This document shows positions 1 to 64,000 of a DNA stretch of 64,000 nt, piece by piece. The notes beneath the pieces are model-generated. The model saw only the letters and a program-made list of their open reading frames with translations, ran no database searches and was not told the origin of the DNA. How positions within the stretch are numbered: the stretch's first letter is position 1; the number at the start of each line of letters is the position of its first letter. The position numbers were made by a program, and so were the translations under genes. This DNA comes from Planctomycetaceae bacterium (GTDB lineage Bacteria; Planctomycetota; Planctomycetia; Planctomycetales; Planctomycetaceae): NCBI GenBank assembly GCA_028284485.1, contig JANQRQ010000011.1:86284-150283 (forward strand), written 5' to 3'.

Positions 1-54
1 CGGTGCGGCCCGTTCGAAGACTTCAATCTGTAGTTTGACCTGATCGGCGGTCAC
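1..54 (-). CDS. Possible N-terminus of a gene running off the window
   Basis: Reading leftward from a GTG at 54, an open frame of 18 codons (V-T-A-D-Q-V-K-L-Q-I-E-V-F-E-R...) reaches the window edge. A purine-rich AAAGAGA lies about 9 bases upstream of the GTG and could be a ribosome binding site, and an in-frame TAA lies just before it. The peptide has a normal soluble-protein composition but is too short to assign to a family. It would be divergent from the permease gene at 371. Confidence 0.3.
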   Translation of the reverse strand, partial: MTADQVKLQIEVFERAAP

Positions 55-370
55 TTTCGTGCGGTCTCTTTGTTAAGATGGCTCACACTTGGTAGCGATA
101 GAGCGGTTTACTTTTTCTCGTGGGCGATTCTGGCTCGCGGGGACCAGCGGTCATAGTACAAAACGCGATTCTCGCGGCCACGAATCAGGGTATTACGCTG
201 TAGGCCCTGCAAGTGTTTAGTTTTCGTTCCCCGTTCTGAAAGCGGTTTCGGGGATGAGGAGACCGGGTTCGTTTCGTTTAACGCGATGGCTGCAACTCGA
301 AAATTCGCAGTATTAATGCAATCAATCGAAACGTGAGACTGAGTACTGCAGTGCAGCGAGAGGAAACAAC
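55..370. other. Intergenic region before the permease gene
   Basis: It holds copy 1 of the dispersed repeat (101-202). The rest is spacer with no convincing gene. AGGA at about 361-364 is the ribosome binding site of the permease ATG at 371. Confidence 0.5.
101..202 (-). repeat. Dispersed intergenic repeat, copy 1
   Basis: This copy reads on the + strand as GAGCGGTTTACTTTTTCTCG..., ending in TATTACGCTGTA. It is the reverse complement of the family orientation used here (TACAGCGTA...GCTCTAG). It shares blocks with copies at 4856, 11174, 20260, 25868 and 37302. Here the upstream gene on the + strand, if any, lies outside the window, so its position relative to a 3' end cannot be judged. Confidence 0.8.
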
Positions 371-2074
371 ATGGATTCGATGGGGTTGACGCTCGGGATT
401 CTCTTGGCCGGGATCGTCGTCGTCGTGGGCGGAATTCTCGTTCTGCGGCTGCACGCCTTTTTGGCCTTAATTCTTGGCGCTTTACTGGTGGGTATTCTGA
501 CACCGTTCGCAGCGATCGAGCGTTACAACATCGACAAAGCCGCCGTCGACGTTGTGGCGATCGCCGATGATAGTTCGGAATTGACGGTCGCCCTTGCCCA
601 AAAGGACCAAGTGCATGTCGGCATGCAATACGTCATCCTACGACCGAGTGGCGATAACGGTGATCTTGAGAAGATCGGCGATGCCGCTGTCGACCGATTC
701 GTTGATGAGACGGTTGATGGAAAGACGATCGAACGTGCCGTGATGAAACCGGTTCAGCCGGGCGAATTGCAGTTTCAGCCCGGGGACATTGTCATTCATC
801 CGTTCGACTGGAAGGCGGCGGAAGCGGCATCTCGCAAAACCGTCGGTGAGCGAGTCGCGACTCGGTTCGGCAGTACTTGCACGAGCATCGGCATCTTGAT
901 TGCGATGGCCTCGATCATCGGAAAATGTCTTTTGGATAGCGGGGCCGCTGATCGAATTGTCCGCTCGGCCTTAAAAGTACTCGGGGAAGCCGGAGCGCCG
1001 CTGGCATTCATATTGAGCGGGTTTCTTTTGGGGATACCGGTGTTCTTCGACACGGTGTTCTACCTGATGATTCCACTGGGAAAAGCGATGACGATGCGTG
1101 TTGGTCGCAACTACCTGTTATATGTGCTGGCCATTGTTTCGGGGGCAACGATGGCCCATTCGCTTGTTCCGCCAACGCCCGGCCCATTGTTCGTCGCGGA
1201 TGAACTGGGGATTGATATCGGCATGATGATACTCGCCGGATGCGCGGTCGGCTTTTTTACCAGCGGATTCGGATACATCTACGCAACTTTTGCGAATCGA
1301 ATTTGGGAACTGCCGCTTCGCGAATCCCCCGGCTTCTCATTGGACGAGCTCAAGAAACTCTCTCAAAAGAATGACGACGAACTTCCGCCGACGTGGATCT
1401 CGTTGTTACCGATTTTGCTTCCGGTCATTTTGATTGGTGGCAATACGGTACTGAAGTCACTCAATGAAGCATTCCCGGATCAAGTTCCCAGCATCATCAT
1501 GCGGTCGGCCGATACATTGGGAAACAAGAATATTGCATTAGCCATTTCGGCAGCGATTGCGCTGGGAACGCTGGTGTGGCAGAAACGGACCAGCCTGAAA
1601 GCATTGGCCACTTCTGTTCAAGAATCGCTGGCCAGCGGCGGCGTGATTATCTTGATTACCGCCGGCGGTGGTGCCTTCGGTGGGATGCTGCAGGAAACGG
1701 GCGTGGCGGGTCTCATCCGCGAATTACCGTTGGGTTCGACCCCGGTAATCATCTCATTTGCATTTCTGGTGACGGCGGCAGTGCGGACGGCACAAGGATC
1801 GGGGACAGTCGCCATGATCACCGCTGTCGGAATTCTTTCCGGTATTGCCACCTCGGGCGAATTAGGATTTCATCCGGTGTATCTGGCCCTTGCGATTGGT
1901 TGCGGTTCGAAACCGATTGCCTGGATGAACGACAGTGGATTCTGGGTGATCGGCAGAATGAGCGGCATGACAGAAGCAGAGACGCTGAAGTATGTCACTC
2001 CCATGACGACATTAATGGGAGTCGTCGGCTTGGCAGTAACGATCGCTGGTGCGACGCTGTTTCCAATGAATTAG
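371..2074 (+). CDS. GntP-family permease with a soluble insert
   Basis: This is a multi-span inner-membrane transporter of the gluconate permease family (GntP; proton symport of gluconate or related organic acids is the known family function). Two N-terminal membrane segments (about residues 7-50) are followed by a hydrophilic stretch of about 100 residues (about 55-155), and then the usual GntP core resumes with SIGILIAMASIIGKCL. The PPTPGP motif near 270 and GSGTVAM near 475 match family landmarks. At 567 residues it is well above the roughly 440 of typical GntP proteins, and the insert accounts for most of the excess. AGGA precedes the ATG by about 7 bases. It converges with the sigma-54 activator at 2159, which with its kinase may control it, though that is only inferred from position. 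Substrate unknown. Confidence 0.85.
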   Translation: MDSMGLTLGILLAGIVVVVGGILVLRLHAFLALILGALLVGILTPFAAIERYNIDKAAVDVVAIADDSSELTVALAQKDQVHVGMQYVILRPSGDNGDLEKIGDAAVDRFVDETVDGKTIERAVMKPVQPGELQFQPGDIVIHPFDWKAAEAASRKTVGERVATRFGSTCTSIGILIAMASIIGKCLLDSGAADRIVRSALKVLGEAGAPLAFILSGFLLGIPVFFDTVFYLMIPLGKAMTMRVGRNYLLYVLAIVSGATMAHSLVPPTPGPLFVADELGIDIGMMILAGCAVGFFTSGFGYIYATFANRIWELPLRESPGFSLDELKKLSQKNDDELPPTWISLLPILLPVILIGGNTVLKSLNEAFPDQVPSIIMRSADTLGNKNIALAISAAIALGTLVWQKRTSLKALATSVQESLASGGVIILITAGGGAFGGMLQETGVAGLIRELPLGSTPVIISFAFLVTAAVRTAQGSGTVAMITAVGILSGIATSGELGFHPVYLALAIGCGSKPIAWMNDSGFWVIGRMSGMTEAETLKYVTPMTTLMGVVGLAVTIAGATLFPMN

Positions 2075-2158
2075 ACGCGAATTTGATTCGAAAATTCGCT
2101 GGCGGTCGTCTGAAACGAGGAAACCGTTCCGCCGTGCGTTGGCGAGACAATGAAGTCG

Positions 2159-3574
2159 TCAGTTCTTCAGATCGTATTCTTTGATCTTGCGATATAAGGT
2201 CCGTTCGCCGATCCCCAGTAACGAGGCGGCTTCTTCTCGTTTGCCATTGGTGAGTTCCAAAGCTTGTTGGATGTAGTACCGCTCGACTTCCGAAAGCGGC
2301 CGGCCAACGAGCGCATCGGCGCCCGCCCCGGAAGGAATCGCAGCCGATGTCACCGTGCCATCCGGTGGAGCAATCTCCTCGGGAACGTCATCAATATCAA
2401 GCACGCCGTCGGAGTCCAACACAATCATGCGTTCGATCACGTTTCGAAGTTGGCGAATGTTGCCTGGCCAACTGTACGACATTAGTGCTTGCCGGGCTCC
2501 GCGAGAGACTCCCGGGACATCACGACCGTAACTTTCGGAAAGCTGTCTGCGGAAGTGGTCGATCAATAGGGGAATATCCCCACGACGTTCGCGCAGCGGC
2601 GGCAAAAAGATGCTGACGACTTGTAGTCGATAGTACAAGTCGGACCGAAACCGACCTTCCTGAACTTCCTTTTCCAAGTCGGCATTCGTGGCGGCGACTA
2701 GTCGGACATTGACGTCGAGTTCTTCGTTCGCGCCTAAGCGGGTGATCCTGCGGTCTTCAAGAACCCGGAGCAGTTTGATTTGGGTATCCATGGGCATTTC
2801 GCCCACTTCATCGAGGAATAATGTGCCACCGTTCGCAAACTCGAACTTCCCAACACGCTTTCCGACGGCTCCGGTAAACGCACCAGCTTCGTGTCCGAAG
2901 AGTTCACTTTCCAAAATGCTATCCGGCAACGCGGAAATATTTAATGGAACGAACGGTTTGCTTTTTCGCTCGCTGTTTTGATGCAGGGCCCGCGCGACAA
3001 GTTCCTTTCCCGTTCCGCTTTCCCCTTCGATAAGTACTGTGCTATTGGTTGGGGCGACAGCTTTCAGTCTGTCGAGAACCTTGGTCATGGCAGGACTGCT
3101 GCCGATGACTCCCTCGAAGCCAAACTTTTCGTCGAGCGAACGGCTCAGCTCGGCATTCTGCCGAAGTAACCGCATCCGCGTGGAGGCTTTTTCGACGGCC
3201 GCCCGAAGCTCGTTAATATCCAACGGCTTGGTCAGGTACATCGATGCGCCTGCTTGGCCGGCGGCCAATGCCGATTGCACGGAGGCATGACCGGTAAGCA
3301 GGATCACTTCGGCATCGGGCAATTCTTCCTTGGTTTTTCGGAGTATATCGAGGCCGTCAACGTCGTCCATGCGCAAATCGGTGACAACGACATCGTAAGT
3401 TTCGCTTTCGATCATCGCGGCGCCCCGTTCGCCGGAATTCGCCGTGGCGCATTCGTAGCCGACACGCTCGAGGCTTTCGGCAACGGCTTGGGCATGAGGC
3501 TCGTCGTCGTCGACGATAAGAACCCGGATATTGGAACCAGGAAGTTCGTCTGAACTTTTCTCTTTATTAGCCAT
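2159..3574 (-). CDS. NtrC-family sigma-54 response regulator
   Basis: This cytoplasmic transcription activator has 471 residues in the classic order receiver, AAA+ ATPase, Fis-type helix-turn-helix. The receiver keeps the acidic pair at the start (VDDDE, about 21-25), the phospho-acceptor D66 and K116 (TKPL). The ATPase has Walker A (GESGTGKE) and an intact GAFTGA loop, the sigma-54 contact. The C-terminus ([25 protein letters not shown]) is a Fis-like DNA-binding domain. Its ATG overlaps by 8 bases the end of the receiver-only duplicate upstream, and the histidine kinase gene precedes that, so kinase, duplicate and activator form one transcription unit. The target promoters cannot be read from the window; the convergent permease is one candidate. 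Confidence 0.95.
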
Positions 3575-4003
3575 GAATTATTCCGCCGGCAGAGGCTTTT
3601 TGCACAGCGGTCCGTAGTTCGTTAATCTCCAACGGATTGGTCAGGTACATTGATGCGCCTGCTTGGCCGGCGGTCAAAGCCGATTGCACGGAGGCTTGAC
3701 CGGTAAGCAGGATCACTTCGGCATCGGGCAATTCTTCCTTGGTTTTTCGGAGTATATCTAGGCCGTCAACGTCGTCCATGCGCAAATCGGTGACAACGAC
3801 GTCGTAAGTTTCGCTTTCGATCATCGCGGTGCCCCGTTCGCCGGAATTCGCCGTGGCGCATTCGTAGCCGACACGCTCGAGGCTTTCGGCAACGGCTTGG
3901 GCATGAGGCTCGTCGTCGTCGACGATGAGAACCCGGATGTTGGAACCGGGAAGTTCGTCTGAACTTTTCTCTTTGGTGGCCATGAATTATTCCGCCAGCG
4001 GCA
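3183..4003. repeat. 409-bp tandem duplication of the receiver-coding region
   Basis: Two direct repeats lie head to tail with a period of 409 bp (the two ATG codons are at 3574 and 3983). The unit runs from the last codons of the kinase gene through the receiver domain of the activator. At the junction (about 3588-3601) the kinase-end sequence passes straight into GAGGCTTTTT of the receiver end; GAG is shared by both parents, which suggests joining at microhomology, and three bases (AGC) are missing beside it. Because 409 is not a multiple of 3, the upstream copy cannot fuse in frame to the downstream one. Confidence 0.9.
3567..3983 (-). CDS. Receiver-only duplicate of the sigma-54 activator
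   Basis: The first 131 residues are nearly identical to the receiver of the activator at 2159-3574 (changes such as N3T, A52T, H96Q, A105T, K116N, D119E). The frame then runs into the duplication junction, adds G-G-I-I-H-G and stops. D66 is kept, but the conserved lysine of the TKP motif is asparagine (TNPL), so phosphorylation-driven switching should be impaired. It has no ATPase or DNA-binding domain. It starts 3 bases after the kinase stop and overlaps the activator start by 8 bases, so it is probably translated. It could be a phosphate sink, a decoy for the kinase, or simply a young duplicate on its way to loss. Confidence 0.75.
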
Positions 4004-4748
4004 GAGAGATCGTAAATCGTGTTCCCTGCCCTAACTCGCTTTCGCACGAAATGGTTCCGTGATGTGCTTCAACAATTTTACGCACTGTCGGGAGTCCAAG
4101 TCCGCTTCCACTGGGGCGTGTCGAAAAGAAGACTTGAAACATGTTGGCTTTGGCACGCTCGTCCATTCCCAGGCCGTTATCAATAACTTCCAGGTGCACC
4201 AGGCCATCCCTGGTAAAGGTTTGCAGTTCCAATAACCCCCCCTCGGGCATGGCTTGCTGTGCGTTTAGGACCAGATTCATTAAGACCTGTCGGATCAATG
4301 CCTCGTCGAGTGCGACTTTCGGCAAGTTCGTTGCCAGGTGTGGGCTGATTTCGATGTCGTTCCCTTCCGCCTGGATGCGATAAAAGTCGATGAACTCGGT
4401 AATTACTCGGTTCAAGTCGATCGGTATCAGATTGAGTTCACCGACTCGGGCGAATTGCAGAAAGGCGTTGAGAATGTCCTCCAGCCGGTCCCCTTCTCGT
4501 TGAATCGATTGCAGTTTCGTCAGCATGCGGCGATCGCGGGCCGAGTTGCTCCCCTCGAGTTCTTCGATCAAAAGTTCCAGATTCATTCCGATCGTTGAAA
4601 GCGGGTTCTTGATCTCGTGGGCCAGCCCACCGGCAAGTGTGGCGATTTCTGCATACTGCTGCAGCAACCGTTGCCGTTCCTGCTCGTCGGCATCGGAAAC
4701 GGTTTCCGTCGTTGTTGCCGCTTTTCGCTGTTCCACTGTTCTAACCAT
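3987..4748 (-). CDS. Soluble sensor histidine kinase (NtrB-like)
   Basis: The 253-residue protein has no membrane segment. After a charged N-terminus comes a dimerisation/phosphorylation helix with the H-box HEIKNPLSTIG (about residues 44-54). It is followed by the ATP-binding domain with the N box (MNLVLNAQQAM), G1 (DNGLGM) and G2 (GSGLGLPTVRKIV). The family autophosphorylates on the H-box histidine and passes phosphate to a receiver aspartate. The activator downstream is the expected partner; the receiver duplicate is a possible competitor. The input signal is not evident, since there is no recognisable PAS, GAF or sensory membrane domain. Confidence 0.92.
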   Translation of the reverse strand: MVRTVEQRKAATTTETVSDADEQERQRLLQQYAEIATLAGGLAHEIKNPLSTIGMNLELLIEELEGSNSARDRRMLTKLQSIQREGDRLEDILNAFLQFARVGELNLIPIDLNRVITEFIDFYRIQAEGNDIEISPHLATNLPKVALDEALIRQVLMNLVLNAQQAMPEGGLLELQTFTRDGLVHLEVIDNGLGMDERAKANMFQVFFSTRPSGSGLGLPTVRKIVEAHHGTISCESELGQGTRFTISLPLAE

Positions 4749-4855
4749 TCGAAACGTGTGCTCTGTCAGGGCACCGTCTTCGGGTCATCGCACACGCGAA
4801 TAGGCCCGAAGCATAACATACCTCTGAGAGAGTGATCTGGAACACGACAATGTGC

Positions 4856-4960
4856 TACAGCGTATTACGCTGACTTGTGGCCGCGATAATCACGTTTTGT
4901 TCTATGATAGTTGGCTCCCACGAGCCGGAAACGCCCACAAGAAAAAGTAAACCGCTCTAG
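4856..4960 (+). repeat. Dispersed intergenic repeat, copy 2
   Basis: This is a good reference copy of 105 bases. It starts TACAGCGTATTACGCTGA, where CAGCG and CGCTG pair around TATTA. It contains GGCTC-CCAC-GAGCC (4913-4926) as a second hairpin and ends AAAGTAAACCGCTCTAG. It lies between the kinase start (4748) and the pnp stop (5204). Both genes are on the minus strand, so it is downstream of pnp with its CTAG end toward pnp. Confidence 0.88.
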
Positions 4961-5123
4961 TGCCGCCCTTTCATTGCTTTCGGCTGACGTGCGGGACGAA
5001 TGTGGTCTGTAACTCTAAGATTCCCGCCATCCGGCGCTTCGAGCTGAGAAAAGGGTCGAATTGCTGGACGGCGTTCATGGCTTGCGCAATCGTTTTGGGC
5101 GATATGCTTGGCCATAAGCACAG

Positions 5124-5154
5124 CAACCACGGGTCAATCGAGTCCCCGTGGTTG
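5124..5154 (-). terminator. Stable hairpin 50 bases after pnp
   Basis: CAACCACGGG (5124-5133) pairs perfectly with CCCGTGGTTG (5145-5154) around an 11-base loop. It lies just downstream of the pnp stop. No T-run follows on the minus strand, so it may protect the mRNA 3' end or be a weak terminator rather than a classical intrinsic one. Confidence 0.45.
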
Positions 5155-5203
5155 GCAACGCCCCCTGCGCGATTGGTGGTCGACCCAATCGTCGGTATCT
5201 ATT

Positions 5204-7327
5204 CTATGATTCTTCGGATGATTCCGTTTCGGATTGTTGTCGATCAGCAAGTACCGCTCGCCGGGACAGTTTCACACGATTTTGCTCGTCGACTGCGATG
5301 ACTTTCACTTCCAATCGATCGCCAAGCTGGCAGATATCAGTTACCGATTTGACGAAACCGTCCGACAATTCACTGATATGGCACAATCCATCCTTACCGG
5401 GTGCGATTTCCACAAACACACCAAAATCTTTGACAGCGCTGACCGTACCATTGTAGATGCGGCCGACTCGAATCTCTTCGGTCATCGCTTCGATCCGGGC
5501 CAGGGCATCATCAAGCCCGGCACCATTCGACGACGAGATTGTCACGGTGCCATCTTCGTCGATATCGATGTTCGTTTGTGTTTCTTCCTGAAGGGCTCGG
5601 ATGGTTTTGCCGGCCGGGCCGATCAGCAGGCCAATTTTGGCCGGATCGATCTTCGTTTGTGACAAGCGTGGTGCATATTGGGAAATATCCGCACGGGGAC
5701 GTGGGATGGCCGAGAGCATCGTTTTCAATAACTCTCGCCTGGCTTCTTTCGCTTGTTCCAGGGTCTCGCGAATCACCTGTTCGTTGATTCCGGCAATCTT
5801 TAAATCGAGTTGAATGCCGGTGACACCGACTCCCGTTCCGGCGACTTTGAAGTCCATGTCGCCGAAGTGATCTTCGTCTCCCATGATGTCTGTCAAAATC
5901 TTATACCGGTCCGCTTCCTGGACGAGGCCAATCGAAATCCCCGCCACCGGTTGGGCGATAGGGACGCCGGCATCCATCAGCGATAGTGTGGCGCTGCAGA
6001 CCGATGCCATCGAACTGCTGCCGTTGGATTCTGTGATGTCGGAGATCACTCGAATCGTGTAGGGAAACACGTCTGCGGGTGGAATGACCGAATGAACCGA
6101 TCGTTCGGCCAAGGCGCCATGACCGATTTCTCGGCGTCCGGGCCCGCGAATCGGTCGAACTTCGCCGACGGAATACGACGGGAAGTTGTAGTCGAGCATG
6201 AATCGCTTTTCGTACTCATCGAACGGTCCGTCGACGCGCTGCGTATCCCGCGAAGTACCGAGCGTGATCGTTGCCAGTGATTGCGTTTCACCACGTGTGA
6301 AGACGGCCGAGCCATGAATTCGCGGCAGTATGGAAACTGAGCAGGAAACGGAACGCAATTCGCCGGCCGTGCGGCCGTCGAGGCGCTTGTCTTCGAGAAT
6401 CAAATCGCGAACGACGCGGCGTTCCATCTGGTAGTACGCCTCTTTAAATTGCTCGATAGTGTGCCCTTCGGATGTCTCCTCTGCACCTTCGGGAAAAAGC
6501 TTTTCGATAAACTCTTCTTTGATCGCGTCGGTCGCTGCGTGTCGTTCCAACTTTTTCTGGATCTGTTTGGCTTCGCTGACGCGGCTATAGGCTTCTTCCT
6601 GAAGCATACCCGCAAAGGGATTCGCAGGGGGCTCTTCGAATTCAACGGGTTCGGCTCCCACCTTGCTGGCGAATTCCTGTTGTAACTCGCAAATCTTTAC
6701 GATTTCGGAATGTGCATACATGATGGCATCGGCCATCTGCGCCTCTGGAAGTTGATGGGCAAATCCCTCGATCATGAGAACTGAATCGAGGTTGCCGGCA
6801 ACGACCAAATCCAGAGTGCTTTCCTGCATTTGAGTCTTGGTCGGCATAACAATGAAGTTGTCATCGATCATACCGACTCGAACCGCGGCCAACGGACCTT
6901 GGAAAGGAAGCGGCGCGATCATTAACCCAGCGCTGGCGCCGTTGATCGAAAGGACGTCAGGGTCATTTTCGCCGTCACACGCCAAGACGTTCGACATGAC
7001 CTGGACTTCGTCGTTAAACCCCTTGGGGAACAACGGGCGAATCGGTCGGTCGGTCAAACGACACGTCAAAATCTCACGATTCGTCGGGCGGCTTTCGCGC
7101 TTGAGGAAACCGCCGGGAAACTTTCCGGCAGATGCAAATCGTTCGCGGTAGTCGACGGTAAGTGGAAAGAAGTCTGTCCCTGGGCGGGGTGGTCCCGTTT
7201 GGACCGCGACAAAAACAACAGTTTCTTCATACTGAACAAGTACGGCACCACTGGCCTGCTTGGCCAACTCTCCAGTTGTAAAGCTGAGTTTGCGGCCCCC
7301 AATTTCGCGTTCAACAGTGACTTTCAC
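5204..7327 (-). CDS. pnp: Polyribonucleotide nucleotidyltransferase (PNPase)
   Basis: This is the phosphorolytic 3'-5' exoribonuclease of the RNA degradosome, 707 residues, the usual length. Two RNase PH-like domains are separated by an all-helical linker. The C-terminus carries a KH domain (IGLLIGPAGKTIRALQEET, about residues 558-576) and an S1 domain (GRIYNGTVSAVKDFGVFVEI onward), then an acidic tail. The start is GTG with AGGA about 8 bases upstream. It follows rpsO by 47 bases on the same strand, the gene order known from many bacteria, so the two are probably co-transcribed. Confidence 0.98.
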   Translation of the reverse strand: MKVTVEREIGGRKLSFTTGELAKQASGAVLVQYEETVVFVAVQTGPPRPGTDFFPLTVDYRERFASAGKFPGGFLKRESRPTNREILTCRLTDRPIRPLFPKGFNDEVQVMSNVLACDGENDPDVLSINGASAGLMIAPLPFQGPLAAVRVGMIDDNFIVMPTKTQMQESTLDLVVAGNLDSVLMIEGFAHQLPEAQMADAIMYAHSEIVKICELQQEFASKVGAEPVEFEEPPANPFAGMLQEEAYSRVSEAKQIQKKLERHAATDAIKEEFIEKLFPEGAEETSEGHTIEQFKEAYYQMERRVVRDLILEDKRLDGRTAGELRSVSCSVSILPRIHGSAVFTRGETQSLATITLGTSRDTQRVDGPFDEYEKRFMLDYNFPSYSVGEVRPIRGPGRREIGHGALAERSVHSVIPPADVFPYTIRVISDITESNGSSSMASVCSATLSLMDAGVPIAQPVAGISIGLVQEADRYKILTDIMGDEDHFGDMDFKVAGTGVGVTGIQLDLKIAGINEQVIRETLEQAKEARRELLKTMLSAIPRPRADISQYAPRLSQTKIDPAKIGLLIGPAGKTIRALQEETQTNIDIDEDGTVTISSSNGAGLDDALARIEAMTEEIRVGRIYNGTVSAVKDFGVFVEIAPGKDGLCHISELSDGFVKSVTDICQLGDRLEVKVIAVDEQNRVKLSRRAVLADRQQSETESSEES

Positions 7328-7374
7328 AATTTTTTCCTAACACTTTGAGATTGTACGGCGATCCTCCTCGACCG

Positions 7375-7644
7375 CTATTTGCGAAGCGAGAGTCGCTGAA
7401 TGATTTCTCGATAACGATCGGCGTCGACCCTTTTGAGATAATCGAGGAGCCTGCGCCGACGGCTCACGAGCATCAACAGTCCTCGGCGGCTGGCATGGTC
7501 TTTCAAATGCAACTTCAGGTGCGATGTCAATGCGTCAATGCGGGCCGAGAGTACGGCGATTTGCACCTCCGGAGATCCGGTGTCGCCATCCGTGCGCCGG
7601 TATTCTTGAATCAATTCCGTTTTGCGTGTCTTGGTAATGGACAT
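7375..7644 (-). CDS. rpsO: 30S ribosomal protein S15
   Basis: The 89-residue protein has the full-length S15 signature, including [33 protein letters not shown] and the C-terminal RRRLLDYL. S15 binds 16S rRNA in the platform of the small subunit. It heads the rpsO-pnp operon. A GTCGGC-type hairpin lies in its leader (7707-7724), where S15 autoregulation or attenuation could act, although no canonical S15 binding site is recognisable. Confidence 0.98.
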
Positions 7645-8656
7645 TTGGCTGTCTTAAGCCCCTTTGGCTACTTGGTTTACAGAGAACAACCATGTAGTTT
7701 CGACAGCGTCGGCTTTGGCCGACGAGCGGCATGGCGCGGCCTGGAGCCGGATCCACCTCTCGAAATACATCAGTTCAAGTTCGTTACTCTATCAATACGG
7801 GCGAAATATGCAACGATAACGGCCTGTTGTGACGCAGGCCAATCCGCCTAGTGCCGATCGGCTACGCTTTCGTTTGATTCGAATGACGCGTCTGAACCAG
7901 GCTGCCTGGAGCCAATTCAGGCGGTCACTGAGTCTCGGGTTGAGCCCTGGGGCCGACGGAAACTTCGAAACAATTCATGCTGGCCTCACCACAAAGACAA
8001 ACGCTGCGGTCTCGTTGCGTCAAATTCTCGCACCCCGAGGGAGATTCGACGAAAACGTGAATTCAAGGGAAGACCGAATCCGCAGCCGACAATCGTCGCG
8101 AGTCGATGCCGCAGCCCGAACCATTTTCGTGCGTGAAAACACTCAAACGAGGTCGGTGAATTGTGCATTGGACATTCTCATGGAGACTCGGAGCCGAAGA
8201 AGGGACTTTTTTTCACCAGTTGAGCGATTCCGGACTCGAATCGAAGTGATTTCGTAAGGTCGCGTTGGGTCCGAGCCTTCAAGTTCGATCAGTTGATTCA
8301 TTAGCGAGATAGAGTGCCAGCTCTTCTTGACTCGGGCAACGCATCAAAATTTACTGTTGCGAAATTCGGTGTCGCGAGGCTAACTTAAGCAACGCCCGAA
8401 AGTTGCTGTGCCATTTTGCCTGTTTTCTGACAGTTTGCATCGCGACGGACAAGATTTGAGCAATTCAGAACAATTTTAGTCCGCAAAGTTCTCGAAATCT
8501 CGACATAAGTGTTAGTGGTCCGGCTACGCAGGTGCGTCGGCTCAATGTCTTGATGCCTGGGATTGTCGCTTGAGTGCCGCGGGCTCGGTTCCGCACCAAA
8601 TGTGTGACAATCCGAGTTGGGATCGACCGCGAAGAACTGATTGAAAGAGTGGACTC
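7645..8656. other. Long intergenic region between rpsO and the NarL-type gene
   Basis: About 1 kb between divergent genes. It holds a perfect 7-bp hairpin at 7707-7724 (CGTCGGC-TTTG-GCCGACG) in the rpsO leader. An arginine-rich open frame on the + strand (7829-8257) has no recognisable domain and a composition typical of chance frames, so it is not called. No RNA gene is recognisable. The last 150 bases before 8657 are the likely promoter region of the regulator gene. Confidence 0.5.
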
Positions 8657-9319
8657 ATGCAGAACTCGAAGGGATTTCGAGTTGTCATCGTTGATCGTGA
8701 ATTGCTGCTTCTTGACAGCTTAGCGCTAGCCATTAATGCGGACGAGGCGCTCGAGGTTGTCGCTGCGCAGGTTGATATCGACGAAGGATTGAATTCGGCA
8801 TTACAAACGCAGCCCCATGTGATTCTTGTGGCTGTTGAATTTGCGGATACGGCCCTATTTGAGCAAGTCTGTGATTTCGTGCGACAGAATCGGCGGATTC
8901 GCACAATTCTGCTGAGCACGACGGCGTCGAGTTTTATGATCGAGCGAGCAATCGCAGCGCAAGTCCATGGATTGATTCTTAAGGAAGAGCCGCTGCCATT
9001 CTTGATCGAATCTCTCAAGAACGTAGCGCGAGGTGGAACTTGTTTTTCGGAATCAGTGCAAAGATTCCTGGAGTTCGACCCAGAAGCTCAGCGGCATCGT
9101 GTCGTGTCCTCAAGTCCGAATTCCACGCTGTCTCCACGACAGATTGAAGTGATGCGGCATTTGGCACACGGCGAAAGTGTTCGCGAGGTTGCTCGCTCGA
9201 TGCAGCTTTCCGAGAAATCGGTCGAAAGCCACAAATACCGAATCATGCATAAGCTTGGAATTCACAACCGCGTAAGATTAGCGCGGTTTGCCATTCGGGA
9301 AGGATTGATCCGGCCTTGA
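8657..9319 (+). CDS. NarL/FixJ-type regulator with a degenerate receiver
   Basis: 220 residues: an N-terminal receiver fold (about 7-125) and a C-terminal LuxR-type helix-turn-helix (LSPRQIEVMRHLAHGESVREVA, about 152-212). In the receiver one early acidic residue (D13 in IVDRE) and the lysine K109 (LILKEE) remain, but the position of the phospho-acceptor aspartate is alanine (VILVAVE, A59). It is therefore unlikely to be activated by phosphorylation and probably works as a pseudo-receiver, through dimerisation or ligand binding. No kinase lies beside it. GAGTGGA upstream is a possible ribosome binding site. A hairpin terminator follows immediately. Confidence 0.85.
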   Translation: MQNSKGFRVVIVDRELLLLDSLALAINADEALEVVAAQVDIDEGLNSALQTQPHVILVAVEFADTALFEQVCDFVRQNRRIRTILLSTTASSFMIERAIAAQVHGLILKEEPLPFLIESLKNVARGGTCFSESVQRFLEFDPEAQRHRVVSSSPNSTLSPRQIEVMRHLAHGESVREVARSMQLSEKSVESHKYRIMHKLGIHNRVRLARFAIREGLIRP

Positions 9320-9321
9320 AT

Positions 9322-9347
9322 CTCAAGGGTCGCCTTGAGGGCTTTTT
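9322..9347 (+). terminator. Intrinsic terminator of the NarL-type gene
   Basis: CTCAAGG (9322-9328) and CCTTGAG (9333-9339) form a 7-bp stem with a GTCG loop, followed by GGCTTTTT. It begins 3 bases after the stop codon and reaches the last codons of the convergent FHA gene. Confidence 0.8.
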
Positions 9348-10026
9348 ATGGTTCGGCAATCGCTTTGAGATACTCAGCCAACTTGAGTTCCAGGTCGACC
9401 ATTTTAAGCCAAGCCGATTGATCCAACTGCACCAGACCTTCGTCAGCCCCGGAATCGTTGGCGGACTCCTTACGGGCGTCCGTCAATACTCCACAAATTC
9501 GGTCATGCACAAAAGCCAATAAGTCTGAGAGTTGTGCTTGTTGGAATGGTTGAAGTCCCTCAGGGGCTGCAGGAGGGCCGTTGGGAAATAGATCTAACGT
9601 TTCGCTGCTGATGCCCGAGTGGCTTAATGACAAATCATCCGATTCGGGATCGGCTCCTGCGATTTCGGTGGGGCGATTGTCCAGCGAAACTGTGGGATCG
9701 GATTCGAGTAACCGCGCTCGTTCGGAGATTTCCGCAAGGCTGCCGTAGATCATGACACAACGGCCGATCGTGATAAGATCACCTGGTTGCATCACCCGCA
9801 TTTGGACCGGACGTCCGTTGACACGCGTTCCGTTCGTGCTTTGCAAATCTGTCAGAATGATCCGGCCGCCGTCCTCCTGGATTTTCGCATGAAATCGGCT
9901 GACGCGTTCGTCGTTCAATTGAATCGTATTATCTTCTTCCCGCCCCAAAGTTAACGGAGGTTCCAAATCGGCATACACCTGCCCTCTTTCCAGACCTTCG
10001 AGAATGAGAATGGTGACACGGGTCAT
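9346..10026 (-). CDS. FHA-domain protein
   Basis: 226 residues with no membrane segment or signal peptide. Residues about 25-95 are a well-conserved forkhead-associated domain: GREEDN, then VSRFHA, then STNGTRVNG, the residues that bind phosphothreonine peptides. The linker is acidic and Ser-rich (about 115-165). A C-terminal helical segment (about 165-226) is of unknown role. It probably reads Ser/Thr kinase output; no kinase gene is adjacent. A lone receiver gene follows upstream on the same strand (10340) after about 310 bases. Confidence 0.88.
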   Translation of the reverse strand: MTRVTILILEGLERGQVYADLEPPLTLGREEDNTIQLNDERVSRFHAKIQEDGGRIILTDLQSTNGTRVNGRPVQMRVMQPGDLITIGRCVMIYGSLAEISERARLLESDPTVSLDNRPTEIAGADPESDDLSLSHSGISSETLDLFPNGPPAAPEGLQPFQQAQLSDLLAFVHDRICGVLTDARKESANDSGADEGLVQLDQSAWLKMVDLELKLAEYLKAIAEP

Positions 10027-10339
10027 CGGATTTGCGAAGCAAGGGGCGAGACGTGGTTTCGTTGGGCACGGGAATGTCGTGACAGCGTTACACGTTGCAG
10101 CACTGAACTACTGTTGTATCACGCCGTGATTGGCAGCGTCAATATGCTGAGTTGGGAGGCGATTCGTGCGAGGTTGCTCTCTCCAGATTGGCGGCGAAAC
10201 CGGCCGGGAAGCGAATAGGACTTGCTAGCAGGCGAAGCGTGACTAACGAACAGCGAAAGTTGCGACACCGCGCTGCAAACCATTCCCAGGGTCGAGATTT
10301 CCGCGAGCCCACCCGAATTTGGAAAAGCGAAATGCTGCG
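10027..10339. other. Intergenic region, nothing recognised
   Basis: 313 bases between two minus-strand genes. No credible open frame, repeat copy or strong terminator was seen. Confidence 0.5.
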
Positions 10340-10756
10340 TTAGCGCCTACCGAGTTTCTCGGAGATAACCATATCTTGATAGACATCTTCGAGGGCCGTA
10401 CCGACCGTTGAGACCAATTCCCGTTTGCTGACGGGTTTGGCCAAAACGGAATAAGCATGGGCAACGTCGGCCTCTTTCCTGAGTGTTTCGGTCGCATCTG
10501 CCGTTATCAAAATGCATGGAATACCGGTGTGGATCGATTTGACGATTCGCATCGTGTCCAAACCGGTGAGCACATCCATATGCATATCGAGCAACGCGAT
10601 ATCGATCGGATAAGCTTCGGCAATCGCGACGGCCTCCTCTCCCGATTGTGCTTCTAGCATTCGGAAGGGTGGCTCAAAAATATTGCGCAGAGTCTCTCGG
10701 AACCCGGAGTCGTCATCTGCGACGAGTAACTGATACGTCTTAGAACTGGCGACCAA
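10340..10756 (-). CDS. Stand-alone response regulator receiver
   Basis: 138 residues comprising one CheY-like receiver: acidic cluster VADDD near the start, phospho-acceptor D in ALLDMHMD (about residue 57), T/S in LITAD and K in LAKPVSK (about 107). All key residues are present, so it should be phosphorylatable. There is no output domain apart from a short C-terminal helix. The frame begins with TTG, with AGGA 6-7 bases upstream (GAGGATTCGATTG), which supports the unusual start. No cognate kinase is adjacent. Confidence 0.88.
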   Translation of the reverse strand: MVASSKTYQLLVADDDSGFRETLRNIFEPPFRMLEAQSGEEAVAIAEAYPIDIALLDMHMDVLTGLDTMRIVKSIHTGIPCILITADATETLRKEADVAHAYSVLAKPVSKRELVSTVGTALEDVYQDMVISEKLGRR

Positions 10757-11173
10757 TCGAATCCTCGCAAGCCAAGATTCGGGTTAACGAAGATGGGAAT
10801 GAGAGCAAAGCGGAAACGACTTGTATGCCGATCGACATTCGGGTGTTGCCTTCATCCTCTATGGCACAACAACTGACGCAACCAACAATTTCACGATCGA
10901 TCAAGGTCGATCACACTGATGTGACACTGTGCAATGCGGCAAAAAACTCCACCGCAAATGGGATACCAGATGCGGGTGATGCTGATTCTCCGATCGGAAT
11001 TTCGATGCGAAACCATCAAAGCTAAAACGATTTAGGAAATATTCTCGGCAGACTTTTCTGGATCGTGTTTATGTCGCATGCAGTCAGAATCTGCCAATCT
11101 GACAGCAGATCGTTGTCATTCATTGCTCATTGAAGTAGGCGCTAATTTGCAAATGCATCGATGAGTTTTTTGC
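10757..11173. other. Intergenic region, nothing recognised
   Basis: About 420 bases between the receiver gene and repeat copy 3. A 66-codon frame on the + strand (10825-11025) has no features of a real gene. Confidence 0.5.
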
Positions 11174-11279
11174 TACAGCGTATTCCACTCACTTGTGGCC
11201 GCGACAATCGCGTATCGACCAAAGCTTGCTGGATCCCACGGGCCAGAAACGCCCATGAGAAAAAGGTAAATCTCTCTAG
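11174..11279 (+). repeat. Dispersed intergenic repeat, copy 3
   Basis: 106 bases from TACAGCGTATTCCACTCA to ATCTCTCTAG. It is more diverged than copy 2 but shares TTGTGGCCGCGACAATCGCG, CCAGAAACGCCCA and GAGAAAAAGG. Its CTAG end contains the TAG stop (11276-11278) of the alpha/beta hydrolase gene, so the repeat begins exactly at that gene's 3' end. Confidence 0.85.
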
Positions 11280-12325
11280 CTTGTCGGCTCCATCGAAGAG
11301 GCGGTGATTGTTTCGGCCACTTCGGAATTCGATTCGGTCGGCGATTCTTGTAGAAAGAAACAGGCAAGCCGGCGGTCGTATTCCTTCATGCACGCAGGCC
11401 GGGCGAGACTATGCTTCGCATGCGGGACAGTCCAGATTCTTTGGCTGTCGCTGCCGATTTTTCCGTTAATATGCCGCGTCACTTCGGGAAGAACATACGA
11501 ATCTCGTTCACCACTGATCAGCAGCACAGACTTTTCGCTGAGTTGAGGAAGGTAGCTCTCCATTTTGACATATCGGCATCCACGTCGAAATTGGCTCACC
11601 CAACGAGCGCCGGCTAAAGTGACTCGCACATGCCATTTTGGAACGAAGGGGGAAATCCAAGGGTGGACGTAGATCGACATCCAGCGGCGGGCGTAGACAT
11701 CCAACATAATGTCGGTCGAAAACGCGCCTTCGCAGGCCACTTCGTTGATGTCCTCATTTCGCGCCGCGGCGACAATCGCTGCATTTCCACCGCGGCTTAT
11801 TCCGAAGAGTCCGATTGGTTGGTGGCACAAATCCGGGCGGTTACGGATGTACTGCAGTGATGCTTCGACATCTTCGACTTCGTATTCAGTAATCCAATGT
11901 AACGGCTCGTAATTCGGCATCCGGTCGCTTTCGCCATGGTTGCGAAAGTCGAATGCCAGGATGTCGAATCCCTGGTCGAGAAGTCCCTCGCAGTAGTGAG
12001 TCGCCGACCAGTGATTGCTGCTGAACTCGTGGCAGAAGACGATCAGGCCTTTGGAAACGACCGATGACGACCGCAGCAGGCTTCCGCGAAGCACGAGCCC
12101 ATCCGAAGTGCTGAATTCGATCGGTTCGGCATTCGAGTCGGGGGACGCCGGTGCAACGTTGATCGGAGGTGGGTTCTCGAAGAGAGGTAGCACGACGCGC
12201 ACATAGGACAGTTCCGCGAACAATACTACCGCAAATATCCCTGCAGCGACGCCGACAAACACCCAGACCACTGGTATCTCCGTTTGCTGGTCTTGTTCCA
12301 ATCCGTCGGAATTGCCTGACGGCAC
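11276..12325 (-). CDS. Membrane-anchored alpha/beta hydrolase
   Basis: 349 residues. One N-terminal membrane segment (about 19-41) suggests the catalytic domain is outside the cytoplasm. The fold shows an HE-type oxyanion turn (FCHEFSSN), nucleophile elbow GISRG, aspartate in SGERDSYV and histidine in PHAKHSLA, a complete Ser-Asp-His triad. The start is GTG with GGGATG upstream. It begins 7 bases after the fabF stop, so it is probably the last gene of the acyl-carrier-protein operon; a thioesterase or acyl-transfer role fits that position but is not shown by the sequence. The stop codon lies inside repeat copy 3. Confidence 0.82.
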   Translation of the reverse strand: MPSGNSDGLEQDQQTEIPVVWVFVGVAAGIFAVVLFAELSYVRVVLPLFENPPPINVAPASPDSNAEPIEFSTSDGLVLRGSLLRSSSVVSKGLIVFCHEFSSNHWSATHYCEGLLDQGFDILAFDFRNHGESDRMPNYEPLHWITEYEVEDVEASLQYIRNRPDLCHQPIGLFGISRGGNAAIVAAARNEDINEVACEGAFSTDIMLDVYARRWMSIYVHPWISPFVPKWHVRVTLAGARWVSQFRRGCRYVKMESYLPQLSEKSVLLISGERDSYVLPEVTRHINGKIGSDSQRIWTVPHAKHSLARPACMKEYDRRLACFFLQESPTESNSEVAETITASSMEPTS

Positions 12326-12332
12326 ACTACTA

Positions 12333-13616
12333 TCATCCCGTAAATTCAGAGAATATCAAGGAAACATTTTGCCCACCGAAGCCAAAACTGTTAGAGAGGG
12401 CTCTTTTGACCGGTGTTTCGCGCGTCGCGTTCGGAACATAGTCCAAATCGCAATCCGGATCGGGTGTTTCGTAGTTTATTGTTGGCGGCAGGACATTGTC
12501 GCGAATTGCAAGCAAACAGGTAATGGCTTCTACACTTCCTGCCGCTGCAATTAAGTGCCCGAGCATACTTTTGACGCTGGAGACAGGGGTCCGGTATGCA
12601 TCTTGGTTCAAAGCACTTTTGATGGCCATCGTTTCGACACGGTCGTTCACTGCTGTGCTCGTTCCGTGTGCATTGATGTAGTCGATGTCGTCGGTGTTGA
12701 GGCTTGCGTTCTTGAGTGCCATTTCAATGCATGACGACGCACCTCGACCTTCGGGATGGATGTCTGTTATCCGGTAGGCGTCGGCGCTCGAGCCATAACC
12801 AGTGATTTCGCCGTAAATCGGTGCGTTTCTGGCTTGGGCGCTCTCCAAGGCTTCGAGGATGAGCATTCCGGCTCCTTCCCCGATTACGAATCCGTCGCGG
12901 TTTTTATCGAATGGACGAGAAGCCCCTTGTGGGTTCTCGTTGTTCGTCGAGAGAGCAGTCAATAAATTGAATCCTGTCACACCGAACGGATGAATCATGC
13001 TATGTGCACCACCAGAGAGCATGGCGTCCGCGTCGCCACGGCGAATGATCTCTGTCGCCTCACCAATGGCCTGACTGGAAGCGGCGCACGCAGTCAAACA
13101 ATTCAGATTCGGCCCTTGTGCATTAAACAAGCTGGCAAGGTGCCCCGCGGGCATATTGGGTTCTTGTTCTAACTCTGTCTGCGCATGAAGTCTGTCCAAA
13201 CCTTCCCGCGTAAACTGTTCGAGATCGAGCTGTCCATCCTTTTGGGCACTGGCGATCAGGTTCATAAACAGCATGAAGTCCTGCTGACCTTCGCCCGCGC
13301 CGAGATAGACACCGAGCATGGTCGGATCGATGCCACTTTCCAGGATTCCAGAGTCCTTGACGGCTTGGTCTGCAGCAGCCACTGCAAATCTGATATTCCG
13401 TCCGGAATACTTGAAGCGATCGGAATCGTCATCAAATCGGCTGAAGTCAAAGTCCTTCACTTCTGCCGCGAACCTTGTTGGAAAATTTGATGCATCGAAA
13501 TGCGTAATCTCACCAATGCCGCTGGCACCGGATAGCAGAGATTTCCACATGTCTTCCGCATTGTTGCCCAATGGCGTGATGCAGCCGATTCCTGTGATGA
13601 CCACTCGTCGATTCAT
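12333..13616 (-). CDS. Beta-ketoacyl-ACP synthase (KAS II, FabF-like)
   Basis: 427 residues from the chosen start. The condensing-enzyme triad is complete: Cys in TACAASSQ (C177), His in NAHGTSTAVND and His in SMLGHLIAAAGS. It elongates acyl-ACP by decarboxylative condensation with malonyl-ACP in the cytoplasm. I start at the ATG at 13616 because the KAS N-terminus (MNRRVVITGIG) begins there; an upstream in-frame start at 13670 would add 18 residues with no counterpart in the family. It sits downstream of a second fabZ after a 588-base gap and directly before the hydrolase. Housekeeping and specialised roles cannot be told apart from the protein alone. Confidence 0.93.
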   Translation of the reverse strand: MNRRVVITGIGCITPLGNNAEDMWKSLLSGASGIGEITHFDASNFPTRFAAEVKDFDFSRFDDDSDRFKYSGRNIRFAVAAADQAVKDSGILESGIDPTMLGVYLGAGEGQQDFMLFMNLIASAQKDGQLDLEQFTREGLDRLHAQTELEQEPNMPAGHLASLFNAQGPNLNCLTACAASSQAIGEATEIIRRGDADAMLSGGAHSMIHPFGVTGFNLLTALSTNNENPQGASRPFDKNRDGFVIGEGAGMLILEALESAQARNAPIYGEITGYGSSADAYRITDIHPEGRGASSCIEMALKNASLNTDDIDYINAHGTSTAVNDRVETMAIKSALNQDAYRTPVSSVKSMLGHLIAAAGSVEAITCLLAIRDNVLPPTINYETPDPDCDLDYVPNATRETPVKRALSNSFGFGGQNVSLIFSEFTG

Positions 13617-14204
13617 TTTTCCGTTCTTTCTAAGTTTCTCCAACAAGGAGCGAGCTTTATGGCTATTCACTTATCTTGGCTGAGAGCTGACGAACACAAC
13701 AAGTCCATCGGCAGTTCGGTCACATTCTCCGACGGATTTGATGTTTCGGACGATTCATCATAAAGAATTCCATCTGTACGAGAAGCAAACGCCGGCCGGC
13801 CACGACTCAGTGTCTTGCGAGATTCGATCGCATTTGGTCGATCCGCCCGTCAATGGACGCCCTTCTGTAGCAAATTATCTGTTCTGTATGCCAGACCGGT
13901 TCCCGCACCACGTGATTCTATACAACCGTTACCTGATGCCAAAGTCGGTTTCGAGTGGAGAAAGGCACGCTGGAGAGAATTCTGAAGGAGGATTCAGTCG
14001 GATAATGCGGCCAAAGCAGGGTGATCTCATCCTCGGCGAGCACTGAGCCGATCAACCGTTTCCCCTCGCAATGGGGCGAACTCAATTCTCGAGACGCTTT
14101 GGAGTGTAGGCGGGGATCACTCAAATCTCGATGTATTCCGTGCCAAGAAAGCGGTCTCAATCGGCAAGCGGAGCATGACTCGTTCCGAAGAGTAACGGCC
14201 GCAT
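13617..14204. other. Intergenic region inside the ACP cluster
   Basis: 588 bases between fabF and fabZ. Short frames on both strands (for example 13918-14160 minus, 13738-14046 plus) lack domains and ribosome binding sites, so none is called. The gap suggests fabF and the hydrolase may have their own promoter. Confidence 0.5.
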
Positions 14205-14690
14205 TTATTCATCGGAACCGTCGCCGGCCTTACCGACATCGAGAATGCCCATCAGATTCATCGAAAAAACAAAGTTCTTTTGGTCAGCAGGGCCGTATTG
14301 GGGATCGTCTGGATCGAGGTGCACGAAAACGATTTCGGCTTCTGCGACGAGGCGATCTTCAACATGAGCGGCGCATTCGACCGACCCGCCTTCATCACGG
14401 GCTTCGAGCAACGTCGCTGAGTAAATCAGCGTGTCACCTGGGCAAACCCATCGGTGAAACTGGATTTTGGGGACTTTCGCGAGGATGACGATATGGTCGA
14501 AGTTGTTCTTTTCTCCTAGGAGAATTCCCCCGGTTTGGGCCATCCCTTCGAGCATAAGCGAACCAGGCATGACGGCGAATCCGGGGAAATGGTCATGCAG
14601 ATGTTCTTCGGCCAGAGTCACGTTCTTGATGGCCTTGGCATGCGATCCGCTTTCGAACTCGATGAATCGATCGATCCAAAACCAGCGCAT
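14205..14690 (-). CDS. 3-hydroxyacyl-ACP dehydratase (FabZ-like), first copy
   Basis: 161 residues with a single hot-dog domain. The active-site segment DHFPGFAVMPG carries H34, and E48 lies in LMLEGMAQ, the two catalytic residues of FabZ. The C-terminal 25 residues (after HLDPDDPQ) extend beyond typical FabZ (about 145-150). GGAG precedes the ATG by about 8 bases. It lies about 100 bases downstream of the ACP gene and is one of two fabZ-like genes in this cluster; they are clearly different proteins rather than a recent duplication. Confidence 0.9.
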   Translation of the reverse strand: MRWFWIDRFIEFESGSHAKAIKNVTLAEEHLHDHFPGFAVMPGSLMLEGMAQTGGILLGEKNNFDHIVILAKVPKIQFHRWVCPGDTLIYSATLLEARDEGGSVECAAHVEDRLVAEAEIVFVHLDPDDPQYGPADQKNFVFSMNLMGILDVGKAGDGSDE

Positions 14691-14790
14691 TCAATAAACT
14701 CCGTACCAGAGCAAATCCGGCGACGCATACGGGTCCGCCAAGCCAGTCCGAGCGATATCGTCCGCAATCACGAGTTTCGGTCAACGAGTG

Positions 14791-15186
14791 TCATTCACCC
14801 GATGCCAGCTTCGCCTCCACGTATTTCACGATCATATTGACCGTGAATAGGTCTTGGATGTTTTCGACTTTGGGGTCATCGGCGAACTTGTCGATATCGG
14901 CAAAAGGCATTTTGGAGCGCAATTCCTCCAAACCCTCTGCGGTGACGACACCGTCTGCGACAAAGGAGGAATCTGCGGACGCCAGGTTCTCGGGGAACAA
15001 CTCCCCACGTGGAATCTTGATGCTAAAGTTCTTTTCAAGCCGGAAAACGATGTCCAGAAAGTCAATGGATTCCGCGCCTAAATCCCCGACGAGTGTCGCA
15101 TCGGCGGTAACCTCATCGTCGTCGACGCCTAATGCATCGATCAATGTCTCCTGGACTTTTTCGTAAACCTCTTCAGTTGTCGCCAT
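14791..15186 (-). CDS. Acyl carrier protein with a large insertion
   Basis: 131 residues instead of the usual 75-80. The N-terminal part looks like a normal ACP: helix I, then LVGDLGAESIDFLDIVFRLE, where S40 takes the place of the phosphopantetheine serine (motif ESI rather than DSL). After IPRGELFP there is an extra stretch of about 50 residues (about 63-112, SADSSFVADGVVTAEGLEEL and onward) before the final helix (FTVNMIVKYVEAKL). AGGAGAG 5-6 bases before the ATG is a strong ribosome binding site. Flanked by fabG and fabZ, it is presumably the dedicated carrier of this pathway. Confidence 0.88.
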   Translation of the reverse strand: MATTEEVYEKVQETLIDALGVDDDEVTADATLVGDLGAESIDFLDIVFRLEKNFSIKIPRGELFPENLASADSSFVADGVVTAEGLEELRSKMPFADIDKFADDPKVENIQDLFTVNMIVKYVEAKLASGE

Positions 15187-15412
15187 CAGCGCTCTCCTCT
15201 AAGCCGAGTGCACCCTGTTCTTAATTTTCCTTGGGATTCTTAGTCTCGTAAACCGATCCTCACGTATTACTTTTTCGAGAGCCAGTCGTTTCGTTTGGCT
15301 CGCGGGCCGCATACGTTTGGCAAAGAACTCACTGTTTGCTAAACACCGTGGCGATTCAAGAAGGGAATGACGCCAATTTTGGAAAAGCGAAACATCGAAT
15401 GCTTATGCCGTG

Positions 15413-16165
15413 TCAGAGTCCCCCCAATGTTAATCCGCCGTCGACTGTCAGAATCTGACCGGTAATATAGGAAGAATCATCGCCGACAAGGAACAGTACA
15501 GCATTGGCAATGTCTTCCGGAGTTCCAAGTCGGCGACATGGAATCTTCTTCTTGATTTCTGCTTCGGCCGCATTTCGGACCGCCGTTGTCATGTCTGTTT
15601 CAATGAACCCAGGAGCGATGGCATTGACCGTGATACCCCGTCGAGCGACTTCGGCAGCGAAACAGCGGGTAAAACCGTTGATTCCGCCTTTACTTGCGGC
15701 ATAATTCGATTGTCCCGGGTTTCCGACGTACGCGGCAACGCTGGACATATTAATAATGCGCCCCGATCGGGCGGACATCATGGGTCTTGTTACGGCGTGA
15801 CAAAAATAGAAAACGCCATTCAGGTTCGTGTTGATTACATCTTGCCACTGCTCTGCCGACATTGTCGCCAGGAGTCCATCTTGAATGATGCCGGCGTTGT
15901 TGACCAAGATGTCGACCTTTTCCCATTTATCGAGCACGGTCTCGACAACCTTGTCGGCATCCTCTTGTCGGCTGACGTCTGCCTGAACGGCGATCGCTTC
16001 GGTTTGATTCAATTCCAGGTCTGAAACGAGTTGATCCGCGGCTTCCTTATTGGATCTGTAGACGAACGCGACCTTGGCACCTTCACGCGCTAATGCCCAC
16101 ACAATAGCCTTACCGATTCCTCGGCTGCCTCCGGTAACAATCGCTGATTTTCCAGCCAGTTTCAT
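15413..16165 (-). CDS. fabG: 3-oxoacyl-ACP reductase (FabG-like)
   Basis: 250 residues of a classical short-chain dehydrogenase. The cofactor motif TGGSRGIG lies near residue 12, NNAG near 90, and the catalytic Ser and Tyr-X3-Lys are in NMSSVAAY and SNYAASKGG. It ends GQILTVDGGLTLGGL, typical of FabG. It reduces 3-oxoacyl-ACP with NAD(P)H. Its ATG overlaps the stop of the upstream fabZ by 4 bases (ATGA), indicating translational coupling. Confidence 0.93.
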   Translation of the reverse strand: MKLAGKSAIVTGGSRGIGKAIVWALAREGAKVAFVYRSNKEAADQLVSDLELNQTEAIAVQADVSRQEDADKVVETVLDKWEKVDILVNNAGIIQDGLLATMSAEQWQDVINTNLNGVFYFCHAVTRPMMSARSGRIINMSSVAAYVGNPGQSNYAASKGGINGFTRCFAAEVARRGITVNAIAPGFIETDMTTAVRNAAEAEIKKKIPCRRLGTPEDIANAVLFLVGDDSSYITGQILTVDGGLTLGGL

Positions 16166-16659
16166 TCTTGGTTAGTCTCGGTTTGCATGGGAGTGGTCCA
16201 GAGTTGGTCGAATAGCGAACGCATCTTTTCAATACTAAATCGATCTGCGTCGGCCATTTCGTCGTTGCGTTCACTGAGGTTGAATTGCGTCAGGGTCAAT
16301 TTCGCGCTAACCGCGGTCGTTTCGTCAACAGTTCCCGACGCTTTCAGTACGCAATCACTACCCTCCCATTTTTGAATACCGGCAGAAATGGTCAGCATCT
16401 TTCCCGGTACGACAAAATTGTTAAATCGTAATGCTCGAGCCTGTTTCAACAGGACCGTGCTGTACTTGAAATCCTCCGTATATCGCATGAGCCAAGCGCC
16501 CGCTTGAACCATCGATTCCAGCATCAAGACACCCGGCATGACCGGAAACCCCGGAAAGTGATCCGCGAGGTATTCTTCGGCCAGCGAGAGATTCTTGACC
16601 GCGGTGATCGTTTTTCCCGAATCCAGGGTCACGATCCTGTCAATCAACGAAAATCGCAT
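16162..16659 (-). CDS. 3-hydroxyacyl-ACP dehydratase (FabZ-like), second copy
   Basis: 165 residues with a hot-dog fold, H34 in DHFPGFPVMPG and E48 in LMLESMVQ. A charged C-terminal tail (after about 140) is unlike the other copy. The leader GTACGGAGTTCT before the ATG closely resembles that of the first fabZ (GTACGGAGTTTATTGA). It appears to be the first gene of the minus-strand cluster fabZ-fabG-ACP-fabZ-fabF-hydrolase. There is no fabD or fabH here, so priming must rely on enzymes encoded elsewhere. Confidence 0.9.
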   Translation of the reverse strand: MRFSLIDRIVTLDSGKTITAVKNLSLAEEYLADHFPGFPVMPGVLMLESMVQAGAWLMRYTEDFKYSTVLLKQARALRFNNFVVPGKMLTISAGIQKWEGSDCVLKASGTVDETTAVSAKLTLTQFNLSERNDEMADADRFSIEKMRSLFDQLWTTPMQTETNQE

Positions 16660-17231
16660 AGAACTCCGTACTTGGCAACAGGCCTGCTGGTTGGCCGAAG
16701 TCCAAAAGTATAGTGCTGATAATTTGTTTTCTCAACCGACTTCGTGTCTCCTTTCGGTCGGGATTCTGCCCGATACCGGTCCCGGGTCGTGTTCATATGT
16801 CACTATGCCCAGTCGCAAGTCTGTTCTAGCGGTTTTGCCGAGCTTGACGGCTGGCGAGATTAATTGTCCCGACCGAGTTGCCGTTATGATGCAAATTCGC
16901 CATCCGGAAGATGCGATTGGAACAACGATTTCGCTGTTCGCGATTTGACGGCAGAAAACATTGGTAATAGGCTCAATTAGACACCGATGCAAGTCAAATG
17001 CGTGCGTCCAAGGCGTTCATTGCTATGCGCCTTTAGGGGCATTTCATGACATTCATTTCGACAGTACAAACCGGCCCTCGAGAGGTTCCAGACCACACCC
17101 AACCGGGTCGCGGAACGGTCACACGAAGTTGCGCCTGTCGAGACGACACGCACCAACTTCGCAGTGTGACGACTCGTCGTGCAAGTCGCCGGTTGACTGT
17201 TGCACTACGACAAATCCTCGGTAAACAGCCG
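16660..17231. other. Intergenic region between divergent genes
   Basis: About 570 bases upstream of both the fabZ cluster (minus) and the PilZ gene (plus). It should contain both promoters, but no confident -35/-10 pair was identified. Overlapping frames on both strands look like chance. Confidence 0.5.
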
Positions 17232-17711
17232 ATGAATTCCGAATCGGTGGCGTCGGATCAAACCGACGAGGGTCGGCCCGAAATCGGTCCGAACGCATCG
17301 ATGCCGGTTGATGATTCAACACAAAGCAAGTCAGCCAGCGATCGGCGTGTCTTCCCAAGGCGGAACAGCGGCTGCGTGGTCAGTGTCCGACCGGTTTCAT
17401 CCGATGAGGTCGTCGATTCCCAGCAAATGGCTTGGATGTTGCATTCTTGCCAATTGAAGGGTGAGCTATGCGATATCAGCATGAGCGGTGCGGCCGTCGT
17501 ATTGCCGCAACCGGTTGCTCAGCAATCGGCTGTGCTAATGCGTTTGCGCAATCCCCGTTTTGACAGGCAAATCGACGTCGCCGCAACAGTTGTGCGTTGC
17601 TTCGAAGACAGCGACGGTCATTGGAAAATTACATGCCAATTCAAGCACAAGCTTAGCTTGGAACAAATCCAAAGTTTTGGTCATTTGTTGAACAATCCAG
17701 AATTTGTTTGA
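17232..17711 (+). CDS. PilZ-domain protein
   Basis: 159 residues from the ATG at 17232, chosen because the sequence before it (an alternative upstream start at 17046) is Arg/Thr-rich and without domain character. After a polar N-terminus comes the PilZ signature: R-X3-R in DRRVFPRRNSG (about 48-55) and the later DISMSGAAV (about 88-96). These match the two c-di-GMP binding motifs (RxxxR and D/NxSxxG). It probably responds to c-di-GMP. The HDOD-GGDEF protein at 38756 in this window could supply that signal, though this is only a possibility. Confidence 0.8.
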   Translation: MNSESVASDQTDEGRPEIGPNASMPVDDSTQSKSASDRRVFPRRNSGCVVSVRPVSSDEVVDSQQMAWMLHSCQLKGELCDISMSGAAVVLPQPVAQQSAVLMRLRNPRFDRQIDVAATVVRCFEDSDGHWKITCQFKHKLSLEQIQSFGHLLNNPEFV

Positions 17712-18073
17712 CCGATTGAGTCGTCATTCGCCCGGCATGTAGGGCCTCTTCCAAGTTGACGAACCTTCAGAATTGGTTGGATTCCGGCCCCCAGTCCAAT
17801 GCCTTGATCCCCCAATCCGAATCCCTGATATGGCAGCGATGTCGATATCAGCGGCCAGGCTCTGGGTATCACTGGATGGCGAGCGGATGCATCGCACCAT
17901 GTTCAGAGGAGGGCATTACAAAAAAAGCCGCGGAATCATTCGGGATTCCGCGACCGGGCCGGTCGTCCTACATCAATCGTTCTTCCAAGTGAGTAACGAC
18001 TCTTCTGATGCGTCGTGCTGAGTTCGCATCTTGCGATTTGAAAACAAGCACAACCGGGATTTGAGGCAGTTAT
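17712..18073. other. Convergent intergenic region with a terminator
   Basis: About 360 bases between the PilZ gene and the end of the repeat-protein gene. It contains the intrinsic terminator at 17920-17952 and no credible gene. Confidence 0.55.
17920..17952 (-). terminator. Intrinsic terminator of the 24-residue-repeat gene
   Basis: CGCGGAATC (17929-17937) and GATTCCGCG (17944-17952) pair perfectly around a 6-base loop. On the minus strand the stem is followed by GGC and seven T (17920-17926). It lies about 120 bases downstream of the minus-strand gene ending at 18074. Confidence 0.85.
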
Positions 18074-19336
18074 TCAATCACCTTCGGGAGGGAGCGGAAC
18101 CAACTGATCCTTTGGTTCGCCGTCATCCAAGACCGAATCGGAACCGACATGTTCGGGCGAGGATTGGTTCCGCGACAGGCGGGACACTCCACGATTTTCC
18201 AACACAAACTTGGCAGCGTCGCGGACTTCGTCGGCACTCAGTCGTCGCAAGTTCCCCAATTCCGTCAAAGGAGACAGGATGCGGACGGCTTGCCCGACGG
18301 TGCTTTCCAGCATGGCGATTTCCAGCAGATCGCGTCGGACTCCCTCAAGGGCGTGAACTCGAGTCTGGACTTCGGTTTGTAAGTCGGCCAGGATTTCCAG
18401 CGACATGACCGTATCTGCGAGGTTTTCAGTTTGGTCGGCGAGCTTGGATTCGATTTTGAGCAACGAATTCAAATTCTCATTGGCGGCGACAATGTCGGTT
18501 TGCTTTTCAGCAAGATTGTCCCGCATGTGAATTAGCATGCGGGCGTTCTCGTCGGCGGCCGCTGTCATTTCACCCTTCTCCACGACTTGATCGCGAATTG
18601 TCACGAGCCGATCCACAGCAGCAATGGCGGAGTCGACTTCGTCGCCTTCACGTGCAAGCGAATGGGTCATCTTCATAAGCCGGTTGAGATTGTTGCTGGC
18701 TTTGTCGATTTCGCCGAGTGCTGAAACGAACTCCGCACGTAATTCATTTAGCTTATTCAATGCGACCGTAGCCTGTTCAATATCATGATTCTGATCTTGA
18801 GCGCGGTTTTTCCAGTCGGACAGGTGGTCGAGAGCGACATTCGCGTCTGCCAATGTTGCTTGTTCATTGATGAGTCGATCCTGCAATGAAATCATCATAT
18901 CCAGTGACGAAGATGCCGGTGCCGACATGCCGCGTTGTTCCAGCAGACGGTTTTGCAACGACGAAAGACGATCGAGCGATGCAAAAGCGTTGGCTGTTTG
19001 GCCAGATTCTCGTTCGACGGCCCGGCGAAACTGCTGAATGGCATCGAGCGAAGTGCGGGCACTTTGGATTTGGCCCTGCTGAAGATTGATGGCTGAAAGC
19101 AGATTATTGGTTTCTGTGATCGATCCCTGCACACCAACCAGGCTGTGCATATCTTGCTCGACAGCAGCCAATTCCTGCTGCATCAGGTCCAGCTGACGCT
19201 CAATCGGAATGACGATTAGCGTGTACATTCCGGCGAAGCCGATCGCCAAACCCAGGAACATTTTCGTCCAGGTAAGCCTCTTGCCGCTGTATGTGCGATT
19301 TGTCTCGAGTCGGTGAGTCGTGCCTGAAATATGCAA
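18074..19336 (-). CDS. Membrane protein built of 24-residue helical repeats
   Basis: I do not recognise the family. A short cytoplasmic N-terminus is followed by one membrane segment (about residues 26-45). Residues 96-359 then divide without gaps into eleven 24-residue units, with a weaker twelfth at 72-95. Each unit has L at position 2, L/I/M at 5, L/I/M/F/W at 8, a mostly hydrophobic residue at 12, I/L/V at 19 and often A at 22. The tail (360-420) is polar. It is presumably a long rod projecting into the periplasm. The start is TTG, but GGAGG lies 7 bases upstream, so it is credible. An intrinsic terminator follows. Role unknown; a spacer, tether or envelope-spanning strut would fit the shape. 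Confidence 0.8.
   Translation of the reverse strand: MHISGTTHRLETNRTYSGKRLTWTKMFLGLAIGFAGMYTLIVIPIERQLDLMQQELAAVEQDMHSLVGVQGSITETNNLLSAINLQQGQIQSARTSLDAIQQFRRAVERESGQTANAFASLDRLSSLQNRLLEQRGMSAPASSSLDMMISLQDRLINEQATLADANVALDHLSDWKNRAQDQNHDIEQATVALNKLNELRAEFVSALGEIDKASNNLNRLMKMTHSLAREGDEVDSAIAAVDRLVTIRDQVVEKGEMTAAADENARMLIHMRDNLAEKQTDIVAANENLNSLLKIESKLADQTENLADTVMSLEILADLQTEVQTRVHALEGVRRDLLEIAMLESTVGQAVRILSPLTELGNLRRLSADEVRDAAKFVLENRGVSRLSRNQSSPEHVGSDSVLDDGEPKDQLVPLPPEGD
18260..19051 (-). repeat. Eleven in-frame 72-bp repeats (24 residues each)
   Basis: The protein units begin SLDAIQQF, SLDRLSSL, SLDMMISL, ALDHLSDW, ALNKLNEL, NLNRLMKM, AVDRLVTI, NARMLIHM, NLNSLLKI, SLEILADL and DLLEIAML. All are exactly 24 residues apart. 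DNA identity between units is low, so the period is kept by selection on the protein rather than by recent duplication. Confidence 0.85.
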
Positions 19337-19728
19337 GGTCCTACCTCCGTCAGAAGCGGTCGATCACAAGAACAGTCATTATGCGGACAGCCGGCACATC
19401 TTGCTCGGTTTGTGAGCTCTATGCGAAGCACCCACAGGACTCAATATCGCCACTTCTTGTGATCGGATTTCTTTCGAAAGGCGGCAATTCCGTGACATTC
19501 GTGGAATAGCAAATGAGTTCGTCGAAAATGAGGAACTTGCGGGTCGATTACGGTACGATTTGAATGATTCTACAGGTCGCGACAGATGCGGTTGGTGACG
19601 TCCGACCGTCCGCTTGCTCGCGACCGAGGGAAAGCGAGGAATGAACTGCCGTCCGATACTTGTTGGAATGAGCCGCGGTGCCGATCCCGAACAGCGACGC
19701 ATGTCTCCCAACGGAGAGATTCTTGAAA
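19337..19728. other. Divergent intergenic region, nothing recognised
   Basis: About 390 bases between the repeat protein (minus) and the acetyltransferase (plus). Only chance frames are visible. Confidence 0.5.
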
Positions 19729-20196
19729 ATGACCAAAGCGACCATTGAAGTGCGGCGTGCTCGCCTTGAAGACAGCAAGACCATTGCCGAATTCAATTCC
19801 CGCCTGGCGTGGGAGACTGAAGAAACGCGACTCGATCGGCAGACCATTCATGCCGGAGTCGTGTCATTATTGGAAGACCCGCGCAAGGGGCGGTATTTCG
19901 TGGCGTGTGTCGAAGACGCCGTGATCGGTCAGATCATGCACACCTGGGAATGGAGCGATTGGAGGAACGGCGAAATCTGGTGGCTGCAAAGCGTTTACGT
20001 CCTTCCGGAGTTTCGGAAACGTGGAGTCTTTCGCCAACTGTATCAGCACGTGCTCGACGAGGCGGAGCAAGATCCGCAGGTCGTGGGAATTCGGCTTTAT
20101 GTGGAATCGGAGAATCAACCGGCCCAGGGAACCTACAACCGGCTGGGAATGAACGACACCGGTTATATCGTATTTGAGCGACTGCTTGCCAATTGA
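19729..20196 (+). CDS. GNAT-family N-acetyltransferase
   Basis: 155 residues from the ATG at 19729, which has GGAGAG about 10 bases upstream; an earlier in-frame start lacks this. The GNAT fold is visible: IEVRRARLEDSKTIAEFN at the start, then WWLQSVYVLPEFRKRGVFRQL, the acetyl-CoA-binding motif A (R/Q-x-x-G-x-G/A), and the final strand VGIRLYVESENQPAQGTYNRLGM. The substrate cannot be predicted. It stands alone with repeat copy 4 just downstream. Confidence 0.9.
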   Translation: MTKATIEVRRARLEDSKTIAEFNSRLAWETEETRLDRQTIHAGVVSLLEDPRKGRYFVACVEDAVIGQIMHTWEWSDWRNGEIWWLQSVYVLPEFRKRGVFRQLYQHVLDEAEQDPQVVGIRLYVESENQPAQGTYNRLGMNDTGYIVFERLLAN

Positions 20197-20259
20197 TTGT
20201 GCGGCTAAGTCAATTAGTGTGTTCTGCACTCGAACCAAAGTCGACGACAGTGGCTTAAC

Positions 20260-20363
20260 GAGAGCTGTTTACTTTTTCATGTGGGCGTTTCTGGCTCGTG
20301 GGAGCTAGCAAACATCGAACAAAGCGCGATTATCGCGGGCACAAGTCAGCGTAATACGCTGTA
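20260..20363 (-). repeat. Dispersed intergenic repeat, copy 4
   Basis: On the + strand it reads GAGAGCTGTTTACTTTTTCATGTGGGCG... and ends AGCGTAATACGCTGTA. The orientation is reversed relative to copy 2, and so is that of the upstream gene (the acetyltransferase, + strand, stop at 20196). The same end therefore faces the gene's 3' end as in copies 2, 3, 5 and 6. Confidence 0.87.
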
Positions 20364-20448
20364 GAATTCGTATCGTCGGAAACGGGGAAGCGATGAATGT
20401 GTCGAATCTCAACGAGCCGGCAATGAGAACTCAGTAAGAGGCAAATCC

Positions 20449-21168
20449 ATGAACGCATCTGATGATTCCCAGATCTGGTTGCACAAGCATACCCGTCGTG
20501 AATTCCGCAACCGCATGAACGCCGGAGAGTTGAAAGCCTGTTTGATTCCCGTGGCAGCGACGGAACAGCATTTGGAACATCTTGCGATGGAACACGATTG
20601 GCGGAGCTGCCTTCACATCGCGGAGTTGGTTGCGCAACGATTGAGTCCCCGTGTTGTCGTTGCCCCCTCGATGAGCATCGGAATGAGTGAACACCACATG
20701 CGTCACATCGGTACGCTCAGCGCCCTGCCTGGAAGTTGGTTGGGGCTGCTGTTTGATACGATCCGTAGCATGAATCACGCTGGATTTACCAACATCCTTG
20801 TTCTCAATGGGCACGGTGGCAACATCGCTCCCTGCCAAGGCATTTGGTCGCAGTTCTTGCAGCGCTTGGAAATCAATTTGCAATTTCGGTCGTACTGGGA
20901 TTTTCTACCGGAAGATGTTGCCGAGGCCCATCTTAAGACGGGCCGCTGCCCGGGACACGCTCAGGAGTTTGAGACGGCTTTTGCGTTGGCTGCGTTTCCT
21001 GAAAACGTGCGTATGGATGCGATGGAAGATCAGGAGGATCGAGAACCGCTCTCGGCAACGGCAGAGGCCGGTGCGGCCATGATCGAATCAATTGTGGTGA
21101 ATGTATCGGACCATGTCGTTAGCATGATCGATGGCCGAAGCATCGCCGAAATCCCGCCGTTCCATTAA
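20449..21168 (+). CDS. Creatininase-family amidohydrolase
   Basis: 239 residues, the usual length. Metal-binding landmarks of the creatininase fold are visible: IPVAATEQHLEHLAMEHD (family pattern E-Q-H-x-x-H-L...D) near residue 30, SIGMSEHH near 80, NGHGGN near 120 and an acidic residue in HAQEFETAFAL near 170. The family hydrolyses cyclic or linear amides (creatinine, formamides in riboflavin or F420 synthesis, mycofactocin peptides). Nothing nearby fixes the substrate. AGAGG lies 7 bases before the ATG. Confidence 0.85.
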   Translation: MNASDDSQIWLHKHTRREFRNRMNAGELKACLIPVAATEQHLEHLAMEHDWRSCLHIAELVAQRLSPRVVVAPSMSIGMSEHHMRHIGTLSALPGSWLGLLFDTIRSMNHAGFTNILVLNGHGGNIAPCQGIWSQFLQRLEINLQFRSYWDFLPEDVAEAHLKTGRCPGHAQEFETAFALAAFPENVRMDAMEDQEDREPLSATAEAGAAMIESIVVNVSDHVVSMIDGRSIAEIPPFH

Positions 21169-21236
21169 TGTCACGCGCAAGCTCAGCCGGGTGATCCGAA
21201 CTTCAAGACCAAGTGATCGCCAGAGAGGCGGAAGCC

Positions 21237-22046
21237 TCATCTTCGAAGACCCGACTGCCAAACCTTCGCAGCACTCGGTGCCCTTGCAACTCCGCTCGAT
21301 TGCGAGTTCTGGCGACTGGATGGGCGACCGGCTGAACTTACGGGGCTGCTGCGATGACTTGATGCCGAACGATCCCTCGAAGGAACTGTCGTCCACGAGT
21401 CGTACCCGGTTGTGGCGGCATTTGCCTGGGTGCTGGCTTGGCGGGGCGCGGAGTTTCGTGCGACGTTGTTTTTGCTTTGGCTAACCGGAGCACTTTGAGT
21501 CGGCAAGGCGGCAGTTGCTTGTCGCGAGACAATATTCCAATCGGCCGCCAGTGATGAACAGGGATCACATACCGGAGCTTGCGCGATAACTGGTGTGGCG
21601 ACAGGGACATGTCGCACAGTTTGGACCGGGACCACCTGAGTCGAGACTTGTGGCACGCGTGTCGTCACCTGGTAAGGCACATTGCGGTAAGACGTTCGAT
21701 TCTGAATCTGCGTCTGGGCGACCTGCTTCTTGACCAACTTGGGTACCCAAACCGTTTGGTAACTTCCTTCGTCGACGGTGACCTCGCGGTACGTGGTTAC
21801 CGGGACCTTCTGCACGCAAGCTTCTTGCCGATATCGTGTTTCGGTGACATCGCGGTAGGTCGTCACCTGCTGCTGACGGTACTGCGTTTCGACAACGGGT
21901 TGCATTGTCACGCATTGCGCCTGGGGTTGCAGGCAGGGGTTGCAATGAACGGTGCCGACTTGCGTTAGAACCTGAGCATCGGCATGGATCGGGGCGGCGG
22001 TTCCAATTGCCAGCAAGGCGACGGTAGTCTGCAAAATCCTTATCAT
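21237..22046 (-). CDS. Secreted Tyr/Val/Thr-repeat protein with Cys pairs
   Basis: 269 residues from the ATG at 22046, which has GGAAGGG upstream and opens a clear signal peptide (MIRILQTTVALLAIGTAAPIHA). The mature part has a Cys pair CNPC, then repeats of the form TTYR[DE]VT and TRYRQ, VTTRVPQVSTQVV and a second Cys pair CDPC. The last third is Ser/Gln-rich and disordered. The repeats resemble Tyr-Thr-Val-rich (YTV-like) proteins known from planctomycete cell envelopes, but I cannot confirm membership. Export and cross-linking in the cell wall are inferred. Confidence 0.7.
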   Translation of the reverse strand: MIRILQTTVALLAIGTAAPIHADAQVLTQVGTVHCNPCLQPQAQCVTMQPVVETQYRQQQVTTYRDVTETRYRQEACVQKVPVTTYREVTVDEGSYQTVWVPKLVKKQVAQTQIQNRTSYRNVPYQVTTRVPQVSTQVVPVQTVRHVPVATPVIAQAPVCDPCSSLAADWNIVSRQATAALPTQSAPVSQSKNNVARNSAPRQASTQANAATTGYDSWTTVPSRDRSASSHRSSPVSSAGRPSSRQNSQSSGVARAPSAAKVWQSGLRR

Positions 22047-22603
22047 TACATTCAACCCTTCCAGCCTGCAAAACCAGTCAGAGTTTCCAATCGTCGCGCG
22101 ATCAATTGCAGGCAATATCGCCAGACGAAAATGTTTGACAATCCGATGCAAGCCAGCCGTTTGTGCGTCGCAATCAAACGGTGGAGGAGCCGGTCAAACG
22201 ATCCTCGCAATCGATATCGGCAATGGCTAGAAATTGCCGTCATTCCGATTTGTCGTCGCCGTCAGAATTCGAAATCAGCCAGTGCCTAATCAGCATATTC
22301 CGTGAGAGACGACGATCGATATTGTCGTTCATCTTCACTTGTTTGTTTCACTTCAACACCGATCGCTTGCGGTTCGGGGCACTCGGGGTGAGAATGCTGA
22401 TTCTACGGCGTGTTCGGCTGGTTGGTAATCGCGCCAATCGCGGTTTAGACGACGAATGGCCTTCTCTTGTCAACCAGCCCTGGCACCAAAGAGGAATAAA
22501 GAAACGGTCTTGGCATCTGTGTGGCGAGTTTGACGACCGTTAGTCCCAACTCCCGATCTGATTGCGGGGGTGGTTCCACGAGTTTTGAGAAAGCAGAGAT
22601 TAA
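22047..22603. other. Divergent intergenic region
   Basis: About 560 bases between the secreted repeat protein (minus) and the Dabb protein (plus). CGGCAAT and ATTGCCG (about 22219-22240) can pair around an 8-base loop. No gene is called. Confidence 0.5.
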
Positions 22604-22930
22604 ATGAGTGAAAACCAATCGTCCCCTTTGGCCCATAACGTTTATTTCACGCTGAAAGAAGATTCGCCTGATGCACGAGCTCATCTGATTTCCGAGTGCA
22701 AGAAGTATCTCAACGATCACCCCGGGATCGACTTTTTCGCGGTGGGGGCACTTGTCGATGATTTATCGCGGCCCGTCAACGTTCGCGATTTTCAAATTGG
22801 TTTGCACATCGTCTTCGACAGTCGCCAGGCGCACGACGACTATCAGGTGTCCGAAAAGCACGTTCAGTTCATCGAAAGTAACAAAGAGAGTTGGCAGCAG
22901 GTGCGCGTCTTTGACACGAATCTTTGTTAA
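22604..22930 (+). CDS. Dabb-family (dimeric alpha-beta barrel) protein
   Basis: 108 residues. The pattern HNVYFTLKEDSPDARAHLISECKKYL, then FFAVGALVDDLSRPVNVRDFQIGLHIVFDSRQAHDDYQVSEKHVQFI, is that of the stress-responsive alpha/beta barrel (Dabb) fold. Its members are small cytoplasmic dimers, usually of unknown substrate. It converges with the kinase gene ending at 22948, leaving 17 bases. Confidence 0.88.
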   Translation: MSENQSSPLAHNVYFTLKEDSPDARAHLISECKKYLNDHPGIDFFAVGALVDDLSRPVNVRDFQIGLHIVFDSRQAHDDYQVSEKHVQFIESNKESWQQVRVFDTNLC

Positions 22931-22947
22931 CGCGACTCAGGCGTTGC

Positions 22948-25614
22948 TCAATTCGGACCGAAGCGGGCGGGCGCTTGGGAGACGGCAGCTTCCGATGCGA
23001 GAGAATTCATACGCGACTGCAAGTAGGGAAAAAGTTCTTCTGCGGTAATATGCAGGTCGCGGTCTTCGTCGGCGCGACCGCTATAGGCGTCGATGATGGC
23101 TCGTGCAAAAAGCCCGACTCGCTCATCGGGAAGGCGTTGGCCGCGCTGATTCCTTTGGCTATTACCGATCGCGACGGTCGTTTTCAGCGATGTCGCAACG
23201 GATTGTAACATGTCCTCTGCCGAGGGCTGTCGGTCCAAATCCTGACCGGACCCCGAATGATTGCAGTCGAAGAGGAATGTCTTTGTGTTCGACGAGCATT
23301 GTTCGAGTTGTTCGACGAACCATTCAAGCGGGATGCCGGACTGTTCCATTTGATCCCAATTAAAGTCGCTGGCCGCCAGATAGACTCGGCCTTGAGAATC
23401 GGCATAGCCTTGCGTGCAAACGTAAACAACCAATTCGGTTTGGCTGCGTACTTGATCGAGCATGTCGGTGAATTGCTGCGTGACCGTTGATTTGTCCCCA
23501 TCGATCAGGACCAGCATGCGTTCGTTCTTGCAGGCGTATCGGTCTTCGAGAATTCCCGCGAAATCATTGACGTTGCGGGTGGCATAGGGAACGGGGCTCA
23601 GAAAACGATCTTGGAATGTCTGGTTTCCAATAACGATTGACCAACGATCATTGCGTTCGGGTCGGTTGGCATTAACGCCCGCTGCCAGGTAGGAATCGCC
23701 ATTCGAGCGGCTATAGGAAACATCGACGTTGTCGAATCGCCGCAGATCTTGTAACTCGACCTTGATATTGTTAATTCGAATATCGGTCAAAGGTGTTGCC
23801 GACATCGAAAGGCGTTGGCCATCCGGAGTCGAAACCACAAACATTTCGTTGGCTACTTGGACTTCATCAAGAACGCCGGACGTATTGATTTGGTCACGTG
23901 TGACCGTAATTTCTCGGATTTCCGTGTCGTAAAAAATTACAAGTCTGTCACCTAACGCCAGATCGTCCACTGGAATCTCTTCGATGTTGCCGTCCGCCAT
24001 GTTTCGCAGTTGCACACGGCAATCTTCGGCGATCTTTAATGTCGTGGCTTCGGCGTCGTCGCTGAGCCCGTAACCCAAAGTGAGTTCATTCTCCGAGACA
24101 TTCAGGCTCTCGAGAAAGCCGGTCATTTCCGTCATGCGCCGAATGCGCAGTTCGGTGATGGCGCGCTTCGAACCGCCTGGTGCCTCGACATGCTGTACTT
24201 CGACGTCGTCACCCGGTTCGACTTCGCGTAGTTCGAGTGTTTGCACTCCGTTGAGAACTAGTTTCGCCTGTTCAGGTACGGAAAGGGGGACATCGTCACG
24301 CGATTCACCCTCGTCGATAGCAATCACAACTTGACGATCGGGAAGGTTGATTTCGCGCACTCGTCCGGAGGAGACAACCGGTCGGGATGCGGTAATTGTA
24401 ATCGTCGCCTCACCCGCTTCGTTGAGTGATTTCTCAATTTCGAGGCGATCTCCGGGCAACAATTCCTGGACTAAGATGTTCTTGTCTTCATTCGTCAGGA
24501 AGATCCGTGGTCGGTCACCGACATCGAGAATGTCCGGGATTCCGTCCTGAAGATCTTCAATTCGGATCTGATTGCGATCAGCATAGACGTCGGTTACGAC
24601 CGCCAGGATCGTCGACTCTGCGTCATCGGGTGCGACGGAATCTCCACTCGGCAAGAACAGGGCGATTGCCGACAGAAGCAACGACGCGCAAAACGCAGAT
24701 ATCGCAATCATTCGCCGTTTTTTATCTTCGGGCGCAGCGGACTCGGTATCGTCCGATTTGGAAGCCTCTGGTTTCGATGGCGACTGGGCAGCTTTTTGAT
24801 CAACTTTGAGATCGACTAATGCCTCGTCGGCCGCTCGGTATCGTTTGGACTGATCCTTTTCCGTCAGCGTTTCGATAACGTGTGCCAAGTCTTCGGGGAC
24901 GCCTTGCAAAACCCGCGCAATTCGAGGGAGCTTACGGTCCGGTGCGGCTTGCCACATCATCCAAGCGACTTGTTGATTCCTACCGAATGCGCTTAAGCCC
25001 GGGAAAAGCGTCTCGAAGTTATCCCCGCACATCAGTTCGTAACTCGAGAATCCCAGGGAATACAAGTCGCTGGCAGGACCAACGTCGCCGAATTCGTCCG
25101 AAACGACTTCGGGAGCCATATACTTCGTCGTCCCTTTCAGCAAGCTCCCTTCGTCGTCGCTCACTCGTCGTGCTAAGCCAAAATCCCCAATTTTGATCCG
25201 TCGTCGGGCGTCGATCATCAAGTTTGTCGGCTTAATGTCGCCGTGGACGATCCCGCGGGCATGCAGGTACTTGAGCGCGCGCAGGCAGTGGGCGACGGTG
25301 GTGCGAAGCGAACGCAAGTCCATCGGGCGACCGTCCATTCGCTCGCTGAGGTTCGCTTGCATGAGCTCTGTCACCAGCCAGCCGCGGTCACGGACGATAT
25401 CGTAAACCGTGATGATATTCGGGTGTTGAAACGATGCCAGAAGCTGAGCCTCTTCCCAGTAGCGTTCGAGCTGAGCGGGATCGGCCAAGTATTGTTCGTG
25501 GATTTGTTTAATCGCCACTTCACGTTTGAGCTCGTTGTCCCGTGCGCGGTACACGGTTGCAAACGCACCCGTGCCTAACTTTTCCAACATTTCGTACCGC
25601 GAACTCGGCTTCAC
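22948..25614 (-). CDS. Ser/Thr protein kinase with an extracytoplasmic pseudo-caspase
   Basis: 888 residues. Kinase domain about 7-265: glycine loop GTGAFA, K36 in VAIK, catalytic loop HGDIKPTN (D126), DFG at 144-146 and APE at 167-169, so it is probably active. A membrane segment follows at about 301-321. Residues about 330-650 are repeated beta-rich modules of about 80 residues (each with a pattern like SGRVREINLPDRQVVIAID...VEPGDDVEV). Residues about 655-875 match the caspase (C14) fold: YATRNVNDFAGIL, VVYVCTQGYAD...YLAASDF, FLFDCNHSG. The catalytic His of SGHG is Gln735 and the Cys of DACHSG is Asn785 (a Cys sits one residue earlier), so proteolysis is unlikely. The GTG start has AGGAG 7 bases upstream. 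It is last in the Tad-like locus. Confidence 0.9.
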   Translation of the reverse strand: MKPSSRYEMLEKLGTGAFATVYRARDNELKREVAIKQIHEQYLADPAQLERYWEEAQLLASFQHPNIITVYDIVRDRGWLVTELMQANLSERMDGRPMDLRSLRTTVAHCLRALKYLHARGIVHGDIKPTNLMIDARRRIKIGDFGLARRVSDDEGSLLKGTTKYMAPEVVSDEFGDVGPASDLYSLGFSSYELMCGDNFETLFPGLSAFGRNQQVAWMMWQAAPDRKLPRIARVLQGVPEDLAHVIETLTEKDQSKRYRAADEALVDLKVDQKAAQSPSKPEASKSDDTESAAPEDKKRRMIAISAFCASLLLSAIALFLPSGDSVAPDDAESTILAVVTDVYADRNQIRIEDLQDGIPDILDVGDRPRIFLTNEDKNILVQELLPGDRLEIEKSLNEAGEATITITASRPVVSSGRVREINLPDRQVVIAIDEGESRDDVPLSVPEQAKLVLNGVQTLELREVEPGDDVEVQHVEAPGGSKRAITELRIRRMTEMTGFLESLNVSENELTLGYGLSDDAEATTLKIAEDCRVQLRNMADGNIEEIPVDDLALGDRLVIFYDTEIREITVTRDQINTSGVLDEVQVANEMFVVSTPDGQRLSMSATPLTDIRINNIKVELQDLRRFDNVDVSYSRSNGDSYLAAGVNANRPERNDRWSIVIGNQTFQDRFLSPVPYATRNVNDFAGILEDRYACKNERMLVLIDGDKSTVTQQFTDMLDQVRSQTELVVYVCTQGYADSQGRVYLAASDFNWDQMEQSGIPLEWFVEQLEQCSSNTKTFLFDCNHSGSGQDLDRQPSAEDMLQSVATSLKTTVAIGNSQRNQRGQRLPDERVGLFARAIIDAYSGRADEDRDLHITAEELFPYLQSRMNSLASEAAVSQAPARFGPN

Positions 25615-25867
25615 GTTCCGCTCCTGGTGTCGGTGTCATTCTGTCGCATGCTGCATTTTGATTCGCAGCGGGGCCGCATCTGCTCTCCTACTATTATGGC
25701 GAGCAATCTGCCCTGACAAAAGTGCTGGCTTTGGGGATTATTGTGCTCACTTGCCATCGATGCTGCACCCTAAAACCCTCTCCGAGCTACAACAATCGAC
25801 CGATTGGGATATTCCGGCAGGCGGAGAGGGATTGTACTCGATTTTCAGAAGCAACAGGTTGCCGCCC
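25615..25867. other. Spacer between the FHA gene and the kinase gene
   Basis: Together with repeat copy 5 this makes about 350 gene-free bases. The kinase ribosome binding site (AGGAG) lies at its left edge. Nothing else was recognised. Confidence 0.5.
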
Positions 25868-25972
25868 TGTAGCGTATGACGCTGACTTGAGGCCGCGACA
25901 ATCGAGTTGTGCTCTTTGATAGCTGGCTCAACTGAGCCAGAAACATCCACATGGAATCGTCAACCACCCTAG
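25868..25972 (+). repeat. Dispersed intergenic repeat, copy 5
   Basis: 105 bases, TGTAGCGTATGACGCTGA to CAACCACCCTAG, somewhat diverged. The TAG stop (25969-25971, minus strand) of the membrane FHA gene lies inside its CTAG end, as in copy 3. It separates that gene from the kinase gene and could end the transcript. Confidence 0.82.
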
Positions 25973-26883
25973 CGACTCAACAAAAGACCGATCAACTGTT
26001 TGAGCTTTTCATCGTCTTCGGGAGATCCCGTAATTCCCGTGTGCGGATTGATGTCCTCGGAATTGAGGATCCGGAGAACTGCCAGATAAGCATCCCGCTC
26101 CCCGGAATAGTCGCCCCGTGTGGCGTCACGCCGGGCATCACGCAGAAGTTGTTGATAGGGCAACAATTCGTCGGAATCAGAACCGTAAAACCGAACGATT
26201 TCGATTCGGGCCTGTGATCGATCCACAGGCGACGTCGTCGGACTCTCTAAGAAGAGTAACAATAAGCTACTTGCGAAACTGATCCCCAGGACGACATATA
26301 AGATAACCGCGCTTGAACCTTCGGACCGTTTTTCGACCGGTTTGCGAATCGAAGGTTCGATCAGGGATAGCTCGGGAAGTTCCCCGTCTTCACCGAGTTG
26401 AACGGTCGATTCTCCCGACGTATTCGTGATGAATTTCGCGACCTCACGAGTTGACTTACCGCCCGGACGTCGCCGACTTCGTTTCTTTCCTTTTCGGGGT
26501 GCCGGTGGCCTTTCCGTCTCTTTTCCGTTCGGTTGTTCGCCCGTATCGATCTGAACCGGGGCCGACGACTGATTGGCTTCGCCTTGATGGAACTCGAATG
26601 CCGTCCGTTTTCCCAGTCGAACCGTTCCACGGGATGGCAGCCAGACCCATCGTTCGGCAGGGATGACGCTACCATCGATTTCCACCGTCGACTCGATCGA
26701 TGTGTAAATGGCGTAGCGGTCGTTGCGGCGCACGATACTGGCCTGCCGATCGGCGAGCACCGTGTCTTCAAGAACGATTTGATTATCCGCGCTGCGGCCA
26801 ATGTGTACCAGATCGTCGGCAAGTTCAAACTCCTTGCCACGATCGGGGCCGGTTGTAAAGGTGATTTTTGCAGTCTCGGACAT
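25969..26883 (-). CDS. Membrane FHA-domain protein of the Tad-like locus
   Basis: 304 residues from the ATG at 26883; a GTG 13 codons upstream is possible, but the FHA domain begins right after the chosen start. The FHA domain (about 5-95) keeps HIGRSADNQIVLED, but the phosphothreonine-binding Ser/His pair is LADRQA, so binding may be altered. A basic Pro/Arg/Lys-rich linker follows (about 115-150), then one membrane segment (about 215-235, ILYVVLGISFASSLLLLFLE). The C-terminal part of about 70 residues is helical. It sits between the tadC gene and the kinase and is a candidate link between kinase and pilus machinery. Confidence 0.82.
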   Translation of the reverse strand: MSETAKITFTTGPDRGKEFELADDLVHIGRSADNQIVLEDTVLADRQASIVRRNDRYAIYTSIESTVEIDGSVIPAERWVWLPSRGTVRLGKRTAFEFHQGEANQSSAPVQIDTGEQPNGKETERPPAPRKGKKRSRRRPGGKSTREVAKFITNTSGESTVQLGEDGELPELSLIEPSIRKPVEKRSEGSSAVILYVVLGISFASSLLLLFLESPTTSPVDRSQARIEIVRFYGSDSDELLPYQQLLRDARRDATRGDYSGERDAYLAVLRILNSEDINPHTGITGSPEDDEKLKQLIGLLLSR

Positions 26884-27013
26884 AGAAACAGCGCCCGCGT
26901 TACATATTGCAGTCTGCGACACTCGAATCGAATCGATCCCACTTTGAAATCAGGGGTCGACCGGGTTGTTGGTTTCTTAACATCATTCGCCAGTATGTTC
27001 TCAAGACGCTGGG

Positions 27014-27967
27014 TTACGACAGAAAATCTTCATAAACAAAGCTAATGACAAACGGTCCCAGGATGATCAACACGGTCGAGGCCATTACCAAAATGGCCGG
27101 CAACAGCATTTTTACGCCGGCTTCACCCGCGATGGTTTCGGCCCGCTGTGTGCGTTTGACCCGCAAAACGTCGGCTTGCGTACGGAACAGTCGGGCCAAC
27201 GGTGTTCCCAGGTTTTCCCCCTGTACAATCGAGCCGATAATACTCGTGATTTCATCATCCTGTAATCGATCGCGCATACCTTCCAGAGCCGCAGTGCGGC
27301 TTTTTCCCATGCTGATTTCTCCGAGCACGCGACCGAATTCGGCACCTACGGGGTGATCGCGAAACTCCTCGACGGCTTCTTGCAGCGCCTGAATAAAAGT
27401 CGACCCCGCTTCCATCAGAAGTGTGAGAAGGTCGAGAAGAAACGGCATGCGGCGTTTGATTTCAAACAGACGGCGTTCCGCCTGGCGAGACAGCCCGAGC
27501 CGTAGGCCGTAAACCGTCAAAACCGTTGCCAAAACGGCAATGAGAATCCCGGCTGGGCCCATCATGTCCAGCCCGATGTACAAGTAAAATGGTGAGGCGA
27601 AGATCGCCATTAACTCAAACCGGGCCAAGTATTCCGGCGCCGTCCAGAATCTCGGTAGGCCGGCCGCGTGAATCTCCTGTTCGATTTTGGGGAGTTCATC
27701 GGCGAACAATCGTTCGTTCATTAAAGCCAGGGACTGAATAACCGGTTGGAACAATCGATAAAGGATACTGCGCTGACGCAGCTCGTTGATGCGGTTGACG
27801 TCGTATCGCCACTCGTTATCTTGCTCTAAATCCTCGGTATGCAGCGCGTTGACGAGCGTCAGTATCAACAGGGCCATTCCCCCGCCGACGCAGAAGCTTG
27901 CCAGAATCGGAAGCCAAAGCTCCACTGAGGAACTATTAGGCGGCGTTTGAGCAAGAATCGGAATCAT
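27014..27967 (-). CDS. tadC: TadC-like inner-membrane platform protein
   Basis: 317 residues from the ATG at 27967; a TTG start at 28045 would add 26 residues of low hydrophobicity. The type II secretion F domain lies in the middle to C-terminal half (RMPFLLDLLTLLMEAGSTFIQALQEAVEEF, then MGKSRTAALEGMRDRLQDDEITSIIGSIVQGENLGTPLARLFRTQAD). It is flanked by membrane segments at the N-terminus, centre and C-terminus (LLPAILVMASTVLIILGPFVISFVY). It forms the platform with TadB on which the ATPase acts. It follows tadB by 90 bases. Confidence 0.9.
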   Translation of the reverse strand: MIPILAQTPPNSSSVELWLPILASFCVGGGMALLILTLVNALHTEDLEQDNEWRYDVNRINELRQRSILYRLFQPVIQSLALMNERLFADELPKIEQEIHAAGLPRFWTAPEYLARFELMAIFASPFYLYIGLDMMGPAGILIAVLATVLTVYGLRLGLSRQAERRLFEIKRRMPFLLDLLTLLMEAGSTFIQALQEAVEEFRDHPVGAEFGRVLGEISMGKSRTAALEGMRDRLQDDEITSIIGSIVQGENLGTPLARLFRTQADVLRVKRTQRAETIAGEAGVKMLLPAILVMASTVLIILGPFVISFVYEDFLS

Positions 27968-28057
27968 CAAGATTGTCTCAGAAGAGTCGAGGAACGAATT
28001 CGCATTGTTCCGGAATCGAAAGGAATGTTTCTTCGGTGGTGGCAAGTCCTGTATTCA

Positions 28058-28903
28058 TCAAATCAACGGATTCAGAATCTTTCGGGCCCATAGATAGGCC
28101 ACCAAATTGAGTATCAACGAAATCCCCAAAATGATCTGGCCGAGGACCTCTGTAAAGAGCCGCTCGGTATTTACCGGGTCAATTAAGAAGTAATACATCA
28201 TCAAGATCGCGAAGGGTGCCAAAGCCATATAAAAAGCCGACGACCGGGCCTGGGCCGTTTCCGATTGGATTTTGCGTTCTAGTCGCTGCAATTCGCGGAC
28301 CGAATGTGCGATTCGTTCGACGGTTTCGTTGAGGCGTCCGCCGCTTTCTCGACTGGCTTCCATTGCGGCGGCAAATAGAGCGAAATTCTCACTGCGTAAC
28401 CGCACTTTTGCTTCGATAAGGCAGCGATCGAGCGGCTTGCCCAATTGATATTCTCCCACGATTTGCTGGAATTCCTGACAAATGGGTGGCGGACTTTGTT
28501 GTGCGAGAATCTCCAAGGCCTGCCCTAAAGACAGGCCCGCTTTAATCGCATTGGACAGCGACACCATCGCGTCGGCCAGTTGATCTTCAATCTGCAGTCG
28601 TCGATTCTCTGCCAATTGACGAACGCGGTACCAGGGCAAGCAAACGAGCAACATCGCCACGAGGACGCCTAAGATTGGTGCGCGTCCTACGACGGCAATC
28701 AGCAAAAGTACGATCGCAACAGCGACCAGCCAAGCGACGAGGTATTTGCGTAAGTTTTTTGTACCGACGCGCAATCGGCGTAGCTTGTCGCGGAGGTCGG
28801 TTTCCACAAAACCGAACGCTTCGGCAAGGTAATCGGAGGCGGCGTAGGACATGAGACCCGCCGCACAACCGGTTAGGGATATTCCCAGGACATATTCGAA
28901 CAT
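28058..28903 (-). CDS. tadB: TadB-like inner-membrane platform protein
   Basis: 281 residues with membrane segments near the N-terminus (two close together, about 53-90) and two near the C-terminus. The T2SSF domain lies between them ([28 protein letters not shown] ... [32 protein letters not shown]). It is paired with tadC as in other Tad loci, and starts 17 bases after the ATPase stop, which supports one transcript. Confidence 0.92.
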
Positions 28904-28920
28904 TTGTTGGAGTTTTTCGC

Positions 28921-30801
28921 TCAGCCGTATAAGAACTCGAGCTTCAGCAGTTTTTTCTCGGTCAAGGAATCAATAAATGTCGGTAAGTACCCGGTCGGCA
29001 ACAGCGTGTTTCCCCCGCGGAGGTTGAACAAATCCGTCACGATGACTTCACCCCGCTCCTGGTTGAAACCTGCCACTTCCGAGATTTGCGTGACCATCCG
29101 TTTTCCGCCGGGCATCCGGCTGATTTGCACGACGATATCCAGCGCGGAAGAGATTTGTCGCTGGATGGAAACCACGGGCAAATCGACAGCCATCAAAACG
29201 AGGACCTCCAGTCGTTTTAAGACGTCGTCGGTATTGTTAGCGTGCACGGTCGTCATCGACCCGTCATGCCCCGTATTCATTGCCTGCAGCATATCGAGTG
29301 CTTCGGCGCCGCGACATTCGCCGACGATGATTCGATCGGGGCGCATACGCAGGGCGTTCTTGACAAGATCGCGAATGGTATATTCGCCGGCACCCTCGAC
29401 GTTCGGTGGTTTGCTTTCCAAGGGAACGACGTGATCTTGGTGCAACTGCAGTTCGGTCGTATCTTCGATCGTGACGATGCGTTCCTTCGGTGGGACAAAT
29501 CCGGAAAGGACGTTCAGCATCGTTGTTTTGCCCGTGCCCGTTCCACCACTGACCAGGACATTTCGGCGGTCGACGACGCAAGCCCGCAGAAACATGGCGG
29601 CAGCAGAACTGATGCTGCCGTTTTCGATAAGGTCCTCCATGGAAAAGCGGTGGACCGGGAATTTGCGGATCGTCAGGCAAGGCCCGCGGACTGCCAGCGG
29701 CGGGATGATCGCGTTAACTCTCGATCCGTCTGGTAATCGAGCGTCGACAAGTGGTTGGCTTTTGTCGATTCGGCGGCCGACCTGGGCGACAATGCGTTCG
29801 ATGATCGACTCGGTCACTTTGTCGGAAATAAAGCGTCGTCCGGAGAGTTCCACGACGCCATCGCGCTCGACGAAGATTTGATCGCTTTTGACGACCATGA
29901 TTTCCGTAATTGTCGGGGCTCGCAGTAAATCCTGCAAAGGGCCAAAACCAAAGGCCGTGTCTTTGAGGTCTTTTTTGAGGGTGCGCAGGATCAGGTACTT
30001 TTTCAATTCCTGATGCAAATGCGGGCGGACGAGCGGAAAGACCTCTTTGAACTCGGATTCGACCCGTTGTATGCGGGAGCTCAAATCGGGAAGTCGATCG
30101 AGCTTCAGCCGCTCAAAGATGAAATGCAATAGGTTGTGGAGTTCGCTCTCTCGTTCGGGAACCAATGTTGCGGGCACGTCGAATTCGTTGGCCGTCAATC
30201 GGGCGATCATGCTCAATTGATCTTTGTCGCTTTCGAGGATCAATTGGTTGACCGTCAGGTCACGAAGCGTCAGTCCGACGACCTCTTCCAGTAAGGCTTC
30301 GTTGCTGGCATCGAATAGCATGATTTCGCGACAAACGTCTTCGATGTTCTTTTCCAACATCAAGATGCTGTCCTGGTCGCCGAGGCGGTTCGATTCTAAC
30401 TCGTACAGGTCGAATCGTTCCAAAAGCTTGCGGTGCACTTTTAGTTCTAAATCCGACATGATCGACCGCAAATGGGCTTCCATTTCGGCACGGCTAATCG
30501 GTGCCGCTTCGTCGGACTCGAAGGTCAAGGAGAAGGGCCAAATTCGAACGGTATCGCCCGCTTCGAATTCAACGGACTCGCCTCCGACGACTTCCGCATC
30601 GCCGACGAGGCAGCTATTGAGTCCGATGTTTTCGAGATGGAGTTTTCCGTTGACCTGTTTGACAACGGCTTGATTCTTGGAGACCAACGGGCTGCGCAGC
30701 ACAATCGTGTTCGAATCGTCTCGACCGATGCGCACCTCCGGTTCATCGGTTTCGACGAGCGACCGCCGGCTGTCGTGGACTCGATTAAACCAAATTCTCA
30801 T
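28921..30801 (-). CDS. tadA: FHA-TadA/CpaF fusion: pilus or secretion ATPase
   Basis: 626 residues. The N-terminal FHA-like domain (about 1-95: [31 protein letters not shown]) precedes a full TadA/CpaF ATPase. Walker [11 protein letters not shown] lies at about 418-427, followed by the Asp-box region [16 protein letters not shown], Walker B ([16 protein letters not shown]) and the His box ([12 protein letters not shown]). Typical TadA proteins are about 420-480 residues without FHA. In the FHA part the family His is Gln, so phosphothreonine recognition is uncertain. The ATPase powers pilus assembly from the cytoplasmic face. The fusion, plus a membrane FHA protein and a kinase in the same locus, suggests control by phosphorylation. 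Confidence 0.93.
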
Positions 30802-30891
30802 GGAAACTCAGACCTAAAGACGAATTGCACTTTCCGCACTCGAGCGGACATTCGTTTGATACCTTCTGGGCTCGTTCGATTTGAGGGAAAT

Positions 30892-31614
30892 CTATTCGAT
30901 CGCGGGGTGCAATAAGATTTGCACGCCGTTGAAATTCGTCATTTGCATCACTTCAGAAATGCGCTGGGCCTTGGGCTCCAATTGATCGTTTTCGATTTTC
31001 ACGCTGATGGCAATCGTATTTTCCGACCCGGCCGACAGCCCGGACGCGCGGTGGACTTCACTGCTGCCTTTCCGATTTCCCAATGCCAGGATGCGAAACG
31101 GTCCGATGATTTCTTCGGATCCCGTTTTTGGTGTCTGGCCAGGTCGACTGCCGGCAGTGATTCCGATCATGCTCGGTATACGAAAGGAAACTTCATCGCC
31201 TGGATTGACGTGTTGTGGGTTAAATGACCGGGCGTCAACCGGGAGCCACATGACACGCTCGTTTTCGCCGATCAGGTCGTTCAGTTCTTTGCTGGCCGGT
31301 GTTTTCAAATCCTGGTGCAGCAGGATTTCTCCACCTTGAAAGCTGCGTGTTGCCGGAAGGTCGATTAGCGTATCGAGGGCGTCCCATTTGACGGCGGTTT
31401 CGTCCAAACGACCCAGGTTGTCTTTGGGAATGTCAACCTTGACGAAATGTGCCTCTTTAAACCGATCGCCCAAGTTGATTTGCGCCTGCCTTTCGATTGC
31501 GACAAACGCTACTTTTTCTTTGTCGCGGGAAAGGCGGTGAATGTAGTACCAGTTGCAGACTGCACCAACGATACCGACGCAGGCGGCGATGACGACTCCC
31601 TGTATCCCTCTCAT
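30892..31614 (-). CDS. cpaB: CpaB-like pilus assembly protein
   Basis: 240 residues. An N-terminal membrane segment (about 5-22) is followed by an SAF-type domain (VEIPKDNLGRL-like, then ATRSFQGGEILLHQDLKTP) and a beta-rich C-terminal half with PVDARSFNPQHVNPGDEVSFRIP. CpaB/RcpC is a periplasmic component that works with the outer-membrane secretin in Flp pili. No secretin gene is beside it, which is unusual. AAGG lies upstream of the ATG. Confidence 0.82.
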   Translation of the reverse strand: MRGIQGVVIAACVGIVGAVCNWYYIHRLSRDKEKVAFVAIERQAQINLGDRFKEAHFVKVDIPKDNLGRLDETAVKWDALDTLIDLPATRSFQGGEILLHQDLKTPASKELNDLIGENERVMWLPVDARSFNPQHVNPGDEVSFRIPSMIGITAGSRPGQTPKTGSEEIIGPFRILALGNRKGSSEVHRASGLSAGSENTIAISVKIENDQLEPKAQRISEVMQMTNFNGVQILLHPAIE

Positions 31615-31804
31615 AGATGACCTTAGCGCTGAATCTGAAATTGATTGCCGAACTTAATTGCGGAACCGATCGTGCGGCGCTCCCCCTCCAATGCGTTCTC
31701 ATTGGCATTCCGGATGAGACCTTTCATAGGCTGATCGATCGCTGTGCGTTCGTGTGTGATGCACATGGTTCATTATGACGAATTGACCGGCGCGCAGACG
31801 ACGC

Positions 31805-32767
31805 TTAATTTGAAGAATAAATGTGAATTATGCCGGTTGGCGATGACTGCGGATTTTCATGAATCTGCAGGTATGCGCTGCCATGAGGTTCTTGTCGGTT
31901 GTCGCGACACTCCAAAACATAGGCTTCTGTGCCGACTCGATCGTTGGAATGCACTTCCCAGCCCTGTTCGGTAAACCACGTCCGAAAGGCATTTACGCCA
32001 TCGGCGGTTTTTCCGTCCCAGCGAAAGACGGAGAAGTGACCACCTTGTCGATTCGCAATCGAAACGACAGTTTGACATTTGTCGGGCAGCGGGGACGCCA
32101 TACCCCATTCTGGAATCGGTGTGTCCGCAGCCGCGGGTTGAAGAATGTAAAGTGTCCATTTCTCGTTGCCCGATGGACATGCCATGCCACAGCAAATCAC
32201 ACGTGCGTCGAGTGTTCGCCCCGTTTCTCCCGTTTTTTGTTTGACTCCAATAACCATCGCAAGCGGGTGTTCGATTTGAAACAACTGACCGCCGCCGGGA
32301 TGTTCGTCGATGGGAGAGATTCCGTCCAATTGGTCGAGCAATCGAATCTCAGCCGGTTCGGCATCGAACCGCGGATAATCGGTCGAGTTCAAAATGCGGC
32401 GGCATTCGTTACGTAACGATTCCTGAGCGGAATCTGGAGTGCCGGTGATCTCTTGCCTGAGAATGGTTGTCGGCATTTTGCCAAAAGAGAGCAGTAATGG
32501 TTCGTTGGATTGGGCAAAGTCCAAAAATACCGGTGTCGCTGGCGGGCCCATCGGAGTGCCGGCACCGGTGGGTGTCTCAACGGACCACCACTCGGCAAGT
32601 TGATTTCCGACAGTTAGCAGTCCGATGGCCGCGATCCCGATCGCCACAAGATCGAGCGTGCGGCGGCGCACGCGTTGCGAAAGGCGACCCAAGCCGATTG
32701 GTTTCTCGGCATGTTCGCTCGACTTAATCGCTGGTGATTCGTCAGTATTGCTTTTCGCCGCCGACAT
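31805..32767 (-). CDS. Unknown bitopic membrane protein of the Tad-like locus
   Basis: 320 residues, family not recognised. There is a polar N-terminus of about 38 residues, one membrane segment (about 39-57, LVAIGIAAIGLLTVGNQ) and a periplasmic part with two halves. The second half contains four Cys (CCGMAC and two singletons) and repeated WTLYILQP/FSVFRWDG-like strands. It lies between cpaB and the first TadE-like gene in the same orientation, with 28 bases to the upstream gene, so it is likely part of the machine. A pilotin or periplasmic adaptor would fit the position, but nothing in the sequence proves it. Confidence 0.75.
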   Translation of the reverse strand: MSAAKSNTDESPAIKSSEHAEKPIGLGRLSQRVRRRTLDLVAIGIAAIGLLTVGNQLAEWWSVETPTGAGTPMGPPATPVFLDFAQSNEPLLLSFGKMPTTILRQEITGTPDSAQESLRNECRRILNSTDYPRFDAEPAEIRLLDQLDGISPIDEHPGGGQLFQIEHPLAMVIGVKQKTGETGRTLDARVICCGMACPSGNEKWTLYILQPAAADTPIPEWGMASPLPDKCQTVVSIANRQGGHFSVFRWDGKTADGVNAFRTWFTEQGWEVHSNDRVGTEAYVLECRDNRQEPHGSAYLQIHENPQSSPTGIIHIYSSN

Positions 32768-32795
32768 GTGGTGTGCTTGTTGTGGAAGACTCGAG

Positions 32796-33809
32796 TTATT
32801 GCAGCAATTGGTTGGAAAATCGCTGCAACTGGTCGATCAGCCTTTGCAGTGTTTCGCGCTGAGTGAGCAGCTGCGCACGAGTATCAGCAGGGAGGTTCGG
32901 GTCCTGCAGCAGATTTTCGATATCACGAAGCATCGATTGGTACATGCGCAGGAAGTCGGTTGTCAGCCGCCCGGGGACTCCGGCATCCCGAAGTGATCGG
33001 CGTGGAGGTTGACGGCCTTCAATGCGTTCAATTAAGGGTTCGACGACGTCAGTTTGAAGACGGTCTAAATCGACTGTGCAAAATGCCCCGGCATTGACAC
33101 GAGGGTGATAGTCTCGATAGCGGCCATAGAACGAACGAATCTCTTCGTCTCGATCGAGGACGAATAGTGCCGGCTTATCGGGATTCTCGACAATGTTCAT
33201 GGCGGCTTGGGTGTACCGCATTGTTTCGTCCGGTAGCCATTGGCCGAGGTTGAAGTCGAATAAGAAAGGAACGCGCCGCGTCACATTCGACCGAATTCTC
33301 ATAGACCAGAACTGCCAGCGCGTCCCACCGAGGACGTCGAGTCTGCGTTCGAAATCGAATTGTCGAGGGGGAATTTCTCCGAGCATCGGGAAGCCTCGTT
33401 CGATGCCGGCCAGTCCCTGCATCGTTCCGGCAGTCATATCCATGATTTGCACGCGAATCGGGAGGCTGTGGTCGGTATCTGGTACGGTAACGCTCGGCCC
33501 TCGCACGATTTGAAATTCGGCATAGGGGTCGGTGGCGATGATGTCGGGCGGGTTACCTTGCAACCGCATTTCGGCGGACTCGGGCCATCCCAGTGGGTTC
33601 GGGTCGTTGTTGCCGGTCCCTGGTGGAATGGCCCTCCATACGGCCTGGCGCGCGTTCGTGAGTGTCCGAACCTTCCACGACGCCGCGTTGCCAAACACGA
33701 TCATCAGCCCCATGACGAACAACATGATCGGCAGGCCCAGCACCAACTCGAGCGGCGCTAATCCTGCCCGGGCTTTCGGAGTTTCAATTTGTCGTCGGCG
33801 AGACCGCAT
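32796..33809 (-). CDS. TadE-like pseudopilin
   Basis: 337 residues. The N-terminal signal resembles a Flp-type prepilin: basic leader, Gly16, then LAPLE with Glu at +5 of the predicted mature chain, then a hydrophobic stretch (LVLGLPIMLFVMGLMIVFG). It fits cleavage by the TadV-type peptidase encoded at 36632. The long globular part ends in a helical, Gln/Leu-rich tail (about 285-337). It is much longer than classical TadE (about 150-200). 22 bases separate it from the upstream TadG-like gene. Confidence 0.8.
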   Translation of the reverse strand: MRSRRRQIETPKARAGLAPLELVLGLPIMLFVMGLMIVFGNAASWKVRTLTNARQAVWRAIPPGTGNNDPNPLGWPESAEMRLQGNPPDIIATDPYAEFQIVRGPSVTVPDTDHSLPIRVQIMDMTAGTMQGLAGIERGFPMLGEIPPRQFDFERRLDVLGGTRWQFWSMRIRSNVTRRVPFLFDFNLGQWLPDETMRYTQAAMNIVENPDKPALFVLDRDEEIRSFYGRYRDYHPRVNAGAFCTVDLDRLQTDVVEPLIERIEGRQPPRRSLRDAGVPGRLTTDFLRMYQSMLRDIENLLQDPNLPADTRAQLLTQRETLQRLIDQLQRFSNQLLQ

Positions 33810-33831
33810 GACTTCGTTTTGTTTCGCTCGC

Positions 33832-35433
33832 TTAGTGAGTATTGATTTCTTGCAGGTCTTGTGTCGTGACGTTATTCAGCGGGAGTAACGGGCGTCGAAT
33901 GGGGCCTCCTTCTCGAGGCCCTGGTTGTGATTGCAAGACTTCCAAGATCATGGGGCTTGTGGCGGGAACAAGTTTCGCCGTCCAGTTTTGGTTGAAAGTG
34001 TCCCAGCGAGTCGGCCAGTTTTCTTGGGGCCAGCGTTCATCCTCGGCACGCGGATTCCACGGAGACTCTGGTGCTGGCGGTGCTGTTATGCCCGTGTCGA
34101 ATCCGAAAGTACCACCCAGATTCACATCGTCGTTTCGCCGTGGCCGATTGGCGTACCGCAGCACGCGGCGCGGACGCGGCACGAAGACCGAAACCTGAGC
34201 AAATGTGATGGCATCGCTTTCTTCGGCAATCGGGTTTTGGAATAGTCCCGGGCCGATTTCCGGAAGCCCAGCGCGATACACAACTCCCAGAAAATTGAAA
34301 TTGCGCTCCAGGTAATCGTTCACCTCGGCGTATTGGCTATTCGCCAGCATTTGGCGGATGCCTGTCCCTGACTCGGTTTCGCGGATGATCCAGGGGATAT
34401 TGGAAAGCGGGTATTCTTCGATCAGCAATTTGTCGAGTTGTGCACAAGTGGCGATACGCCACAGATTTCCAAATTGCGAAAACTTGGCCTCGGTAAAAAA
34501 CAGACGGAGTTTGCTGTCGTTCCAGCGGTTCAAGTAATGCCGGGCCCAGCGGCGGCGTTCGGCGACGCCCCTGGTCAAATAGGCCTCTGGGTCGAGAACT
34601 TGGGCATAATCGGAGTAGAGGGGCGAGGGATTAACAACCGGAAGCGTTCGCCGCTGCGGAATATATTCGTTAAAAGCCTCGGATTGTTCCTCGATGGGGT
34701 CCGCATCTTCAGCCTGCTGGCGGATACGCCACAGGACCCCTTGCTGCGGACCGCGTCCACTGCGATCGGTTGGCTCGCCTGTTGTCGTGTCAGATCGATC
34801 GCCCCCTTGGCGCAAGGCCACTTCTTCGGCTGCTTGTGCAGCGAGGCGGGGGATGGTGTGAACCAATTCGTTTTGAAACTCAGGGATGAGACGTGCTTCG
34901 AGAATATATTCAAATACCGGCAATGCCAGCTCCGAAGCGGCAGCCGTCATTTCTCCGAACGCGGTAACGGCTTCCTGCTCGAGCGGAACCTTTGCGATAA
35001 TGGCTGGTCCCAGGTCGCGGAATTTTTCAAATTCCGACATCGACAGCATTTGCCCCGCGTTCTCCCAAGCTTCCAAGATTTGGGGAGCAAATTGTTCTGC
35101 ATTGCGATCCCGTCCTTCGCGAAGGAAGGCCGTGATGGCGAACACATCGCACATCAGGTGATTGGTAAATGCAATACCGTTCATCCCGCGTGCCAAAACA
35201 ACTCCGCCGGAGTAGGCTGAGGCATCTGCGGCATTTTGCATTTTGATTTTGTCGTCGATATGTCGGCCGACGTTGACGACCATCACCAGCAGCATGGTGA
35301 ACATCAATAACGCAAAGACCGTTACGATACTCATCGTTCCACGCTGGTCGCGGTGCAGGGATAGCACAAAGCCTTTGATCGCTCGCAGGATTAAGCCGCT
35401 GCGCTGTCGTTTGTGATGGTTGTGGTTGTTCAT
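33832..35433 (-). CDS. TadG-like pilus-associated protein
   Basis: 533 residues from the ATG at 35433; a TTG two codons earlier is also possible. A basic N-terminus ends in DQRG, followed by a hydrophobic segment (about 36-57, TVFALLMFTMLLVMVVNVGR) and KIKMQNAADASAYSGGVVLARGMN, the pattern of Tad-associated TadG proteins (normally ...QNAADAAAL...). There is no Glu at +5 after the Gly, so it may stay membrane-anchored. The remaining ~450 residues have no recognised domain and no obvious von Willebrand factor motif. Confidence 0.8.
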   Translation of the reverse strand: MNNHNHHKRQRSGLILRAIKGFVLSLHRDQRGTMSIVTVFALLMFTMLLVMVVNVGRHIDDKIKMQNAADASAYSGGVVLARGMNGIAFTNHLMCDVFAITAFLREGRDRNAEQFAPQILEAWENAGQMLSMSEFEKFRDLGPAIIAKVPLEQEAVTAFGEMTAAASELALPVFEYILEARLIPEFQNELVHTIPRLAAQAAEEVALRQGGDRSDTTTGEPTDRSGRGPQQGVLWRIRQQAEDADPIEEQSEAFNEYIPQRRTLPVVNPSPLYSDYAQVLDPEAYLTRGVAERRRWARHYLNRWNDSKLRLFFTEAKFSQFGNLWRIATCAQLDKLLIEEYPLSNIPWIIRETESGTGIRQMLANSQYAEVNDYLERNFNFLGVVYRAGLPEIGPGLFQNPIAEESDAITFAQVSVFVPRPRRVLRYANRPRRNDDVNLGGTFGFDTGITAPPAPESPWNPRAEDERWPQENWPTRWDTFNQNWTAKLVPATSPMILEVLQSQPGPREGGPIRRPLLPLNNVTTQDLQEINTH

Positions 35434-35484
35434 AGACAAATACGACTCATCGCTATTGGCGTTCTGCCAAGACCAACGTACTTC

Positions 35485-36564
35485 CTACTCAAAGCCTGAC
35501 GGCAGTGTGCGTGACTGCAGGTATGGTACGACTGATTTGATCCCTTCCGTGGTAATTGTGGCGGAGGCACGAATATCGGTGACGTAAAGTTGACGATCGT
35601 TGCCTGTCGTTGTCGGACGGATTCGATCACGGGTTTGGTCGGGAAGGCCGTCTGCCCGCACGAGGCGAGATGACAAAAATCTGGCTGGCCCAGGGAGCAG
35701 CGCGAAATGGTGTGTGACAGTCAGCGTTAACGGGTCCTGCCAGCCGATCTCATGAGGATTCCAAGATCGAACGACCTCGCCTTCGGGTGTACGGAGCACT
35801 TCGCCATCCTCAAGTCGAACAGGGACACGAGGATTGTAAGTTGGCCCACGTAACGTATTCTTGTCGACAAATGAAATGAGCACGGTTGTGTTAAGAAAAC
35901 TATATGACAGCTTATTGGCTAGTCGTTGCGGAATGCGTTCGTTCGACCGAGACGATGGAACGGTTGCGGCGTACATTCGTTGCGTCGCATCAATCACCGG
36001 GCTAATTTGTAGTCCGTTGTCGTAATTCCAATCGTGCGACGGTGCCAGCGGAGCACAGGCCATCGCGGCGGCCGTAAATATGCGCTCGTACTTTCGTGTG
36101 CGGTCGATAAATCCGCTGGTCCCGTTATACTCCCAGACATCGTAGTCTTGAGATTCGGGCGACACGTACTGTTGGTCATATGCCAGCATGACCGGATTGT
36201 CCTCGCGGATCGGGGCGGGCAGTACATTTTCGGCTTCATCATCCATGTCAAAGTCGCCCAAAATTTGTGCAGGAATCCACACCGATGCTGATCGCGCTGC
36301 GGCGTAGGCAGCGTAATGCACGACCATCGTCGCAATCATCAGTTGGCTGATTTGGACGATAAACAGCACAATCATGATGAAGACCGGCATGGTGAGCACA
36401 AAGCTAAGAGATTGCACACCACCTTGCTGGCATTTGTGCAAACGCGCAATGCGTCGCCACTTGATCTGAGCGCCGCTTATTCGGCAAACAAGCACCAGCA
36501 GCACCAAGGCTACGGCGAGTGCCAAGATTAACGGCCAAATTGCCTCAATAAGGGCACGGTTCAA
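35485..36564 (-). CDS. TadE-like protein with two membrane segments
   Basis: 359 residues. The first hydrophobic helix is at about 9-28. A TadE-type segment follows at about 48-85 (KCQQGGVQSLSFVLTMPVFIMIVLFIVQISQ then MVVHYAAYAAARSASV, where the A-A-Y-A-A-A-R-S-A pattern is typical of TadE), and the rest is a periplasmic domain. The start is TTG with GGAGAAG about 5-7 bases upstream (CGGAGAAGTTCATTG), which supports it. It is the third pseudopilin-like gene in a row. Confidence 0.8.
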   Translation of the reverse strand: MNRALIEAIWPLILALAVALVLLVLVCRISGAQIKWRRIARLHKCQQGGVQSLSFVLTMPVFIMIVLFIVQISQLMIATMVVHYAAYAAARSASVWIPAQILGDFDMDDEAENVLPAPIREDNPVMLAYDQQYVSPESQDYDVWEYNGTSGFIDRTRKYERIFTAAAMACAPLAPSHDWNYDNGLQISPVIDATQRMYAATVPSSRSNERIPQRLANKLSYSFLNTTVLISFVDKNTLRGPTYNPRVPVRLEDGEVLRTPEGEVVRSWNPHEIGWQDPLTLTVTHHFALLPGPARFLSSRLVRADGLPDQTRDRIRPTTTGNDRQLYVTDIRASATITTEGIKSVVPYLQSRTLPSGFE

Positions 36565-36631
36565 TGAACTTCTCCGGTTGGCTTCGGCTCATACGTGAAC
36601 TTGAATCTATAGCCCTTCCCGTATTGGCGTT

Positions 36632-37171
36632 TCAGATTGCAAAGTCAATGTACCGGCCGACGACAATGCAGACTGCAACAAAACCAGCAGGCGCGAGAAA
36701 CAGGCCTCGCTGTAATGGCTCGCGTTCTGTTTTAGTTAAAGGGACCCAACCTTTCGAACGAAAGACGAGAACCAGATGGTGGCCGATGCCGCCGATCATC
36801 TTGATGATGCCCGTCGTCCAGATGAGGTAGGCAACTGCCATGATGCTTCCCAGCACGAATGTCCACAACAAAGCCTCGATCCCTCGATATGGACCGAGAA
36901 AGGCACCGATCATTGCCATCAATTTGACATCGCCACCACCCATTGGAAACAACACGTAACAAAGCAACATAACCGATCCACAAATCGTGAATCCCGCAAT
37001 GCTGCTTTGAATGGCATCCCAGCCTTGTCCCAGACTTCCCTGGCCTAATGCGTTAACGAGAACGCCTGCTAGCATTCCGGGGTAAGTGGTCCAGTTGTAA
37101 ATCGACTGTTTTCTTAAGTCAGTGGCAGCGGCGATTAACAGGAAGATTAACAACAATGCATACGCCACCAT
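36632..37171 (-). CDS. tadV: Prepilin peptidase, TadV/CpaA type
   Basis: 179 residues with about five or six membrane segments and no methylase domain, as in TadV/CpaA. Both catalytic aspartates of the A24 family are visible: D in AATDLRKQSIYNW (about residue 17) and the GxGD motif in GGGDVKLMAMIGAFLGP (about 77). It processes Flp-type prepilins on the cytoplasmic side. The genes around it encode at least three proteins with plausible cleavage sites. Confidence 0.93.
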   Translation of the reverse strand: MVAYALLLIFLLIAAATDLRKQSIYNWTTYPGMLAGVLVNALGQGSLGQGWDAIQSSIAGFTICGSVMLLCYVLFPMGGGDVKLMAMIGAFLGPYRGIEALLWTFVLGSIMAVAYLIWTTGIIKMIGGIGHHLVLVFRSKGWVPLTKTEREPLQRGLFLAPAGFVAVCIVVGRYIDFAI

Positions 37172-37301
37172 TTTGACGGGCCTGTCTTATGCCCTGTCAG
37201 GGCTTCAATAATTGCTCAAACCAAAAGAATTGTAGTCGCAGCACAGGTTTGTGCGGCTCGTTGGATATGCCGAGTTCCGCAGAATTGTCAGCAGCGGCTG
37301 C

Positions 37302-37409
37302 TACAGCGTATGACGCTGACTTATGGCCGCGACCATCGCGTTTTGTTTTATCGATTGCCGGCTCCCACGAGACAGAAACGCCCACGAGATAAAGTATCCC
37401 GCTCTCGAG
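37302..37409 (+). repeat. Dispersed intergenic repeat, copy 6
   Basis: 108 bases, TACAGCGTATGACGCTGA to CCCGCTCTCGAG. It includes TGGCCGCGACCATCGCG and CAGAAACGCCCACGAGA. It lies 26 bases downstream of the Flp pilin stop (minus strand), with the same end toward that gene as in the other copies, and separates the pilin from the peptidase gene. It could lower downstream transcription or protect the pilin mRNA. Confidence 0.87.
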
Positions 37410-37435
37410 TAGCGACTCTTACCAGTCGGATCTAA

Positions 37436-37651
37436 TCAGTTTCCGCTTCGGACTCGCTCGCCTTCAGTTTCGAGATCTTCGAGTCCCTGGTTGAAATAGT
37501 TCTTGATGCGAGGCCAACCAAATTTGATCAGAAAGATCAAAATCGGAATGGCGATCGCCCCGATGATGAGGATCGTTTCGAGGCTCACGGCCCCACGCTG
37601 ATCCTGATGGACTTGTTTCAATAGTTTTTTCAGAGATGGCGATTTTTGCAT
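37436..37651 (-). CDS. flp: Flp-type major pilin
   Basis: 71 residues from the ATG at 37651 (AAGG about 9 bases upstream; a TTG three codons earlier is possible). A basic leader ending DQRG is followed by AVSLE, with Glu at +5 of the mature chain. Then comes a 19-residue hydrophobic helix (TILIIGAIAIPILIFLIKF) and a short polar tail. This is the layout of Flp/Fap pilins, whose mature form is about 50 residues. It is the probable filament subunit of the locus. Confidence 0.85.
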   Translation of the reverse strand: MQKSPSLKKLLKQVHQDQRGAVSLETILIIGAIAIPILIFLIKFGWPRIKNYFNQGLEDLETEGERVRSGN

Positions 37652-37811
37652 GGTTGGCAACCTTGTCGTGGACCTTCGGCAATATTCTGCCAGGTCGTCC
37701 CATACAGAATTCGCCCAATCCTAAGAAACGCGAATTCCGGCCCGAATTACACCAATTGAGTTGATCGTTACTAAATCGTTCCTACTGTTCTGGCCGTGAA
37801 TGATAAAGCCG

Positions 37812-38072
37812 TCACATGAATGGCCACGATATCATCACAGAGAGCATTTCAAATACCAGCGAGATCATGCGTCTTCCGGCGGGAACGACGAACGCTACCA
37901 GCGGCAGAATGATCCCTAAAACGAGGATGTAGTCGAGTGTAGCAGCACCGGATGGAAAGTTTTCGCTCGGCGATTCAGTGACATCGGTAAGACGTTTCAT
38001 CGCGTTGGCGTTTTCAAATGTCGTTGGTTGCACAGCCGATTCGACAGGATCGGCCCATCGGTACACCCCCAC
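37812..38072 (-). CDS. Flp-like small protein with Asp at +5
   Basis: 86 residues if started at the GTG at 38072, 62 if at the ATG at 38000; neither has a strong ribosome binding site. After PSG (Gly42 in the long form) comes AATLD, so the +5 residue is Asp rather than the usual Glu. A hydrophobic helix follows (YILVLGIILPLVAFVV) and then a second hydrophobic stretch (ISLVFEMLSVMISWPFM). It is the first gene of the Tad-like locus in transcription order. It may be a minor pilin or an unprocessed partner of the pilin. Confidence 0.65.
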   Translation of the reverse strand: MGVYRWADPVESAVQPTTFENANAMKRLTDVTESPSENFPSGAATLDYILVLGIILPLVAFVVPAGRRMISLVFEMLSVMISWPFM

Positions 38073-38755
38073 TATTTATTCTATTGAAAGGGCATAGCAC
38101 TTTCCAGATGCCGTCGCACTTGCTGTGGTGACCTAGTCGATCAACTCCCGACTTTTCGAGGCGTCGCTATGGCTTTTCTTGCGTGCTTATCTCTCCCTTG
38201 ATCAATCGTTTCGGGAAACCACGGACGCGTCCTGCGTCGAAGATTTTCGGGGCATTCGTATTTCGGTGCTGCGAAATGTCTTGTTTGGACAAGCTGTCCC
38301 CAAAGCCGCCTCAGCCCGGTTCAGCGGCGGATTGCAGTCAGTCTGTCTGCAAAGTTCGAACTGCCGTAATCGTTACAAGGGTGGCCGGTCTGTCGACAGA
38401 ATCGATACGACCGATTGATTTGCAACGACCGCATGCCTTAGAGGCAACCCAATCGTTAGAGCTGCCGAACCACTGTTGATCCACGGCAGCTTTTCAGGGC
38501 TTCTGAAGCATTCTGTGTCCTATATTCACTATGCCGTTGCATTTTTGCCACAGCACTGCCTTTTGATGCGCAAATTGTGAGTTTCACCTACACACGATTT
38601 TATGCAGCGTGGGCAACCGGTTGCTTTTATCAATTCCAACCGGAACAGAATCTGGACTTCATTATTTCCAGCCATGCCTCAGGCGATTGGTCGGATTGTC
38701 GAGAGTCACTCGAAGCTGTGGCCAAAAGTTAACAATCTCAAAATGGCGATTTCTC
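38073..38755. other. Divergent intergenic region upstream of the Tad-like locus
   Basis: About 680 bases between the first Tad gene (minus) and the HDOD-GGDEF gene (plus). It must contain the promoter of the Tad locus, but no clear box was identified. A terminator-like hairpin is present on the + strand at 38460-38494. Frames of 79-98 codons on the + strand (38179-38479) are not convincing. Confidence 0.5.
38460..38494 (+). terminator. Terminator-like hairpin without an assigned gene
   Basis: AGCTGCCG (38460-38467) pairs with CGGCAGCT (38484-38491) around a 16-base loop, followed by TTT. No recognised + strand gene ends nearby, so it could close a small RNA or be a chance structure. Confidence 0.35.
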
Positions 38756-40726
38756 ATGATCGACCCAGAAAAAATTTGGGCATCTTCGCAACTGCCGACG
38801 CTACCAAGTGTGGCGGTCAAGCTGGTAAGCCTTGCCAAGAATCCCAATACCGAGATACGCGAAGTCGTCCAGCTGATTAAGTCGGACCCAGCCATTACGG
38901 CCCGAATTCTTAAAGCCACGAATTCGTCGTATTTTGGAATCAAGAGTCAAATCACCTCGATTGAACGTGCCGTTCCACTACTTGGAACGACTGTCATCGC
39001 GTCATTGGCGTTAAACTTTTCTCTGACAGACGCTGCGACGGCAAGAGGACCACTTGTCGAACATTACAAGTCGTATTGGATGCAGTCTGTCGTTCAGGCA
39101 GTGACCGCTGAACTTCTTGGCTCCCGCTTGAATGGGAAAGCCGAAGATGAATTCTTCATGTGCGGGTTGCTGACTGATATTGGCCGGCTCGCCATCCTCA
39201 AGACGATTGGCGAGGAATATCTCCCAGTCCTGACGAAATCGCAAGAGAACCGATGCGATTTGTACGAAGTCGAGCAGGAGTCGTTCGGATTCGACCACTC
39301 CCTGATCGGCGAAAAGCTGCTTTCCAATTGGAAGTTTCCTGAGTCAATTATCACCGCGACTCGACTGCACCATGCGTCGAAGGAAGAACTCGAAGCCAAC
39401 GCCGATGATGAAGAAATTGACTTGATTCGGGCCATCGCAGTCGCCTCGTCAGCCGGCGACTACTTTTGCCGACAGAACCGCGGGACCGCTTTACAACGAC
39501 TAAGGGAACTTGCCGCAAGTTTTTACGGTTTCTCGGAAGAAAAACTCGAAGAACTGCTCGAACAGATTCGCGAAAGAATCGATCAAGTGGGAGAACTTTT
39601 TTCAGCAGACACGAAGCGAATTCCGGATGCCAGCGATTTGATGGCTGACGCGAACGAGCAGCTTTCCCAGCTTGCAATGCGAGAGCACCTTTCGAACGCT
39701 CAGTCGCTAGCCAAGCAACACGAGATTGAACAGCAAAAGCAAGATCTGGAAACGCAAAACGAAAGACTCAAACAGCAGACACAATTCGATGCGTTGACGC
39801 AGGTCTACAACCGGTCCTTTTTCGAAGAAGCTTTGCAAATCGAAGTGGCCAAGTGCTGCGAGAAAGCCGAGCAACTCGGCGTTCTGTTTGCGGACATCGA
39901 CAAATTCAAGAGAATTAACGACACATATGGCCACCAATTTGGCGATCTGGTTTTACAAATGGTGGCACAGGCATTTCGGAAAATGCTACGCCGGGCGGAT
40001 GTCCTCGCACGATACGGCGGGGAAGAATTCGTCGTTCTCGTCAGCAATCCGACCGAAAAAGGACTCGAAAAGCTGGCTGAGCGGGTCCGACAAAGCGTGG
40101 AGCAGACCGAGGTTGCCTTTGAAGGCAAGCGAGTGCCGGTCACGGTCAGTATCGGTGCAGCGATTATTTTGCCGGCCAGAAATGAAACCAAAGTCGGAAA
40201 AATGCTAGTTGGTGAGGCCGACAAGGCCATGTATCGTTCGAAGGAAAATGGCCGCAATCGAATTCACGTGCTGTCGCTGATTTCGCCGGAGAATCGCGAA
40301 ATCCTGCAAAAGGTAAATCAAAATCGATTCAGTCGTTGGTTGGTCAAACGTGGCCTATTCACGATCCAGGATGTCACCAAAGTCCTTCTACGCCAGCAAC
40401 CTGTCACGGCTCCGATTGGTGAGTTAGCTTGCCGTCACGGTATGTTGTCGCCTGCCGATATTGATCTCATTCTGAGTCATCAGGAATCGAGTGTTGAACG
40501 GTTCGGTGAAATCGCAATGCGGCTGAACCTGTTATCAAACGATCAACTTGCCCAGTTGCTCGTATTCCAACACGAGGATCTGCTCGTGGTGGGTCGCAAC
40601 CTGGTCAATCAGGGAATGATCGATCAAACGACTATGGCTTCACTCATCAAGGAATACTTCACCGAATGTTTGCCCGAATGTTCTTTAAAACAATTGGCCC
40701 CAAAGGCATCGGCACGATCGCATTGA
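38756..40726 (+). CDS. HDOD-GGDEF protein (diguanylate cyclase)
   Basis: 656 residues from the ATG at 38756, where the HDOD domain begins; an upstream GTG frame from 38609 has no domain character. Order: HDOD (about 8-200, [15 protein letters not shown]...[19 protein letters not shown]); a linker ending in a Gln/Glu-rich coiled coil (about 305-345); GGDEF with the active GGEEF (about 421) and an I-site RRAD five residues before it, so product inhibition by c-di-GMP is expected; then a C-terminal helical region (about 510-656) with repeated LxxxGxL-type hairpins ([21 protein letters not shown]). No membrane segment. It makes c-di-GMP, possibly read by the PilZ protein in this window. Confidence 0.92.
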
Positions 40727-40751
40727 ATTGGCGAAGCGGCACACATCGATC

Positions 40752-40767
40752 GTCGGCCTTAGCCGAC
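40752..40767. repeat. GTCGGC hairpin
   Basis: GTCGGC-CTTA-GCCGAC, a perfect 6-bp stem between the HDOD-GGDEF and antiporter genes. It resembles the hairpin at 7707-7724 (CGTCGGC-TTTG-GCCGACG), so the two may belong to a short palindrome family. No T-run follows. Confidence 0.5.
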
Positions 40768-40832
40768 AGAAAAACGAATCTCTGTTCATAATACGGAAAC
40801 CAACATCCCCCAATTTTTGGGAATTTAATGAT

Positions 40833-42368
40833 ATGGAACTAACAGCCCTCACCAGAACTAAGCAAGAATCTTCGCGACGCGTTGTGATCGCCGTCATTGT
40901 GACGTTGGTCGTCTTCTACGTTGGTTGGCGAATTGCCGAGGCTCAACACGCGGCACTGGCTGTTGTGCAGCACGCGGTGACGCATCATGCAGAAGCGTCG
41001 ACGGGAGAGTCGCATTCTGGCGGACATGTATCACCGGCGTTCTACAGCGTGCTTCCATTCGTTGTCTTGCTGTTAGGGATTGCGTTATTGCCCTTATTCC
41101 ACCGCACTGAGCATTGGTGGGAAAACAATTGGAACCGCCTGATTGTCGCCGGCAGCTGTGGTGTCGCCACGCTCGGATATTACTGGTTCGCCTACGGGCA
41201 TGGTGTTGTCGACCACGTCACGCACGGCGTTTCCGCGGCCGGATTACCGGCAGCTATGACGGTTCTCAAGAACGCATTGCTCGTGGAGTACATTCCGTTT
41301 ATTGCGTTGTTGTTTAGTTTGTACGTCATCAGTGGCGGGATTGCTGTCGAAGGCCACCTGGTTGGCCGTCCGAAGTTGAACACTGCAATCATCGGAATCG
41401 GTGGAGTTTTGGCGAGCTTCATTGGTACGACAGGAGCGGCGATGCTTCTTATACGACCGCTGCTTAAGGCCAATGCGAAAAGAAAATATGTTGCACACAC
41501 TGTCGTGTTCTTCATTTTCGTCGTGTGCAATACCGGGGGGTGTTTACTTCCGATCGGTGATCCGCCGCTGTTCCTTGGTTTCCTTCGGGGTGTTGATTTC
41601 TTGTGGACGATGAATTTGTGGCCGATGTGGTTGTGCATGAATGTGGCACTCATCGCGATCTATTTTGGTTGGGATACGTATCGGTATCGGAGTGAGAATC
41701 GCGACGAAGTGGAGGCGGCGCCAGTCAAGAAAGAACGATTCGCAATTCGCGGAGGGGTCAATTTCCTGTGGCTTGCCGGTGTGATCCTTTGTGTCGCAGT
41801 GCTCGATCCTTCGAAAGCGGTGCCCGGTACGAACTGGCATGCACCGGTCTACTTTCGAGAAATCATGATGCTGGGACTGACCGCCTTGTCGCTTTGGTCG
41901 ACGTCACCAAGGATTCGTCAGCAAAATGCGTTCAATTACGATGCGATCCTCGAAGTGGCCGCGTTGTTTATTGGCATTTTCATTTGCATGCAGGCGCCGA
42001 TCCAGATCTTGCATACGTACGGACCACAGTTAGGATTCGACTCGTCTTGGAAGTTCTATTGGGGAACGGGCGTGTTGTCGAGTTTTCTCGATAACGCACC
42101 GACTTATGTCGTGTTCTTCGAGACCGCTCGGACACTACCTGCCGAAGGCGCCACGATGGCAGGAGTCGGTGTCAGTATGCTGACCGGTATCAGCCTGGGG
42201 GCCGTTTTCATGGGAGCCATGACGTACATCGGAAATGGTCCGAACTTTATGGTCAAAGCCATTGCCGAAAAGAACAACGTCAGAATGCCCGGCTTCTTCG
42301 GCTACATGCTGTATAGCTGCGCGATTCTCTTGCCGCTGTCAGTTGCGCTGACGCTTCTGTTTCTTTAA
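40833..42368 (+). CDS. nhaD: NhaD-type sodium:proton antiporter
   Basis: 511 residues from the ATG at 40833; an in-frame start at 40728 would add 35 polar residues. About 12-13 membrane segments. It has the ion-transporter (IT) superfamily layout: an internal repeat with [20 protein letters not shown] in the first half and [17 protein letters not shown] in the second, and [15 protein letters not shown] in the centre, as in NhaD. A His-rich periplasmic loop ([15 protein letters not shown], about 48-62) follows the first segment. It exports Na+ (or Li+) for H+. Its last 30 bases overlap the convergent DUF1559 gene. Confidence 0.85.
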
Positions 42369-43523
42369 TGTGATTTGCTGCGACTGAGGATATCGCTTCT
42401 TCAAGAACGGACCGGAGTAGACATTTTCTGTTCCGAGTTCAAGTGTGTCGTTCGTAAACGGCAGCGACTGCTCTGGTACCACAAACCCGGGATTGAGCAC
42501 GCCATCTTCCGTGACGTCGCGCATCGATTTGACGTGCCCGTCGGCCATAAGAATATTGCAGTGCCGACTGCTGCCGCTGCCATGCCACGACCACCAACCG
42601 CGTGTATCGTGCAACCACAATTTCCCGTCAGATCCCGGCAGCCCTGGTTCGCTTTCACTCGGAAGGTTGAGCGGGTCGGCGGCTCGAATGTTGGTTCCCG
42701 GTTTCATGATTTCGACGTTCGACCCAGTCCAGTAAGCGGGGCCGGCGGTGTACGATTTGGACAATTGCTCACCCGCTTCAGCATAGCCGGTCAAGCCATG
42801 GCTGAGTGGTGTCGCGTCTGACGATTTTGCCCCGCAGCCCAATAATGGAATGGTACTGGCTGCGATTTCTGTTCGTTCCATCATTCGAACAGTAAACGGT
42901 CCGATTGTCCCTGACAGTTCCAGCAAGCCAAAACTGGATTCGACCTTCTTCGCATCGGGGCGCGGCCCCGATCGAACCAAATACCAACTAGCCGCATAAT
43001 TCGTCCCGTAGCCATCTTCCAGGAGTTGCATAATCTCCTTGACACGACTTTCGCTGCCAGCCGTAGCAGCGGTCCAGTTTGCGCAAACTCCTTCGGAGAG
43101 GCGGCTCGGTGGAATCTTGTTGGGATTCCGTTTGTTGTCGGCTGTCACCATTTCATTGAGGGTCTCTGAGCCCCGCAGTTCGGAGGAGGGGCACAACATG
43201 TCTTGCGGAAGGCAAGCTCCCATGTTGACGGCATCTGCGACCCATCCCCATGTGTCGGGACAACCGTCCGAATAGTAGTCGTAAGCCCCGCTGCAAAATC
43301 GCGTTTTGGGGTCGTTGGTCGCGAATGTATTCATCGCCAAGCCGAATTGTCGCAGATTCGAAGTGCACTGGGTGGACCGCGAGGCAGCACGAGCCGATAG
43401 GATTGCTGGAATCGACAGTGTCGCTAAGAGGATGATTAATCCGAGCGTAATCACAAGCTCGACGTTCGTCATTCCACGACGATTGGTCAACGACACGTCC
43501 ATCGGTCTTTGACGGGATTGCAT
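42339..43523 (-). CDS. DUF1559 prepilin-like protein, first copy
   Basis: 394 residues from the ATG at 43523 (GGAAAAGAAG upstream). A type IV prepilin-like N-terminus (NRRG, then MTNVE with Glu at +5, then a hydrophobic helix) is followed by the DUF1559 region. This has [16 protein letters not shown], a Cys-rich stretch ([30 protein letters not shown]) and, near the end, [17 protein letters not shown], the C-terminal motif of the family. These secreted, usually multi-copy proteins are a planctomycete hallmark with no settled function. Its 3' end overlaps the antiporter gene by 30 bases on the opposite strand. It is similar throughout to the second copy upstream. Confidence 0.9.
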
Positions 43524-43992
43524 CTTCTTTTCCAAGGCGAAAATTCTAGGTTGAGTCAGGTAGGTGGGTGTTGGCGTTTTCTGATCAGATGCCTCGGCGG
43601 AGTCTTCCTTCGATTTCGCTGATCAGCGCTCCTTTTCGAACTTCCAACGCGGTTTGGTCGATTCTTAAGGCCCCTCGACCGAACTCGACTCAGGGGGATT
43701 GATGTCTGCGCTTGTTGAATGTTGTCTGCTGCAATGATCGCAGCACCACTGTGTTGGCAAAAGATCGGCGGTCGTCATTTGGTCTGTCGGTTCCCAGCAA
43801 AGCGGCATGGCAGATCGCTGTATCGGCCGTCGATGTCCCAAGTTTCATTGTGCTGCCCCTGCCAACCGCAGTTGGCAAGAGAAATCTCTCGCCAAGCTAC
43901 GGCCAACGTGCAGGTTGTAACGGAACTTCAGCAGGACCGCCCTGCCGAGTTGGAAATTGAATCTCGGCAGAGGCATCCTGAACGTTGCAGTC
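43524..43992. other. Spacer between the two DUF1559 genes
   Basis: About 470 bases, gene-free. At 43860-43895 two hairpins share one arm: TGCCAAC-CGCA-GTTGGCA (43860-43877) and TTGGC-A-AGAGA-AA-TCTCT-C-GCCAA (43872-43895). They cannot form together. They lie about 100 bases after the second DUF1559 gene on its strand and about 340 bases before the first. Confidence 0.55.
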
Positions 43993-45147
43993 TTATTCGA
44001 AGTTGCCTTTGCGAATGGCGTCTTCACCCAGGAACGGACCCGAGTAGCAGTCGCCCTTCGAAAGTTCAACGGTTCCATCGATATAACCATGGCCATTTCC
44101 CGTGACGGGGAAGCCAGGATTGAGGAACTTGTCGCCGTTCGTGTCGGCGATGGCTCGGACGCTTCCGTCAGCCATCAGAATGTTGCAGTGGGCACCTTCG
44201 CCGGCACCATGCCACGCATACCAGTCACGTGTATCCTGCAGCCACAAGAAACCGTCCGGTCCGGGAGCTCCGGCGAGGTTCGTGCTCGGAAGCTGGAGAG
44301 GAATGGCACCGATCTTGAGTGTTCCCGCCGGCATCAAAGCGACTTTAGAGCCGTCCCACCGTGCAGGACCGTCGTTGAACGATTCCGCCAAGCGGTCTCC
44401 GGCTGCCAGATCGTAACCGGGCAGATCGTGGCTGAGGACAGCTTCAGAAATATCACCAGGAGCCCCGCATCCCAGGAACGGAACGATTTGCGGTGAAAGC
44501 TTGGAAGCTTCCAAACGGCGCTGTGTCAACGGTCCGTTCGTTCCTTGGAATCCCTTGAGCTTCGACAGTGTCTGGCCAGCAGCGTCGGTTTGCGCTCCAG
44601 AACGAACCAAGTACCAGCTGGAGGCGTAATTCGTTCCAAACCCGTCTTCCAGCAATTGCATGACCATCCCAACTCGGACCGGTTGGCCAGCGTTTGAGGC
44701 GGTCCAGGCGTTGCATCGGCCGTCAGTAAGTCTGTTGATCGGAGCACCGTCTTTGTTACTGGTGTTGACCGCACCGATCATGTCGTTCAGTTTTTCAGAG
44801 CCACGCAAGGTGGACGAGGGGCAGAGCATCTTCTGCGGCGAGCCCGCACCCGAATTCACAATGTCAGCAACCCATCCCCAAGTGTCGGGGCAGCCGTCAC
44901 GGCGGAAGTCATACGCACCGGTGCAGAACCGGTTTTGAGGATCTGCGGTGGCAAAGGCGTGCATGGCTTGACCGAATTGACGGAGCGTGTTTTTGCATTG
45001 TGCAGTTCGTGCTGACTCACGTGCGGCCTGAACGGCTGGAACAATGAGTGCAATCAGCACGGCGATGATCGCGATCACAACAAGTAACTCGATTAGTGTG
45101 AAACCGGAGCGCTCACTTTTCGGCGTCTCTCGTTTCAACGATTTCAT
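43993..45147 (-). CDS. DUF1559 prepilin-like protein, second copy
   Basis: 384 residues from the ATG at 45147, preceded by GGAGAAAGGGACTTGGAA. The N-terminus is a textbook prepilin signal: [10 protein letters not shown] (Glu at +5), then [27 protein letters not shown]. The rest follows the DUF1559 pattern, with [46 protein letters not shown] and [16 protein letters not shown]. It is clearly paralogous to the gene downstream; the prepilin signal here is more canonical. Processing would need a type IV prepilin peptidase; the TadV-type enzyme in this window is not the obvious one. Confidence 0.92.
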
Positions 45148-45528
45148 TTCCAAGTCCCTTTCTCCATTTTGAGGATGACCGACGGGTAACTCTTCTTGGC
45201 CCACTGCACCTGCGTATGGCCCCCTGTCGACTGTTGTTGCGGAGAGAATAGAGATCCGTCATGAATGCTTTGACGGGTTCCCCGTTAAGAAAAGGTTAAT
45301 TCGACGGGCTGTAGTACCCGGACAATCGAAGAGCAACCGCGTATCTTGCCCATCTCCACGGGATCAGCGGATGTCAACCACGATCGGGATCGGTCATTGG
45401 GGCACGAGGACATTCAGGGTCGTTCGCTGCGCGTCATCGTGAGGTTTCGAAATGGGCAGCCAGTGTTGTGCATCGAAGTGAAGATGTTGCCGCCGCGAAC
45501 ACGACCGCCAAACTGTGACGCCATCGCA
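45148..45528. other. Intergenic region, nothing recognised
   Basis: About 380 bases between the DUF1559 gene and the SDR gene, both on the minus strand. It should hold the DUF1559 promoter. No repeat or credible gene. Confidence 0.5.
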
Positions 45529-46398
45529 TTATTTCGGTGGCACACCCAAGGATTTGCCACCATCAATGGCGATCGCCGTTCCCGTGACCATCATTGATGC
45601 ATCGCTGACCAAGTAGAGAATCGCCTGTGCAACTTCTTCGGGGTCGATCATTCGCTCGTAGGCCGCAGCAAGCGGGCTGGCTGAGATCATTTGTTGCGCC
45701 GTCTTGTCGCGGTCGCTTGCGGCGTCGAGGTCTGCATTCATCATCGCAGTGTCACCGACAGGTCCGGGACAAACGGCATTGACTCGAATTCGATCCTTCG
45801 AATGACAAAGCGCAAGGCTCTTCGTTAAACCGATCAGGGCTTGCTTGCTAATCGAGTAAACCGGATCATGCGCGCGCGGCAGCAATCCAGCGTTGCTTGC
45901 CGTGTTGACAATGGCTCCGCCACCCGAATCGCGCATGTGTCGCACGGCATGTTTACATCCGAAAAAAGGGCCTTTGAGATTTGTATCGATGCAGGCGTTC
46001 CAGTCGTCTTCAGTCACGTCGGTGATTTGTTTCACCATCGCGATGCCGGCGTTGTTGACAAGAATGTCGAGACGATTCGCTTCCTGCACTGCAGTGTCGA
46101 TGAGAGCCCGAATATCATTTTCAACTCGGACGTTGCACAGTAGCGACTTAATCCCCGCGTCTGAAAACTGTTCTCGGTTTTCAGGCAACTGGTGGAAGTC
46201 GCCCACGTAAACCTGGGCGCCATGTTGCGCGAGTAACAAGGCCGTCGCTCGACCGATCCCGCTTTCTCCCCCAGTGACAATCGCGACTCTTGAAGCTAGA
46301 TCGACAGGTTCCATAGCGGCAGCCAGTTGAGCGTGGGCGTTGCGGGGCGCATCGTGTTGAGATCGATAATTCCTGTCACATGTTAGTTCGGTGGTCAT
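45529..46398 (-). CDS. Short-chain dehydrogenase/reductase (SDR)
   Basis: 289 residues, or 261 if started at the ATG at 46314 just before the Rossmann fold; the first 28 residues are polar and not needed for the fold. Cofactor motif TGGESGIG, then VGDF at the end of beta-2 (acidic residue, favouring NAD), NNAG, catalytic Ser in NTASNAG and Y-x-x-x-K in PVYSISKQAL, and a C-terminal GTAIAIDGGKSLG. The substrate is not predictable. It stands alone. Confidence 0.9.
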   Translation of the reverse strand: MTTELTCDRNYRSQHDAPRNAHAQLAAAMEPVDLASRVAIVTGGESGIGRATALLLAQHGAQVYVGDFHQLPENREQFSDAGIKSLLCNVRVENDIRALIDTAVQEANRLDILVNNAGIAMVKQITDVTEDDWNACIDTNLKGPFFGCKHAVRHMRDSGGGAIVNTASNAGLLPRAHDPVYSISKQALIGLTKSLALCHSKDRIRVNAVCPGPVGDTAMMNADLDAASDRDKTAQQMISASPLAAAYERMIDPEEVAQAILYLVSDASMMVTGTAIAIDGGKSLGVPPK

Positions 46399-46845
46399 TC
46401 AAAATGAAGCCGCCACGGCGAGTCGTCTGCGGGGGCATTTCAAATCCACCGTTATTTGAAGACGGGCGCCTACGACCGTAGATGACATGTGGCCGAGGCA
46501 AGAAACTGTCCAATTAAACGGGTTCTGCAAAAAGGAGCGATCAACGGGCTTAGCTGCTGCGGTTTTGCGACTGAGCAGTCAGTCTTACAGAAATTACACT
46601 GATTCTGCTTTCATCCACAAGTGCCATGGTTATAATAAGTTAAGTGAAGGGTTCTTCGGTTTGTTCAATCCGCCGACACTGCGATTCCCAAGTCTGAACG
46701 AACATTTGGGCGTCTTCTGTGGTTATTTAGGTAACGGGACGGTCTTTTCTTCGTGGAATGACCGCGCCGTTTTGTTGCCAGTCGTGAATTGCAACGACTG
46801 TTAACCACGAAATGGCGTACTATCCAGTTGCTGTCATTTCAAAAG
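46399..46845. other. Intergenic region upstream of the DUF1549 gene
   Basis: About 450 bases between divergent genes. A TATAAT box at 46631-46636 could be a -10 element for the + strand operon, but no good -35 lies 17 bases before it. Nothing else was recognised. Confidence 0.45.
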
Positions 46846-48525
46846 ATGCGTTGGATGATGATGCGAAACGATCTGATAACTTTGATTCCGTCTCGGCAAA
46901 TCGTCGCCACTGTCTTGCTGTGCGCTTTGATTTGGTGTGATCCGTTCGCTGCCCATGGACAAGATCGGTTCACTCCACGAACCGGTGGTCCCGATGAAGT
47001 CGTTGAGTTGATCAACCAACACATTCGACAAGCCTGGGAAGACAATGACGTCGAGCCGTCAGCTTTGGCTAGCGACAGTGAATGGGTGAGACGAGTTCAT
47101 CTTGATATCGTCGGCTCGATTCCTTCTGTCGACGTTGTCGAATCCTTTCTCGCCGATCGGGACAAGTCCAAAAGGGCCAAACTGATTGAAACATTGCTGG
47201 ACGATCCCGGCTACACCCGAAATTGGACGACGATCTGGACGAATCTCTGTATTGGGCGGCAAACACCTCGGCGAACAAGCCGCACAGGTATGGAGAAGTT
47301 TTTTCGGGAGGCCTTCGGACGCAACCGTCCTTGGAACGACGTTGTTTTCGATTTGATTTCGGCAGAGGGTCACTTTGAAGAAGAAGGCGCGGTCAACTTT
47401 TTGTTGTCTCAAATGACAAATCGCGACGATGCCATCCAAGCGACGGCAAAGGCGACGCGATTGTTCATGGGGATTCAAATCCAATGCACGCAATGCCACG
47501 ACCATCCGTTCGTCACGGCGTGGAAGCAGAGCCAGTTCTGGGAATTCAATAGTTTTTTCCGTCAGACTCGCCGGATTGATCATCGCAGTTTTGACGCAGC
47601 AAGCGGCCGCAGAGTTGACGACTTTTCTGAACTGGTTGGAACGAACTTTTCCGGTCCGGTGTACTACGAGAATCGCGCCGGCGAGATGAATGTTGCTTAC
47701 CCGAGCTTTTTTGGCGTCGACGTCGATCCCGAGCGTTCCACCGAGCGCAGAACTGAACTCGCGCGCTTAATGACAACGGTCCAACCCGACCAGCCGCCGT
47801 ACCTCGCTCGAGCAATGGTCAATCGGATCTGGGGACACTTCTTTGGGTTTGGATTTACAAATCCCGTGGATGATATGGGCGAACACAATGAAGTGTCTCA
47901 TCCGGAACTGTTGGACTTGCTGGCCCAGGAGTTTATCGACAACGGTTACAGTATGCAGCAATTGATGCGCTGGATTTGTAACAGCGAGGCTTACCAACTG
48001 ACGTCTTCGTTTGCGAAAAACAATCGTTATGACGACCCGGCCAGTGGCAATCCTCCCTTGTTCAGCCGCATGTATGTGAAACTAATGGAAGCAGAACAGT
48101 TGTATGATTCGTTGCTGGTCGCCACCAGTGCGGACAAAACGGGAACAGCGAATTGGGAGCGCGCCCAGCGACAGCGGGATCGTTGGCTTCAGCAGTTTGT
48201 CGTGGCCTTTGGAACGGACGAAAACGACGAAGCGACGACGTTTAACGGGACGATTCCTCAGTCGTTGATGATGATGAATGGCGAGTTGACACAAAACGCC
48301 ATTCAGGCAGCGCAAGGGGGATACCTTTACTCGGTGCTGTCGTCGCGCGACAGTGACAACACGAAGATTCGCCGGTTGTTCTTATCGACCTTGAGTCGTA
48401 TCCCAACGCGAGCGGAGATGTCTAAGGCGTCTCGCATGATTCGCGAAAGCCGTAACAAGTTAGAAGCTTACCAAGACTTGTTTTGGGCGTTGTTGAATTG
48501 CAACGAGTTTATCGTTGTCCATTAA
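46846..48525 (+). CDS. DUF1549/DUF1553 secreted cytochrome-like protein
   Basis: About 560 residues. Four Met codons between 46846 and 46861 are all possible starts; none has a clear ribosome binding site, and an earlier one at 46789 is less likely. A signal peptide ends near AAHGQ. DUF1549 (PSCyt2-like) follows with [16 protein letters not shown] and a heme-c-like CTQCH motif (C214-x-x-C217-H218). DUF1553 (PSD1-like) covers the second half ([45 protein letters not shown]). These are a planctomycete hallmark; heme binding is predicted from CxxCH and function is unknown. It precedes a DUF1501 gene, the usual pairing, and is a paralog of the C-terminal part of 50462-52711. Confidence 0.92.
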
Positions 48526-48541
48526 TAGAAGTGGTGCCAAT

Positions 48542-49810
48542 ATGAATCTACGAGTTCCACACGATATGACGCGGCGTCATTTTCTGCGACATCTGACGAC
48601 GAGCGCTGCGACATTGCCGACATTACAATTCGTCTCTCAAATGCAAGCCAACGCGGCCCAAGTCCGCAGAAACCAAAAGGCGTGTATTTTGATGTGGATG
48701 GGAGGCGGACCGCCGACGATCGATCTATGGGACTTGAAGCCGGGCAGCAAGAACGGCGGTGAATTCAAGCCGATTAGTACACGGGGTGACGTGGAGATCA
48801 GCGAGCACCTGCCGAAAACCGCCACGGTGATGGACAACCTGTCCATCGTGCGCTCGATGAGTACGCGCGAGGCCGACCATGGACGTGGTCGCTACTATAT
48901 GCACACGTCTTTTGTCCCAAATGCGACAGTCGTTCATCCGACGTTTGGTTCGATCGTCAGCTACGAATTGGGAACACAGCGCAAGGATCTTGAAATCCCC
49001 GCGTTTGTCTCAATCGGTGGGGCCAGCGGCAGCCCTGGTTTCTTGGGGATGGCCCACGCACCTTTTGTGGTCGATTCCAACGGGCAAATTCGAAATTCCC
49101 AACCCGCCGTTGCGAATCGTCAGCGACTCAACCAGCGGCTGGCGATGTTGGATGTTATCGAAACAGGATTTATCAACTCGGATCGGGGCGAAGCACCGAC
49201 GTCCCATAAGGAGATCTACAAAAAAGCCGTTAACTTGATGACTTCCGACCAGATGCGAGCCTTTCGCATCGAAGGAGAGAATCAAAAGACACGAGACGCG
49301 TACGGCGACAACAATTTTGGGCGCGGGCTTCTGATGGCCCGTCGTCTTGTGGAAAACGGAGTTCCATTCGTCGAAGTCGACATGGGAGGCTGGGACCTTC
49401 ACGACAACGTATTCCCCCGATTGCGCGACGATCTGTTGCCGAATCTCGATCGTGGAATCGCCGCCTTGACGACTGATTTGAAAGAACGTGGCCTGCTTGA
49501 CCATGTGGTCCTGGTCTGGATGGGCGAATTCGGCCGTACTCCGCGGATTACCCAAACCGTGGGGCGTAACCATTGGGCACGAAGCTGGTCGGTTGTGGTC
49601 GGTGGCGGAGGGCTTAAAGGCGGCCAGGCAGTAGGGGCAACGGACGCCGATGGTGTCGAAATCATTGGCAAGAGTTATCTACCGGGCGACATTTGGGCGA
49701 CCGTCGCGCAGGCGTTGGGGTTGCCGGTTGGCAAAGTCTACACGTCGAAGCGTGGTCGGCCTTTGAAACTGGCCGGCGGTGGGACGCCGATTCAGGAATT
49801 GATCGGCTGA
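48542..49810 (+). CDS. DUF1501 TAT-exported protein
   Basis: 422 residues. The twin-arginine signal [17 protein letters not shown] lies at the start. The DUF1501 domain, related to the alkaline phosphatase/sulfatase superfamily, shows [44 protein letters not shown] and [12 protein letters not shown]. The ATG at 48542 lies 17 bases after the stop of the DUF1549 gene, consistent with an operon. DUF1501 and DUF1549/DUF1553 genes are habitual neighbours in planctomycetes and may act together outside the cytoplasm; the reaction is not known. Confidence 0.93.
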
Positions 49811-49877
49811 AGGCCGTTTCAGAAGTGATTTAAACTCAAAGTCGATTGCGGGCCGACAACAACCGACTGGAAGTATC

Positions 49878-50462
49878 ATGCCGATTACCGATAGTCAGGA
49901 CAGCACGTCGGACGAAATCTTTGCGCTGCCAAACGCACCTCCAGGGAGCGACTTTGTACAGTTGTTTACGCGCGGCCAGCGGCGACTGTTTTTGTTTATT
50001 CTCTCGCATGTTCCGAATCCGATTGAAGCCGAAGAGATTCTGCAGGAAACCAATGTTGTCATTTGGACAAAATGTGATCGGTTTCAGATGGGAACGAACT
50101 TTTTGGCGTGGGCCTGCCAGATTGCCAACTATGAAATTCTGAAATATCGGGACCGTTGCCGCCGCGACAAGCTTTGTTTCAGTGACGAATTTATAAAGCA
50201 CATTTCCGACGCGGCTACTGAAAGATTCGAAGAATCCGATCATCGACGTCGCATTCTCAACGAATGCCTCTCGAAGCTGAGACGAGAAGACCGCGAACTC
50301 GTTCAACGCCGATATGCTCCGGGGGAGTCCGGCAAGGGTATCGCCAAACAGTTGGGACGCCCGGTGAATTCGGTCTATCAGTCACTCGGACGTATACGTA
50401 GAACTCTGCTGGAATGTGTCAACCGACATCTGTCAGCGGACGCTGCAGGACACGGTATCTGA
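49878..50462 (+). CDS. ECF-type RNA polymerase sigma factor
   Basis: 194 residues with sigma region 2 (FILSHVPNPIEAEEILQETNVVIWTKCDRF, FLAWACQIANYEILKYRDR) and region 4 (LSKLRREDRELVQRRYAPGESGKGIAKQLGRPVNSVYQSLGRIRRTLLECV). It belongs to the planctomycete group of ECF factors. GGAAG lies just upstream of the ATG. Its stop overlaps the next start by one base (TGATG), so it is translationally coupled to the anti-sigma-like fusion protein, its likely partner. Confidence 0.94.
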   Translation: MPITDSQDSTSDEIFALPNAPPGSDFVQLFTRGQRRLFLFILSHVPNPIEAEEILQETNVVIWTKCDRFQMGTNFLAWACQIANYEILKYRDRCRRDKLCFSDEFIKHISDAATERFEESDHRRRILNECLSKLRREDRELVQRRYAPGESGKGIAKQLGRPVNSVYQSLGRIRRTLLECVNRHLSADAAGHGI

Positions 50463-52711
50463 TGGACGATCGGCACGCCGAACTTTTGGACCTGCTCGAA
50501 GCGTTGTGCGAAAACCGCCAGTCGCCTGAGCAGATGGCGCGCCTCGAACAAATCGTTCTTAATGATCCCGAGGCGCAGCAGCTTTACCTCAACTACATCG
50601 ATTTGCACGGATCGCTTCATTGGTACACCGCTGTTAGCGACGAGGACAGTGAAGTTTCTCTGGAAGAGGTGTTATCGGAGATCCATCGGGAGCCGTCGTC
50701 TGTCGCAAAGCCGCAACAAGATACTGCACCGGTTCAATTTGCCATTACGGAGTCCGTCGAAACGTCTGTTGCATCATCAGCGCGGCAGCGCCGACAACAA
50801 AAGACCAGGCAGAATCGGTTTCGTGGTACGACAGCCGTTGTGGCCGGCCTGATCTTGTCAGCAGTTGCCGTCCACCTGTATGTCACAAACCTGCAGGATT
50901 CCGTTACGACTTCGAACAACCAGGTTGCCAATCAGAGTGCAAGCCGATCGGGGATTCCAGGTGTCCCAGAGGACCAAGCTGGTTCGCAGACGATTGAGTC
51001 GAGTGACGACACCCCCACGATGGAAAAGCCGGAAGGACCGAAGAACGGAAGCGGGACCGGCGAATCCCTCGCGGCAGACTCTCGTAATATCGCGATGGTG
51101 ACCCCCGACTTACCCGAAAGGGCAACCGCCCCCGAACTGCGAGAGGGCACGTCTGTCTCTTCCGATTTAATGGAATTCATCGACCAGAGAATTCAGGATC
51201 AATGGGCGGATTATCAAGTCGAACCTTCGCCGATCGCCGAGGATGGAGAATGGATTCGCCGAGTCTATTTGGATATTGTCGGGCACATCCCTCCCGCTGT
51301 CGTCACCGAAGAGTTTCTTGCGGATGACAATCCGGAGAAAAGGCGACTGTTGATCGACCGGCTACTTGACCATCCGGAATACGTCTCGAATTGGACGACG
51401 ATTTGGTCCAATCTGTTAGTCGGCCGGGCGACACCCCCCGACGTTGACCGCCCTGCCCTCGAACAGTATCTCAGCGAGTCCTTCAAGAACAATCGGCCCT
51501 GGGATGAGATGGTCAGAGATTTTATTGGCGCGAAAGGGCCATCCAATAAGAATGGAGCGTCGAATTTTCTCCTGGCGCATTTGAACAATCAAGCGGTTCC
51601 GGCCACTGCGATCACTGCGAAGATCTTTATGGGTGTTCGCGTGCATTGCACACAATGCCATAATCATCCTTTTGACAAAGAGACCACCCAGGAGCAATTT
51701 TGGACGCTCAATAGTTTTTTCAAGCAAACGCAGAAGGTTCGCCGTTTTAAAACAGATCCGGCAACAGGCAACAAAGTCTTCTCCCACGTGGAACTCGTGA
51801 ATGCGAAAGTCGGAGGGCCGACGTTTTACGAAGCCCGCAATCAGACAATGGATGTCGCTTTTCCCAGTTTTGAAGGAACGACCATTGATCCTGGGCCGCA
51901 TGTCGACCGGCGAGCCGAATTGGCAGGATTGATGACGTCTGGTGATAATCCTCAATTCGCACGTGCGATCGTTAATCGCATGTGGGGATACTTCTTCGGC
52001 TTCGGGTTTACACCCAGTATTGACGATATGGGCCCACACGCCGATGTTACGCATCCCGAAGTTTTAGATCGCTTGTCGCGTGAGTTCGTCGAATCGGGAT
52101 GCGACCTCAAACAACTGATCCGTTGGATTTGCAATTCTCAGCCATATCAACTGACCAGCCGCTTTAACGACAGCAATCGTTTGGACGATCCCGCCATTGG
52201 AAACCCGCAGCTTTTCAGCCGAATGTACGTCAAGTCGATGACGGCTGAACAGGTTTATGATTCGCTGCTTGTGGCAACCGGCTCCCAACGCGCCGTCCGA
52301 AACCAGCGACGGGCCACCGAGTCGAATCGGCGAAACTGGCTGCAACAATTTGTGATTGCCTTCGAAACCGATGAGAATGACGAGGCCACATCGTTTGAGG
52401 GAACAATTCTGCAAGCGCTGATGATGATGAACGGGAATCTCACGCAACGAGTGCTGTCGAACTCGTCCGGTACGTTGTTCGAACAAGTGACGAATCTTTC
52501 CGGTAGTGATTCTCAGAAAATTCGCCGTCTTTGCCTTTCGGCGTTGTCGCGTTATCCCACGAACCGAGAACTAATGTCGATTCGCCGACTCGTTCGCCAG
52601 CACATTGCCGCTCGCCCTCGTGAGCAATCGGTCGAAGAGGCCCGAACAGAAGCGCTGCAGGACGTGTTTTGGGCTTATCTCAATTCCAACGCATTCGTAC
52701 TGAATCATTGA
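50462..52711 (+). CDS. Anti-sigma-like membrane protein fused to DUF1549/DUF1553
   Basis: 749 residues. The N-terminal ~55 residues (LLDLLEALCENRQSPEQMARLEQIVLNDPEAQQLYLNYIDLHGSLHW) match the cytoplasmic part of planctomycete anti-sigma proteins that follow ECF genes, where a FecR-type domain usually comes next. A membrane segment follows at about 124-140, then a Ser/Pro/Gly-rich spacer. The last ~500 residues are DUF1549 (EWIRRVYLDIVGHIPP; heme-c-like CTQCH at C396-C399-H400) plus DUF1553 (RAIVNRMWGYFFGFGFTPSIDDMGPHADVTHPEVLD). The C-terminal part is paralogous to 46846-48525. The topology predicts a cytochrome-like module outside that can signal to the sigma factor inside. The start overlaps the sigma gene stop. 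Confidence 0.9.
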   Translation: MDDRHAELLDLLEALCENRQSPEQMARLEQIVLNDPEAQQLYLNYIDLHGSLHWYTAVSDEDSEVSLEEVLSEIHREPSSVAKPQQDTAPVQFAITESVETSVASSARQRRQQKTRQNRFRGTTAVVAGLILSAVAVHLYVTNLQDSVTTSNNQVANQSASRSGIPGVPEDQAGSQTIESSDDTPTMEKPEGPKNGSGTGESLAADSRNIAMVTPDLPERATAPELREGTSVSSDLMEFIDQRIQDQWADYQVEPSPIAEDGEWIRRVYLDIVGHIPPAVVTEEFLADDNPEKRRLLIDRLLDHPEYVSNWTTIWSNLLVGRATPPDVDRPALEQYLSESFKNNRPWDEMVRDFIGAKGPSNKNGASNFLLAHLNNQAVPATAITAKIFMGVRVHCTQCHNHPFDKETTQEQFWTLNSFFKQTQKVRRFKTDPATGNKVFSHVELVNAKVGGPTFYEARNQTMDVAFPSFEGTTIDPGPHVDRRAELAGLMTSGDNPQFARAIVNRMWGYFFGFGFTPSIDDMGPHADVTHPEVLDRLSREFVESGCDLKQLIRWICNSQPYQLTSRFNDSNRLDDPAIGNPQLFSRMYVKSMTAEQVYDSLLVATGSQRAVRNQRRATESNRRNWLQQFVIAFETDENDEATSFEGTILQALMMMNGNLTQRVLSNSSGTLFEQVTNLSGSDSQKIRRLCLSALSRYPTNRELMSIRRLVRQHIAARPREQSVEEARTEALQDVFWAYLNSNAFVLNH

Positions 52712-52738
52712 TTCAGTTGCCACGACCAGCGAATGCTG

Positions 52739-53818
52739 CTATTCGCGCGCGGATGCAATCTCCAATTCCGCCAAATAGATGTTGGTGCTGACATCGCCGG
52801 CCGCATTCCGCTCGTGGCTCGAATAGTAGGAAACCAACGCTCGTCGATCGCTCAACGCCACAAATCCGGGGTAGGAGTTATCGCCCGCGCTGGGGAGTTC
52901 GGCAAATTCGTGTAGCTGGCCGTCAACCAACCAGTACAGCGATGTCTTAGGTTCGCCAGTCAAATTCTTTCGCCCGCCGACTAAGGTCCTCTCACCCCAG
53001 CGGACCACCAACGGTCCGCCGATGTATCGCCCCAAGTCTTGGCGCGTCCACGACGAATAGGGCGGCGGCGATCGGCACAATTCGGCGTTGCGTTGCCCGC
53101 CACCTCGCGCCACGGCGAGCACAGCGCCGTTTTGCTCGAATAGGAATGCCGTTTCATTGCCATATTGTTCCTGAAATAAGGCCCGCTTTCTCCATACCAG
53201 GCCGTCATCACTTTCCAGCATGGCCGACTCGACTAAAGGGTCGCGTTCGGCACGTGTTGCTGTTTTCAGGAATTCTCGTTTGCGTCGGCCGCACAGATAG
53301 GCTTTGTCCCCAAAGGTTGCAGCTCGCCATATGTAATGCCCATAAGTTCCCTCGAGCATGATCGGTCCCTGCCAGGTTTCGCCGTTTTCACTCCAAACTC
53401 CATAACCTAAGTGTTCGTTGAGGTCGTACGATTTCGGGGCCGTGTCTCCGCTGTACCATGCGCCGGTATAAACGAACAAGCGATCACGAAAGATGAGAAA
53501 ATGCGGATCACGCACATCACGTTTCGAAACACTGAACCGAAACGCTTCCTTCCATGATCGGGCATCGCCGCTTGTTAAGATGATGATCGACGATGTCGGA
53601 TTGACGCCATGGCCATCGGGGCAGCTGCGAAAAGTGAGGTAGTACCGATCTCGGAATCGGCACAGGTCGGTAAAGGCGTTGTGCTCGCCGTTATCGAACA
53701 CACGTTTTACGGAAACGACGTTCACTGCAGGAGCCGCATCGGCGCTAAGCGAAACTCTGCAAGCGGCGAGTAATAACGCTGGCAAGATGATGGAAACGAA
53801 GATTAGCCTTTTCCGCAT
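52739..53818 (-). CDS. Sialidase-like beta-propeller lipoprotein
   Basis: 359 residues from the ATG at 53818, which has AGGAG about 6 bases upstream. The signal sequence MRKRLIFVSIILPALLLAAC has a lipobox (L-A-A-C), so it may be lipid-anchored. Six or so repeats with Trp and Ser-x-Asp-x-Gly patterns (SGDARSWKEAFRF, SENGETWQG, ESDDGLVWRKRALF) are BNR/Asp-box-like, as in exo-sialidases. I cannot see a full set of sialidase catalytic Arg residues, so a related glycan-binding or glycosidase role is equally possible. It converges with the fusion gene ending at 52711. Confidence 0.75.
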   Translation of the reverse strand: MRKRLIFVSIILPALLLAACRVSLSADAAPAVNVVSVKRVFDNGEHNAFTDLCRFRDRYYLTFRSCPDGHGVNPTSSIIILTSGDARSWKEAFRFSVSKRDVRDPHFLIFRDRLFVYTGAWYSGDTAPKSYDLNEHLGYGVWSENGETWQGPIMLEGTYGHYIWRAATFGDKAYLCGRRKREFLKTATRAERDPLVESAMLESDDGLVWRKRALFQEQYGNETAFLFEQNGAVLAVARGGGQRNAELCRSPPPYSSWTRQDLGRYIGGPLVVRWGERTLVGGRKNLTGEPKTSLYWLVDGQLHEFAELPSAGDNSYPGFVALSDRRALVSYYSSHERNAAGDVSTNIYLAELEIASARE

Positions 53819-53967
53819 GAGGAACTCCTGCCGATGTCTGTGCAAGTCGGGCCGCGATATCACCGACGTGACCGTCGGAGACTATGACACTACCGAATTG
53901 TTGGAAGTGCTGCAGCAGGAAATCGAAAGATACAGTTGAAATCAGAAAATCAACCAGACATCACAAG

Positions 53968-54171
53968 TCATGCACTTGCGTTCTTTCGACCGCGGGTCGC
54001 GAGTCCGATCAATAGCAAACTAGCCCAAATCACGCACAGGGGGAACCACATATACCACCAACTCCCGGAAAAAGGTGCCGCAAAAATATCCGGGAGCGCA
54101 AGCCATAAAGCTAGATTCGGAATGGTGGTCGCAACGAGGCCGACCAGGCCGTTTCTCGTATGGCGATTCAT
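53968..54171 (-). CDS. Small two-span membrane protein
   Basis: 67 residues, family not recognised. Two hydrophobic segments (about 9-31 and 39-58, WWYMWFPLCVIWASLLLIGL) are separated by a short loop and followed by a basic tail (TRGRKNASA), a credible integral membrane protein. No strong ribosome binding site. It is near a second small membrane protein gene in the same orientation. Confidence 0.55.
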   Translation of the reverse strand: MNRHTRNGLVGLVATTIPNLALWLALPDIFAAPFSGSWWYMWFPLCVIWASLLLIGLATRGRKNASA

Positions 54172-54281
54172 GTAGTTTCAGCCTCCGGCTTTCGGCCGAT
54201 TCAAGCAAAGTCAGTCATTGCCGAATCCCTCAAATTGGATCAGTTGTACGACAGGCTGTGCCCATGACGGCACAATTCGGC

Positions 54282-54584
54282 CTAGTTATGGCCGAGGTTT
54301 TGCTGTTCCCGCTTGGAAAAAACGAGTCGACCGATGGCTGCCAGGCTGGAAAGGAACACTAAGACATAGCCAATACGCCACAGAATATGGTAGTCGCCCG
54401 GTTCCATAGCTGCGGCGAATCCCCATGGGCAGAACAATACCGCGGGAACGAACATCAGCATTGCACAAAGTCGAATTCCAGCTCCCATTTGGGGCGCCTT
54501 GATGATTGTGGCAATCCCGCCGACCAGAAGCACCAGTCCGACGGCCAACATAATCAGCGATCCAATCAATAGTCCGGTCGGCAT
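54282..54584 (-). CDS. Small three-span membrane protein
   Basis: 100 residues from the ATG at 54584, chosen because GGAGA lies about 8 bases upstream and the protein then opens directly with a membrane segment (TGLLIGSLIMLAVGLVLLVGGIATII). Two more segments follow (about 35-55 and 68-88), then a basic C-terminus. Family not recognised. It may be co-transcribed with the small gene at 53968-54171. Confidence 0.65.
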   Translation of the reverse strand: MPTGLLIGSLIMLAVGLVLLVGGIATIIKAPQMGAGIRLCAMLMFVPAVLFCPWGFAAAMEPGDYHILWRIGYVLVFLSSLAAIGRLVFSKREQQNLGHN

Positions 54585-55080
54585 TTTGAATTCTCCGCTC
54601 ACAGGTTTTTTAATGAACCTGAAAGATCCTTCGTCGATCTGTGCAGCCTCCACAATTTCCGCAACTCGGCATGAGATCGGCGCTGCTATTCATAAGGGCG
54701 GAATGACACGCGGAATATCACGCCAATTTCTCGGGTTTTGCGAATTTCTGATGCGATACGTGCCGCGGTCCGGTCCTTTATGGCCACTTCAAATGGGGAA
54801 TTGCGTTGGTCTTTGCCCGCTGTTTCTGAACGGCATGATGGGACAACAAGTCTGCACGGAATCTGTTGGCATTTCCGTTATGGGGCGGATAGTCTGCAGT
54901 GCAGAGCGCTAGGACTGATTATTGGATTGGGTCAATGTATCCACTCGTGCTGATTTGCCACGATAACTTTACTGCAGCCCGCGGGTTCTGCGTCAGCCTT
55001 CGATCGGTCTAAGGAAGGCGGAATTGTTATCGCCGTTGCCTACCAAGATGTTCCCGCGCGAACAGGAGTAAGAATAGGTC
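54585..55080. other. Divergent intergenic region, nothing recognised
   Basis: About 500 bases before the secreted protein gene at 55081. The chance frames on the + strand (54499-54953) have no domain character. AGGAG at about 55064-55068 is rather far from the ATG. Confidence 0.5.
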
Positions 55081-55713
55081 ATGCATGCCAAACATTTTGC
55101 GACTTGCACGTTGATTGTCGCGGCAACATATTCCGTGTCCGCTGCGCAGTCTTTTGAATCGCTTTCGACAGACGAGGCAACCAAGGTCGGAAAGTTGCTC
55201 ACACAGCAAGCTGCGAAAATCGAAAAACCGCAGCTCAAAGTCGAAGCCGATCCGGACGAGTCCCGGGGCTTCAAAATCCGTCGCGACGGAGTAGTAGTCG
55301 TTCCCCAAAAAGAGACCCGCTCGGTGATCCAAAGCGATGCTGTCAACGACGCGAAAGGTGCTGCCGTCGGATACCTGTTTATGTCATCAGGATTTCGGCC
55401 GGTGATTGACAAGAAGCGGGCCGCCGACGATGCAGTTCGCAGCATGGAAGTGCAAACGGATAACGGTCAGCAAGTTGAAGTGACGTGCTATATTTTGGCA
55501 GTCCGGCACGTCGAGGGGAGCGACTGGCGATTGTATGCCTACGGAACGGGCGAAAAGCCGCTGATTGATTCGAAGTTTTCGGAAGAGGGTGGCGGCGAAG
55601 AGGGCCCCATCAATATCGCTGTTAAAGATGTCGCGGGATCGGAAGGCTCGTTGGTCGTCACAATGTTCGGTACATACACCGCGAAGTTGCAAATTGGATA
55701 CGAGGGCCAATGA
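55081..55713 (+). CDS. Secreted protein upstream of the sulfatase
   Basis: 210 residues, family not recognised. The signal peptide is MHAKHFATCTLIVAATYSVSAAQ, cleaved near residue 22. The mature protein is soluble and acidic, rich in Lys/Glu/Val, with a long strand-rich C-terminal half (QQVEVTCYILAVRHVEGSDWRLYAYGTGEKPL, then SEGSLVVTMFGTYTAKLQIGYEG). Its stop overlaps the sulfatase ATG by 4 bases (ATGA), so the two are translationally coupled and probably exported together. Confidence 0.78.
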   Translation: MHAKHFATCTLIVAATYSVSAAQSFESLSTDEATKVGKLLTQQAAKIEKPQLKVEADPDESRGFKIRRDGVVVVPQKETRSVIQSDAVNDAKGAAVGYLFMSSGFRPVIDKKRAADDAVRSMEVQTDNGQQVEVTCYILAVRHVEGSDWRLYAYGTGEKPLIDSKFSEEGGGEEGPINIAVKDVAGSEGSLVVTMFGTYTAKLQIGYEGQ

Positions 55714-57152
55714 GTACTTTAAAATCGATGGTGACATTCTCGTCGATTCACGTTCTATTGGCGTTGGGGTCGGTGGGCGTCCTGGTTGCGTTACCTGCCC
55801 CGGCGTGTGCAGACGAGACTCCACCCAGCCCGAATATCATCATTCTGCTCGCAGACGATTTGGGATGGAATGATGTGGGCTACCATGGCAGCAAAACGAA
55901 GACGCCGCACATCGACAGTCTGGCGCAAGAAGGTGTCGAGCTCGATCGGTTTTACGTCTGCCCGGTTTGCTCGCCGACGCGTGCCGGTCTAATGACCGGC
56001 CGCTACCCCATTCGCTATGGATTGATGCGAGCGGTGATACCGCCCTGGCGGGACTTCGGTTTGTCGTTGTATGAGAAGACATTGCCGGAAATGTTGTCCC
56101 GCGCTGGTTACCAGCACCGGGCCATTATCGGAAAATGGCATTTGGGACATACCCGCCGGGCTTATCATCCGCTCAATCGTGGGTTCACGAAGTTTTACGG
56201 CCACTACAACGGCGCGATTGATTACTTCACGCACGAACGCGAGGGGGAACTCGATTGGCACGACGGCTTCGATTCGAACCACGACGAGGGCTATGCCACC
56301 GATTTGCTTGCGGAACAAGCGGTCCGGTTCATTCGGGAAAGCCACGGCGACGATCCCTTTTTCTTGTATGTTCCATTCAATGCAGTCCATTCGCCATTTC
56401 ATGTGACGGACGAAGAATACCAGGCGAACGCGCACATCGAACACGAGGGCCGTCGAAAGCTGGCCGCCATGACGACCTCTCTCGATAAAGCGATCGGACG
56501 AATCTTGTCGACCTTAGACGAACTAAATATTGCCGAGAATACGTTGATCTGGTTTTCCAGTGACAACGGAGGAGTTCCGGAACCGATCGGCAACAACCAA
56601 CCGCTGCGGGGTAACAAGGCGACTGTCTTCGAAGGGGGAACCCGGGTTGCCGCTGCCGTTCGCTGGCCCGCCGGTATTCCCGGTGGACGAAAAGTTTCGG
56701 CACCGATGGCGTACATCGATGTTTTGCCGACGCTGCAGGCCATTGTTGGGATCGCAGACCACGAGGGATTGCCGGTCGACGGAGTTAACGTGCTCGAAGT
56801 AATCCGCGGCAACGAGGCGGCACCGGACCGCGAAATCTACAACTACATCGGTCAGCAAGGTGAAGAGACCGAAAACCTTTCGGTAATAACGCCGGAGTGG
56901 AAGTTGGTCTGTAACGGCCCGAATGTGTTGAATGACAGTGGAGCTGAAAAGCGAGAAGTGATGTTGTTTCGTATCGTCGAAGATCCCTACGAGCAAACTG
57001 ACCTCGGTGGCAAGCATCCTGAGATCGTGTCGCAGCTATTCAAGAAGGCACAAGAATTTCGCTCGCTGCAGCCGAAAAACGGCGTTCCGCCCTACGCCGA
57101 AGGTCGCGAAGGCTTTCAGGCGCCGAAGGAATGGAAGATCGAGCGACCTTGA
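55710..57152 (+). CDS. Secreted sulfatase
   Basis: 480 residues with a signal peptide ending near PAPACADE. Sulfatase landmarks are in order: metal ligands in IIILLADDLGWNDVGYHG (D49, D50), the formylglycine signature C87-S-P-T-R91 followed by AGLMTGRYP, then GKWHLGHTRRAYHPLNRGF, and late metal ligands in WFSSDNGGVPEPIGNN. It hydrolyses sulfate esters, probably of polysaccharides, after conversion of C87 to formylglycine by an enzyme encoded elsewhere. Sulfatases are abundant in marine planctomycetes. It is the core of a putative glycan-use cluster here. Confidence 0.95.
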   Translation: MSTLKSMVTFSSIHVLLALGSVGVLVALPAPACADETPPSPNIIILLADDLGWNDVGYHGSKTKTPHIDSLAQEGVELDRFYVCPVCSPTRAGLMTGRYPIRYGLMRAVIPPWRDFGLSLYEKTLPEMLSRAGYQHRAIIGKWHLGHTRRAYHPLNRGFTKFYGHYNGAIDYFTHEREGELDWHDGFDSNHDEGYATDLLAEQAVRFIRESHGDDPFFLYVPFNAVHSPFHVTDEEYQANAHIEHEGRRKLAAMTTSLDKAIGRILSTLDELNIAENTLIWFSSDNGGVPEPIGNNQPLRGNKATVFEGGTRVAAAVRWPAGIPGGRKVSAPMAYIDVLPTLQAIVGIADHEGLPVDGVNVLEVIRGNEAAPDREIYNYIGQQGEETENLSVITPEWKLVCNGPNVLNDSGAEKREVMLFRIVEDPYEQTDLGGKHPEIVSQLFKKAQEFRSLQPKNGVPPYAEGREGFQAPKEWKIERP

Positions 57153-57225
57153 TTTCTACCACCGGTGAAGTATTCGTATGCGTCAGACGATAACTTGAGC
57201 CTTGCAGTCGATAGTGGTGACATCC

Positions 57226-57924
57226 ATGCGAACGATAAGCCGATATTGTTTCAGATTGCTTTTCGTACTACTCGCTGGTCTGCAGGCTGGTGTCATCGCC
57301 GCGGACGATGCACCTGAAAAGTTTCGAGAGGTTTCTTTTCGCGCGACCGATGGTGGAACCGTCTTTGCAAACGTTTACGGGGACGGAAAGCATGCGGTTG
57401 TGTTGGCGCACGGTGCTGTCTTCGACAAAGAGAGTTGGCACGACCAGGCGGTCAAATTGGCCAAAGAAAGCCTGCAGGTTGTGGCCATCGATTTTCGAGG
57501 TTATGGCAAATCGAAGCCGGGATCGGAGCGGGGGGCGTTACACCTCGATGTGTTGGCCGCCATACGCTTTTTGAAACAAAACGGGGCCGAGCGTGTTTCT
57601 GTTGTGGGCGGCAGCATGGGGGGAGGCGCAGCGGCACGGGCGGCCGTGGAATCGAACGCTGGAGACATCGATCGACTGATTTTGCTGGCTCATTCACCAA
57701 CGAGTCGTCCCGAAAAACTGAAGGGCCGTAAGCTGTTTATTGTCAGCCGGGGCGACGGCTCTCGTCGCAGTGTCGAGCGGCAATACGCGGCCGCGGCGGA
57801 ACCGAAGAAACTGGTCATCCTCGATGGCAATGCTCATGCGCAACACATCTTCCGGACTCAGCAGGGCGAAGAGTTGATGAAACATATGATCAATTGGCTC
57901 AATTCCAACAACGGCGAATTGTAA
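57226..57924 (+). CDS. Secreted alpha/beta hydrolase
   Basis: 232 residues from the ATG at 57226. The signal peptide (MRTISRYCFRLLFVLLAGLQAGVIAAD) is cleaved near residue 26. Alpha/beta hydrolase landmarks: VVLAHGAVFDKESW (oxyanion turn), the nucleophile elbow GGSMGGGAA, the acid region VSRGDGSRR and a C-terminal His in DGNAHAQH. This is a dienelactone-hydrolase/acetyl-esterase-like fold. A role in removing ester groups from glycans would fit the sulfatase context, but it is inference. Confidence 0.85.
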   Translation: MRTISRYCFRLLFVLLAGLQAGVIAADDAPEKFREVSFRATDGGTVFANVYGDGKHAVVLAHGAVFDKESWHDQAVKLAKESLQVVAIDFRGYGKSKPGSERGALHLDVLAAIRFLKQNGAERVSVVGGSMGGGAAARAAVESNAGDIDRLILLAHSPTSRPEKLKGRKLFIVSRGDGSRRSVERQYAAAAEPKKLVILDGNAHAQHIFRTQQGEELMKHMINWLNSNNGEL

Positions 57925-58044
57925 TAAGTCGCACTTCGATTCGATTGAGCGATCGACTTGGACATTGGTCCATACGATCGAAGCGGCCCGAGGTTTTGGT
58001 GAGGTACAATGCTAACAGTTTCAATACCAAGAGGAGCTCGACGA

Positions 58045-58827
58045 ATGCGCGGTTACCTGTTGACGGCAATATGTGTCGCTACATTGCTCACACCAACTCC
58101 TGATTTGCTGCAGGCGCAGCGGCGACCCCCGGGTCGAGAGCCGTCCGGCCAATCAACAGGGCTGCGCCGTCCGACAATGGGTGACACCATAAAAGCCAAT
58201 GTGTATGCGGATAACTCATTCAAACTTTATATCAATGGCGAATTGATAGCCGTCGATTCCATTCAATTCATGCCGCACAACGTGGTTTCAGTCGACATCC
58301 TGCCGGCGTATCCGATGACGATTGCCGTGATGGCGGTCGACAACGCCGACCCCAAGACCGGAATGGAATACGCAAATTCCAACATTGGCGATGGAGGATT
58401 TATCTTAAAGCTGGGTGATGGCACCGTAAGCAACGAACAATGGAAAGCGAAGAAAGTATCGTGGGGGCCGATTGGCGGCGATACGAAGAATCCGCGTGTG
58501 GAAAGTATTCCGATGCCCAAAGACTGGTTTGCCGTCGACTATGACGACAGCAGTTGGGGAAATGCCAAAGTCTACTCCGAAGAGACGATTGCACCCAAAG
58601 GTCCGTTCTTTGAGCATGATTTTGCGGGTGCGAAATTCATCTGGTCCGATGATGTGCTGCTCGACAACGTGGTGCTGTTGCGTCATGTCGTTGAGGCTCC
58701 ACCGGACGGTAAAGACCGGATCGACTTCACAAACTTGAACAACGTTGTGCCCGCGCGACCGCAGCGTGGCGGTCGGGGACGCCCTGGTGGTCGAGGGCCG
58801 CGACCGGGTGGCTCTCCGAATAACTGA
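58045..58827 (+). CDS. Secreted protein with a Gly/Arg-rich tail
   Basis: 260 residues from the ATG at 58045, which has GAGGAG 8 bases upstream; earlier in-frame Met is less likely. The signal peptide is MRGYLLTAICVATLLTPTPDLLQA. The middle part has a jelly-roll-like pattern of strands with paired Trp motifs (WFAVDYDDSSWGNAKVYS...FIWSDDVLLDN), often seen in galactose-binding-like domains of planctomycete secreted proteins. The last 25 residues are almost only Gly, Arg and Pro. Family not firmly recognised; carbohydrate binding is a guess. Confidence 0.75.
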   Translation: MRGYLLTAICVATLLTPTPDLLQAQRRPPGREPSGQSTGLRRPTMGDTIKANVYADNSFKLYINGELIAVDSIQFMPHNVVSVDILPAYPMTIAVMAVDNADPKTGMEYANSNIGDGGFILKLGDGTVSNEQWKAKKVSWGPIGGDTKNPRVESIPMPKDWFAVDYDDSSWGNAKVYSEETIAPKGPFFEHDFAGAKFIWSDDVLLDNVVLLRHVVEAPPDGKDRIDFTNLNNVVPARPQRGGRGRPGGRGPRPGGSPNN

Positions 58828-58933
58828 AATCCGTTGCGTGTGTGGTGAATCATCACCAACGCTATTGCATCGGGCACGCTTTGAAGAAAAGTGAACGAAC
58901 GGTCCGAATGCGCTGATGGTTAACGGATCGCTT

Positions 58934-59833
58934 ATGGACATCTCATTGAATCGCCGTCAGTTCTTGCACGCGACCGCGGCCGCCCTTTCGTCGTCTGCCT
59001 TGGGCGGTGCCAATGTGTTTGCTGCCCAAAGCGAGCGGCGATCTTTAGCCGGCGAAATTGGGATTACCACCGGTGGGCTCAATTATCAGCGAGAGAACCG
59101 AATCCTCGATGCTTTCTCGCTGCCCAAGTTCGTGCAGGATGAACTGGGGATGAGCTTGATCGACCTCAACACGCGCTGGCTGAAGTCGTTTGACAAGAGT
59201 TATGTACAGCGCGTTCGAGAATCTGCCGAAAAGGCCAACTGCTTTTTTACGAACTTGAAGGTGAATCATCAGTTCGGCAATTTGTACAGCCAGACCGCTG
59301 ACGAGCGACAAGCGGCGATGACCAACGCCCGGAACTTAGTCGAGGCTGCCAATACTTTGGGATGCCGATGGGTTCGCTTTCAGGTGCCAAAGTTCGACAA
59401 TTCCGATTCCAATTCGCAGCTAGTTGCGCATCGCGACTTGGCCCTGTTTGCTGAGTTACGGGGTATTGAATTGCTGGTCGAGAATGGCGGCTGGCTGAAA
59501 TCCGACGCCGAATCGATTCGGCGTGTCGTGGCGACAATCGGGCAGAATGTCGCACCCTGTCCTGACACGGGTAACTGGAACGACGACATCCGGTACGAGG
59601 CGCTCGAAAGATCGTTTCCCGGGGCGGCAAGTTGCGACTTCAAAGTGTTCGACCTCGATGCGAATTACCGCCATGAAAAGTACGATATTCGCCGATGTTT
59701 TGAGATTGGCTGGCAAGCTGGCTTTCGTGGCCCATGGGCCATCGAGCATTGGAACGAAGATTTGCAGTCATTTGCACGCGAATCGGTTTATCTGCGCGAT
59801 CAATTGCAAAAGTGGATGGCGGCTGCGGAATAG
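58934..59833 (+). CDS. TAT-exported sugar isomerase/epimerase-like TIM barrel
   Basis: 299 residues from the ATG at 58934; an ATG at 58916 adds six residues. The twin-arginine signal NRRQFLHATAAALSSSALGG is present. The rest has the xylose isomerase-like (AP endonuclease family 2) barrel pattern: GITTGGLNYQRENR, LGCRWVRFQVPKFD, GIELLVENGGWLKSDAES, PCPDTGNWND and a final GPWAIEHWNEDL. The Glu and Asp/His residues of these segments would bind metal. It probably acts on a sugar or sugar acid outside the cytoplasm. Its neighbours are glycan-related. Confidence 0.85.
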   Translation: MDISLNRRQFLHATAAALSSSALGGANVFAAQSERRSLAGEIGITTGGLNYQRENRILDAFSLPKFVQDELGMSLIDLNTRWLKSFDKSYVQRVRESAEKANCFFTNLKVNHQFGNLYSQTADERQAAMTNARNLVEAANTLGCRWVRFQVPKFDNSDSNSQLVAHRDLALFAELRGIELLVENGGWLKSDAESIRRVVATIGQNVAPCPDTGNWNDDIRYEALERSFPGAASCDFKVFDLDANYRHEKYDIRRCFEIGWQAGFRGPWAIEHWNEDLQSFARESVYLRDQLQKWMAAAE

Positions 59834-59949
59834 TTAGGTCGCGATTCTTATGCGGCGCAGCTTTTCTGTTGGATGTTGGCCAGAGAATCAGGCAAACTTG
59901 AACATCAAACAGGTTACGCGACTCAGATCTCTGCAGGAGTCAACCAGCT

Positions 59950-62613
59950 ATGTCTCGAATTTCAGTCGTCGTCATTGCCATCGTCGTCGGTAGTTGCGCA
60001 GCCCTTACTCCGGTATTCGCCGCCGACAACCAAATGGTTTTTCCTGGTGGCGATTGGGTCGAAGCGACGCCTGAATCTCAGGGAGTTGATTCCGAAAAGT
60101 TACTGCGAGCGATCGACGAGTTGGAACAAGGCGTCGGTGATGACGGAGTGACGCGGCTTGTCATTGTCCGGAATGGCCGATTGATCTGGAAAGGAACCGA
60201 CATCGACCACCGGCACGGGATCTGGTCCTGCACCAAGTCGTTCACCAGCACGGTTCTCGGATTGTTGATCGATGACGGCAAAGCGCGACTCAACACGCGC
60301 GCAAAAGAATACCTGCCGGCGATGGCGGCTCGTTTCGATAGAGTCACACTGCGCAATTTCACCACGATGACGTCAGGCTATTACGCAATGGGGGACGAGC
60401 CACGCGGCGGCTATACGCACGGCCCGAGTCGAACTCCCTTCAATCCCGGTGCGAAGCCCTTGTTCGTGCCACCCGGATCACAATATGCGTATTGGGATTC
60501 GGCGATGAATCAGTTTGGCAATGTGCTGACGCGCATTGCCGATCAATCGATGGAAGACGTGTTCAAGCGACGGATCGCCGATCCGATCGGGATGAATCCC
60601 GCCGGCTGGGACTGGGGGGATTTCGGCGAAATCGATGGCATCGTTGTGAATGGCGGGTCGGGCAATAGTGGAAAGCATATGCAGATTACGGCCCGACAGT
60701 TCGCCCGGTTTGGCCATTTGTTTCTCAATCGGGGCAACTGGGCCGGCGAGCAATTGATCAGCGAAGATTGGGTTGCGGCGGCGACGGCTGTTCAAGTGCC
60801 GGCATCAACACCCTGGGGGCATGAAATCAGTGGCTTCGACGGGCGTGGGGTGTACGGATTCAATTGGTGGGTCAATGGAGTCAAAGCGAACGGCGAACGG
60901 AAATGGCCGGCCGCACCAAGCAGTATGTTTGCAGCGATGGGTCACAACAATAACAAATGCTTTGTGATACCCGAGTGGGGAATAGTCGTCACTCGCCTCG
61001 GTTTGGACGGCAACGTCGATGATGTTGTTTGGAATAACTTTTTCGGAAATCTGGCGGGTGCATTCATCGATGAAACGGCTTCAGCGATCGATGCTACGGT
61101 CGAAGCGCAATCGTATTCCAAATGGTCAACGATTGAATTGGAGTTTACCGGCCCCGATTCGACGGCGGGCGGCACACCGAATCCATTTGCCATCAGTTTG
61201 GATGTCGTATTCACAAGCCCTGATGGCAACCGGTATCGCGTGCCTGGATTCTATGATGGGAACGGCCGGGGTGGTACGGACGGCCCTGTTTGGAAGGTAC
61301 GGTTCTCGGCGGACGAAGTCGGCCCATGGCGTTACTCGACCGAAAGTGACAACAGCCAACTGGTTGGTCATGACGGTACGTTTGTCGTCGAAGAAGTTCC
61401 CGAAGAGGCGCGCGGTTTTTGGAAATGGGGCCGTTTGGAATACACCGGAACGCCCGAAAACGGCATTCGCTATCTCAAGTTTCGCGACGGCCCCTATTGG
61501 ATGAAAGCAGGTTGCGATGACCCGGAGAATTTCCTTGGCAATTATCGCAATTTCGATACACAGGCCAAGCGCAAGGCCGCCGTCGACTACCTGGCAAGCC
61601 AGGGAATCAATTCTCTGTACATCATGACGCATAACGTCGACGGGGATGATAAGGATGTTTGGCCGTGGCTGGGGGCTACAGCAGCAGAAGCAAAGAAAAA
61701 TGGTGGCGCTGATGCCAGATTCGACGTCGCCAAATTGGAAGAATGGCGGGAGCTGTTTGAGTACATGCAAACCCGAGGGGTCGTGCCCTACCTGATTCTC
61801 GAAGACGACTCCGCCTGGAAGCGTTATGACGTGGTTCGCTATCAGCGAGAAATCATTGCGAGGTTCGGCGATCTCCCGGCATTGGTTTTCAATTTGGGTG
61901 AGGAGCACAACGAAAACTATCGGCTGCGCGAAGGGTTGGAAATGGCGCGGCGCTTTAAGGAAATTGACCCGTACAACCATGCATTGGGAATCCACAATAT
62001 CAGTCGTGCCAACGATGACTACGTCGATTCGCCGTATCTGGATATGACGGCCATTCAAACGGGACAGCCAGGCAGACCATCGGCAGTGAAATTTGCCATC
62101 GAACATAATCAAATTGCCGTTGATTGGATCGCACGCTGTCGGAAGCGGGGAAAACGAATTCTAGTTGTGAACTTTGACGAAGGACGGCCAGAACATGATC
62201 GGCTGGCCTGGTGGAGCGCATACATCGGTGGCGGCGTTTGGGAAGCGCACGTCGCGGAGAACTACGATCAGCCGCACTCCGCCTGGGAAACCACTTGGGT
62301 CGAACTCGGTGGTGCCCGTGCCTTTATGGAGTCATTGCCGTTTCACGAAATGGAACCGCGCAACGATTTGGTAATTGCCGGTGATGGATTCTGTTTAGCA
62401 AAACCGGGTGCAGCTTATGCCGTGTACCTACCGCATGAGGGAAGAGTAACGGTCAAGCTCGAAGCCGGCGTTCGCTACTCAGCCGCCTGGTGGAGTCCCG
62501 ACAACGGATTCAACGGGCAATTCGAGCCCGCGCAAACGATCGTCGGTGGCAGCCAGGACTTTCAAACCCCTGGTGAAGGGGACTGGGCGTTAAGAATCCT
62601 TGCCGTGCCGTGA
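59950..62613 (+). CDS. Beta-lactamase-fold hydrolase fused to DUF5060/glycoside hydrolase-like region
   Basis: 887 residues with a signal peptide (about 1-24). Residues about 36-370 are a serine beta-lactamase/class C-like fold: S93-C-T-K96, YWDSAMN as the Y-x-N-like element, and GHNNNKC in place of KTG. Residues about 385-490 match DUF5060 (WSTIELEFTGPD, FYDGNGRGG, WKVRFSADEVGPWRY), the N-terminal beta domain found before TIM-barrel glycosidases. Residues about 500-800 look like such a barrel (YLKFRDGPYWMKAG, VFNLGEEHNENYRL with a candidate acid, ILVVNFDEGRPEHDR). A beta domain closes the chain. It would combine an esterase/peptidase-like and a glycosidase-like module in one exported protein. 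Confidence 0.85.
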   Translation: MSRISVVVIAIVVGSCAALTPVFAADNQMVFPGGDWVEATPESQGVDSEKLLRAIDELEQGVGDDGVTRLVIVRNGRLIWKGTDIDHRHGIWSCTKSFTSTVLGLLIDDGKARLNTRAKEYLPAMAARFDRVTLRNFTTMTSGYYAMGDEPRGGYTHGPSRTPFNPGAKPLFVPPGSQYAYWDSAMNQFGNVLTRIADQSMEDVFKRRIADPIGMNPAGWDWGDFGEIDGIVVNGGSGNSGKHMQITARQFARFGHLFLNRGNWAGEQLISEDWVAAATAVQVPASTPWGHEISGFDGRGVYGFNWWVNGVKANGERKWPAAPSSMFAAMGHNNNKCFVIPEWGIVVTRLGLDGNVDDVVWNNFFGNLAGAFIDETASAIDATVEAQSYSKWSTIELEFTGPDSTAGGTPNPFAISLDVVFTSPDGNRYRVPGFYDGNGRGGTDGPVWKVRFSADEVGPWRYSTESDNSQLVGHDGTFVVEEVPEEARGFWKWGRLEYTGTPENGIRYLKFRDGPYWMKAGCDDPENFLGNYRNFDTQAKRKAAVDYLASQGINSLYIMTHNVDGDDKDVWPWLGATAAEAKKNGGADARFDVAKLEEWRELFEYMQTRGVVPYLILEDDSAWKRYDVVRYQREIIARFGDLPALVFNLGEEHNENYRLREGLEMARRFKEIDPYNHALGIHNISRANDDYVDSPYLDMTAIQTGQPGRPSAVKFAIEHNQIAVDWIARCRKRGKRILVVNFDEGRPEHDRLAWWSAYIGGGVWEAHVAENYDQPHSAWETTWVELGGARAFMESLPFHEMEPRNDLVIAGDGFCLAKPGAAYAVYLPHEGRVTVKLEAGVRYSAAWWSPDNGFNGQFEPAQTIVGGSQDFQTPGEGDWALRILAVP

Positions 62614-62655
62614 TGGGATCGAATTCAAAGGGGTGAGTCAATCGCCGGTCGAACT

Positions 62656-63663
62656 TCAAGGGTTGACATCGACCGGTTCACCGGCGCGTGCGGACTGATC
62701 GAGCGCATCGCAGATTCGCTGTGTGTTCAGCGAGGCTTCTGTCCACCGAACATCGGGCGTCCCGCTTTGGACGATTTTGCAGAAGTCTTCGATCATGCAG
62801 ACCTCTTGAATCGGCGGCTCCGAACGGTGTTCCGCCAGCAACCCTGAAGCGTTATGCAGCCAATATCGTGGCTTGTCGGCATCCCAGGGCCTTGTGAAGT
62901 CATCGCACACCAACGAGGCTTTTGTTCCGGCGACTTCCAGCCAGCGACGCATTTCGGTATCGAAAGCACAATCGAACGAAGCCATACGGTCGTTGTCGAA
63001 CCACATTAGACCGGAGAAGGCCATATCGATGTCGTTGTAATAGCGTGCCGTTCCGTAGACTCGCCGCGGTGATTCTCCAAATGCCCAGAGGGTCGCGCCG
63101 ACGCAATACCATCCTAAGTCGAACAGCGAGCCGCCGCCGTACTGACGTTCCAGACGGAAGTCGCCATGCGGCAACTCGTCCCAGTTGAATGAGAACGCCG
63201 ACGTCACTCGGCGAAGTGTTCCCAGAGTGCCATCTTCGATGGGTTGGTGCATTTGTGCGGCACGTGGATGGTGCAACCACATGACACCGTCCATAAGTTG
63301 TACGTTGTGTTGCCGACAGGCATCGGCCATATCCGTGGCTTCGGAAAGGTTGAGGGCAAGGGGCTTTTCACAGAGGACATGTTTGCCGGCTTCGGCAGCT
63401 TTGATGGTCCACTCGCGATGCATCGACGGGGGCAATGGGATATACACTGCGTCGATATCGGGATCATCTAACACATGTTGATAGCTGCCGTATCTTTTCG
63501 ATACGTCGTAATCGTTTGCCCATTCGGCTGCTCGTTCTATCGAGCGGCTGCCAATGGCGTCCAGCTGTGCGTTTTCGGCCGCCTGAATGGCGGTACCGAC
63601 TTTGGTTGCGATGCGAGCTGTGCCGAGGACACCCCATCGAATCGCTGATTCGACTTCACCCAT
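62656..63663 (-). CDS. Gfo/Idh/MocA-family oxidoreductase
   Basis: 335 residues. The N-terminal Rossmann fold has GVLGTARIATKV, then AIGSRSIERAAEWA; the signature CEKPLALN follows near residue 98, and HPRAAQMHQPIEDGTLG near 133. The C-terminal alpha/beta domain contains DLGWYCVGATLWAFG with a candidate catalytic His/Asp nearby. NAD(P)-dependent sugar or inositol dehydrogenases are typical members. No signal peptide, so cytoplasmic. AGGAA precedes the ATG by about 9 bases. It converges with the fusion hydrolase. Confidence 0.92.
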   Translation of the reverse strand: MGEVESAIRWGVLGTARIATKVGTAIQAAENAQLDAIGSRSIERAAEWANDYDVSKRYGSYQHVLDDPDIDAVYIPLPPSMHREWTIKAAEAGKHVLCEKPLALNLSEATDMADACRQHNVQLMDGVMWLHHPRAAQMHQPIEDGTLGTLRRVTSAFSFNWDELPHGDFRLERQYGGGSLFDLGWYCVGATLWAFGESPRRVYGTARYYNDIDMAFSGLMWFDNDRMASFDCAFDTEMRRWLEVAGTKASLVCDDFTRPWDADKPRYWLHNASGLLAEHRSEPPIQEVCMIEDFCKIVQSGTPDVRWTEASLNTQRICDALDQSARAGEPVDVNP

Positions 63664-63808
63664 CTTGTTGAGTTTCCTGAGTTGCGAAAAAAATTGTTGA
63701 TTTTGTCTGAATCGGCACGATAGGATGTCGTCAGTTCACGTGCGCTCGGTGAACTGTATGACTACTGCTGTTCCCGTGAGTATCAGCGTGCGGGCCAGTG
63801 CCATATCT

Positions 63809-63845
63809 AAAGAGGAGCCGGATTCCCATATTCGGCTCCTCTTTT
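63809..63845 (-). terminator. Strong intrinsic terminator, bidirectional
   Basis: AAAGAGGAGCCG (63809-63820) and CGGCTCCTCTTT (63833-63844) form a perfect 12-bp stem with a 12-base loop. T-runs follow on both strands (TTTT on +, TTT on minus). It begins 2 bases after the stop of the minus-strand gene at the window edge. Confidence 0.9.
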
Positions 63846-63846
63846 G

Positions 63847-64000
63847 TTATGGACCGCACGGTTTGCCAAATTGTACTTTTCCATCGGCGAGAGTGCAGCG
63901 AATGTCGAGACCGCTGCCCGGACCGTTGAAATCGAATTGGATCAAATCGGCGCGCGACCCGGGAGTCAAAGCAATTTCTTCGAAGCCAAGCAAGCGGGCG
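63847..64000 (-). CDS. C-terminal end of an amidohydrolase-like protein (partial)
   Basis: The last 51 codons of a gene entering from the right edge: ARLLGFEEIALTPGSRADLIQFDF, then LDIRCTLADGKVQFGKPCGP and TAA. The pattern G-x-x-A-D-L (as in PGSRADLIQFD) followed by a final strand ending in xxGK.xx.G is typical of the C-terminus of amidohydrolase-superfamily proteins such as N-acetylglucosamine-6-phosphate deacetylase. With only the end visible the exact family is uncertain. The terminator at 63809-63845 follows. Confidence 0.65.
   Translation of the reverse strand, partial: ARLLGFEEIALTPGSRADLIQFDFNGPGSGLDIRCTLADGKVQFGKPCGP

What the first reader, a model, noticed from the sequence alone, without database searches (positions are those of the whole stretch)
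22948..38072. Tad/Flp-like machine wired to FHA domains and a kinase, without a local secretin
Thirteen consecutive minus-strand genes encode pilins, peptidase, three TadE/TadG-like proteins, an unknown protein, CpaB, FHA-TadA, TadB, TadC, a membrane FHA protein and a transmembrane kinase. Secretin (CpaC/RcpA), TadZ/CpaE and TadD are missing. The locus may be a phosphorylation-gated pilus or secretion system that crosses the envelope in another way. This is my best candidate for an undescribed system in the window.
Basis: partly seen in the sequence, partly recalled or inferred. Interest (0 to 1): 0.75.

Follow-up and report, generated by a model that had tools for sequence, protein, structure and literature searches.

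The report
Kinase-wired Tad pilus without its secretin
This stretch of a planctomycete genome encodes a Tad-type pilus machine whose motor protein carries a domain of a kind that binds phosphorylated proteins, and all 55 sampled genomes with a close form of this motor also encode one matching membrane kinase, so the machine is likely switched on by phosphorylation and may reach the cell surface without the usual outer-membrane gate.

Summary
Thirteen minus-strand genes (22948-38072) encode two Flp-like pilins, a prepilin peptidase, three TadE/TadG-like proteins, an unknown protein, CpaB, FHA-fused TadA, TadB, TadC, a membrane FHA protein and a membrane Ser/Thr kinase. The 150-kb contig has no secretin.

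It is a conserved, mostly planctomycete lineage. Of 397 genomes of the class, 55 have both a close FHA-TadA and the kinase, 1 only the kinase, none only that motor, though the genes are often unlinked; 15 more have a divergent FHA-TadA without this kinase type. New points: (1) the kinase carries a caspase-like outer domain whose catalytic Cys is lost in 27 of 32 sequences, and other lineages keep the kinase but swap this domain; (2) CpaB lacks the C-terminal tail that docks the secretin in Pseudomonas; (3) relatives encode a second, FHA-less TadA in the locus (here on contig C48).

FHA-fused TadA is known (class III CpaF, KilF). CpaC-type secretins exist elsewhere in this genome, so a secretin in trans is not excluded. 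Best reading: a phosphorylation-gated Tad machine, a new variant of a known kind. Activity and exit route are untested.

The parts
22948..25614 (-). Transmembrane Ser/Thr kinase, 888 aa; last gene of the cluster
   Evidence: Pkinase 1.3e-49; one TM segment at residues 303-321; active-site residues kept in most of 32 sequences
24829..25596 (-). Kinase domain (residues 7-262), predicted cytoplasmic
   Evidence: Pfam PF00069
23005..23640 (-). Degenerate caspase-like domain (residues 659-870), predicted extracytoplasmic; catalytic His is Gln and Cys is Asn here
   Evidence: NCBIfam NF047832 9e-22, below its cut-off; Peptidase_C14 in 20 of 32 sequences, not in this one; residue counts
25969..26922 (-). 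FHA domain + one TM segment + short extracytoplasmic part (SctD/TagH-like topology)
   Evidence: FHA 4.6e-4, Yop-YscD_cpl 1e-7; TM 206-224; weak SctD and TagH matches
27014..28045 (-). TadC platform protein
   Evidence: T2SSF 3.5e-14
28058..28903 (-). TadB platform protein
   Evidence: T2SSF 5.7e-22
28921..30801 (-). FHA-TadA motor ATPase, 626 aa
   Evidence: T2SSE 2.9e-61 and FHA 1e-8; in a 31-row group with support 99
30541..30735 (-). N-terminal FHA domain of TadA (residues 23-87) with conserved Gly26, Arg27, Ser41, Asn58, Asn62
   Evidence: conservation in the 120 sequences held
30892..31614 (-). Short CpaB/RcpC-like protein, about 13 residues after the RcpC domain
   Evidence: RcpC 0.0057; pilus_cpaB 9.8e-5; tail measurement
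31805..32767 (-). Conserved unknown single-TM protein between TadE and CpaB
   Evidence: no Pfam or NCBIfam match; 19-29% orthologues in the same place
32796..33809 (-). TadE-like pseudopilin (weak)
   Evidence: TadE 0.061; conserved position
33832..35439 (-). TadG-like protein
   Evidence: PF13400 Tad 9.8e-8
35485..36564 (-). TadE-like protein
   Evidence: TadE 5.4e-7
36632..37171 (-). TadV-type prepilin peptidase
   Evidence: Peptidase_A24 3e-19
37436..37651 (-). Flp-like pilin, 71 aa
   Evidence: read, translated; Flp_Fap 0.047, below cut-off; 53-79% orthologues next to the peptidase in six loci
37812..38072 (-). Second Flp-like pilin, up to 86 aa (true start may lie further in)
   Evidence: no Pfam match; orthologues 27-60% in the same place

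Best explanation
This is a conserved planctomycete Tad-type pilus machine that is likely switched on by phosphorylation: a membrane kinase would read a signal at the cell envelope through its outer domain, phosphorylate a threonine in the machine, and the FHA domains of the TadA motor and of a small membrane protein would bind that mark to assemble or start the motor. Shown by the calls: gene content and order, conservation, near-perfect co-occurrence of the kinase with the close form of FHA-TadA, conserved kinase active-site residues, conserved residues of the TadA FHA domain, swapped kinase ectodomains, loss of the caspase-type Cys in 27 of 32 sequences, and a CpaB without the tail used for secretin docking in Pseudomonas. 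Inferred: that the kinase phosphorylates this machine, that the FHA domains bind the product, that the ectodomain is the sensor, that a second FHA-less TadA (contig C48 here) works with it, and that the filament leaves without a dedicated CpaC secretin.
For: Co-occurrence: of 397 class genomes, 55 have both a close FHA-TadA (residues 1-230, E<=1e-60) and the stalk-bearing kinase, 1 only the kinase, 0 only that motor, 341 neither; within genus g224 the genomes seen split into five with both, one kinase-only and seven with neither. Linkage: 17 of 27 TadA-centred loci have a kinase on the same strand within range, against 1 of 22 control TadA loci (p 1.9e-5); 19 of 39 kinase-centred loci hold other Tad/FHA genes of the system within the stretch fetched. 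In one Phycisphaerae group the kinase sits between TadE and TadG, so the association survives rearrangement. Kinase residues: beta-3 Lys in 29 of 32, HGD in 31, DFG in 32. TadA FHA residues: Gly26, Arg27, Asn58, Asn62 in 120 of 120 and Ser41 in 111 (the 120 are the nearest of 740 matches, the window's included). Ectodomain exchange with the kinase kept: caspase-like, TPR, FGE-sulfatase plus Ig repeats, CarboxypepD_reg. Short CpaB: 5-45 residues after the RcpC domain in the 36 of 40 lineage loci where the profile found it, 41-443 in 18 FHA-TadA loci outside the lineage with a secretin nearby, p 3.5e-9; the docking role of that region is from PMC12307814 (passages).
Against: No phosphorylation, binding or filament was observed. 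Fifteen of the 397 genomes have a divergent FHA-TadA N-terminus (E between 1e-60 and 1e-8) and none of them passed the kinase criterion; the query was this ectodomain, so kinases with other outer domains would not show. One genome (G474) has the kinase without the motor. No phosphatase stood out by eye downstream of the kinase in 10 loci. In genus g7 (3 of 32) the catalytic Lys is Arg. The window's membrane FHA protein has Ala where FHA domains usually have Ser (read directly; rule recalled) and matches FHA weakly. Nine further TadA-centred loci, fetched largely because the kinase lay elsewhere, lack it nearby; with them linkage is 17 of 36 (p 9e-4). Genomes share ancestry, so the Fisher p of the co-occurrence (4e-67) overstates independence. 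Against secretin independence: CpaC-type secretins exist in this genome; one lies 4.4 kb from the cluster's pilin genes in G403 and one 8.7 kb from FHA-TadA in G666; lineage locus L109 has a secretin 3.6 kb upstream and still a short CpaB (17).
Confidence: 0.6

Rival explanations
1. An ordinary Tad pilus with phosphorylation control that exits through a secretin encoded elsewhere (CpaC on contig C242 or the orphan CpaC on C241). The missing secretin is only a split locus.
For: The genome holds two CpaC-type secretins (PF13629 plus Secretin), one beside CpaB and a CpaE-like protein. Ordinary planctomycete TadABC loci also mostly lack a nearby secretin: 17 of 20 controls. 50 of 55 FHA-TadA genomes have PF13629, and two more (G674, G672) have a CpaC-like secretin without it. 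A C241-type secretin lies 4.4 kb from the pilin genes in G403 and 8.7 kb from FHA-TadA in G666.
Against: The C241 type is also present in many genomes without FHA-TadA and gave no match at E<=1e-40 in several with it (which scored only two candidates per genome). CpaB lacks the docking tail, unlike the genome's own CpaB on C242 (about 156 residues after the domain) and C12 (about 99). In G528, G540 and G650 no secretin was classed as CpaC-type, though a few fragments there were not classed and at 96-97% completeness 3 of 55 could be assembly gaps.
Confidence: 0.4
2. A Kil-like contact-dependent killing device, as in Myxococcus, with the kinase as the prey-contact sensor.
For: KilF is an FHA-fused CpaF and Kil clusters hold further FHA proteins (PMC8460266, passages and section 11); the sister group of this lineage in the ATPase tree is three Myxococcota FHA-TadA (support 87).
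Against: Kil has a secretin (KilC) needed for prey lysis; none is at this locus. The Kil authors report it only from delta-proteobacteria and with a single ATPase. KilF itself was not in the tree. No toxin or tip gene was recognised, but none was searched for.
Confidence: 0.12
3. A degenerate Tad remnant whose motor was captured by a signalling pathway and no longer builds a filament.
For: In G087 and G105 FHA-TadA stands with no Tad neighbour recognised by tblastn in the 20-kb stretch.
Against: In many genomes the full set including pilins, peptidase, pseudopilins and platform proteins is kept together.
Confidence: 0.05

Closest known systems
Tad/Flp pilus (type IVc pilus; Caulobacter Cpa, Pseudomonas Tad)
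   Same: TadA, TadB, TadC, CpaB, TadE/TadG, prepilin peptidase and Flp-like pilins in one cluster
   Different: No secretin and no CpaE/TadZ found at the locus; CpaB without the long C-terminal tail; FHA on the motor; a membrane kinase and FHA protein in the cluster; a second TadA in relatives
Kil system of Myxococcus xanthus (PMC8460266, PMC12075869; passages)
   Same: FHA-fused CpaF-type ATPase and extra FHA proteins; the nearest ATPases outside the lineage are from Myxococcota
   Different: Kil has secretin KilC and a single ATPase; the word kinase does not occur in the main text of PMC12075869
Class III CpaF with N-terminal FHA (PMC12019362; passages)
   Same: Same domain order of the motor
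   Different: Described as mostly betaproteobacterial; no linked kinase is mentioned in the passages seen; all 14 Pseudomonadota FHA-TadA rows have a secretin 1.1-1.6 kb upstream of the ATPase match
Threonine phosphorylation pathway of T6SS (PpkA/PppA/Fha, names recalled) and kinase/FHA-bearing T7SS variants (PMC11217815; passages)
   Same: Membrane kinase with an outer domain plus an FHA protein or FHA-bearing ATPase in a secretion locus
   Different: Here on a Tad machine; no phosphatase recognised
Bacterial caspases / Peptidase_C14 (EACC1-associated type, NF047832)
   Same: Sequence family of the kinase's outer domain
   Different: Fused to a membrane kinase and predicted to lie outside the cytoplasm; catalytic Cys lost in 27 of 32, both residues lost in the window

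Membership tests
Tad/Flp pilus, diderm type | TadA ATPase with TadB and TadC | tested here: met
Tad/Flp pilus, diderm type | Prepilin peptidase and TadE/TadG pseudopilins | tested here: met
   one of the three TadE-like calls is weak (0.061)
Tad/Flp pilus, diderm type | Flp pilin | tested here: inconclusive
   Flp_Fap 0.047 for one, none for the other; conserved place next to the peptidase
Tad/Flp pilus, diderm type | CpaB/RcpC | tested here: inconclusive
   RcpC 0.0057 and pilus_cpaB 9.8e-5, both below cut-off; place and the Phycisphaerae orthologue (RcpC 3.2e-8, above cut-off) speak for it
Tad/Flp pilus, diderm type | Secretin CpaC/RcpA in the locus | tested here: not met
   none on contig C118; none in 39 of 40 lineage loci in the stretch held
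Tad/Flp pilus, diderm type | TadZ/CpaE in the locus | tested here: not met
   only receiver-domain proteins match CpaE in the window; a CpaE-like protein exists on C242
Tad/Flp pilus, diderm type | TadD pilotin | not tested
   TPR lipoproteins were not searched
Kil system | FHA-fused ATPase | tested here: met
   KilF description from PMC8460266
Kil system | Secretin KilC with the cluster | tested here: not met
   but Kil genes lie in two clusters, so a distant secretin would not exclude it
Kil system | ATPase groups with KilF | not tested
   KilF sequence not at hand; Myxococcota FHA-TadA are sister with support 87
Kil system | Contact-dependent killing | not testable with these tools
   needs an experiment
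Class III CpaF | N-terminal FHA, linker, CpaF ATPase | tested here: met
   class definition in PMC12019362
Threonine phosphorylation pathway of secretion systems | Membrane Ser/Thr kinase plus FHA partner in one locus | tested here: met
Threonine phosphorylation pathway of secretion systems | Cognate phosphatase | tested here: inconclusive
   ORF starts downstream of the kinase in 10 loci read by eye only, none obvious; no profile search made
Caspase family (Peptidase_C14) | Caspase fold by sequence | tested here: met
   Peptidase_C14 in 20 of 32 at E<=0.01; NF047832 9e-22 in the window, below cut-off; the low-confidence model did not match caspases among the 50 rows shown
Caspase family (Peptidase_C14) | His-Cys catalytic dyad | tested here: not met
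   window Gln/Asn; both kept in 4 of 32

The most novel reading that the evidence does not exclude
A secretin-independent, receptor-kinase-driven Tad machine: exchangeable receptor domains outside the membrane (pseudo-caspase, FGE-type, TPR) switch on, through threonine phosphorylation and two FHA docking sites, a two-ATPase pilus motor whose CpaB has lost its secretin dock, so that the filament works within the planctomycete periplasm or leaves by a non-CpaC route.
Probability: 0.27. Interest if true: 0.82.

Novelty: new variant of a known kind. Interest (0 to 1): 0.62.

Why it matters
FHA-fused Tad motors are known, but what would phosphorylate for them is not: in the passages seen the Kil authors suggest that the FHA proteins take part in a signalling cascade without naming a kinase (PMC8460266). 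This lineage offers a kinase that travels with the close form of the motor in 55 of 55 sampled genomes, including genomes where the two are unlinked, which makes phospho-gating of a type IV filament directly testable. It also offers a diderm Tad machine whose CpaB has lost the region that docks the secretin in Pseudomonas, bearing on how Tad filaments cross an envelope. A link to the pili-like fibres and crateriform structures of planctomycetes (PMC5394234, passages) is a speculation; no pilus genes are named in the passages seen.

Tried and rejected
Orphan CpaC on C241 as the dedicated partner secretin: rejected as a general partner, since it is common in genomes without FHA-TadA, but it lies near the cluster in two genomes.

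Genome-wide absence of CpaC as proof of secretin independence: five of 55 genomes lacked PF13629, but G674 and G672 hold CpaC-like secretins without that domain; the other three (G528, G540, G650) fit ordinary assembly gaps, and secretin fragments G528 C71 and G650 C434 (second match) found no BLAST class, so I give this little weight.

FHA fusion as the novel feature: rejected; it is widespread and published.

Missing secretin as unique to this lineage: 13 of 33 FHA-TadA rows outside the lineage also showed none within 12 kb in the stretch held; 7 of the 13 are labelled Verrucomicrobiota, Lentisphaerota or Kiritimatiellota. My secretin profile was built from planctomycete sequences and may miss theirs. 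Two lineage places outside the 40-locus count have a secretin near: G666 (L292) and G403 (L298).

CpaB tail as a clean marker: it is not. Six Bacillota/Actinomycetota CpaB have short tails (6-27), but others without a nearby secretin run from 36 up to 282, and 3 of 10 non-FHA loci with a secretin have 35-46.

Homologue searches for the kinase ectodomain and the unknown protein in the protein database found only themselves; orthologues came from genome searches.

Structure models: unknown protein pLDDT 47; kinase ectodomain pLDDT 53, pTM 0.33, from two-row alignments. Foldseek listed OB/cold-shock/CusF-like and other matches for the latter, no caspase among the 50 shown. I use neither as evidence; one orthologue has a CusF_Ec match in the stalk.

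Defence role: the PADLOC rows shown are kinase models for the window's kinase and a caspase model for two ectodomains; neighbourhoods were not scanned for defence genes.

My errors on the way: the query for the second pilin was out of frame; from then on it is right, and only one search is cited for it. Greedy ORF lists of GC-rich loci were misleading and were replaced by tblastn maps.

Dropped before counts: L119 as a copy of L109; 7 FHA-TadA loci outside the lineage without a secretin (tails 37-49) left out of the CpaB test, and 4 lineage loci (L097, L098, L100, L115) where the profile found no CpaB; 22 of 142 rows left out of the tree by hand to thin it (near copies, second hits in a locus, some monoderm and proteobacterial rows), so 9 of the 40 lineage loci were placed by similarity and not by the tree; kinase-centred loci left out of the 27-locus linkage count to avoid circularity; the 9 TadA-centred loci reported apart.

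Full report
What is there. The 13 genes of the finding are real, on one strand, in the stated order. The weak calls are the pilins (Flp_Fap 0.047 for one, nothing for the other), CpaB (RcpC 0.0057; pilus_cpaB 9.8e-5) and one TadE (0.061); their identity rests also on conserved position. The pilin nearer the peptidase lies at 37436-37651. The contig holds no secretin, and only receiver-domain proteins in the window match CpaE. On the other strand upstream lies an HDOD-GGDEF gene, and downstream a Dabb-domain gene.

The rest of the genome. The genome (7.7 Mb, 363 contigs, 91% complete) has a second FHA-Tad locus on contig C194 (TadE, TadG, TadE, CpaB, FHA-TadA, cut by the contig end), a locus with peptidase, CpaB, CpaC and a CpaE-like protein on C242, an orphan CpaC on C241, a CpaB-TadA-TadB-TadC locus on C12 and a lone TadA on C48.

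Conservation. Neighbourhoods show the order pilins - peptidase - TadE - TadG - TadE - unknown - CpaB - FHA-TadA - TadB - TadC - FHA - kinase, whole or in part, in many planctomycetes. In one Phycisphaerae group the kinase lies between TadE and TadG of the same cluster. Of 39 kinase-centred loci, 19 hold other genes of the system within the stretch fetched, one of these only a piece of the FHA gene at a contig end. Of 27 TadA-centred loci, 17 have a kinase in range on the same strand; of 22 control TadA loci (20 canonical plus this genome's C12 and C48), 1 has a kinase anywhere in the stretch (p 1.9e-5). Nine further TadA-centred loci, mostly fetched because the kinase lay elsewhere, have none; with them it is 17 of 36 (p 9e-4).

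Co-occurrence. In 397 genomes of the class I took the close FHA-TadA as present if residues 1-230 matched at E<=1e-60 (55 genomes) and the kinase as present if its stalk/ectodomain query (residues 299-888) matched at E<=1e-20 starting before query residue 263 (56 genomes). 55 have both; only G474 has the kinase alone; none has the close motor alone. I chose the thresholds after seeing the lists; the next motor match is at 1.9e-30. Between 1e-60 and 1e-8 there are 15 more genomes with a divergent FHA-TadA N-terminus, G121 among them, and none of these passed the kinase criterion; kinases with other outer domains, as in Phycisphaerae, would escape that query. The genomes are related, so the p value is not a probability of function, but within genus g224 the genomes seen split into five with both, one with the kinase only and seven with neither. 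This is the strongest evidence that the kinase belongs to the machine even where the genes are dispersed, as in G266, G291, G546 and G638.

The kinase. It has a kinase domain, a TM segment (found in 30 of 32 sequences by hydropathy, two segments in one of them) and a stalk leading to a caspase-like domain. The window's own protein matches the EACC1-associated caspase family over residues 659-870 at 9e-22, below the curated cut-off; 20 of 32 sequences match Peptidase_C14 at E<=0.01 (the window's does not), and the profile of all 32 finds metacaspase-4 at 2.5e-5 and MALT1 at 1.3e-4 in the PDB. The catalytic His is kept in 25 of 32, the Cys in 5 and both in 4; the window has Gln and Asn. In other lineages the outer part holds TPR repeats, Ig repeats plus an FGE-sulfatase domain, or CarboxypepD_reg. 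A constant kinase with exchanged outer domains fits a receptor; that it senses anything is inferred.

The FHA domains. In the TadA FHA domain Gly26, Arg27, Asn58 and Asn62 are invariant in the 120 sequences held and Ser41 is kept in 111; these are the nearest of 740 matches, so much is conserved there anyway. That Arg and Ser contact phosphothreonine is recalled knowledge of FHA domains. The membrane FHA protein matches FHA weakly in the window and better in two Phycisphaerae; it resembles SctD and TagH weakly.

The ATPase tree. Of 120 rows, planctomycete FHA-TadA and one MAG labelled Deltaproteobacteria form one group of 31 (support 99); the sister is three Myxococcota FHA-TadA with a secretin nearby (support 87) (quick method, SH-aLRT). 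A separate group of 14 (support 98) holds a second, FHA-less TadA, 12 of them within the same locus as an FHA-TadA; in L095, L114, L301 and L304 it lies directly upstream of the pilin genes. Two of the 14 (L112, L174) are long branches of unsure place. The C48 gene of this genome belongs to the group. A two-ATPase Tad machine is thus suggested, but here the second gene is unlinked.

The exit. Of 40 loci of the lineage, 39 show no secretin within 12 kb of TadA in the stretch held, which is short on one side in some (L109 is the exception; G666 and G403, outside these 40, have one near). Of 33 FHA-TadA rows outside the lineage 20 have one, among them all 14 Pseudomonadota rows, and 13 do not. 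CpaB of the lineage ends 5-45 residues after the RcpC domain in 36 loci, against 41-443 in 18 secretin-bearing FHA-TadA loci outside it (p 3.5e-9). Six Bacillota/Actinomycetota CpaB have 6-27, but the marker is not clean: other loci without a nearby secretin run up to 282, and three non-FHA loci with a secretin have 35-46. The genome's own CpaB on C242 and C12 have about 156 and 99. In Pseudomonas the region after D2 (linker and hairpin) is needed for RcpA binding (PMC12307814, passages). This points to a CpaB that does not dock a CpaC secretin. Against: ordinary planctomycete TadABC loci also lack a neighbouring secretin in 17 of 20 cases, CpaC-type genes exist in trans in 52 of the 55 genomes, and L109 pairs a secretin with a short CpaB.

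Known and new. FHA-fused CpaF is class III of PMC12019362 (passages) and KilF of PMC8460266 (passages and section 11), where an upstream signalling cascade was proposed without a named kinase in the passages seen. Kinase/FHA control is proposed for T7SS variants (PMC11217815, passages). A paper on planctomycete kinases (PMC11032199, term search only) mentions FHA once and no pilus. A search for planctomycete plus Tad pili plus FHA domain found no paper; related searches listed none whose title or abstract start describes this system, within an open-licence library only. I therefore call it a new variant of a known kind, and rate phospho-gating as likely and secretin independence as open.

Noticed in passing
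own genome contig C194, L053:1-6591: A second, divergent FHA-Tad locus (FHA-TadA about 47% identical), cut by the contig end before TadB; whether it has its own kinase is unknown.
   Followed up: partly
L057:6754-8853 (contig C241); L298; L292: An orphan CpaC-type secretin without recognised Tad neighbours here; a relative lies 4.4 kb upstream of the FHA-Tad pilin genes in G403 and 8.7 kb from FHA-TadA in G666.
   Followed up: partly
L052:7752-8975 (contig C48): Lone FHA-less TadA that belongs to a 14-row group of which 12 sit in the same locus as an FHA-TadA: a candidate second motor ATPase.
   Followed up: partly
L207, L208, L209 (genus g7): Kinase orthologues in which the catalytic Lys is Arg while the caspase-like domain keeps both His and Cys.
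   Followed up: no
L134:5842-7890, L160:5852-7777: In two FHA-TadA loci outside the lineage the CpaB frame runs on into long beta-rich repeats (beta-flower, DUF3659 or flagellar-hook-like domains) after the RcpC domain.
   Followed up: no
L182:7112 onward (Acidobacteria MAG): A TadA without detected FHA is followed by an FHA protein and a kinase about 5 kb downstream, so kinase wiring may reach beyond this lineage.
   Followed up: no
window 38609-40726 (+): HDOD-GGDEF protein divergently placed next to the first pilin gene; a possible c-di-GMP link.
   Followed up: no
window 9349-10107 (-): Another FHA protein (FHA 4.9e-19, Yop-YscD_cpl 6.9e-15), about 13 kb from the cluster and not part of it as far as seen.
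   Followed up: no
L097, L098 (G087, G105): FHA-TadA at 71% identity with no Tad neighbour recognised in the 20-kb stretch, although both genomes have a kinase match elsewhere.
   Followed up: no
L059:6322-10485 (contig C17) and matches: A giant secretin of about 1300-1500 aa recurs in many of the planctomycete genomes searched and is one of the few secretins found in G528 and G540.
   Followed up: partly
L233 and L262 (G291:C1:6672100-6711900): In G291 the unlinked kinase lies about 15 kb from a CpaB-CpaC-CpaE locus of the C242 type; whether this is chance was not tested.
   Followed up: no
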